Shown: positions 1-34,247 of the stretch, in pieces
Position numbering within the stretch: position 1 is the stretch's first letter
Layout: each line of letters starts with the position of its first letter
Origin: Halomicronema sp. CCY15110
GTDB lineage: Bacteria; Cyanobacteriota; Cyanobacteriia; Phormidesmidales; Phormidesmidaceae
NCBI RefSeq assembly: GCF_016888165.1
Contig: NZ_JACSWC010000269.1
Span: 1 to 34,247, forward strand
Direction: 5' to 3'
DNA length: 34,247 nt
Program-made: the position numbers and the translations under genes
The notes under the pieces: generated by a model
What the model saw: the letters and a program-made list of their open reading frames with translations, nothing else
What the model was told of the DNA's origin: nothing
Databases searched by the model: none

Positions 1-140
1 GGCTCAGGAAATTTGAGGCCATCTTTCAGGGATGGTCACTAGCCCAGGAGGGATTTATGTGTACTTAGTAGCCTTACTAAGGAGAGGTTAGGTGAGGTTG
101 CCCGCTCTCCCATCACCCCAATTCTCAACTTGGAGGTGGT

Positions 141-1061
141 TTAACCCAAGAGTTTTGCTAGCAGTGCCTGTTGGGCGTGCATCCGATTTTCCGCTTCTTG
201 CCACACGCGGGACTGCGACCCCTCAATCACGGCGTCGGTGATTTCTTCACCCCGGTGGGCGGGCAGACAGTGCAGGACGATCGCGTCCTGATCGGCGATC
301 GCCAACAGCTCGTTATTGATCTGGTAGGGCTGAAAGATGGGAATCCGGCTCTCGGCCACATCTTCCTGCCCCATGCTGGCCCACACGTCGGTATAGAGCA
401 CATTCGCCCCCTCTACCGCCGCCTTGGGATCAGTGGTGACAGTGATGGTAGCGCGATCGCCCGCCAATTCCCTTGCCTGCGCGATGATCCCCGCATCCGG
501 CTGGTAGTCCGTCGGGGTCGCCACACACACATTCATGCCCACCAGCGCACAGCCCAAAATCAGCGAGTGGGCCACATTGTTGCCGTCGCCCAGATAAGTC
601 ATCGTCAGCCCCGCTAGCTGCCCATCAAACGCCTCTTGCACCGTTTGCAAATCAGCCAAAATTTGACACGGGTGCTCTAAATCCGTCAGGGCATTGATCA
701 CCGGAATATCCGCATAATCCGCAAACTCTTGCACTTCTGATTGCTCAAACGTCCGAATCGCTAAGACATCCAGGTAACCACTCAAAATGCGGGCCGTATC
801 TTTGATCGGTTCACCTCGGCTGACCTGCATTACATTCAGATTTAAGTCGATCACCTGGCCCCCCAACCGCCACATCGCCGAGGAAAAACTGACACGGGTA
901 CGAGTCGAGGACTTGCGGAAAAACAGGCCCAAAATTTTGCCAAAGCAATTAATTTTCTCCTCCCCCGACTTGAGCTGACTCGCTAGCGCTAGCAACTCCA
1001 GCAGTTCTACCTCAGAAATATCGGTGATGCGGAGAAAGTCGCGCCCGTGTAACCCTGCCAT
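141..1061 (-). CDS. argF: Ornithine carbamoyltransferase
   Basis: Catalyses carbamoyl phosphate + ornithine to citrulline in cytoplasmic arginine biosynthesis. The 306-residue length matches the family. The carbamoyl-phosphate loop SSTRTR is at residues 51-56, HPCQ at 130-133, the SMG-type loop (DVWASMGQE) at 225-233 and the ornithine-side HCLPAHRG motif at 264-271, so both the N-terminal carbamoyl-phosphate domain and the C-terminal ornithine domain are complete. The SMG loop and HCLP motif separate it from aspartate carbamoyltransferase. The gene starts with ATG at 1061 and ends TAA. It is divergent from the methyltransferase at 1160, with 98 bases between them, and seems to be a single-gene unit here. 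The first 140 bases of the window, downstream of its stop, hold no gene and no convincing terminator. Confidence in function is high. Confidence 0.96.
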   Translation of the reverse strand: MAGLHGRDFLRITDISEVELLELLALASQLKSGEEKINCFGKILGLFFRKSSTRTRVSFSSAMWRLGGQVIDLNLNVMQVSRGEPIKDTARILSGYLDVLAIRTFEQSEVQEFADYADIPVINALTDLEHPCQILADLQTVQEAFDGQLAGLTMTYLGDGNNVAHSLILGCALVGMNVCVATPTDYQPDAGIIAQARELAGDRATITVTTDPKAAVEGANVLYTDVWASMGQEDVAESRIPIFQPYQINNELLAIADQDAIVLHCLPAHRGEEITDAVIEGSQSRVWQEAENRMHAQQALLAKLLG

Positions 1062-1159
1062 GTGTCTACTTGCCTGCCGTTGAGAAACTACAAAACTATC
1101 AAATTTTGGGTCAGCAAACGGGACAATATTGACGGTTAGAGATTACCGACATTTGGGAA

Positions 1160-1801
1160 ATGCGATCAATGGGCATTTATGGCCGCTGGATTTTGCCAAG
1201 GCTCTTAGACTGGACGATGACTGGCCCCCCTTTTGCCCAATATCGCCAACAGCTACTGGCGGAGGTCACTGGCGATGTCTTGGAAATCGGCTTCGGGACG
1301 GGGCTAAATCTCGCCTATTATCCCGAAACCGTGTCTTCGCTGACGGTGATTGAACCCAATCCGGGCATGGGAGCGATCGCGGCCCCCCGCCTTGCCCAAA
1401 CTTCACTCCCCGTCACCAGTCGATCACTCAGGGGCGAGCAGCTTGATTTCAACAGCGATCGCTTTGACTACGTCGTCAGCACCTGGACCCTGTGCAGCAT
1501 TGCGGGGGTCGATCAAGCCCTATCGGAGATCCATCGCGTTCTGAAACCCGGTGGTAAATTCTTGTTCATCGAGCATGGTCTCAGCCCCGACCCGCCATTG
1601 CAGACCTGGCAACATCGCCTCACCCCCCTGCAAAAGCGCATCGCCGATGGCTGTCATTTGGATCGGGCGATCGCTGATCTGGTTCAAGTCCAGTTCCCCG
1701 AGCTCACAGTGGACACATTTTATGCTGAGGGATTGCCCAAAGTCGGCGGTTACTTCTACCGAGGCACCGCCGTCAAATATGACTCAAATGCGCGAAATTA
1801 G
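1160..1801 (+). CDS. Class I SAM-dependent methyltransferase (small, UbiE/METTL7-like)
   Basis: A 213-residue soluble protein with a standard Rossmann methyltransferase core: motif I EIGFGTG at residues 42-48, an acidic residue after beta-2 (VIEPNPG, 63-69), the motif II region DYVVSTWTLCSI at 103-114, and HRVLKPGGKFLFIEHG at 125-140. The overall pattern resembles Methyltransf_11 proteins of the PmtA/METTL7 type, but the substrate cannot be told from the sequence. ATG at 1160 is chosen because it follows a purine stretch (GGGAA); a second in-frame ATG at 1169 is also possible. It is divergent from argF and runs toward the minus-strand gene ending at 1869. It is the only methyltransferase of the window outside the glycan operon and on the opposite strand, so a role in the glycan is not implied. 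Confidence 0.85.
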   Translation: MRSMGIYGRWILPRLLDWTMTGPPFAQYRQQLLAEVTGDVLEIGFGTGLNLAYYPETVSSLTVIEPNPGMGAIAAPRLAQTSLPVTSRSLRGEQLDFNSDRFDYVVSTWTLCSIAGVDQALSEIHRVLKPGGKFLFIEHGLSPDPPLQTWQHRLTPLQKRIADGCHLDRAIADLVQVQFPELTVDTFYAEGLPKVGGYFYRGTAVKYDSNARN

Positions 1802-1868
1802 ACACCCTCATGTCTGTATCTATTTGTTTTCTATGAGTCGCGTTCTTCTTACCAAATGCGGCTTATAT

Positions 1869-2762
1869 CTAGACGGAAATCGGGAATGTACGCTGTGCCT
1901 GTGGAGTCAAAATCACGGTGAACTCTTGCACGCAAAGCTCATCGTCGGATAAATGTTGAAACTCTTGTGCCAGTTTGGCTCTAGGGATGGGCAAACTGTC
2001 CCACCGTTGTATATCAGTGACTTCAACGGCAAAGCCAGTCGCTTCAAATAATCTGATCATTTCAGAATACCGAATTCGGTTGGTATAGAAACCTGATGAC
2101 GCCATGAATTCAGATTCCCAAACCCGTCCTGAAAACCTCAAATTATTCAGGGAGCCTCCTAAATGATCTTTTAAGTCAATGGTATGAGAGCATTTTCCAT
2201 TTTCTCGAATGATCCGACGCAGCTCTTTCATGGTGGCGACAAAATCACGCTGGCGGACATGCTCTAAAACTGCTTGGGACCAGACGAGATCCACAGACTT
2301 ATCGGGTATGGAGTGCAGAGAATCCAGGCCATCCGTCAAATATTGGCAATCATACAGTTCTAAAATCTGCTCAGGTGAAGAAGCTGAATCCTTTAGCTTG
2401 GTGAGGCGATCGCTTTGAAATTTAAGATCAGATGCCTGGAGAAAAGTTTCCGCCTTTTGATACACGCTCAGCTGAAAATTCGCGAAATATCCTGAGTCTA
2501 CTAAGTAACAGCGAGAACCGCCAAAAGCCTTGTTCATAATGGCCGACAGGACGGAATCACCAGGCCCTAATTCCAGAGACACAAAGTTTTTAGGGGGCTT
2601 AACATTCTCGAAATGTGTTTTGAAAATCGAATATGAATATTCAACAGACTCCATATAACCATGTCTAAATATTCCGATCTTTTTCCAGAAAGAATAGCCG
2701 ACTGGTAATCGTCTTAAAAGTATTTTGGCGAGGATCTTAATCTGCCAGGGTACTCTACTCAC
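1869..2762 (-). CDS. SAM-dependent methyltransferase, last gene of the glycan cluster
   Basis: A 297-residue protein with a methyltransferase-like core: LELGPGDS is a variant motif I near residues 63-70, YLVDSG follows as beta-2, then DKSVDLVWSQAVLEHV (the post-motif typical of Methyltransf_11) and a later RRIIRENGKCSHTIDLKDH region. The basic, hydrophobic N-terminus (KILAKILLRRLP) may touch the membrane. The start is GTG at 2762, supported by an AGGAG seven bases upstream; no in-frame ATG lies near. It is 104 bases downstream of asnB and is the promoter-distal end of the minus-strand glycan cluster. Likely acts on a sugar or lipid-linked glycan intermediate (inference); the acceptor is unknown. 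Confidence 0.8.
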   Translation of the reverse strand: MSRVPWQIKILAKILLRRLPVGYSFWKKIGIFRHGYMESVEYSYSIFKTHFENVKPPKNFVSLELGPGDSVLSAIMNKAFGGSRCYLVDSGYFANFQLSVYQKAETFLQASDLKFQSDRLTKLKDSASSPEQILELYDCQYLTDGLDSLHSIPDKSVDLVWSQAVLEHVRQRDFVATMKELRRIIRENGKCSHTIDLKDHLGGSLNNLRFSGRVWESEFMASSGFYTNRIRYSEMIRLFEATGFAVEVTDIQRWDSLPIPRAKLAQEFQHLSDDELCVQEFTVILTPQAQRTFPISV

Positions 2763-2769
2763 TAATCAT

Positions 2770-2774
2770 CTCCT
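2770..2774 (-). promoter_or_regulatory. Ribosome binding site deciding a GTG start
   Basis: AGGAG on the minus strand, seven bases before the GTG at 2762. An ATG that lies between the two is out of frame and hits a stop after three codons, so the GTG is the probable start of the methyltransferase. Confidence 0.6.
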
Positions 2775-2866
2775 GCTGCTATTAATCAGTGTTTCCCACG
2801 AAAATAACTGAGCCGCAACTGAAACGCGCAGGTAGGCCATGGCCTGTGTTGCTGGCTAGCTTCGCA

Positions 2867-4819
2867 CTAGGAAACATCATAGGTATCTAACCACGCTTGA
2901 AAGCACAGCACATTCCAGAGGGGATATTGCAGATTCTGAGCGCCAGAAAGATGGGTTAACCAAGCCTGATGAACTGGTTCAGCATTTAAAATGCCCTGGG
3001 ATTGTAGTCGGTCTTTGTTGAGGAGATCGCCCGCCCACGTCTGTAACGGTCCCCTTAACCAATCACTGATCGGCACACTAAACCCCATTTTGGGACGCTC
3101 AATCAAGGCTGGTGGCACGTAGCGGTTTAAGACTTGTCGCAATAGCCATTTGCCTTTGCCTTGGCGGATTTTGTAGGACATCGGTAGCGTTTGGGCAAAC
3201 TCCACAACTTGATGATCCAGAAAGGGAATGCGGGTTTCCAGGCTGACCCCCATAGCGGCACGGTCGACCTTGGTGAGGATGTCGTCGGGCAAATACATCT
3301 GGGTGTCTAAATACATCATCCAGGGAATGAAATCATCGGTGGCAGACCAGGGGGGGCGATCGCTCAACACCGTATGCGCCTCTTGCTCCAGCCCCGACAC
3401 CAACGCCACAGGATCAGCCCAGTGAGAAATTAGCTGGGAATACAACATTTCGGGACTATTGGCAGTCAGCGCCTGAGCCAGTTTATGCAGTTTTTCGCCA
3501 GGCAGGCGTTGCTGTAGAGGGGGCGGCAGCACCGGTAGGGTTTGCCAAAGGTGATCCCAAGCTTGGGGCGATCGCTGGGTAAGGAATTGGGCGATCGCGC
3601 GGCGGCCCGCTGGCGGCAGCCATCCCACCTGTCGCCAAAGGCGATCGGCCCATAGATAGCGGTTGTATCCACCAAAAATTTCATCGCCGCCATCGCCCGA
3701 AAGACTGACGGTGACTTGCTGCTTGGCGAGCTGAGCAATTAGAAAAGTCGGAATTTGAGACGGGTCGGCAAAGGGTTCGTCATAGAGGGTTGAGAGGTGA
3801 GGAATGACCGCCTGGGTCTCGGTGGGTGTCACATATAGTTCGGTGTGCTCGGTGCCGAGATGATGAGCCACGGCTCGGGCGGCTTGGGCCTCGTTGTAAG
3901 CCGCTTCTTGAAAGCCGATGGTAAAGGTCTTGATCGGACGTGTGCTCTGAGCCTGCATCAAAGCGACAACTGTCGATGAATCAATCCCCCCCGACAGAAA
4001 GGCCCCCAGCGGCACATCGGCCACCATCTGCTGCCGAATGGTCGATTGCAAGAGGGTGTCTAGTTGGGTCATCGCGGCGGTTTCATCGCCGACAAATGGC
4101 TGCTGTTGGCCTTGCTCAATAGCGGCGTCCATAGACCAGTAACGCTGTGGCGTGGAGCGAGAGCTAGGATGGCCGGACTCTAGCCGCAGCAAGGTGCCAG
4201 GGGGCAGCTTATAGATGTTCTGATAAATGGAGTGAGGGGCGGGAATGTAGCTGTAGCGCAGGAGCAGAGCCAGGGCTTGACGATTGAGCTGGCCTTGCCA
4301 GTGTGGATGTGCCTGGAGCGCTTTGAGTTCGGAACCAAAAAGCAAGGTAGAACCCAGCCAACCGTAATACAAGGGTTTTTCGCCGCAGCGATCGCGACAC
4401 AGCGACAACACTTGATCGGCCCGATCCCACAGAGCAAACGCAAACATGCCCACACATTTCTGAATCGCGGCTTCCAGCCCCCATTCGCTAAAGGCGGCCA
4501 GCATCACCTCCGTATCCGAAGTTCCTCGAAAGCCATGCCCTAACCGCAACAGGTCGGCTTTCAGTTCAGCAAAGTTATAAATCTCACCATTGAACGTCAG
4601 CACATAGCGCCCATCGGCAGACTGCATGGGTTGTTGTCCCTGAGGCGACAGATCGAGAATCGCTAAGCGTCGATGTCCCAAGCCCACATTGACTGCCGGA
4701 TCAAACCACGTTCCTTGATGATCGGGGCCTCGATGGAACAAAGCAGTACCAGCCTTGGCAAGAAATTCTTGCGAAATTGCTGCTGGCAGATTAGCCCATG
4801 TACCGTATATGCCACACAT
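2867..4819 (-). CDS. asnB: Glutamine-hydrolysing asparagine synthetase-type amidotransferase
   Basis: A 650-residue AsnB-family enzyme. The N-terminal class II glutaminase begins MCGIYG, so Cys2 becomes the catalytic nucleophile after Met removal; HRGPDHQG is at 29-36 and LTFNGEIYN at 74-82. The C-terminal synthetase domain carries the PP-loop SGGIDSS at 276-282 that binds ATP. All residues expected for glutamine hydrolysis and adenylation are visible, so it should be active. It may make asparagine, but its location among glycosyltransferases and methyltransferases fits the AsnB-like amidotransferases of polysaccharide clusters, which convert sugar carboxylates (for example uronic acids) to amides; that assignment is inference. 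ATG start at 4819. It is separated from the upstream methyltransferase by about 180 gene-free bases, so it may have its own promoter. Confidence 0.93.
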   Translation of the reverse strand: MCGIYGTWANLPAAISQEFLAKAGTALFHRGPDHQGTWFDPAVNVGLGHRRLAILDLSPQGQQPMQSADGRYVLTFNGEIYNFAELKADLLRLGHGFRGTSDTEVMLAAFSEWGLEAAIQKCVGMFAFALWDRADQVLSLCRDRCGEKPLYYGWLGSTLLFGSELKALQAHPHWQGQLNRQALALLLRYSYIPAPHSIYQNIYKLPPGTLLRLESGHPSSRSTPQRYWSMDAAIEQGQQQPFVGDETAAMTQLDTLLQSTIRQQMVADVPLGAFLSGGIDSSTVVALMQAQSTRPIKTFTIGFQEAAYNEAQAARAVAHHLGTEHTELYVTPTETQAVIPHLSTLYDEPFADPSQIPTFLIAQLAKQQVTVSLSGDGGDEIFGGYNRYLWADRLWRQVGWLPPAGRRAIAQFLTQRSPQAWDHLWQTLPVLPPPLQQRLPGEKLHKLAQALTANSPEMLYSQLISHWADPVALVSGLEQEAHTVLSDRPPWSATDDFIPWMMYLDTQMYLPDDILTKVDRAAMGVSLETRIPFLDHQVVEFAQTLPMSYKIRQGKGKWLLRQVLNRYVPPALIERPKMGFSVPISDWLRGPLQTWAGDLLNKDRLQSQGILNAEPVHQAWLTHLSGAQNLQYPLWNVLCFQAWLDTYDVS

Positions 4820-4998
4820 TTAAGGCATCCCCATTGCTGATACAAAATGCTGACCGTCGTCAAATTTGGGAGATGCCGATTTCATTCGACTGAAGCGTCC
4901 GGCGTCGCAACTCTCCATGGGTTCTCCAAAAGATGTTAGTAGTGGTGCCCATTCCACATAAAAGTCGGTTTATACGATGAACAAAATATTTATGCCTA

Positions 4999-5787
4999 TC
5001 AGGGATCGCTTTTCTTGAGATCACCGATCAGGCCAATATACTTACCCCGAAACTCAAAGACATGCCATGCCGGAGGTTGGTTGTTTTCGATATAGTCATA
5101 AAAATAGGAATTGTCCTGAATGTCGTCCATCAAAATGATTCCCATGCTACTCATTTTAGACTTAGCTTGAGTCATGGCCAGCTCTCGTCCCGAGTAACTT
5201 TTGTCTGAGTCGTAGTGAAAGATATCAACCTGATTGACCTGTTGAAATATTTTTGGCAGATTGACTTCATCGCCTTCTAGGTACAAACTCCAATTACTTT
5301 TAAGCGATTCTGGCACCACGATACCAATGTAGCGTTCGGGGCGAGGTAGCCGAAAATAAGGAAAGTCACTACTGTAAAGTGAACCTGTGGCATTGGCTGC
5401 GATCGCGGACAAGAAAGCATGGGAAGAAAATCCTGCGGCCACACCAGTTTCAACGACTATTTCAGGCTTGAGGTAGCGAGTGATGAAATAAAGGAATGGG
5501 TAACCACCGCCCCCCCCAAGGTCAAATTCGATATCTTTCAAAATAACGTCTGCATGTTTCTCTAGGGCTACCGCATACTGGGTAGATTCTTGCCATAAAT
5601 CGGCATCTAGACGCTGAGCAATCGCTTCAAAACTAGAGCAGTGACTTTTTAGCCATGCCATATTTTCAGCTTGAGAATGCTTTCCAGATGAGTCAAATAA
5701 TCTTTTCAATACCTTTTTCGACATCACCGAAAATCTGCCGGGTTTTTGAGCCTGAGCGAGAATGTTCTTGAGGTTATTATTTTGCAT
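4999..5787 (-). CDS. Class I SAM-dependent methyltransferase (Methyltransf_24-like)
   Basis: A 262-residue protein. The glycine-rich motif I ETGVAAGFSS lies at about 113-122, preceded by a short FDLGGGGGYPF turn, and is followed by SLYSSDFP (beta-2) and IILMDDIQDNSYF (beta-4/5 acidic motif). This arrangement is that of the Methyltransf_24 group used in many glycan and cell-wall clusters. The longest reading frame begins at a TTG at 5829 with no Shine-Dalgarno sequence, so ATG at 5787 is preferred; it gives a polar start (MQNNNLKN). It lies 65 bases after the GT4 gene on the same strand and is likely cotranscribed. Acceptor unknown; O-methylation of a sugar is the simplest inference. Confidence 0.78.
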   Translation of the reverse strand: MQNNNLKNILAQAQKPGRFSVMSKKVLKRLFDSSGKHSQAENMAWLKSHCSSFEAIAQRLDADLWQESTQYAVALEKHADVILKDIEFDLGGGGGYPFLYFITRYLKPEIVVETGVAAGFSSHAFLSAIAANATGSLYSSDFPYFRLPRPERYIGIVVPESLKSNWSLYLEGDEVNLPKIFQQVNQVDIFHYDSDKSYSGRELAMTQAKSKMSSMGIILMDDIQDNSYFYDYIENNQPPAWHVFEFRGKYIGLIGDLKKSDP

Positions 5788-5852
5788 AGGTTCAACTAAA
5801 AAACAAGACGTAGTAACAGCGATTAGCAAAAAGATTCAACTCAATTATGAGT

Positions 5853-6983
5853 TCAATTCAGGCAATTGCGATAGCCAATAGGACAGATCTCATGCAATAG
5901 GGATTCCCAGCGATCAAGCACATTATCGACGTGGTGATTTTCTAAGCTATCAGTAGTGCCATTAGATAGCGCCTTCAGTAAATCCTCATCAATCATAATT
6001 TGCTTTAACTGGGTGGCGAGTGCTGTGGCTCTACTAGCCGCCGCATCTACGAGAAAACCATTGACACCCGATCGCACGAGCTGATTAATCCCTTGGCAGT
6101 CTTGGAAGCCGACCGTCGGCAAACCATAACTCAGGGCCTCAACAGCAGTAAGTCCAAAGCTTTCGTATCGCGAAGGCATGACGAACAGATCGGCTGCTCG
6201 ATATTCTGACGCGATATTTGGGGTCGACTCGACTAAAGTGATTTGCTCGCTCAAGCCCAGTGCTTGAATCTGGTCTGCCAGCATCGCCCTTAAGCTGCCA
6301 TCGCCAATAATGCGGAGATGCCACTCTGGGCAATCCGTCGCGATTTGGCTAAAGGCGTTAATCAACGTAGCGTGATCCTTTTGGGGTTCTAACCGACCCA
6401 CCGCTAACAGAGTCTTGCCCACCCGTGGGCAGGGTGGAGGCGATGTAGAAGCTGGACTGAGTACAACCGGGTTGGCGATCGCTATCATACGCTGTCGCAG
6501 GTACCAGGGATATGACAAACGAACTTGTTCTGATACACAGGTAGTCCGGCGCACTAATAATGGTGTGATAGAAAGCAAGAGAGTCTCGATCCAGCGGCGC
6601 GATCGATAATGCTCTGGCACGATATGCTCACTGGCGATCAGGGGGATGGCGGTGCCCATCAAGGCCAAACCGAGGGGAATAAACATACTGTGCATAAAAC
6701 CGATCGCTACCTCTGGGGCATACTCCAAAACCGCTTGGCGTAGGGCCGGCAAACGCTTGATGGTTTCGACCATAGTGGCCGGATGCACGGTTGAGCCAAT
6801 GTCCAAATCAAGCCGTCGAATACTCTGATTGAGGGGATAAAAGGATTGACCACCCGGTTGTTCAAAGGTCAAAATCGCCACCTCATGACCGCGCTCAGCT
6901 AACCCATTCGCGACGGTCGCCAACACGCGCTCGGCACCACCGCCAGGGTTATTCATCGCCTTGATGCCAAATAAAAGTTTCAT
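5853..6983 (-). CDS. GT4-family glycosyltransferase (third of three tandem)
   Basis: A 376-residue GT-B retaining glycosyltransferase. The N-terminal domain opens with the GT4-type PGGGAERV loop (13-20); the C-terminal Glycos_transf_1 domain has VGRLEPQK (195-202), the IIGDGS turn (225-230) and the EX7E catalytic/nucleotide motif at E274-E282. It transfers a sugar from a nucleotide donor to a growing lipid-linked glycan at the inner face of the membrane (family knowledge); the sugar cannot be predicted. Its ATG overlaps the stop of the preceding GT4 gene by four bases (ATGA at 6980-6983), a sign of translational coupling. It shares an N-terminal SFYPLNQ-like segment with the other two GT4 proteins, so the three are probably paralogues. 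Confidence 0.92.
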   Translation of the reverse strand: MKLLFGIKAMNNPGGGAERVLATVANGLAERGHEVAILTFEQPGGQSFYPLNQSIRRLDLDIGSTVHPATMVETIKRLPALRQAVLEYAPEVAIGFMHSMFIPLGLALMGTAIPLIASEHIVPEHYRSRRWIETLLLSITPLLVRRTTCVSEQVRLSYPWYLRQRMIAIANPVVLSPASTSPPPCPRVGKTLLAVGRLEPQKDHATLINAFSQIATDCPEWHLRIIGDGSLRAMLADQIQALGLSEQITLVESTPNIASEYRAADLFVMPSRYESFGLTAVEALSYGLPTVGFQDCQGINQLVRSGVNGFLVDAAASRATALATQLKQIMIDEDLLKALSNGTTDSLENHHVDNVLDRWESLLHEICPIGYRNCLN

Positions 6984-8092
6984 GTTTGGACCACATCACT
7001 CAAAACGCCTTGCCACTGGTTGAAAATCTTGACCGGTTCATACTCGCGAATGCTCATAATGGCATTTTGGCCCATGTTTTGGCGCTGCTGAGCAGACTGC
7101 ATCAAGGGGGCAAGGGTGGCGGCTAGGGCCGCTGGATCATTTATGCCAGGGGCTAATACGCCGTTTTGGCCAGGGGTAATTAAATCTGCCATGCCGGCGC
7201 ACTGGGCAAAGCCAACCCCCGGCAAGCCATGGGCCAAGGCTTCTGCCAAGGCGTTAGGAAAGCCTTCCCAGAGGGACGGCAAGCAGAAGAGATGGGCGTT
7301 GATGTACGCCTCGGTAATGGCCGTGGTGACGCCGGATAGGGCAATGCGATCGCCCAACTGCGGCATGTCGATTAAGTGTTGTAGGGCTGCTTGCTCTTCG
7401 CCTGCGCCCACGATCTTTAAATCCCACATGGGGAATTGGGGGGCGAGCAAGATAAAGGCTTGGATGAGGACTGCAAAGTTTTTTTGATAGCTCAATCGAC
7501 CGACGGAGAGCAAGCACCAACGTCCCTGGGCATTGGGAATGTGAGGTTGGGCAAACTGACTCGCAGGCAATACTGGGTTAGGAATGGTGATGATGCGATC
7601 GCGCAGAAATTCGGGATAGTGCGATCGATAGCTCTCACACTGCACGAGAATGCGTTTTGCCCACCGAAAAACTTGATAGGTTAAGCGCTGGGTGTTGGGG
7701 GCGTTGAGATATTTAAAGCGCGAAGGAGCATTCCGTTCGGCAACGATGATGGGCATGCGGATGCCCATGGTGTATAAACGAACGGAAAAGAACGTGCCGG
7801 ACTGAAAGCACACGACCACATCCGGCTGGGAGCGCCGAATTAACTGGCGCACCATCAGCAGACGCCGCAGCTTCATCCAGGGAGTAGCTTTGATGGTGGG
7901 ATCCCCCAAACTTAAGCGGTGCCAAACGACCCGCTGATCAAGGGGGTAAAACGAGGTAGCGGCGCTGCCATCCCAGGTCATGAACTCGATATGGTGACCA
8001 CGACAAACGAGAGCATTCATGATTGTTGTAATCATGCGCTCTACGCCCCCGGCCATTTGATGAATTGCCCGCGCCACAAACAGAATTCTCAT
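6980..8092 (-). CDS. GT4-family glycosyltransferase (second of three tandem)
   Basis: A 370-residue GT-B enzyme. The N-terminal glycine loop is AGGVERM (14-20), followed by SFYPLDQ (47-53); the C-terminal half has VGRLSYQK (197-204), IVGAGEE (227-233) and the EX7E motif EGFPNALAE at 276-284. The EGFPN form is typical of GT4 polysaccharide enzymes. Its start at 8092 lies nine bases after the stop of the upstream GT4 gene and its stop overlaps the next gene by four bases, so the three are cotranscribed. Donor and acceptor sugars are unknown. It is complete, with normal length. Confidence 0.92.
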   Translation of the reverse strand: MRILFVARAIHQMAGGVERMITTIMNALVCRGHHIEFMTWDGSAATSFYPLDQRVVWHRLSLGDPTIKATPWMKLRRLLMVRQLIRRSQPDVVVCFQSGTFFSVRLYTMGIRMPIIVAERNAPSRFKYLNAPNTQRLTYQVFRWAKRILVQCESYRSHYPEFLRDRIITIPNPVLPASQFAQPHIPNAQGRWCLLSVGRLSYQKNFAVLIQAFILLAPQFPMWDLKIVGAGEEQAALQHLIDMPQLGDRIALSGVTTAITEAYINAHLFCLPSLWEGFPNALAEALAHGLPGVGFAQCAGMADLITPGQNGVLAPGINDPAALAATLAPLMQSAQQRQNMGQNAIMSIREYEPVKIFNQWQGVLSDVVQT

Positions 8093-8101
8093 CCCAAACC
8101 G

Positions 8102-9232
8102 CTAACGATAGGTGGTTGATATGGCTGGTTGCTCAGAGGTGGACGGCAAACCAAGCACCGTTTTCCAGGCTTGTTGCCAAGACTTAACTGAGTAACGCTG
8201 CGTGATCTGCCGAGCTGAGTGTGACCACAGTTCCCACTGTTCAGGGGTGTTAATCACCCTCAGCAAGGTATCAGCGAGAGCCGTCGGGGAAGGCGATTCA
8301 TCACATAGCCAGCCGTTAACACCCGGTTCAATTAAGTCGCTGACCCCACTGGTCGACTGAAATCCGACCGGAATGAGTCCGGCTGCCATTGCTTCCGCTT
8401 GCGCATTCGGAAAGCCTTCCCACTGTGACGGTTGACAATAGATTCTAGCCTGGGAAAACTCAGTGCTTAAATCAGATTTAGGAGGGATAAGGAAAATGCG
8501 ATCGCCCATTTCTAGCTCGTCAATCAGGGTAGCTAATTCACTTTTCAAAAAGCCATCACCAATGATGTGGAGACGCCAGTCAGGGCATTGTTGAAACACT
8601 ATGGCACAAGCTCGAATGAGCAAGTCAAAGCGTTTTTGTGGAGCATAGCGGCCCACCGAGACAACTAACGGCTGACGGACGTGTAATTCAGCGGTCGCTT
8701 CAGGTAGAAATACCGGATTATGAACAACCTTGATCTTAGAATGTAAAGTCTTGGGATAATTCTTAATGTAGCTGGGAAATTGAACGGTAATGCCATCGGT
8801 CAAGAACAGCATGAGAAAGTTGAGATTCCACTTTCTGGCCCGCACATAATGATAAATAGTCAACGAATTACGCTCTGAACAAATAACGCGAACTGATAAG
8901 CCGACAGTGCCAGCTAAGTATCGCAATAAGATGCCATGATGAAAACAAATGAGATAGTTGTAAGGGTGATCAGCTGTAAACACAGCTCTAATACGTCGAA
9001 TTAACGCAACTCTGTCACCAAAACTAATCGCCGAGTGAGCTGGCGTTCTGCCCAGTTGGTGCCACTCAATGCGATCGTCGATCGGATAAAACGCCTGCGC
9101 CCCAGGTAAATCAAATGTCAGTAGTGTGACCTGAATGCCTTGCTCGACCAAAAAATTCGCCAGGTAGATAATGTTGCGCTCTAACCCGCCGGGCATGTCG
9201 TGAAGCGCAATGGTGGCCAGGGCAATGCGCAT
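8102..9232 (-). CDS. GT4-family glycosyltransferase (first of three tandem)
   Basis: A 376-residue GT-B glycosyltransferase with PGGLERN (14-20) in the first Rossmann domain, AFYPIDD (47-53), VGRYAPQK (193-200), IIGDGF (223-228) and the EX7E motif EGFPNAQAE at 272-280. The start ATG at 9232 directly abuts the TAA of the upstream methyltransferase-like gene with no gap, so translation is probably coupled. It belongs to the same paralogous set as the two downstream GT4 genes. It would add one sugar to the lipid-linked intermediate on the cytoplasmic side; specificity is unknown. Confidence 0.92.
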   Translation of the reverse strand: MRIALATIALHDMPGGLERNIIYLANFLVEQGIQVTLLTFDLPGAQAFYPIDDRIEWHQLGRTPAHSAISFGDRVALIRRIRAVFTADHPYNYLICFHHGILLRYLAGTVGLSVRVICSERNSLTIYHYVRARKWNLNFLMLFLTDGITVQFPSYIKNYPKTLHSKIKVVHNPVFLPEATAELHVRQPLVVSVGRYAPQKRFDLLIRACAIVFQQCPDWRLHIIGDGFLKSELATLIDELEMGDRIFLIPPKSDLSTEFSQARIYCQPSQWEGFPNAQAEAMAAGLIPVGFQSTSGVSDLIEPGVNGWLCDESPSPTALADTLLRVINTPEQWELWSHSARQITQRYSVKSWQQAWKTVLGLPSTSEQPAISTTYR

Positions 9233-9901
9233 TTATGCCGACCTCACCGCATCAACAATGAGTGAGGTATTTGCATCGACAAAGTCCCAAACATGATTAT
9301 CAGGATTTTGACGACTGCGATGAATGAAGCCATCTTGAGCTGACCATTTTTTCTGTACTAACTGTTGATTAGCATCATATCCTTCGAGCAATTCAATCTC
9401 GGAGAAGCCTGCGTGACTGAGCAGGTCAAATAAGCGATCGCAGGTCAGCAGTTGCTTATGATCAGCCGCATCAGCCCCTATGCCGTTAATTCCCACATGT
9501 TTTAGATAAGTCGGATCGGGATGATAACCATCGGGCACTGCAATGCGAATCCGCCCGCCTGACATCAGATGTTGATGAATCAAGTTGAGCGCATCCAGAC
9601 TTTGTTGTGGGGTGAGGTGTTCAAAAACATGTTCAGCCACCACATGGGTGAGCAGCTGCTGCCCCTGGAAAACGGCTTGCCAGTCTTGAGCACTAGCAAT
9701 GTCTAACCATTGTTCGTTAGTCGATAGCCACTCTGGTTGAAAGGTTTCCGCAGCCCCAACGATGATTTTCAGCGGCTTGTGCTGCTTCACTTCGAAGGCG
9801 ATGCGAATGCGGCGGTAGTGATATTTAAAGAACTTGATGCCTTGGCGGACCTTAATCTTAAGAGGGACGGGTAACTTTTGTTTGATTGTTGAAAGCACCA
9901 T
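9233..9901 (-). CDS. Methyltransferase-like protein with degenerate SAM motif
   Basis: A 222-residue protein resembling the predicted SAM-dependent methyltransferases found in polysaccharide clusters. Recognisable parts are the AEHVFEHLTPQQSLDAL segment (89-105), which matches the conserved EH...EHL helix of that group, and GGRIRIAVPDGYHPDP (115-130). The usual glycine-rich motif I is replaced by IIVGAAETFQPEW (46-58), so SAM binding may be altered or lost. The N-terminus is very basic (KIKVRQGIKFFKYHYRRIR), suggesting contact with membrane or anionic lipid-linked substrate. ATG at 9901; the stop abuts the next gene's ATG. Could be an active methyltransferase with a divergent fold or an inactive partner. 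Confidence 0.68.
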   Translation of the reverse strand: MVLSTIKQKLPVPLKIKVRQGIKFFKYHYRRIRIAFEVKQHKPLKIIVGAAETFQPEWLSTNEQWLDIASAQDWQAVFQGQQLLTHVVAEHVFEHLTPQQSLDALNLIHQHLMSGGRIRIAVPDGYHPDPTYLKHVGINGIGADAADHKQLLTCDRLFDLLSHAGFSEIELLEGYDANQQLVQKKWSAQDGFIHRSRQNPDNHVWDFVDANTSLIVDAVRSA

Positions 9902-9976
9902 ACTCGAATTTTGGTTGGTAAAGATGATGTTGTCTGAGCCGATTAGCAGGATATTAACCTTGATCGAAGACCAGAC

Positions 9977-10969
9977 TCAAGAGACCGAGGTCTGTATCTT
10001 TTGAGTCATGCGCTGTTCATGCCGCAAGCGCTGCGGACCAGTAGCCCACAAATGCTGTGAAACAGCGATCGGATGACGAATCCACAGTTGCAGCAATTCC
10101 CATACAAAGGCATGATATTGCCGCTTAAAGTGCCAGTAACGGAGTTTTGGCCAATGGAGAGCGTAGTAATAACGATTGATAGTTTCTAAATAAGCGCGAT
10201 GTTTTTGCGCAATTTGCTGTTCAGCAACGAGATTTTTTTCATAGGATTTGTCGGCAGCGTGAGTGGAATATTGGTTAAATAAACAATCAGTCGTGCCAAT
10301 AAAATGGCCCCCTTTTAAGGCTAAGCGAATGGCTAAATCAGCGTCTTCTACCCGTCTAAGCTTTTCGTCAAAGCCCCCGATCGCGGCAAAAGTGGATGCT
10401 CGGGCGAGCAGGGCACAGGTTGGTGTGCCGGAACCATAGAACCAATCAGAACGCTGGCGGTAAGTGAGCAAATAGTCTGCCAAACCAGGTCCATGAGGCA
10501 CCCCTTCAGGCCGCGACCCGATTGCAGGCAAGGGTTTTTCGTACCCATTCGGATAGTAGCGATGACCACTGGCATAACAGGCGACTAGATGCGCTCCTGT
10601 GTTCTGTTCGTACTCACGCAGCACTTGGAGTTGGCCTGTAATACGTCCCGGTAGCCCTTCGTCATCGTCATCAAAAAAGGCAATAAACTCGCCCCTCGCT
10701 GCTCGCAAAATGGTGTTGCGACTAGCGGCTGGTCCCTGATTTTGCGGGTGTTGAATCAGCCGAATATTGGCTTCAACTGATTGGATTACAGTCTCAATGA
10801 CCGCTACGGAGCGATCGGTCGAACAATCATCCACAATCAAGATCTCACAGTGGGGCCAATCTTGGTGCAGCGCACTGTGGATGGCGCGAGCGATCGTATC
10901 CTGGGCATTAAAGCAGGGGATACCAATTGTAACTAAGGAATTATGATTTATCGGAAGAGGGGGCCGCAT
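9977..10969 (-). CDS. GT2-family glycosyltransferase (second of tandem pair)
   Basis: A 330-residue GT-A enzyme. Near the N-terminus it has TIGIPCFNAQDTI, then VDDCSTD (46-52) for nucleotide binding and the aspartate run FFDDDDE (98-104) providing the DXD metal site. A later GGFDEKLRRVEDADLAIRLA segment carries the ED acid/base region typical of family 2. The C-terminal part is basic and aromatic and may sit on the membrane. It starts with ATG at 10969 and overlaps the end of the upstream GT2 gene by 29 bases. Shared FFDDDD and late DKS motifs with that gene indicate a tandem duplication. Transfers an unidentified sugar to the lipid-linked repeat unit (inference). Confidence 0.91.
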   Translation of the reverse strand: MRPPLPINHNSLVTIGIPCFNAQDTIARAIHSALHQDWPHCEILIVDDCSTDRSVAVIETVIQSVEANIRLIQHPQNQGPAASRNTILRAARGEFIAFFDDDDEGLPGRITGQLQVLREYEQNTGAHLVACYASGHRYYPNGYEKPLPAIGSRPEGVPHGPGLADYLLTYRQRSDWFYGSGTPTCALLARASTFAAIGGFDEKLRRVEDADLAIRLALKGGHFIGTTDCLFNQYSTHAADKSYEKNLVAEQQIAQKHRAYLETINRYYYALHWPKLRYWHFKRQYHAFVWELLQLWIRHPIAVSQHLWATGPQRLRHEQRMTQKIQTSVS

Positions 10970-11927
10970 GGAATTGACGAAAGGAACGGTTGATCTTGAA
11001 ATTGCGCCAAGAAAGCACGAAACGCCGCAGGGTGGCGATGGGGTAGGTCACGCTCACCCTTGCCAACCCTACAATAAACTGCCCCCGGTTTCTCTCTAGC
11101 CAGGTATGTTTCAAACTGAGCCATTGTCGGTGAAAGTCATACAGTCCTTCAGCATCAGCGATATCGCGATGCTTGGCGAGCCACTTGAGGGTGTAGTAGC
11201 GCTCATCGGCGAGGCTCTTATCTGAGGTTGGGGTCATCGTCTGAATAACGAGCGGATCGGCAATGCCCACAACATGACCGCCAGCCTTGGCAACTCGGAC
11301 CAGGAGATCAGAGTCTTCGGCTCGCCGAAAGGCGGAGTCGAACCCCCCAACAGCTTGATAGGTTGACAATCTGGCCAATTGCGAGCAGGTGGGGCAAGAC
11401 CCATAGCTATCTTCTAGGGGAGTGCCCAAAACGGCCCGCCGGGCCAATGCCATGCCGTAGGGCGCGAGTTGCCCCTCTCGTTGACCGATAGTGGGGTGAA
11501 TGAGTGCTGAGCCGTCAGGATATTTCACCAAGCGAGCGGTGTGACATAGCACCATTGCCCCATTCGCAAATTGACGCTCGTACTCCAAAATGCGATTCAA
11601 TTGTCGTTCTAGGCGATCGGGTAGGCTAATATCATCATCATCAAAAAACGCGATGAATTCCCCTCTTGCCAGCGCTAAAATCCGATTACGCGTAGCCGCA
11701 ACTCCTAGATTTTGGACATTTTGGCCAACCGTAATCCGCGCATCTGACTCAGCCATTTCCGTAACTATAGCCAGCGTTGAATCATCAGAACAGTCATCAA
11801 CAATGAGGATTTCGATGTCTTGGTAGGTTTGTTTTAATGCTGACTGAATGACATCTTCAATGGTTGAAGCGGCATTGAAGGTAGTGATGCCAATCGTGAT
11901 TCGTGTTCGTGACTTGTGGCAATCCAA
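10941..11927 (-). CDS. GT2-family glycosyltransferase (first of tandem pair)
   Basis: A 328-residue GT-A enzyme with TIGITTFNAASTI at 11-23, VDDCSDDS at 43-50, GEFIAFFDDDDI at 89-100 as the DXD site, and GGFDSAFRRAEDSDLLVRVA further on, which holds the ED acid/base motif. The start is TTG at 11927: no ATG or GTG lies upstream of the conserved beta-1 strand, and an AAGGA on the minus strand (11937-11941) lies nine bases before it. It is cotranscribed with the second GT2 gene (29-base overlap) and follows the Wzy-like gene after a 62-base gap. Function: sugar transfer in repeat-unit assembly; specificity not readable. Confidence 0.9.
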   Translation of the reverse strand: MDCHKSRTRITIGITTFNAASTIEDVIQSALKQTYQDIEILIVDDCSDDSTLAIVTEMAESDARITVGQNVQNLGVAATRNRILALARGEFIAFFDDDDISLPDRLERQLNRILEYERQFANGAMVLCHTARLVKYPDGSALIHPTIGQREGQLAPYGMALARRAVLGTPLEDSYGSCPTCSQLARLSTYQAVGGFDSAFRRAEDSDLLVRVAKAGGHVVGIADPLVIQTMTPTSDKSLADERYYTLKWLAKHRDIADAEGLYDFHRQWLSLKHTWLERNRGQFIVGLARVSVTYPIATLRRFVLSWRNFKINRSFRQFHAAPSSDKS

Positions 11928-11989
11928 ATTCCCTCTTCCTTAAGCTCCTAGCACCGTGACTCCGCAAACGTATTATGCCCAATTAAATT

Positions 11990-13150
11990 TTATTTGGTTA
12001 GAATTAATCGTTTTCGCACCAATGATGGACTCTTTGGAGTCATCGAGAAAAACAGGATAAACCCGGTGCAAATCCCCATGATGAGTAACAAGTTACTACG
12101 GGGTAATATCCACGGCTGACTTTGATTGAATACAGCATTGATGACAAAGAAAGCGGAACAGGCCGCAACCAAACCACCCCTACCTTGCGCTAGACGCCGC
12201 AATGCGAAACCAGCGATAACTATAAATACGGTGACCAGCATCAGCAGGCCCACAGCGCCATATCCGCTGCCAAATAGCAAATAAGGATTTTGCACTTGGC
12301 CCATTTTTTGCCAATCATCAAAATCGAGGTCATACCGATCATTGATGCCCCAAGGGTTATGAGTTGTCATCAACGTCGCAAACTCTTGGGCCGTTCCGGG
12401 GTAGTCAGCCCCCCTAAATCCTCCTTGCAGCGTCATCCATAGGCCTGCGATTGATGAATAAAGCCGCTGACCAAAGGCACTCTCTAGCTGACGGACAAAA
12501 CACTCTGCGAAACTGATTTGTGAGCATGTGCCCCTGCCGCGCACGGTAATATCTAAGTCTCTAGAATCCTCAGATTCTAATTCACTTGCTAGGTTGAGGC
12601 GATCGAAGACGGTAACTAGAGCATCGCGGGTGTTCACATAAGCTGATTGAACAACCGCCCCTGCTCCCGAGTACTCGATCATTCGGGCGTAGCCAATCAT
12701 CGAAAAATAAACGACTATGCCTACAGCTACATAACTCAAATAGCGACGGAAGACAGCTCCAAAGCTGAGCCGTTGGCTAAATATTGAGATCAACAGAATT
12801 GCTAACATCAAAAGCCCATAGGAAACCTTTCCTCCAGATAAGAATATTGCAGACATGCAAAGGGCGGACGTGTACTTTTTGCCCAAGGCGATGGAGCAAA
12901 GGAATAAAAAAATGAGCACAGTAGAAACGTCATCACCAAAAAACAGAAAAGCTCTCTTGTAGGAAAAATTATAGGAATAGACTTCACCAATATCGAAAAG
13001 GAAGCTAAAGAAAATACCACTGCTGACAAGAACTGCAACCCAAGTGAGCAAGGCAGGTTTTTTTTGTATTCCGAAGCACAGCACTAAACCCACCACGAAA
13101 GTCAGGAAAGTCTGAACCAAGTTAGAAGATAGGAGATACTCAATATTCAT
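11990..13150 (-). CDS. Polytopic membrane protein, candidate Wzy-type polymerase
   Basis: A 386-residue integral membrane protein with roughly nine to ten hydrophobic helices. Six or so lie in the first 160 residues, followed by a large polar loop (about 175-280, containing charged stretches and two cysteines in GTCSQISFAECF) and then further helices near the C-terminus. Many helices plus one large extracytoplasmic loop is the layout of O-antigen/exopolysaccharide polymerases, and the SGGKVSYG segment in a re-entrant-like region resembles the O-antigen ligase/polymerase family. Sequence of these families is poorly conserved, so this is a context-supported guess. ATG at 13150. It sits between methyltransferase and glycosyltransferase genes, where a polymerase is expected. 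A different membrane transferase is possible. Confidence 0.65.
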   Translation of the reverse strand: MNIEYLLSSNLVQTFLTFVVGLVLCFGIQKKPALLTWVAVLVSSGIFFSFLFDIGEVYSYNFSYKRAFLFFGDDVSTVLIFLFLCSIALGKKYTSALCMSAIFLSGGKVSYGLLMLAILLISIFSQRLSFGAVFRRYLSYVAVGIVVYFSMIGYARMIEYSGAGAVVQSAYVNTRDALVTVFDRLNLASELESEDSRDLDITVRGRGTCSQISFAECFVRQLESAFGQRLYSSIAGLWMTLQGGFRGADYPGTAQEFATLMTTHNPWGINDRYDLDFDDWQKMGQVQNPYLLFGSGYGAVGLLMLVTVFIVIAGFALRRLAQGRGGLVAACSAFFVINAVFNQSQPWILPRSNLLLIMGICTGFILFFSMTPKSPSLVRKRLILTK

Positions 13151-13299
13151 GACTGTAGCAACATCGACATCTGTTATTTGTCATCTTAACCACAGCATTA
13201 GCTCAAACAAATTGATTAAAGAATGTATAGCTTGAATTCGATATTTTACTTGTTTGGTAGCAAGTGTAATATGACGGCTTACCTGGCTTAGGACTTAAC

Positions 13300-14175
13300 T
13301 TAAGGGCCAGATGAAGTTCCCTGCTTAATTCCCCAGAAAGCAGATGCCGGGCGCTGCTTGGCTTTTTCTCCTAGAATCTGCCAGACCTCAGCTAGCGGTT
13401 GATGATGCATTTCATTTCGGCATATCCAATAGTTAGGTAATTGAATATCAAAGTAATTGGGATTTGCTAAAAGCATAGCGGCAAGTAAATATTGCTCGTT
13501 ATAGGCTCGCTCAGACCAACTCTCAAAGTAGTCGAACGGCAAGAAGATGTCGTGAATACCAACAATAACTCCCGGCTTTAACCGAGGCACTATCTCTAAC
13601 ATGCAAACCGTCACGTCAGAATTCATGAAGCTGCGGTGCGAGTTATCAATAAACACCACATCGCCTACTTCTAACTGATCAAACAAACTCAGATCAATAG
13701 ATTCGACTGGTTGGCGAATAACTTGATTACAAATAGCATCAATCTCTGCTCTAGGAAAAGGATCAATCGAGACGATTTCTTTTGACTCGTCATAAAAATC
13801 TAAAGCAGCTTTAACAAACTTGGTTGAGTTGCCAGATCCAACCTCGACTAATCGATTGGGTGCCTGCCTGACAAATTGAATTAGTGCCAGAGCGTCTAAA
13901 ACAGGTAAAAAACTATTGTGCCAGTCTAAATCTTGGCTAAGGTTGTGACTGTCTTGAGATGCCAGCACAAAGTCCTTCATCTTAGAGAGTTTAGCCAGGT
14001 TCTCTTGATATTTGAATGCGCCTGGCTCAATAACTGCTTTTAGATAAGGATTACCCTGTTGCCACCGTGGCGTCATCTTGACATCATATTCAAGATAAAT
14101 TGGCTTCTGCCCGATAGCGATCCGATGAACGGCCTTCAGATATGAATTTCGGCGTAATAGTTCACGGATGTTCAT
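13300..14175 (-). CDS. Class I SAM-dependent methyltransferase (Methyltransf_24-like)
   Basis: A 291-residue protein with motif I LVEVGSGNSTKF (about 109-120), EIVSIDPFPR (beta-2), DVVFIDNSHRS with an acidic beta-4, and KPGVIVGIHDIFLPFDY near the C-terminal core. The order and the IDNSHRS/HDIFLP pairs are typical of Methyltransf_24 proteins from glycan clusters. The longest frame starts at a TTG (14181), only two codons before an ATG at 14175; the ATG is used here, though a GAGAA lies close upstream of the TTG. It is 149 bases from the Wzy-like gene and 99 bases from the preceding methyltransferase, wider spacing than elsewhere in the cluster. Base composition is lower in GC than in the flanking genes. 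Confidence 0.78.
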   Translation of the reverse strand: MNIRELLRRNSYLKAVHRIAIGQKPIYLEYDVKMTPRWQQGNPYLKAVIEPGAFKYQENLAKLSKMKDFVLASQDSHNLSQDLDWHNSFLPVLDALALIQFVRQAPNRLVEVGSGNSTKFVKAALDFYDESKEIVSIDPFPRAEIDAICNQVIRQPVESIDLSLFDQLEVGDVVFIDNSHRSFMNSDVTVCMLEIVPRLKPGVIVGIHDIFLPFDYFESWSERAYNEQYLLAAMLLANPNYFDIQLPNYWICRNEMHHQPLAEVWQILGEKAKQRPASAFWGIKQGTSSGP

Positions 14176-14274
14176 TCTCAAATTCTCATGAAATGATTTT
14201 CTTTTCAGATACGCAATGACAGAAATATCGGATGCCCTACCAAAAATATGATTTTTGACAGGTGCGAATGAGGG

Positions 14275-14982
14275 CTAAGGAAACTTTTGAATCACGATAA
14301 AGTGAAGTTGTTCAAGACTTGCAGCCTTTTTGGGAGCCTGCAAAATCTCTTTAACACCGTACTTACCTTGACTCCATGAAACTATCAAATACGGCATCAA
14401 AAAAAGATCTGCGCCGAAGGGATCAAGTGCGCTGGTTCCTTTTGGCGCATGAAGTGAACTGTGCTCGACAATACAAACTCCGCCTGGTTTCAAGCAACTC
14501 ATCCAGGTATTAAGACATTTCTCTGGATCGTAGCTGTGGTCAAAAGAATTGCTGTAAATAAAATCTACAGCTCCTATCCATTCCGGCTTAGCTTCGTGAA
14601 AGTCCCACTGTATAGTGTCTGGAAACTCCTGGGCAGTATTTGATATCTCCGTGCCAATAACATCACAGCTCAGATACTTCTTGAACCATTCTTGTTCTTT
14701 TCCTCTACGAGTCCCATGACATAGACCAAACCTGGCTTCAGGAACAAGCTTCTTAATATACCCTGACAGAAATTCTATATTTTCTTCGATCACCCAAACA
14801 AGAGATATCTTTCTTTTGTTGCCCTCCTCTTGAAGTCCTCGATAACGCTCATAATCAAAGCTTCCATCTTGGTTTAAAAAATTGTAGAGAACGTATCCTG
14901 GCATCTCCACTTTTACTTGTGTGATGTGATTAAGCTCGTAACCAAACCTTTTCAAGGTGTTTTTCAAGAAATTTGTCACCAT
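14275..14982 (-). CDS. Methyltransferase-like protein, AT-rich gene
   Basis: A 235-residue protein. The predicted core includes ARFGLCHGTRRGKEQEWF, an unusual glycine-poor motif I (about 82-99), DVIGTEIS (beta-2), DFIYSNSFDHSYDPEKCLNTW (acidic motif and following helix) and KPGGVCIVEHS (162-175 region), which is the clearest methyltransferase signature. It resembles class I methyltransferases but with a divergent SAM loop, so activity is uncertain. Start ATG at 14982 is preceded by GGAAG four bases upstream. It lies 15 bases after the upstream methyltransferase and is surely cotranscribed. The gene is clearly AT-rich compared with gcvP or argF, which fits acquisition by transfer. Confidence 0.65.
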   Translation of the reverse strand: MVTNFLKNTLKRFGYELNHITQVKVEMPGYVLYNFLNQDGSFDYERYRGLQEEGNKRKISLVWVIEENIEFLSGYIKKLVPEARFGLCHGTRRGKEQEWFKKYLSCDVIGTEISNTAQEFPDTIQWDFHEAKPEWIGAVDFIYSNSFDHSYDPEKCLNTWMSCLKPGGVCIVEHSSLHAPKGTSALDPFGADLFLMPYLIVSWSQGKYGVKEILQAPKKAASLEQLHFIVIQKFP

Positions 14983-14997
14983 AATTCTTCCAGCACA

Positions 14998-15819
14998 CTA
15001 AACAGTAGTCGAGATCTTCTGAGCGCTTATCAGATATCCTAGAGGAGCGTTGCAAACTTGATGATCCTGTTTCCAGGAAAACTTGCTTTGTTTCATATAA
15101 CGTGACTGAAAGTAAATGATGTCCATCATGAGAGCAAAGTTTTGCCTGATGAACTTTAGAGGGCCAGGAATTCCACAAACATTAAGCCCAGTTGAAAAAG
15201 GTCCCCAGGTGATGGCTTCAATTTCAATATGCTGAAACTTATTATTCGATAAGATATTGTACCAATAGCTTGGTGTTCCTCTGATGAAATCATTTGGACA
15301 GCCATGAACACGAAACATAAAAGGAACAGTAAAAAATAATCGACCTTGAACTTCTAAAACCCGATATGACTCTGCAAGAATATGCTGTAAATCATAAATG
15401 TGTTCAAAAGTGTTCAGAGAAATTATGACATTATATTTTCCAGAAGCAACTGGTAATTTTTCACCTGGTTTAACGACATAGGTGGGCTTTGCCGTTGCAT
15501 CAATATTTACCGATTCATAAATCAATTCATTGTCTGTTTGAGACCATTGTTTTATGCGCTCATAATAATCGGTTGCAGCGCCACCACCAATGTCTAAGAC
15601 ACAACCAGATAATGGGATTTCCGCAAAAATTTCGTATTCTAAGTCACGTAAGACGCTGAAATTTTTCTTTAAGAAGAATAGTTGAAAAAAACGTCTCCAA
15701 GTGGGTGGGCGAAGTTTTACCTCAATCTCATCAGTACGTAAAATATCTTGATGAAGCATACCAAACCTATCAATGGAACACAATAGAGTGAATATAACTT
15801 TCTGAATCAATGATGACAA
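14998..15819 (-). CDS. Class I SAM-dependent methyltransferase (Methyltransf_11-like)
   Basis: Motif I VLDIGGGAATDYYER is clear, followed by ESVNIDATAKPTYV (beta-2), YNVIISLNTFEHIYDL (motif II with FEH), and YRVLEVQGRLFFTVPF; a CPNDFIRGTPSYW segment follows, as in many glycan-cluster methyltransferases. The start is uncertain: TTG at 15819 gives 273 residues and 13 bases of overlap with the FkbM gene, TTG at 15810 gives a TTGA four-base overlap, and ATG at 15759 gives 253 residues with a weak AGG upstream. The extra N-terminus contains a hydrophobic stretch (VIFTLLCSI). A sample of 60 bases inside the gene (15421-15480) has only 18 G or C. Substrate unknown. Confidence 0.8.
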   Translation of the reverse strand: MSSLIQKVIFTLLCSIDRFGMLHQDILRTDEIEVKLRPPTWRRFFQLFFLKKNFSVLRDLEYEIFAEIPLSGCVLDIGGGAATDYYERIKQWSQTDNELIYESVNIDATAKPTYVVKPGEKLPVASGKYNVIISLNTFEHIYDLQHILAESYRVLEVQGRLFFTVPFMFRVHGCPNDFIRGTPSYWYNILSNNKFQHIEIEAITWGPFSTGLNVCGIPGPLKFIRQNFALMMDIIYFQSRYMKQSKFSWKQDHQVCNAPLGYLISAQKISTTV

Positions 15820-16637
15820 AACATCAGGGGCTTGCTGGAGAGGCGGTTGTTGACTGATTGAACGATAGAATATTTGCTCTTTAAGACCTGCAATACTTTT
15901 TCGACATTACATAGCTCGGGATGTAATTCAACAACAACAGATTTAACTTTGTCTAGAGCATCAGGGTGATTGCAGAGAAAATTTTCTTCGCCCCCTTCGA
16001 TATCAATTTTCATCAAATCAACTCCCTCATGTTGAGGATCAAGGTGATTTAGCAAGCTCCGAAGGCTGATGCTGTGTACCGAAATATCACCCTCCGAGTT
16101 GAGTCGATGACTCATGGAGGGGCCGACACTAGAAAAGCTAAGAAACTCGTCATCAGTGGCACCCGCAGCTTTTTCAAGTATTTCCCAGTGAAATCCTTGG
16201 GAAGCTAGCTTCTGACTATTTCGTAAACTGATTTGGAAGGTATCTGGATCAGCTTCGACACTCAAAACTTGAGCTTGAGTGTTCACCGAAAGTGCCCAGA
16301 TTGCAAACGTGCCAATGTGTGCTCCGATATCTAGGACTTTGGGGCGATCGCAAGTCGCTAGCAAGGGCCTGAGGAAATCATATTCTTGTAACACCAAGAC
16401 TTCGTATAACGCGAATTCATCAGTTCCCCGAAAGCTGATACTAAACTGTCCGGAACGAACCGTTTGAATTCTGTCTTGGTGGCGTCGAATCTGACGAATT
16501 GTGGTAAACGTTTGCCAGGGACTACCAGTCAATCGCAACATCCAAGAGGCCCGACGTGAAAAGTCAACAACCCGCTTAGAGAAACCTCCTACGTGAGTGA
16601 GATTAGCAGAACTCGGTTGTTTGGCGTCTGTGTTCAT
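15807..16637 (-). CDS. FkbM-family methyltransferase
   Basis: A 276-residue protein of the FkbM type. It has VLDIGAHIGTF (about 101-111) as the SAM loop, VLSVEADPDTF as beta-2, a central region of moderate conservation, and the family hallmark LMKIDIEGGEENFL (208-221), followed by VVVELHPEL. FkbM proteins are O-methyltransferases, frequent in polysaccharide and macrolide clusters. Start ATG at 16637 shares its A with the TGA stop of the ABC transporter gene (TGATG), indicating translational coupling; a GTG one codon earlier (16640) is the alternative. It probably methylates a hydroxyl of a glycan sugar; the acceptor is not deducible. Confidence 0.9.
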   Translation of the reverse strand: MNTDAKQPSSANLTHVGGFSKRVVDFSRRASWMLRLTGSPWQTFTTIRQIRRHQDRIQTVRSGQFSISFRGTDEFALYEVLVLQEYDFLRPLLATCDRPKVLDIGAHIGTFAIWALSVNTQAQVLSVEADPDTFQISLRNSQKLASQGFHWEILEKAAGATDDEFLSFSSVGPSMSHRLNSEGDISVHSISLRSLLNHLDPQHEGVDLMKIDIEGGEENFLCNHPDALDKVKSVVVELHPELCNVEKVLQVLKSKYSIVQSVNNRLSSKPLMFCHH

Positions 16638-18460
16638 CACCTGGCCTGGGCTAGTCTCCGGAAACTTCCAGAGCTTTTCAGCAACTCATTATAGGTTCCA
16701 GCGGCAACAATTCTGCCATCTTGAAATTCAAAGATGCGATCGCAGGTCTGGATTGTACTCAAACGATGAGCAATCAAGACCATTGTCACGGTATCCCTCA
16801 ACCCCTCGATTGCCGCCATTACCTCTTTTTCGGTTTTCGTATCCAAAGAGCTAGTCGCCTCATCAAAAATAATCATTGAAGCTTGGCGATATAACGCCCT
16901 AGCGATACCAATGCGTTGTTGCTGTCCACCACTAAGCCTCACTCCACGCTCCCCAAGCATTGTTTCATACTTCGCTGGCAGACCCTCAATATACTCATCA
17001 ATTCGAGCGAGTTTAGCAGCTTCTAGCACTCGGTCATAGTCAATGAGATGGGGGGCAATGCCGAAGGCAATATTATTCGCAATCGTCGTGTCAGCCAGAA
17101 AAATGCTTTGAGGTACATAAGCAACACCTAGCTGCCAAGCCCGGAGACGCTGTCCCCATAGAGGTTCGTCATCTACAAAAACACGCCCTTTCTGAGGCTG
17201 CAATAACCCCAAAATGACATTCACGGTAGTACTTTTGCCGCTGCCAGTCGTACCCACAAAACCAACAGTTGTACATGAGTCAATCGTTAGGTTGAGGTCT
17301 TGCAGAATCCAGCGATCGTCCTGCTCATAATGAAACCAAACCTGCTCTAACAGTATTTTTTGAGCTAAGTGTAGCGGTTCGACCTCAGTCGCTTTTAGCA
17401 TCGGGTCAATCGGTCGTTGAATTGCTGTTAACACTCGGATCAAAGAAGCCCGAGCCCCCTGCGCCCGAGCCAAAGCAGAAAAAAGCTGTTGTAGAGCAGG
17501 TAGGAGGCGATATACTCCCAGTGCTAATCCCCCTAAAACAGGAATTACCGCTTCAAAGTTGCCGCCGCCTACCAGGCTCAGAGCAAGTATGCCAATAAAG
17601 ACCATGGCAATCATTTCAATGCCATAACGAGGCATTGAGGACGTCAGCAAAATTGACGCATAGGCATTTTGAACAGCGTAGTTAGACCGAGCGTAATGCG
17701 TCTGGAAAAACGGATAGGTATTAGCCAGAATCACGTTTTGAATACCTCCCAGACTCTCTTGAACAATTTTTATCTGCTGCTGATTATTCTGAGTCATGAG
17801 TTGACTGCTGTTTAAAAGAGCCTTCCGCCTCAAGCGATAAATCAAAACATAAGCTATTCCTAGTGTCAACAAAGCCACCAACATAGCAATCGGATTAATA
17901 GCTAATAAACCAATTAATAAACTAACGGCTATCATCCCATTAGCAATTACCAGCAAAAGTGGCCCCATCACGCCATTCGAAATAGTTGCCGTGTCAGTAG
18001 AAAGAAGCGTGATCAAATCGCTACTATTTTGCCGAACATGATATTCATATGGCTGTAGTAGAATGTGTTCATATACAAGACAGCCAACTTCTGTAGAAAT
18101 GCGAGCTGAAATATAAGTTTGAATGTAGAGAACAGCCATTCTCAGTAAATTATTGATGACTGTAATGATAATAAAAGTGCTCGTCAGGAGTAGTATTAAC
18201 TGCGACGTAGATTCAACCTTTAGGAGATCTAGAATGGGCTGCCAGCGAGGTGAGTTTAAGAGGTCATCGGGATCGCTTAGAGAACTCAAAAAGGGGATGA
18301 CAGCTGCCAAATTGAGAACCTCCATAATTGCCGAAACGATCATGAGCATAACGAGCCACCCCAACTGTCGTTTGCGAGCAAGACTAAGGGTTCTCAGTAA
18401 TTGAAAAACGTCCTGAAATAAACTCGATTGACCGGGAGGTTTAGAAGCTATATATGACAT
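16637..18460 (-). CDS. ABC half-transporter, MsbA/PglK-type glycan flippase candidate
   Basis: A 607-residue fused permease-ATPase. The N-terminal half (to about 345) has six hydrophobic helices of a type IV exporter permease; the C-terminal nucleotide-binding domain has Walker A GTTGSGKS (about 403-410), the signature LSGGQ (509-513), Walker B MIIFDE (529-534), D-loop SSLD and H-loop IAHRLST. As a half-transporter it should act as a homodimer. In known glycan clusters such proteins (for example PglK) flip undecaprenyl-diphosphate oligosaccharides; MsbA flips lipid A. Its position as first gene of the glycan cluster, with no Wzx in sight, makes glycan flipping the best inference. Start ATG at 18460; a TTG one codon upstream is unneeded. 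Divergent from the dehydratase gene with 488 bases between. Confidence 0.9.
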   Translation of the reverse strand: MSYIASKPPGQSSLFQDVFQLLRTLSLARKRQLGWLVMLMIVSAIMEVLNLAAVIPFLSSLSDPDDLLNSPRWQPILDLLKVESTSQLILLLTSTFIIITVINNLLRMAVLYIQTYISARISTEVGCLVYEHILLQPYEYHVRQNSSDLITLLSTDTATISNGVMGPLLLVIANGMIAVSLLIGLLAINPIAMLVALLTLGIAYVLIYRLRRKALLNSSQLMTQNNQQQIKIVQESLGGIQNVILANTYPFFQTHYARSNYAVQNAYASILLTSSMPRYGIEMIAMVFIGILALSLVGGGNFEAVIPVLGGLALGVYRLLPALQQLFSALARAQGARASLIRVLTAIQRPIDPMLKATEVEPLHLAQKILLEQVWFHYEQDDRWILQDLNLTIDSCTTVGFVGTTGSGKSTTVNVILGLLQPQKGRVFVDDEPLWGQRLRAWQLGVAYVPQSIFLADTTIANNIAFGIAPHLIDYDRVLEAAKLARIDEYIEGLPAKYETMLGERGVRLSGGQQQRIGIARALYRQASMIIFDEATSSLDTKTEKEVMAAIEGLRDTVTMVLIAHRLSTIQTCDRIFEFQDGRIVAAGTYNELLKSSGSFRRLAQAR

Positions 18461-18948
18461 CAAAAAACTCAGGATTCAACTCAAACTCAATATGTAGGTC
18501 TGATATCGTAATGTAATGTAGTCGACAAAATTAGTTTTTGGTGGATGGCAAAAGCGCTTTTCGTCTCAGAGCGCGTCTTCCAGTGTCACTGATGGGCACT
18601 ACCCAACTGATTAGCACTAACCAATAGAGAGGAAAACACACGGACAACTTTGTGAAGTCATCAACGCGCATCCGCACTTGCTATCGCCTTCAGGCGCACC
18701 CCACTGTTGTCCCTCCACCCATGGTTGGAGGCAGGCATATTGTCCGATAACCCAATCCGCAATCCAAAATTGGGATACATGCTCCCCTTTTCTGATCAGT
18801 ACCCATGGCATCGCATCGGTGAGACGATGCTCTATTGTTCTTAGAGAGTGCTGAGATGATTGTCGTGGGTGGCTGTCTCTGCCGAAAGGTTTTCCTCATC
18901 GTACTGCTTGGGGAAAGAATTTTTGACATGCTCTAGTCTATCTATACT
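18461..18948. other. Divergent intergenic region of the glycan cluster
   Basis: 488 bases without a convincing gene, separating the ABC-led minus-strand operon from the plus-strand dehydratase, so it must hold both promoters. Visible elements are a perfect 12-base palindrome AAAAGCGCTTTT at 18550-18561, an inverted repeat CCCAAT/ATTGGG at 18751-18774, and a hairpin GCATCG/CGATGC at 18813-18830 with a six-base loop. A TTGACA at 18923 and TATACT at 18943 are only 14 bases apart and abut the start codon, so they are not a credible promoter. No real ORF is supported on either strand. Confidence 0.5.
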
Positions 18949-20796
18949 ATGTCTCGTTTTCCTTCTATCTATCGCCTTGCTCAGGTCGCCCTGGATGCGA
19001 TCGCGGCAGTTTTGTCAATCTTCCTGGCATTTTGGGTGCGCTTTGAGGGCACTCTGCCAGCCCAGTACTGGCCTCTGGTGGAAGGCATCTTGCTGGTGGG
19101 AGTGCCGGCACGACTCCTGAGCCAGTGGGGATTTGGGGCCTATCGTCAGATTTGGCGATTGTTCAGCCTGCGAGATTTTTGGACGCTTTTTCAAGCAGGG
19201 AGTTTCTACTCCCTCTTGCTGGTTTTATCCACGCGCCTGCTGTTGCTCAAGTTTATCGACCTCCCAGTGTTGCCGTTGGGGGTAGCGGTGATGGACTGGG
19301 GGTTCTGCCTGGCGGGCATGACCTTAATACGGTTTTTGCGCTCGTGGCAAACGTCCCCTAGCAGAAGCAGCAAGCATCCACCGAGTACCCATGCCAAGCG
19401 CCTGTTGCTGTTGGGAGCCGGGCGGGCGGGAGCCCAAATTGTGCGCGAGACTCGTCAAAACGATCGCTTGGATTTTTGGGTGGTGGGTTTTTTGGACGAT
19501 GACCCCAGTAAACTGGGCCGCCAGGTTGAAGGCGTCAAGGTACTGGGCAAAATTAGCCAACTCACAACTTGGGCCGTTCGGCTAGCGGTTGATGAAGTGC
19601 TGATTACCATGCCCTCGGCGTCCAGCGATCGCATTCAGCAAGTCGTCAACCTGGCCAAGCTAGAAGGCATCGCGATTAAAATCGTACCGCCCATGCAGGA
19701 GTTGCTGAGCGATCGCAGTCTTGCCCGGCAAATTCGTGACATCCGGCTAGAAGACTTGTTGGGACGTCCCGAAGTGGTTCTAGACTTCAGCGAACAACTT
19801 TCGAGTGACTTGCCCGCCGCAACGGAACAAATCCAAAATCACGTGGTGCTGGTCACAGGCGCTGGCGGCACCATCGGGTCGGAGCTTTGTCGCCAACTCG
19901 CGCTGCTGCGGCCCCGGCAACTCATCCTTTTAGGACGGGGCGAAAATAGTATTTTCCATATTGATCAGGAACTGCGAACCACCTTCCCCGCATTGGATCT
20001 GGTTCCCGTCATCGCTGACATTCGCAACCCAGAACGCATGGCTGACATTTTCCGGCGTTACTGTCCAGAGGTCGTTTTCCATGCCGCCGCCCACAAACAT
20101 GTTCCGCTGATGGAACTCAATCCCACGGAGGCGATCGAGAATAATGCGATCGCTTCCGCTCAACTGGCGATGCTAGCGGACAAAATCGGCGTCAAAACCT
20201 TCGTGCTGATTTCCACAGATAAGGCCGTGGCCCCTAGCAGCTTTATGGGCTTAAGCAAGCGGCTAGCAGAATTACTGGTGAGTGGGGTCGCCCAGCACAG
20301 CCAAACCCGATTTCTGTCGGTTCGCTTTGGCAATGTGCTCGGCAGCCGAGGCAGCGTCATCCCAATTTTTGAAAGTCAAATTGCCAAAGGGGGACCCGTC
20401 ACCGTCACCGATCCAACCATGACTCGTTACTTTATGACTACCCCAGAGGCGGCACGACTGGTCCTACAAAGTTTAGCCGTCGGTAAAACTGGCCAAACCT
20501 TAGTGCTTGATATGGGGCAGCCCATGCGCATTTATATGCTGGCAGAACAACTGATTCGCCTGAAAGGATATATCCCGGGTCAAGATATTGAAATTCACGT
20601 GACGGGTATTCGCCCCGGCGAGAAATTACATGAATCTCTGGTTGATGAAAACGAAGAATTGCACATCACACCTCATCCTAGGCTGCAATGCCTCGTCAAA
20701 CGACAACTAGAATATTTGCCAACCGCTGCCACTTTAGAAAAAATTGATCGGATTTTAGAGTCGTCTGATCTAGAAGCTTTATGGCATCTTTTTTGA
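18949..20796 (+). CDS. Membrane-bound nucleotide-sugar 4,6-dehydratase (PglF/WbpM/CapD type)
   Basis: A 615-residue protein with four N-terminal membrane helices (about 10-30, 45-60, 80-100, 110-130), a CoA-binding-like Rossmann domain with LLGAGRAG (154-161), and a C-terminal short-chain dehydrogenase/reductase domain with TGAGGTIG (303-310), HAAAHKHVPLME (378-389), STDKA (422-426) and a Met433-x3-Lys437 catalytic pair. Met in place of the usual Tyr is the hallmark of UDP-GlcNAc 4,6-dehydratases such as WbpM, PglF and FlmA-like enzymes. It should convert UDP-GlcNAc (or a similar sugar) to a 4-keto-6-deoxy intermediate for amino-deoxy sugars. No aminotransferase or acetyltransferase lies in the window. 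Divergent from the ABC transporter, mirroring the PglF/PglK partnership of known glycosylation loci. Confidence 0.93.
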   Translation: MSRFPSIYRLAQVALDAIAAVLSIFLAFWVRFEGTLPAQYWPLVEGILLVGVPARLLSQWGFGAYRQIWRLFSLRDFWTLFQAGSFYSLLLVLSTRLLLLKFIDLPVLPLGVAVMDWGFCLAGMTLIRFLRSWQTSPSRSSKHPPSTHAKRLLLLGAGRAGAQIVRETRQNDRLDFWVVGFLDDDPSKLGRQVEGVKVLGKISQLTTWAVRLAVDEVLITMPSASSDRIQQVVNLAKLEGIAIKIVPPMQELLSDRSLARQIRDIRLEDLLGRPEVVLDFSEQLSSDLPAATEQIQNHVVLVTGAGGTIGSELCRQLALLRPRQLILLGRGENSIFHIDQELRTTFPALDLVPVIADIRNPERMADIFRRYCPEVVFHAAAHKHVPLMELNPTEAIENNAIASAQLAMLADKIGVKTFVLISTDKAVAPSSFMGLSKRLAELLVSGVAQHSQTRFLSVRFGNVLGSRGSVIPIFESQIAKGGPVTVTDPTMTRYFMTTPEAARLVLQSLAVGKTGQTLVLDMGQPMRIYMLAEQLIRLKGYIPGQDIEIHVTGIRPGEKLHESLVDENEELHITPHPRLQCLVKRQLEYLPTAATLEKIDRILESSDLEALWHLF

Positions 20797-20916
20797 GCCC
20801 ATTTTACTGGCCAGTGTGGCTTCATTAGAACAATTCAATTTCTCAGGCCGAGCTACTGAATGTGAGAACGACTGTCCAGTTAGGCGAGTTAAATCATCGG
20901 AGATCATACTGAATTC

Positions 20917-22836
20917 ATGTCTTGGTTAAGCTCGTGGTTTGATCTCGCGTTCAAACTAATACTGCTATCGATTTATTTTATTGGAATATGGAGATTAGGA
21001 GACAAGGAAATCTTCAAAAGTGATAGATTTCCTATTTTCTTGATTGCCTTTTTGCCATTCTTTGGCATCTATAAATTTATCAGTGCCCTAGGGAAAGAGT
21101 CACTGCTCAATGAGTCGTATACGATAACTGCAATTATCATTCCTGTTATTATTTTTCTGGTTTCAACGACACAGCAAAGGTCGCATTATCAGTTACGACA
21201 AGATTTTCAAACCCTATTCAAGCAGCATCGACTTGTGATTGGCTGTCTAGGATGTGGCTTTGTATTTTTTCTAATGCGGGGACTATATCTCGAATATCCT
21301 GGCGATGCCATCGAATACTTACAAAGAGTGGGGCAAGCCAACCAAGATTTAGCAGGTGGCATTCAGTCACTGTGGCGCCATGACTCTGACAACACCTTTT
21401 TCAGCAGTTTTCAACAATGGTTAGTGGGCAGTGACTATTGGATGCGAGAAAAGTTAAGGGTTGTGGCCGCATTCAATGTTTGTATGCTTTCCCTGGCGGC
21501 TTATCGTTTGGCACTGTGGGCGATCGGCAAAAAGACCATTGCTGTGATTTCGATGCTGTTGTTCTTAGGCTTTTACGGCAACTTGCAGATCAGCTTTTTC
21601 ATGTATAAGATTCTGCAAGGGGCGACCCTAGCTATGATTGTTTATCTAGAATTAGTCCCTCTACTTTATCGCCTATTTTCGGGTGTTTCTGTTCAACAAC
21701 TTAGCTATTCAAAAAGAAATCTTGAGCTGATCTTAATCTTGGTGGGGATTTGGATGTGTCGAGACTGTCATCAGGAAAAAGTACTTTATGTTGTCACGAT
21801 CGCTTTTGCCTATGCTTTGCTGACCGTGTTCAAACACATCGCTCAACGACAGCTTCCTTCCATTAGATCTATCGCGTTCTTATTAATATCTTTTGCGCCC
21901 TTTTTATTGCTGTTTTTCTCCGCCAAAGAGCCCAGACCGGGTCATCCCCTGACTAAAGAATGGCTTTCCATTGGCAATTATGAGCTCTTTACATATTGGC
22001 CTTTAGCGGCGAATTCTGGCGTGATTTTGCTCGACATCGTTGTCATCGGCTTAGCCATCATTTTATTAAGCAGCTACGGGAGCGATTCAAAAGCGTTTTT
22101 CTTGGCGGCGATCGCGATCGCGCCTTTTCTGTTGTTTCTTAATCCCATTGCTGTCACTGGCCTAATCAAGCTGACATTTCCGGTTAATGTCTACCGCTTA
22201 ATGCTCGCAGGCTTGCCCTGGCTGTTTTTACCGTTCGCGGTGCACACGCTGAAACGGGATTACGCGATTCGTCTGGATTACTTATTAATTGTGTTTATTT
22301 GCCTTGGCTTCTTTGTCTATGCGCCCATTTATGGAAAGTTTCCCCACATCTTAAAGCGGGTGCCACCTTATGCCGATGGTCGAGACTTAATGCCGGTGGT
22401 TGACTATTTGCTCAAGGATGTTGACCATGACGATCGCCCTCAGCTCAAGGTGATGGCACCGCCCTATGTCGGCAGCTATGTGGCCGCTTGGCCCACCTTT
22501 CAAGTTGCTTCCAATCGCTGGATTGATAATAATATCGTGGGATCTCGTGCAGATCTCAGCTATCTGTATGGCTCAGAGATTACAGCCGCCGAGATTACAG
22601 CAATACTGACCAGCGGAAATTATGACGTCATTGTTATTGATGCCCGGGATGGACTGACTTACCGTAGCTGGCTAGCGCGCATGACTGGGCATTGGCCTGT
22701 GGACTTGATCATGAGTCAGCGGGCGTTATTGGCCGGTCAATCATTGCGGAGCTATTTAGCTGATCAACCTCAGCCCATGTTTGAAAAGACACTAGAACAG
22801 AATGGGTTCCAGGTATATCAAACACTGATCCAGTAG
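20917..22836 (+). CDS. Large polytopic membrane protein, possibly GT-C-like
   Basis: A 639-residue protein I do not recognise with certainty. It has about 12-14 hydrophobic helices from residue 10 to about 470, then a soluble C-terminal region of about 165 residues ending in FQVYQTLIQ. After an early helix there is an exposed YPGDAIEYLQRV segment (about 127-138), an acidic loop in the place where GT-C glycosyltransferases carry their catalytic aspartate; the C-terminal part has NYDVIVIDARDG. These are the only hints of a GT-C lipid-phospho-sugar transferase or oligosaccharyltransferase-like role. ATG at 20917, 120 bases after the dehydratase on the same strand, so it is probably cotranscribed. 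It could instead be a polymerase or ligase of the same pathway. Confidence 0.6.
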   Translation: MSWLSSWFDLAFKLILLSIYFIGIWRLGDKEIFKSDRFPIFLIAFLPFFGIYKFISALGKESLLNESYTITAIIIPVIIFLVSTTQQRSHYQLRQDFQTLFKQHRLVIGCLGCGFVFFLMRGLYLEYPGDAIEYLQRVGQANQDLAGGIQSLWRHDSDNTFFSSFQQWLVGSDYWMREKLRVVAAFNVCMLSLAAYRLALWAIGKKTIAVISMLLFLGFYGNLQISFFMYKILQGATLAMIVYLELVPLLYRLFSGVSVQQLSYSKRNLELILILVGIWMCRDCHQEKVLYVVTIAFAYALLTVFKHIAQRQLPSIRSIAFLLISFAPFLLLFFSAKEPRPGHPLTKEWLSIGNYELFTYWPLAANSGVILLDIVVIGLAIILLSSYGSDSKAFFLAAIAIAPFLLFLNPIAVTGLIKLTFPVNVYRLMLAGLPWLFLPFAVHTLKRDYAIRLDYLLIVFICLGFFVYAPIYGKFPHILKRVPPYADGRDLMPVVDYLLKDVDHDDRPQLKVMAPPYVGSYVAAWPTFQVASNRWIDNNIVGSRADLSYLYGSEITAAEITAILTSGNYDVIVIDARDGLTYRSWLARMTGHWPVDLIMSQRALLAGQSLRSYLADQPQPMFEKTLEQNGFQVYQTLIQ

Positions 22837-23005
22837 GTTAGGCTTCTGATGCGGTTATCCCTTGCTCGCCAGTGATTGGGCCTCAAAACAGTCGATCTTG
22901 AGATGCCACGATTGACGCAATGACGACTGGCATGGGCCACATTTTTGCCGTGCTCAGGGCGTTAGGGCAAGCGACTCATCCATACACAAAATTCCCCAAC
23001 CAAAA

Positions 23006-23032
23006 CGGGGGGGCATCGTGAATGCCCCCCCG
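23006..23032 (-). terminator. Strong GC hairpin, likely gcvP terminator
   Basis: A perfect 11-base stem CGGGGGGGCAT / ATGCCCCCCCG with a five-base loop (CGTGA). On the minus strand it is followed by GTTTTGG, giving a short U run, so it fits a rho-independent terminator for gcvP. On the plus strand no U run follows, but the hairpin could still weaken read-through from the membrane-protein gene ending at 22836. Confidence 0.65.
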
Positions 23033-23043
23033 ACATGAGTGAC

Positions 23044-23080
23044 TGACCCCGCTGTTTAAGCAGACAGCCACAGCGGGTCA
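23044..23080 (-). terminator. Second hairpin just after gcvP stop
   Basis: TGACCCCGCTGT and ACAGCGGGTCA pair over 11 bases with one bulged C and a 14-base loop. It lies within ten bases of the gcvP stop and precedes the stronger hairpin, so the two form stacked 3'-end structures. No U run follows directly. Confidence 0.4.
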
Positions 23081-23086
23081 CCGTCG

Positions 23087-26023
23087 TTACTCTCCGTAAG
23101 CGTCCATGGGGAGGCAGGCGCACATGAGGTTGCGATCGCCATACGCCTGGTCAATGCGATTGGCGACGGGCCAAAACTTATGCTCTTGAGTCCAGCGGGT
23201 GGGGAAGACGGCTTGACGGCGATCGTAGGGACGCTGCCAATCAGCTACCAGGTCTTCGGCAGTGTGTGGAGCCAGCTTGAGCGGATTCTGGTCGGCGTCG
23301 ATTTGCCCGGTGGCGATCGCCTCAATCTCCTGACGAATGGCGATCATCGCCTCGCAAAACCGATCCAGTTCCGCTTTCGACTCACTCTCCGTCGGCTCAA
23401 TCATCAGCGTGCCCGCCACGGGCCAGGACATCGTCGGCGGATGGAAACCGTAGTCGATCAAGCGCTTGGCCACATCTTCCACGGTGACCCCGGCGGATTT
23501 CCGGAAAGGCCGCAAATCAATGATGCATTCGTGAGCAATCAGGCCATGCTTGCCGGTATAGAGAATGTCGTAGTGCTCAGCCAGCCGCTGCGCGATGTAA
23601 TTGGCATTCAGAATCGCGACTTCCGTAGCTCGTTGCAGGCCCGTAGCCCCCATCATGGCAATGTACATCCATGAAATCGGGAGGATGCTTGCACTGCCCC
23701 AGGGCGCAGCAGTGACGGCCCCAATCGCCTGTTGACCGCCAACCTCTGGCACCAGGCTGTGGCCTGGTAGATAAGGCACTAAATGCGCTTGTACGCCAAT
23801 GGGGCCAACCCCTGGACCGCCTCCACCATGGGGAATACAAAACGTTTTATGTAAGTTGAGGTGGCAAACATCAGCCCCAAAGTCTGCCGGACGACAGAGC
23901 CCCACCTGGGCATTCATATTGGCCCCATCCATATAGACTTGGCCGCCATGGGTGTGGACGATGTCGCAAATGTCGCGAATGCCCGCTTCAAAGACGCCAT
24001 GGGTCGAAGGATAGGTGACCATGAGGGCCGCGAGTTGGGCGCTGTGCTTTTCCGCTTTGGCGCGGAGGTCGTCGAGGTCAACATTGCCCTGGCTGTCACA
24101 TTGCACGCCGACGACTTTCATCCCCGCCATCACCGCACTGGCGGGATTGGTGCCGTGGGCCGATTCCGGAATCAAGCAAACGGTGCGATCGCCCTGACCG
24201 CGCTGTTGATGATATTCGCGAATCACCAAGAGCCCGGCATACTCCCCCTGGGCTCCGGCATTGGGTTGCAGAGAAATGCCAGCAAAGCCAGTGATTTCGC
24301 ACAGCCAGTCTTCAAGCTGTTGAAACAGTTGCCGATAGCCCTGGGTTTGCTCTAGGGGGGCAAAGGGATGGATCTGCCCAAATTCGGGCCAGGTGATTGG
24401 CACCATCTCCGCCGTGGCGTTGAGCTTCATGGTGCAAGAGCCCAGAGGAATCATCGCCGCCGTCAGCGACAAATCGCGGGATTGCAGCCGATGCATATAC
24501 CGCAGCATCTCTGTTTCTGAATGGTAAGTGTTGAAAACGGGATGGCTCAGAAACTCACTAGTGCGTTGCAGCGGATGATCCACGAGGGGCGATGTGGCCG
24601 CTGGGGGCAGAGTCGTTTGCTCAGTAAACACGGCAATGAGCTCCCGCACGTCCACCGCCGTCGTGGTTTCATCCAGGGCCACAATCAGCGTTTGGGCATC
24701 CAGCTGACGGAGATTGATGCGTTGCTGGGCGGCCCTCGCCAGAATCGCCGCTTGGCGATCGCCTACCTGCACTCGCAAAGTGTCGAAATATGGCTCCGTC
24801 CCTAACTCGAATCCGGCTTGCTGCAAGGCGGTCGCCAGGGTGACGGTGTGCTGATGGATGCGGGTGGCGATCGCCTGCAAGCCTTGGGGGCCGTGATACA
24901 CCGCATACATGCCCGCAATGACCGCCAGCAGCACCTGCGCGGTGCAAATGTTGCTGGTGGCTGCATCCCGCCGGATATGCTGTTCGCGAGTTTGCAGGGC
25001 CAAGCGCAACGCGGGCTTGTCGTATCGATCCTTGGAGACGCCGACGAGCCGACCCGGCAGTTTGCGGGCGTACTGGTTCAGGGTGGCAAAGTAGGCGGCG
25101 TGGGGGCCGCCAAAGCCCAGGGGCACGCCAAAGCGCTGGGTGTTGCCCACGGCAATGTCGGCTCCCATTTCGCCAGGAGACTTGAGCAGCGTCAGGCTCA
25201 ACAGATCGGCCACGACGGTGACCAGGGCTCGCTGGGCATGGACCTGCTGAATGAAATCGGTGTAATCGTAAACCGCGCCATCCGTTGCCGGATAGGATAC
25301 GAGAGCGCCAAAAATCGGGGTCGAGTCATCAAAATCGCGATGGTCACCGACCTGTACCTCAATGCCCAGGGGCAATGCGCGGGTTTGCACCACCGCGATG
25401 GTCTGGGGATGGCAGTTTGCCGACACCCAAAACGTTTTCACTGCTTTTTGCTTGCGGACGTTGAAGCTCAGGGTCATGGCTTCAGCGGCGGCGGTGCCTT
25501 CGTCCAGCAGAGACGCATTAGCAATTTCTAGCCCCGTGAGATCGGTCACCATCGTCTGATAGTTCAGCAGGGCTTCTAACCGTCCCTGGGAGATTTCAGG
25601 CTGGTAGGGGGTGTATTGGGTATACCAGCCCGGATTTTCCAGCACGTTGCGTTGAATGACGGGGGGAGTGATGGTGTTGGCATAGCCCAAACCGAGATAA
25701 GAGCGCCACACCTGGTTTTGGTTAGCGATCGCCCGCAGTTCTTCCAACGCCTCCGTTTCCGACCGGCCCGCCCCGACGTTCAGCTCCTGAGTGAGGCGAA
25801 TGCTCGCGGGCACGGTAGCGGTCATCAAATCAGCCAGCGAGTCGTACCCCAAAGCCGTCAGCATGGCCTGAATATCGCCTGATCGCGGCCCAATGTGACG
25901 GGCGACAAACTCGCTCAGGTCGGGCAGTGGAGGCTCAACCTGGGGAGCCGTGGTCGAAGTCGCGCGCGCGATCGCAGCAGGGCTTGCGGGGGACAGGGGC
26001 GTCGGGGTTTGGCTGGGCAACAA
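23087..26023 (-). CDS. gcvP: Glycine dehydrogenase (decarboxylating), P protein
   Basis: The PLP-dependent P protein of the glycine cleavage system, which decarboxylates glycine and passes aminomethyl to the H protein lipoyl arm; in cyanobacteria it serves photorespiratory glycine. About 978 residues, the normal single-chain size with two homologous halves. The active-site lysine is in HLNLHKTF (about 721-728 in this numbering), followed by the glycine-rich [13 protein letters not shown]; the catalytic [13 protein letters not shown]-like segment [13 protein letters not shown] and the [13 protein letters not shown] loop are also present. No ATG exists near the N-terminus. The longest frame begins at TTG 26041, but AGGAG lies inside it, ten bases before TTG 26023, so the latter is chosen. 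No gcvT or gcvH is adjacent, and no glycine riboswitch was recognised upstream. Confidence 0.95.
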
Positions 26024-26033
26024 CTCGAAAAAT

Positions 26034-26038
26034 CTCCT
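26034..26038 (-). promoter_or_regulatory. Ribosome binding site supporting a TTG start of gcvP
   Basis: AGGAG on the minus strand, ten bases upstream of TTG at 26023 and thirteen before the next TTG at 26020. The earlier TTG at 26041 has no Shine-Dalgarno sequence before it. Confidence 0.45.
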
Positions 26039-26165
26039 CAACGTTTCACAACATCATCTATATCAGTGTTGATGATGCAGCCGTCAATACTTAGGAAGCA
26101 AGACGGGTGCATCTCACATTTGACATTGTGTAACAAAGACTAACGACTTGTCAGAGTTCGATCTG

Positions 26166-27104
26166 TTACCGATGAGGCGAGCCCGAGCGCAAAGCGCAAA
26201 TCTTTGCCGCTGCTGGCTCGTGAAACTCCCTTAGCGGGGCTATCGCAGTTGAAAACTGCGCCAAAGTTGTCCCCGCCGCATTCAAGAGGGTTAACTGGCT
26301 GCCCGCGATTTCATAGGCCGACACCTCGGTCAACAAGGCTAAAAAGTCCTGTTCCTGCTGCATGGTGCCCGCTGGCACCGCACAAAAGCGGCGCGTACTG
26401 GCCGCGGCCCCAATCTGTAATGTGTCATCAAGCTGTGTGAACGCGGCACGATAGTTGTTGCAGCCTGCCGACCCGCTGAGCTGCCCCGCCTCGTCAAAGG
26501 TAGCCGTAATGGTGGTGTCGAGTAACGGGGTCACCAGGCCGCCGCGACCGTTGTTGTAGGCCGTCAGGGTCCAATCGGTGTTGAGCCAGGCGGCGGCGCT
26601 TTGGGGGGCTAACGTCAAAACGACCTCGCCCGCACCGTCGAGCAGCCGCAGTTCGTCCCCGATTAAGTCATAGCTCGTCACTGCCCCCAAGCCCGTCAAC
26701 ATCGCCGCTTCTTGCTGGGCCAACGCTTCAGGAAAACAGGCCATGAGGGTACTGCCCCCAGGGGCGATCGCCAACTCATTCCCCGTCAGCGTGTACGCAC
26801 TAAAAAAGCGATTGCAGCCCGTGGTGCCTGTCACTCGGCCTTCTCGAAATTCCATCGTGGCGGGGCTGTCCCCCCAGGCCGTCACCAGTTCGCCAGCGGC
26901 ATCGCGATAACTCACCAACTGCCAAACCGACTGTTCTAGGGGATGGGGCATGGTTATGCTGACTGCTAACGGCAAAGTGGACAAATTGGGCAAATCCTTC
27001 GGGGACTGCGCCACACTGGGCAGGGCGATCGCCGATACGCTACTACCCACTAAAAGCGTTAGCGCGATCGAGCGCCCCCACCAAGATTTCACTAGACCTT
27101 TCAT
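26166..27104 (-). CDS. Secreted protein with two META (HslJ-like) domains
   Basis: About 312 residues. An N-terminal signal peptide is clear: basic start, hydrophobic core IALTLLVGSSVSAIAL and a probable cleavage after PSVAQ (about residue 33). Two META domains follow, each with the WxL start and GCN motif: SVWQLVSYRDAAGE with TTGCNRFFSAY, and DWTLTAYNNGRGG with SAGCNNYRAAF. Both repeats also contain a later cysteine (MACFPE, RRFCAVP), which could form disulfides outside the cytoplasm. META proteins such as HslJ are linked to envelope stress and antibiotic tolerance, but the molecular role is not known. The start ATG at 27104 is chosen over ATG 27110 because AGGAGG is eight bases from the former and only two from the latter. 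Downstream of it lies gcvP on the same strand. Confidence 0.87.
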   Translation of the reverse strand: MKGLVKSWWGRSIALTLLVGSSVSAIALPSVAQSPKDLPNLSTLPLAVSITMPHPLEQSVWQLVSYRDAAGELVTAWGDSPATMEFREGRVTGTTGCNRFFSAYTLTGNELAIAPGGSTLMACFPEALAQQEAAMLTGLGAVTSYDLIGDELRLLDGAGEVVLTLAPQSAAAWLNTDWTLTAYNNGRGGLVTPLLDTTITATFDEAGQLSGSAGCNNYRAAFTQLDDTLQIGAAASTRRFCAVPAGTMQQEQDFLALLTEVSAYEIAGSQLTLLNAAGTTLAQFSTAIAPLREFHEPAAAKICALRSGSPHR

Positions 27105-27112
27105 CTCCATAA

Positions 27113-27118
27113 CCTCCT
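27113..27118 (-). promoter_or_regulatory. Strong ribosome binding site of the META protein
   Basis: AGGAGG on the minus strand. It is two bases from ATG 27110, which is too close, and eight bases from ATG 27104, which is ideal, so it decides the start. Confidence 0.6.
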
Positions 27119-27524
27119 CACGAATCGATGAAGTGTGAGGAGAGAAGTCAGCAATTGTGGAAACTGAAATCCCTCCGACTTTTAATCGTAGGGAGCGTCG
27201 GTGCCGCCATCGACCCGGTTACAGAAATCGATACCAAGGACATCGCCCTCATCCGCGATCGTCCCTAAGCCCCGCATTTCGTCGAGATATCAAGGGCGAT
27301 CGCCGCGCTTATAGCTGGCATTTATCGATGCTAGAAAGCCTCTTTAAAACCACACCCAAACGACAAATCACCCCCTTCAAGCACCAGGAGAGAAATGGTT
27401 TTATCGCCGGCAATGCTGTACCCGAATTTATCGCCGACAAGCTCGGTGTGACCCACACAGTCGCGACTTTACCGAAGGGGAGTCCATCTTCTATGCTCAC
27501 AGCATCCCCTTTTGATCAGGCAGC
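27119..27524. other. Gene-poor stretch with possible degraded coding remnants
   Basis: About 400 bases between the META gene and the PsiE-like gene. A 46-codon frame at 27128-27268 (plus strand) reads as a plausible protein tail (GAAIDPVTEIDTKDIALI) but has no ribosome binding site. From about 27328 a second frame (MLESLFKTTP...VPEFIADKLGVTHTV) looks protein-like, and continues best after a one-base shift into RDFTEGESIFYAHSIPF and a stop at about 27516. This pattern suggests a frameshifted relic, but I do not recognise the family and no active gene can be supported. The region must also hold the promoters of the two divergent neighbours. Confidence 0.35.
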
Positions 27525-27986
27525 ATGGCACGGCAATCCAACTCGCGGTTTAGAAATCTCCTGCGCAACTGGGAAGACGACGTCTTTCTCAAGCGCTTGG
27601 GCCAAATTGAAGGCATCGTTTCTAAAGTGCTGTCGATCGCGATGGTGATCGTCATCCTCGTGACGGTCATTGATTTGGCTATCGTGCTCTACCACTCCCT
27701 ATTAGTTACCGACAGCATGGGCTTTTTTACCACCACCCTGACGGAAATTTTTGGCCTCTTTCTCAGCGTATTGATTGCCCTAGAGATTTTAGAAAACATC
27801 ACGGCTTATATCCGGCGGCACGTTGTACAGGTCGAACTCGTGATCGCCACAGCCTTGACCGCCGTTGGCCGGAAGCTCATCATCTTAGACTTGGAGAAAG
27901 TGTCGGGAGTCAGCTTAATTGGCTTAGCCCTCGCCCTCATCGCCCTCTCCGTGAGCTACTACATTGTCCGCGCCGTCCACCGCTAA
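27525..27986 (+). CDS. PsiE-like (phosphate-starvation-inducible E family) membrane protein
   Basis: A 153-residue integral membrane protein with four predicted helices (about 33-57, 68-90, 105-118, 126-148). The pattern of a short charged N-terminus, then EGIVSKVLSIAMVIVILVTVIDLAIVL, the ILEN loop (ALEILENITAYIRRHVVQVELVIATALTAVGRKLIILD) and a last helix is characteristic of the PsiE/DUF202-like family. The IALEILENITAY segment is a strong family marker. The molecular role is not established; E. coli PsiE is induced by phosphate starvation. ATG at 27525. It stands alone on the plus strand; no Pho box was recognised. Confidence 0.82.
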   Translation: MARQSNSRFRNLLRNWEDDVFLKRLGQIEGIVSKVLSIAMVIVILVTVIDLAIVLYHSLLVTDSMGFFTTTLTEIFGLFLSVLIALEILENITAYIRRHVVQVELVIATALTAVGRKLIILDLEKVSGVSLIGLALALIALSVSYYIVRAVHR

Positions 27987-28421
27987 GCCCACAATTAATC
28001 GCGGCCAATTCTGCAATCGCGGCCAATTCTCCGCCATCCGCCAATGAGTGCTTAACTCAGCAATTCTCAACTTTGCCGAAATTGCCATTTGGCCTGAGTT
28101 GGTCAAAGCCTGTCCGCCCTTGGAGAAGCTGCTGAAAAGTGATTACTCGAAACGTTTGGAGGGAGCCCGTCGCCTCTCACCGCTGAGTCGATGTTGCCGA
28201 GTGATGGGCTTTGACGCTGCTCAGGCCAAACGCACCCCCGATGGTTTCGTGCAGGGCTGAACCAGTGGGAAGCTCTGGGTTAACCGCTCTGCCTGAGCGG
28301 GATTGCTGAGGTCGCGAGGCCGTACTGAGAAATACTGATACTTACTATCCCCACTTGTAATTGTGGCTGATATCGGGTAAGTTTACAGAAATTTACATTT
28401 TGTGTGAGGCAGTTGAACTTA
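27987..28421. other. Intergenic region upstream of the fasciclin gene
   Basis: 435 bases without a convincing gene. A GTG-started frame at 28048-28260 has no ribosome binding site and no recognisable domain. Visible structures are a duplicated 16-mer just after the PsiE-like gene (listed separately) and a hairpin CCGCTC/GAGCGG at 28284-28300 with a five-base loop. The last 120 bases are AT-rich and probably hold the fasciclin promoter, but no clear -35/-10 pair was found. Confidence 0.45.
27997..28030. repeat. Two direct copies of a 16-mer
   Basis: AATCGCGGCCAATTCT occurs at 27997-28012 and again at 28015-28030, separated by GC. It lies eleven bases after the PsiE-like gene stop. Function unknown; it could be a small slippage duplication or a binding site. 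Confidence 0.8.
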
Positions 28422-29114
28422 ATGAGCATTCAAATCTTTTCTGCAAAGACTTTAGCTTTGGCTGGTGTATTGGGACTCGGCTTTGTGACTCCGGCTCTGG
28501 CCGATGATCACACCATGATGGAAATGGAAATGGAAGCCGAAGAAGTGGTTGAGGAGTTGGTGCCCTCCGCCAATATCGCCGAGATTGTGAGCGGAGTCCC
28601 TGAATTCAGCACTTTGAAAGCTGCTTTAGAAGCTGCAGAATTGACCGAAGCACTGATGGGAGAAGGCCCATTCACAGTTTTTGCTCCCCCTAATGAAGCG
28701 TTTGACGCCCTGCCCGAAGGCATCCTCGACGTGTTGCTGATGCCTGAAAACCAAGATATTTTGACCGACATCTTGACTTACCACGTTGTCCCCGGCGCTG
28801 TTATGTCTAGCGATCTGATGACAGGCCCTGTGGAAACTTTGGAAGGTACTGAGCTGCCTGTCGTCGTTAGCGACGACATGGTTACGGTTGGTGACATTCC
28901 TGTCGTGGCGACTGATATTCCCGCGACTAATGGCGTGATTCACGTCATTGACGGCGTTTTGGCCCCTGCCGATACGGTCGCTGAGTTAGAAGCCATCCTC
29001 GCAGAAATGGCTGAAGAAGAAGAAGAAGAGGTCATCGTTGAGGAAGAAGTGATCATCGAAGAAGAGGTGATCGTCGAAGAAGAGACTGCCGCGCCCGTTC
29101 CTGGCCTTTGGTAG
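28422..29114 (+). CDS. Secreted fasciclin (FAS1) domain protein with acidic C-terminal tail
   Basis: About 230 residues. A signal peptide (SAKTLALAGVLGLGFVTPALA) with probable cleavage after ALA at residue 27 exports it. A Met/Glu-rich linker (MMEMEMEAEE) precedes one FAS1 domain of about 130 residues with the H1 motif FTVFAPPNEAFDALP, the YH motif LTYHVVPG and the H2 motif NGVIHVIDGVLAP. FAS1 domains mediate adhesion in cell surface proteins. The C-terminal 35 residues are an acidic repeat of EEE alternating with VIV/VII, ending PVPGLW. ATG at 28422 is preferred over a GTG at 28404, since it places the signal peptide at the very start and GAGG lies 12 bases upstream. It is 70 bases from the first L,D-transpeptidase on the same strand. 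Confidence 0.92.
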   Translation: MSIQIFSAKTLALAGVLGLGFVTPALADDHTMMEMEMEAEEVVEELVPSANIAEIVSGVPEFSTLKAALEAAELTEALMGEGPFTVFAPPNEAFDALPEGILDVLLMPENQDILTDILTYHVVPGAVMSSDLMTGPVETLEGTELPVVVSDDMVTVGDIPVVATDIPATNGVIHVIDGVLAPADTVAELEAILAEMAEEEEEEVIVEEEVIIEEEVIVEEETAAPVPGLW

Positions 29115-29184
29115 AATCGCAGTAACAGCCCTTGAGTACTGTTACATTCCATCTCGTTAGCGGACAGGGAGACATAGTGCAGCG

Positions 29185-29784
29185 ATGATTAAACGTCAGA
29201 ATCGGTGGTATTGGGCAACTGCCATGTTGTGCGCCACTGTCGTCATCGCCCCCAGCGCTCAAGCAGAAGTCCTGACGGCTTCGCTTGACCCTGTCCAACT
29301 AGAACTTGACTACACCTCCGATCGCACTCCCATCGCAGCGGGTGTAGGTTATGCGCTGGGTCGTCGTGACGATCATTTACCGACATACATTCCCCGAGCT
29401 GACCGCATCATTTTGAAGCTTGGCGAGCGGCGCGTTTATGTGTACGACGGCGATCGCGCTATCGACAGCTATCCGGTGGCAATTGGGGCTCCGGGCACCC
29501 CGACTCCCACGGGACAGTTTGAAATTTTTCAAATGATTGAAAATCCTTCCTGGCAGAGCCCTTGGACGGGAGAGGTCTTTGCTCCCGGTGCAAATAGTGC
29601 TTTGGGCCTGCGCTGGATCGGTTTTACCGAAATGTCGAACGGCATTATTGGGTTTCATGGCACACCGACCGTTTCTTCCATTGGTCGCGCCGCTTCTAAC
29701 GGTTGCGTACGACTGCGCAACGAAGACGTATTGGCCCTCTACAGCCATGTGCGCATGGGCATGATGGTCGTGGTTGAGCCCTAG
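29185..29784 (+). CDS. L,D-transpeptidase (YkuD family), first of tandem pair
   Basis: A 199-residue exported enzyme that forms 3-3 cross-links or attaches proteins to peptidoglycan. It has a signal peptide (about 1-27, ending SAQA), then a YkuD domain from about 72: RIILKLGERRVYVYDGD (74-90), PTPTGQFEIF (107-115), and the catalytic block with HGTP (158-161) and S-x-GCVRL at 171-177, Cys174 being the nucleophile and His158 the base. All catalytic residues are present. ATG at 29185. It is only two bases from the second L,D-transpeptidase, so the pair forms an operon, possibly including the fasciclin gene upstream. Confidence 0.93.
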   Translation: MIKRQNRWYWATAMLCATVVIAPSAQAEVLTASLDPVQLELDYTSDRTPIAAGVGYALGRRDDHLPTYIPRADRIILKLGERRVYVYDGDRAIDSYPVAIGAPGTPTPTGQFEIFQMIENPSWQSPWTGEVFAPGANSALGLRWIGFTEMSNGIIGFHGTPTVSSIGRAASNGCVRLRNEDVLALYSHVRMGMMVVVEP

Positions 29785-29786
29785 CC

Positions 29787-30410
29787 ATGTCTACCCCAGC
29801 ATTGCTCAGTTACCAAACGGTTATGTTAGCCACTTTGCGGCAGTCATGGCACTGCCTAGGAGTTGGCGTGGCTAGCGGCATCGTTAGTTTTGCCAGTGCG
29901 GCCTGGGCGACAGCGCAGCCGCTACAGTTGCCGGACACCTCTACAAGCGTTGCGCTGTCGTCAGTCGCTGCACCTCCAGCAATTGATGACCCCAGTCTGT
30001 TTTTACCGAAGCCCAGTGAGCGCCTGACCCTACTCGTCCTCAAGCTGTCGGAACGGCGGCTGTATGGTTATCAAGGCGATCGCCAAGTCGTCAGCTATCC
30101 AGTCGCGATCGGGCGCACAAATTGGGAAACACCCACCGGCAATTTCACCGTATTACAACGCCAGCAGCATCCCACCTGGCAGCATCCCTTCACTGGGGAG
30201 CTGGTGCCCCCCGGCCCGGATAATCCCCTCGGGGTGCGTTGGATTGGCTTTTGGACAGACGGCAATAACGAGATCGGGTTTCATGGCACCCCCGATGAGC
30301 ACCTCATCGGCCAAGCCGTCTCTCATGGCTGTGTCCGCATGCGTAATGCCGATGTCGTTGAGCTGTATGAGCGCATCCGCCTGGGCACGCGAGTCTTTGT
30401 TCAGCCCTGA
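29787..30410 (+). CDS. L,D-transpeptidase (YkuD family), second of tandem pair
   Basis: A 207-residue paralogue of the preceding gene. An N-terminal hydrophobic segment (about 24-42) is a signal peptide or anchor; a start at the Met13 ATG would give a cleaner signal peptide. The YkuD domain begins near residue 80 with LLVLKLSERRLYGYQGD; TPTGNFTVLQ and the catalytic block HGTP (166-169) with S-x-GCVRM (179-185) follow, Cys182 being the nucleophile. The aligned order and motifs match the first gene, so the two arose by duplication, but the flanking residues differ, suggesting differing substrates. ATG at 29787. Confidence 0.92.
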   Translation: MSTPALLSYQTVMLATLRQSWHCLGVGVASGIVSFASAAWATAQPLQLPDTSTSVALSSVAAPPAIDDPSLFLPKPSERLTLLVLKLSERRLYGYQGDRQVVSYPVAIGRTNWETPTGNFTVLQRQQHPTWQHPFTGELVPPGPDNPLGVRWIGFWTDGNNEIGFHGTPDEHLIGQAVSHGCVRMRNADVVELYERIRLGTRVFVQP

Positions 30411-30939
30411 AAGAGTTGACGCTTGCTCCGTAATTTTCCCAGTCGCGGTGATGAAGCGGTCAGGTCGGTCAGAGCGCAGTTTTTGTACCCGCCATGTGTC
30501 ACCAAAGCCTTTGATATAAAGCACTTGAGCGACAATAAAGCTAATGTATTCAGACGCTGGTGAGAAAGAATTTAGTCTGTAAAGATACCGCGAAACGCTT
30601 ATAAAGTTGTTATGAATTTCATCGTGAGCTTACTGACTGCCAGTTTGGTCCGTATAAACTCGTAAAAACCCTATGAGATTGCTAAGCTTGCTGCTTTTGT
30701 AGGCAGTTTTCCCCACTCCCGTTACGTAGCATTAGGTTGCCTCCGTGGATCACGACATTTCCTTACCTTGATAAAAGGTACGCTATCTTGCCTGAAAATA
30801 AGGAACTCTGGCTTGTTAGGCATCTCTTAGCTACGGAAGCGCTATCGATGGAAGTATCACAGATCTGCAGTAGCCGCGCCAGCGTTACCAGCCTACTCAG
30901 TAGTTTTTGCCAGATAATATCGCGAATTGGACTATCTTT
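30411..30939. other. Intergenic region upstream of the GT2-GtrA gene
   Basis: 529 bases, AT-rich in its middle, without a supported gene. A minus-strand frame starting at 30524 runs antisense into the second L,D-transpeptidase and is treated as a shadow. A small hairpin TACCTT/AAGGTA occurs at 30764-30780. No clear terminator for the L,D-transpeptidase pair and no clear promoter pair for the downstream gene could be assigned. Confidence 0.4.
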
Positions 30940-32253
30940 ATGACTTATTCTAAATCGGTAGAAATTCAATCACAGCAGCGATTAGTCGAAACACCTGCGG
31001 GCAAACTCATCGTGCCTGGAGCCGTCAGTGCGAGGCCAGTCACTAATGGGTTGACGCCTTATGCGACTGAGCAGGCTGATGGGAGTGATGCAGTCACCTG
31101 CAACGTGCTGTTTTCACTGGTTATTCCAACCTTTAACGAGCGAGACAACCTCCAAGCGCTGGTTGAGAAGTTGACGGGTATTCTGGATGCTGCGGTTCCT
31201 AATCAATACGAATTGATTGTGGTGGATGATGATAGCCCGGATGAGACCTGGCAAATTGGTCTGCAGCTAGCACAAACTTATCCGCAAGTTAAAGTGATGC
31301 GCCGAGTTGGGGAGAAAGGCTTGTCTTCGGCGGTGATTCGGGGCTGGCAAGTTGCCCAGGGCGAAATTCTTGGCGTCATTGACGCTGATTTGCAACACCC
31401 TCCCCAAGTGTTATTAGACTTGATTGCCAAGGTGCAGGGGGGCGCTGACCTAGCTGTTGGTAGTCGCCATGTCGAAGGGGGCGGCGTTAGCGAATGGAGC
31501 ATTATTCGGCGGTTTTTGTCCCGTGGGGCGCAGGTGCTCGGCTTGTTAATTTTGCCCAACGTTGTGGGGCGGGTGAGCGACCCGATGAGCGGCTATTTTG
31601 TTTGCCGACGGGCGGCGATCGCCGACACTGAGCTCAACCCACGCGGGTATAAAATTCTGCTAGAAGTGATTGGCCGGGGCGAGGTTGACGTCATCGACGA
31701 AGCCGGATACGTCTTTCAAGAACGCACTGCTGGTGCTAGTAAAGTCACGTGGAAGCAATACATCGATTACATCCATCATTTGCTGCGGCTGCGATCGCGG
31801 GGGCGCATTGGCAAAATTCGCCGCAATTTCCCAACTAAGGCCTTTTTCCGATTTGCCTTGGTGGGCCTAAGTGGTGTCTTTGTTGATATGGCAGTGCTGT
31901 ACCTGCTACACACTGGTCTTGACTTACCGCTCACCAGGAGTAAGATCCTGGCAGCCGAAGTCGCGATTTTGAATAACTTTATTTGGAATGACCTGTGGAC
32001 TTTTGCGGCGATTAGCCGCAGTCAGAAAGGCTGGGGCGCAAGGTTTAAGCGGTTCCTGAAGTTCAACATGATTTGTTTGGCGGGTTTGGTGCTGAACGTG
32101 TTGGCATTGAACCTGATCTACAACCTGATCTTCGGTCAGAAATGGGCATACGCCGCCAACTTGATCGCCATTGGGTTGGTCACTGTCTGGAACTTCTGGC
32201 TGAACATGAAGCTTAGTTGGCGGGTGACACAGGTTGATCCCAGCAGCAAGTAA
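30940..32253 (+). CDS. GT2-GtrA fusion, polyprenyl-phosphate sugar synthase
   Basis: A 437-residue two-domain protein. The N-terminal GT2 domain, DPM1-like, has VIPTFNERDNLQ (about 61-72), VVDDDSPDE (94-102) and the DXD motif DADLQHPP (148-155); the conserved GSRHVEGGG follows. The C-terminal GtrA domain (about 300-430) adds four membrane helices (FALVGLSGVFVDMAV onwards). Such fusions are thought to make polyprenyl-phosphate-linked sugars (mannose or glucose) and the GtrA part to help flip them (family knowledge). The long frame starts at TTG 30907; ATG 30940 is preferred. The DPM family uses GDP-mannose or UDP-glucose; which one cannot be told. The next gene is a GT-C transferase, the expected user of such a donor. 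Confidence 0.92.
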   Translation: MTYSKSVEIQSQQRLVETPAGKLIVPGAVSARPVTNGLTPYATEQADGSDAVTCNVLFSLVIPTFNERDNLQALVEKLTGILDAAVPNQYELIVVDDDSPDETWQIGLQLAQTYPQVKVMRRVGEKGLSSAVIRGWQVAQGEILGVIDADLQHPPQVLLDLIAKVQGGADLAVGSRHVEGGGVSEWSIIRRFLSRGAQVLGLLILPNVVGRVSDPMSGYFVCRRAAIADTELNPRGYKILLEVIGRGEVDVIDEAGYVFQERTAGASKVTWKQYIDYIHHLLRLRSRGRIGKIRRNFPTKAFFRFALVGLSGVFVDMAVLYLLHTGLDLPLTRSKILAAEVAILNNFIWNDLWTFAAISRSQKGWGARFKRFLKFNMICLAGLVLNVLALNLIYNLIFGQKWAYAANLIAIGLVTVWNFWLNMKLSWRVTQVDPSSK

Positions 32254-32263
32254 AGCCGCCGTC

Positions 32264-32332
32264 GCTGGCAATGTTCAACGTTGAACATTGCCAGCAGCCA
32301 TGGTCAGCGATCGCCTTTGCTGCTGGCATGTT
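32264..32332 (+). repeat. Perfect 32-base palindrome overlapping a second hairpin
   Basis: A perfect palindrome at 32264-32295 (arms of 16 bases, centre AACGTT) starts ten bases after the GT2-GtrA stop. Its right arm, AACATTGCCAGCAGC (32284-32298), can instead pair with GCTGCTGGCATGTT (32319-32332) over 14 bases with one bulged T. The two structures are mutually exclusive, as in attenuators, but no U run follows either. It could be a terminator, a protein-binding site or a repeat family. Confidence 0.7.
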
Positions 32333-32447
32333 GTATCCAAGCTGATGCGCTAGAGGTCAGGAACCTCGATATTGTGGCGCTATTCTATAAGTCTTTCCCT
32401 GATTCTAATTTTCAAGTATTCAATCTATAGAATTCCCCTTAAGCATT

Positions 32448-34064
32448 ATGGAAAAAGCAAACGTTTTTTCTCAAGAGAGTACTCTATTTAAAGTCGGAAA
32501 GTATGTCATTGGTTTGGTCTTAGTTATTGGCATTTTTCTGAGGTTTTACAACCTGGATGGCAAGATATATTGGCGCGATGAAGTGTTCACATCATTGCAA
32601 GTTTCGGGCCATCTTCTTGACGTTGCTGATTATAGCAAGCTGTTCACTGGAGAACTAGTCAGCCAAGCTGACATTGCCGAATATCAGTATGCAAATAGCA
32701 GCACTAGCTATGCGGATACTGTCAATGGTCTTAAGGAATTTGAACCACAATTAACCCCTTTTTATTTCGTATTGGCCCGCGGGTGGAACAGCTTACTGGG
32801 AGATTCCACGTTTATCAATCGACTATTAACGGCATTGATAAGTTTGTCATGTTTGCCGTTTGTATATTGGCTTTGCTTGCAACTGTTTGAAAAGTCAGCT
32901 GTCGGTTGGGTTACGACCGCCTTCGTCGCCGTTTCTCCTTTTCAAATTTTGTATGCTCAGGAGGCCCGTCCCTATAGCCTCTGGGTACTAACCACCCTAA
33001 TTTCAAGCGTTTTACTATTAAGGGCTCAAAAGCAAGCGACCGCTAAGAACTGGATTTTATATTTTGTTTCAGTGGTTGCGAGCCTTTATACATTTTTATT
33101 TGCCATCACAACTTTGTTTGCCCACGGGCTATATATTCTGCTGTCTGAACGAGACAAAATTAGCCGCGTCATGCTGATGTTTGTGGCTTCAGCCCTGGCG
33201 AGTTTGGTTGCTTTTAGTCCCTGGCTCCTGGTGATCATTAATGATCCCCCGAGCAACTATGCGGCGGTGCCCCACGGGAGTTTGCTGTCTTATCCCAAGG
33301 GATGGCTGCGAAACCTGAGTTTATCCTTCGCCGACTTTGGCATCAACGACGCGAGTTCCAAAGTGGCGCTGCTGGCGTTTCTCGGATATTTGTTGTTGCT
33401 AGTTGCCACGATCGTCTATTCCTATATCTATTTGCAACGATTTGCGACCAACAAAACTTTTTGGTTTCTGGCTTGTCTGCTTGTTGTGCCCTTCTTAATG
33501 TTGCTGGCCTATGACTTTGGTAAGGGTGGCCAGTTGACGACGCGAGGGAGCTACTTAATTCCGTCACTCCTAAGCTTGCAAATTACTTTTGGGTACTTGA
33601 TGACCAGTCAGTGTTTGCAGATGAAACGATTCTGGATATTGGCTTGCCTGTTCTTTTTATCAGTTTCAACGGTGTCTTCATTCGTGTTAGTGAGTTCCAA
33701 CACTTGGTGGCATAAGGCGGATGAGAATATTCATCATGAGGTGGCTGCCATCATTAATCAGGCAGCAAGTCCCTTAGTTATCAGTGATGTGGAATTTAGT
33801 CTGCCGATATCCTTAAGCCATTCACTGACGGCTGATACGCAGTTTATTCTGCTGCCGCCTCCAGACGCTGATGCTGGTTGGCAATTACCAGAAATTCCTG
33901 ATGGTGATTTCTCTGATATTTTCCTCTACCGTCCTTCAGAACTTCTTCAAACTGAGTTAGGCCAAGCTGCAGGCGTAGAGTTAGAGACGCTAATTGAGCA
34001 GGCAGATAACTACTGCAACTGCACACCTCAGGTTCTGGTCAAAGTCTCGACAACCAGCAGCTAA
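32448..34064 (+). CDS. GT39/ArnT-like GT-C membrane glycosyltransferase
   Basis: A 538-residue polytopic protein with about ten to eleven helices. The first loop carries YWRDEVFTSLQVSGH (residues 38-52), the acidic DE catalytic region of the PMT/ArnT family, and SPFQILYAQEARPYSLW (about 163-179) is the conserved sugar-binding segment; both are hallmarks of the family. These enzymes move a sugar from a polyprenyl-phosphate donor to protein, lipid or glycan on the outer face of the membrane. The GT2-GtrA gene just upstream is the natural donor supplier, so the two likely form a pathway (inference). ATG at 32448. The region between, with the palindrome array, forms its leader or the preceding gene's terminator. 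Confidence 0.85.
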   Translation: MEKANVFSQESTLFKVGKYVIGLVLVIGIFLRFYNLDGKIYWRDEVFTSLQVSGHLLDVADYSKLFTGELVSQADIAEYQYANSSTSYADTVNGLKEFEPQLTPFYFVLARGWNSLLGDSTFINRLLTALISLSCLPFVYWLCLQLFEKSAVGWVTTAFVAVSPFQILYAQEARPYSLWVLTTLISSVLLLRAQKQATAKNWILYFVSVVASLYTFLFAITTLFAHGLYILLSERDKISRVMLMFVASALASLVAFSPWLLVIINDPPSNYAAVPHGSLLSYPKGWLRNLSLSFADFGINDASSKVALLAFLGYLLLLVATIVYSYIYLQRFATNKTFWFLACLLVVPFLMLLAYDFGKGGQLTTRGSYLIPSLLSLQITFGYLMTSQCLQMKRFWILACLFFLSVSTVSSFVLVSSNTWWHKADENIHHEVAAIINQAASPLVISDVEFSLPISLSHSLTADTQFILLPPPDADAGWQLPEIPDGDFSDIFLYRPSELLQTELGQAAGVELETLIEQADNYCNCTPQVLVKVSTTSS

Positions 34065-34100
34065 GGCTCATGCAGCCCGAGTAGGTTAACCGCATGGAAA

Positions 34101-34127
34101 TCTCACAGATCCTGGTCTGAGACTTTT
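34101..34127 (+). terminator. Weak rho-independent terminator candidate
   Basis: TCTCACAGA and TCTGAGA pair over seven bases with a two-base bulge, followed by TTTT at 34124-34127. It lies about 36 bases after the GT39-like gene stop. The stem is weak, so confidence is low. The rest of the window to 34247 holds nothing recognisable. Confidence 0.35.
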
Positions 34128-34247
34128 GGGTCAACACAGAAGCTGGGGCTTGCCTTCCAATAAGTCGGTGGACACAATTATTTCGCAGACGGGTTTCGAC
34201 TCCGCTCAACCCTCAACCTCTGACCTGGACAGTAATATCGCTGATTG

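What the first reader, a model, noticed from the sequence alone, without database searches (positions are those of the whole stretch)
1869..16637. Seven methyltransferase-like genes woven into one glycan cluster
Seven different methyltransferase-like proteins (genes ending at 1869, 4999, 9233, 13300, 14275, 14998 and 15807) sit among five glycosyltransferases. They are not recent copies of one another: they belong to at least three types (FkbM, Methyltransf_24-like, Methyltransf_11-like) and two have damaged SAM loops. Most glycan clusters hold one to three. The product may be a heavily O-methylated polysaccharide or glycan, or a glycan whose methylation pattern is variable. This is the strongest candidate for an undescribed system in the window.
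Basis: partly seen in the sequence, partly recalled or inferred. Interest (0 to 1): 0.68.

Follow-up and report, generated by a model that had tools for sequence, protein, structure and literature searches.

The report
Methyltransferase-packed, swappable cyanobacterial surface-sugar locus
A cyanobacterium carries a block of genes that probably builds a cell-surface sugar chain decorated by up to seven different methyl-adding enzymes, and related species appear to have swapped parts of the block, so the decoration of the cell surface looks prone to change.

Summary
Seven methyltransferase-fold (MT) genes without detectable similarity to one another lie among three GT4 and two GT2 glycosyltransferases on one strand (1869-16640), behind an ABC exporter. 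Six pass Pfam cut-offs; the seventh (9233) belongs to a conserved family with a non-canonical motif I. The two 'damaged SAM loops' are shared with homologues, so not decay.

The density is unusual: 60 Wzx-anchored cyanobacterial loci held at most 2 MTs per 17 kb, 20 MT-anchored loci at most 4, 15 others at most 5.

Relatives explain more. Same-genus G003 keeps six of the seven in the same order. Most of its central genes are closer to the window's than two backbone genes are, with MT6 replaced and MT5 missing. G001, the nearest relative, has at the same chromosomal site a different middle with pseudaminic acid genes, and again seven MTs, two orthologous.

Best reading: an exchangeable surface-glycan locus (O-antigen, EPS or glycoprotein type) whose MT set turns over. 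O-methylation, flippase and polymerase roles are inferred, not shown. Closest characterised analogue: the Tannerella forsythia O-glycosylation cluster. New variant of a known kind.

The parts
1869..2762 (-). MT1, Methyltransf_11-type; orthologues in G003 (50% id) and G001 (68%)
   Evidence: Pfam; synteny; alignment
2867..4819 (-). AsnB-like glutamine amidotransferase (PF00733 + GATase; best NCBIfam hit TIGR03108, below its cut-off); probably amidates an acidic sugar (inferred)
   Evidence: 74% in G003
4999..5829 (-). MT2, Methyltransf_24-type; orthologues in G003 (69%) and G001 (61%)
   Evidence: Pfam
5853..6983 (-). GT4 a; likely holds one recombination breakpoint (N-terminal tiles close to G003, C-terminal tiles saturated)
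   Evidence: Pfam; tiles
6980..8092 (-). GT4 b
   Evidence: Pfam; 87% in G003
8102..9232 (-). GT4 c
   Evidence: Pfam; 87% in G003
9233..9901 (-). MT3, MT-fold family with non-canonical motif I (IVGAAET); Pfam only below cut-off; 46-48% homologues in two 1.7-1.8 Mb genomes
9977..10969 (-). GT2 a
   Evidence: Pfam
10941..11927 (-). GT2 b
   Evidence: Pfam
11990..13150 (-). membrane protein, 7 hydrophobic helices by a simple scan, candidate Wzy-type polymerase; no Pfam/NCBIfam family; full-length homologue only in G003 (85%)
   Evidence: structure model unusable (pLDDT 37)
13300..14181 (-). MT4, Methyltransf_24-type, intact EVGSGxST motif; 91% in G003
14275..14982 (-). MT5, Methyltransf_11-type with variant motif I; absent from G003; weak matches in 3 of the other 337 genomes searched
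14998..15819 (-). MT6, Methyltransf_11/23-type; 53% in G003 and synonymously saturated (replaced allele)
15807..16640 (-). MT7, FkbM family; 82% in G003, 89% in G002
16637..18463 (-). ABC exporter half-transporter, PglK/MsbA/HepA-like; candidate lipid-linked oligosaccharide flippase
18949..20796 (+). PglF/WbpM/CapD-type nucleotide-sugar dehydratase (PF02719), divergent from the ABC gene
   Evidence: Pfam; NCBIfam (best hit PseB, below cut-off)
20917..22836 (+). 639-aa membrane protein, 12 hydrophobic helices by a simple scan, no family; possible GT-C-type enzyme (guess only)
   Evidence: 58% in G001; structure model unusable

Best explanation
A horizontally exchangeable surface-glycan biosynthesis locus of a Halomicronema/Leptolyngbya-type filamentous cyanobacterium. 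Inferred steps: the PglF-type dehydratase makes a 6-deoxy amino sugar nucleotide; five GTs build an oligosaccharide on a lipid carrier; an AsnB-like enzyme amidates an acidic sugar; several of the seven MT-fold enzymes O-methylate particular sugars; the PglK-like ABC exporter flips the unit; the membrane protein at 11990 polymerises or transfers it. Shown steps: gene content and order, purifying selection on MT3, MT4 and MT7, recombination of the central genes apart from the backbone with replacement of MT6 and gain or loss of MT5, and a high MT count at loci of this type in three genomes (7, 7 and 6). Selective reason (inferred): the methylation set changes surface recognition, for example by phages or grazers.
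For: Families. Synteny: G003 keeps MT1, asnB, MT2, three GT4, MT3, two GT2, the membrane protein, MT4, MT6, MT7, ABC and divergent PglF in the same order, without MT5. dN/dS window vs G003: MT3 0.10, MT4 0.07, MT7 0.13. pS of eight central genes (GT4b to MT7, MT6 left out) 0.31-0.56 against backbone OTC 0.71 and gcvP 0.67 and flanking locus genes MT2 0.87, asnB 0.79, MT1 0.83, ABC 0.73, PglF 0.74. GT4a goes from 0.25 to 0.7-0.8 along its length; MT6 is at 0.83 within the block. G001 is the nearest of five same-genus genomes at OTC and gcvP; 22 backbone genes lie at pS 0.34-0.62, but MT1, MT2, ABC, PglF and the 639-aa gene at the same site lie at 0.71-0.88. Its middle carries PseB, PseC, PseG and PseI above NCBIfam cut-offs and five other MTs. 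G002 and G003 are sisters at the backbone (OTC pS 0.21, gcvP 0.30) yet saturated along most of ABC. Density controls.
Against: No chemistry. No initiating phosphoglycosyltransferase, Wzx or O-antigen ligase was recognised among the window proteins scanned, so assembly depends on genes elsewhere. The polymerase call rests on hydrophobic helices and neighbourhood; the structure model failed. MT specificity is unknown: no solved homologue by sequence for MT4 and MT2, only HemK at E 0.03 for MT7 (MT1, MT3, MT5, MT6 not searched). The ABC protein's best PDB matches are eukaryotic ABCB1/ABCB4 pumps, with PglK lower down. ABC relatives need not carry MTs: none recognised in L069, L070, L072, 2 in G005, one of them below the Pfam cut-off. 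The shared block is not uniform: the first two tiles of GT2a (0.93, 0.74) and one of MT4 (0.82) are saturated. The breakpoint at the ABC 3' end rests on one tile (0.47; other tiles 0.58-0.91). The G003 backbone rests on two genes. The G003 block lies on a contig without the OTC gene, so its chromosomal site is unknown.
Confidence: 0.7

Rival explanations
1. Some of the seven are not methyltransferases: MT-fold proteins with altered SAM loops (MT3, MT5) or Methyltransf_24-type proteins (MT2, MT4) may act as other glycan-modifying enzymes or even glycosyltransferases, so the glycan carries far fewer methyl groups.
For: MT3 lacks a canonical motif I in all 7 aligned sequences and falls below the Pfam cut-off; MT5 has a variant loop. 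The K. pneumoniae O4 terminator (GT137) shows partial structural similarity to methyltransferases (PMC11231755, passages).
Against: In T. forsythia the canonical motif I is found only in MtfJ, yet knock-outs of mtfO and mtfY each lose a methyl group (PMC6120980, passages).
Confidence: 0.25
2. MTs act mainly as chain terminators that cap the polymer before export, as methyltransferase-kinase enzymes do in Wzm/Wzt systems.
For: Methylphosphate termination is known for ABC-dependent O-antigens (PMC11231755, passages).
Against: The exporter is a fused half-transporter, not Wzm/Wzt; there are seven unrelated MTs, and Pfam shows no kinase domain in them.
Confidence: 0.1
3. The locus makes a secreted glycosylated small molecule rather than a surface glycan.
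For: AsnB-like enzymes and ABC exporters also occur in natural-product clusters (asnB has sub-cut-off hits to cyclase models).
Against: No core biosynthetic gene was recognised; the GTs, PglF and the allelic pseudaminic acid genes of G001 fit surface glycans.
Confidence: 0.06
4. An accidental pile-up of decaying, transferred genes.
For: MT5 has few relatives; base composition is uneven: MTs 37-48% G+C, GTs 49-54%.
Against: The ORFs are intact; order is kept in G003; dN/dS is 0.07-0.20 for eight central genes. MT5 has no close homologue and could not be tested.
Confidence: 0.03

Closest known systems
Tannerella forsythia general protein O-glycosylation cluster (mtfJOY, gtfSMILE, asnB, pse/leg) (PMC6120980, passages)
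   Same: One cluster with a flippase, five GTs, several mutually dissimilar MTs, AsnB, and a nonulosonic-acid block that differs between strains (compare G001); MTs without the canonical motif I are still needed for methylation.
   Different: 27 kb with 3 MTs (one more in Leg strains) for two methyl groups, Wzx flippase, protein-linked. Here 7 MTs in about 15 kb, an ABC exporter, unknown acceptor.
Campylobacter pgl locus with the PglK ABC flippase and PglF dehydratase (recalled apart from the hits)
   Same: PglF-type dehydratase beside a PglK-like ABC exporter.
   Different: ABC scores 246 bits against a PglK cut-off of 1000; no oligosaccharyltransferase recognised among the window proteins by Pfam; MT-rich.
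HepA heterocyst envelope polysaccharide transporter
   Same: Best NCBIfam hit of the ABC protein (295 bits).
   Different: Cut-off is 725 bits; Leptolyngbya-type relatives do not form heterocysts (recalled).
O-methylated O-antigen clusters such as Rhizobium etli CE3, and methylated cyanobacterial polysaccharides such as calcium spirulan
   Same: Several O-methyl sugars on a polysaccharide; spirulan composition per PMC8146687 (passages); R. etli recalled, no paper on it by title in the listing.
   Different: No gene-level comparison was made here.

Membership tests
Wzx/Wzy-dependent polysaccharide locus | Wzx flippase (PF01943/PF13440) in the locus | tested here: not met
   No such hit among the window proteins scanned; the PF01943 genes found in this genome lie on contigs C291, C299 and C370
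Wzx/Wzy-dependent polysaccharide locus | Wzy polymerase | tested here: inconclusive
   11990-13150 is a membrane protein without a family hit or a usable model
Wzx/Wzy-dependent polysaccharide locus | Initiating phosphoglycosyltransferase in the locus | tested here: not met
   No Bac_transf or WecA/MraY-type hit among the window proteins scanned
Wzm/Wzt ABC-dependent O-antigen locus | Separate Wzm and Wzt proteins | tested here: not met
   Single protein with ABC_membrane + ABC_tran
PglK flippase | NCBIfam NF050066 cut-off 1000 bits | tested here: not met
   246 bits; PDB PglK chain matches residues 25-585 at E 8e-57, below eukaryotic ABCB pumps in the list
HepA | NCBIfam NF045513 cut-off 725 bits | tested here: not met
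   295 bits
FkbM methyltransferase (MT7) | TIGR01444 / PF05050 over cut-off | tested here: met
   70.4 vs 37.7 and 43.3 vs 22.7 bits
Methyltransf_24 (MT2, MT4) | PF13578 over cut-off | tested here: met
   35.9 and 41.4 vs 26.3 bits
Methyltransf_11 (MT1, MT5, MT6) | PF08241 over cut-off | tested here: met
   34.5, 25.3, 34.8 vs 21.2 bits
Methyltransferase of a Pfam family (MT3) | score over a curated cut-off | tested here: not met
   Only PF13489, 17.7 vs 27 bits
Exchangeable surface-glycan (serotype-switch type) locus | Same chromosomal site, different central genes in relatives | tested here: met
   G001 vs window between OTC/UbiE and PglF/gcvP
Exchangeable surface-glycan (serotype-switch type) locus | Product is a surface glycan | not testable with these tools
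   needs chemistry

The most novel reading that the evidence does not exclude
The locus is a modular 'methylation code': a scaffold (PglF, ABC exporter, MT1, MT2) whose centre is traded between species together with MTs that are also exchanged one by one (MT5 gained or lost, MT6 replaced), so lineages repeatedly reset the methyl pattern of one surface glycan under recognition pressure. Within it, MT3- and MT5-type proteins with family-conserved non-canonical SAM loops may be glycan-modifying enzymes of a kind not yet assayed.
Probability: 0.28. Interest if true: 0.62.

Novelty: new variant of a known kind. Interest (0 to 1): 0.44.

Why it matters
Methylation of bacterial glycans is called a rarely reported event (PMC6120980, passage). 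A locus with seven dissimilar MTs, close copies of its centre in another lineage and an alternative MT set at the same site would let one ask how glycan methylation patterns evolve and whether they alter phage adsorption. In Nostoc, 18 of 42 genes mutated in phage-resistant strains had cell-surface functions (PMC10811720, passages).

Tried and rejected
Structure prediction of the 386-aa and 639-aa membrane proteins (alignments A9, A10) gave pLDDT 37 and 36; no fold search was made. The one genome-contig scan, with the ABC alignment, found only 9 loci. Rfam at gathering scores and ARAGORN were empty for the window, PADLOC for the 8 proteins given. Promoter and terminator counts were not above shuffles (20 vs 23.0, 16 vs 19.4). 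Among the repeats listed I saw nothing cassette-like (capped list). The G+C difference between MTs and GTs (window p 0.0025; G003 0.009, not independent) is absent in G001 (0.93), so separate acquisition of MTs is not claimed from it. Damaged SAM loops, decay and a natural-product cluster were considered and rejected or ranked low. FkbM as such is ordinary: found in 122 of 146 genomes.

Limits of the controls. The 60 null loci come from 29 of the 34 genomes, chosen by me from its rows (those near contig starts skipped); several are not independent (G006, G019 and G034 are one genus; eight loci are from the window's own genus, G000, G001, G003, G004, G005). MT counts rest on home-made profiles seeded with MTs of the window, G001 and G005, so they may miss MTs of other kinds. 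An earlier, narrower set of profiles gave at most 2 as well. The Pfam check covered 134 non-GT proteins of 180-450 aa from 25 of the 28 null loci with at least 4 GTs, left out contig-edge ORFs and loci L132, L133 and L135, and held one row with a guessed end (L116:13702-14394). It found Methyltransf_25 in 4 of 134 and no other methyltransferase family among the 25 commonest families shown (families not shown: at most 3 members each). The 20 MT-anchored loci are part of the places; L144 overlaps null locus L113. All these profile counts have a seed bias towards the window's relatives.

Rows dropped: against G001, six pairs judged antisense ORFs (pS 0.08-0.18) and the non-orthologous GT4a pair (30% identity); against G003, three pairs judged antisense (pS 0.17-0.34).
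Full report
Check of the observation. Pfam assigns six of seven above the curated cut-offs: three Methyltransf_11 (1869, 14275, 14998), two Methyltransf_24 (4999, 13300) and one FkbM (15807); 9233 hits only Methyltransf_23, below cut-off. All-vs-all BLASTP shows no detectable copying among the seven (best E 0.7). From the ABC exporter (18463) down to 1869 the genes overlap or are separated by at most about 180 bases, consistent with one transcription unit; the promoter scan was not above chance.

SAM loops. The odd loop of 9233 is kept in all 7 aligned sequences, the window's, G003's and five from other genera, two of which (1.7-1.8 Mb genomes) are 46-48% identical (weaker matches were not aligned). 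That of 14275 shares a C-x-x-x-R-x-G-x-E pattern with two of its three distant homologues. These look like alternative loops, not decay. In T. forsythia two MTs without the canonical motif I are needed for glycan methylation (PMC6120980, passages).

Is seven many? I took 60 loci of 11-20 kb around PF01943 (Wzx) genes from 29 of 34 genomes and counted MTs with iterated profiles. The best 17-kb stretch held 2 in 3 loci, 1 in 9 and 0 in 48. A Pfam check on 134 proteins of 25 GT-rich loci among these showed one MT family, in 4 proteins, among the 25 commonest families. Twenty loci anchored on FkbM or Methyltransf_24 genes held at most 4. Fifteen loci anchored on MT1, MT3 or MT5 homologues held at most 5, in G281. 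The window holds 7 in 14.8 kb. These samples do not bound all cyanobacteria.

Relatives. G002 (uncultured Halomicronema, same call) shows the MT7-ABC-PglF end on a 6.3-kb contig. G001 has the window's chromosomal site, OTC-UbiE on one side and PglF, the 639-aa gene, gcvP, META, PsiE, fasciclin and two L,D-transpeptidases on the other, but a different centre: MT1 (68%), MT2 (61%) and the ABC gene (51%) are the clear counterparts. Its centre has PseB, PseC, PseG and PseI above NCBIfam cut-offs and five further MTs (FkbM 9940; 12533, 16197, 19751, 21708; each over at least one Pfam cut-off, 21708 by a narrow margin). That makes seven MTs over 19 kb, two orthologous. G004 has OTC-UbiE without the cluster beside it. 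Three other ABC relatives showed no MT.

Recombination. Between window and G003 the genes GT4b, GT4c, MT3, GT2a, GT2b, 11990, MT4 and MT7 have synonymous differences pS 0.31-0.56, while OTC is at 0.71 and gcvP at 0.67, and flanking locus genes are saturated (MT2 0.87, asnB 0.79, MT1 0.83, ABC 0.73). In 60-codon tiles GT4a rises from 0.25 to 0.7-0.8; the last ABC tile is 0.47 (0.52 against G002), the others 0.58-0.95, a weaker sign of a second breakpoint. MT6 is saturated (0.83) inside the block and MT5 is missing. The block is itself uneven: the start of GT2a (0.93, 0.74) and one MT4 tile (0.82) are saturated, so more than one exchange, or an older one with later patches, is likely. G002 and G003 are sisters at OTC (pS 0.21) and gcvP (0.30), yet saturated along most of ABC, and their PglF is a mosaic. 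Against G001, 22 backbone genes lie at 0.34-0.62, but MT1, MT2, ABC, PglF and the 639-aa gene lie at 0.71-0.88. The locus thus moves apart from the backbone. The G003 comparison rests on two backbone genes.

Wider pool. Homologues of MT3, MT6, GT2a, GT2b, GT4c, ABC (33%) and FkbM occur within 19 kb in G060 (1.75 Mb). G330 and G288 (about 1.7 Mb) combine PglF- and ABC-like genes with MT1 homologues (40%, 29%), G288 also with two asnB-like genes. Parts of the scaffold thus occur in genomes of picocyanobacterial size, at low similarity.

Mechanism. Inferred from families: a PglF-type dehydratase (PF02719) supplies a deoxy amino sugar; five GTs assemble; AsnB amidates; MTs methylate; a PglK/MsbA/HepA-like exporter flips; 11990 polymerises or transfers. 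No initiating enzyme or ligase was recognised in the window. The exporter is not a member of PglK or HepA by NCBIfam cut-offs, and its top PDB matches are eukaryotic ABCB pumps. Both membrane-protein models failed.

Known kinds. The layout resembles the T. forsythia O-glycan cluster (five GTs, three MTs, AsnB, strain-swapped Pse/Leg block; PMC6120980, passages), with more MTs and an ABC exporter. There three MTs serve two methyl groups, so seven MTs need not mean seven methyl groups. O-methyl sugars in a cyanobacterial polysaccharide are known (calcium spirulan; PMC8146687, passages), and MTs near cyanobacterial glycan genes have been noted (PMC4390846, passages). Searches listed no paper whose title or shown abstract start describes this locus; the listings are capped and the library is partial. 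Verdict: real, unusual in degree, a new variant of a known kind.

Noticed in passing
window 20917-22836: 639-aa protein with 12 hydrophobic helices and no family, next to PglF also in G001 and G005; the G005 copy is split into two frames.
   Followed up: partly
window 29185-34064: Two tandem L,D-transpeptidases (YkuD), then a GT2-GtrA fusion and a PMT_2 protein; the transpeptidases are also in G001.
   Followed up: no
L034 3927-5837 against L032/L033: PglF of G002 and G003 is a mosaic: middle tiles pS 0.32-0.45, ends 0.69-0.98, suggesting recombination inside the gene.
   Followed up: partly
L180 (G281 C52): Another MT-rich glycan locus with 5 MT-profile hits in 20 kb.
   Followed up: no
L210 4927-6750 (G209): Single ORF matching both the MT and GT2 profiles, a possible MT-GT fusion.
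   Followed up: no
L176 and L207, right-hand ends: Giant ORFs (4994 aa and 2846 aa, both cut by the end of the fetched stretch) near MT3 and MT1 homologues in about 1.7 Mb genomes.
   Followed up: no
window 1160-1801: UbiE-like MT divergent from the OTC gene, kept beside it in G001 and G004; backbone, not part of the glycan block.
   Followed up: yes
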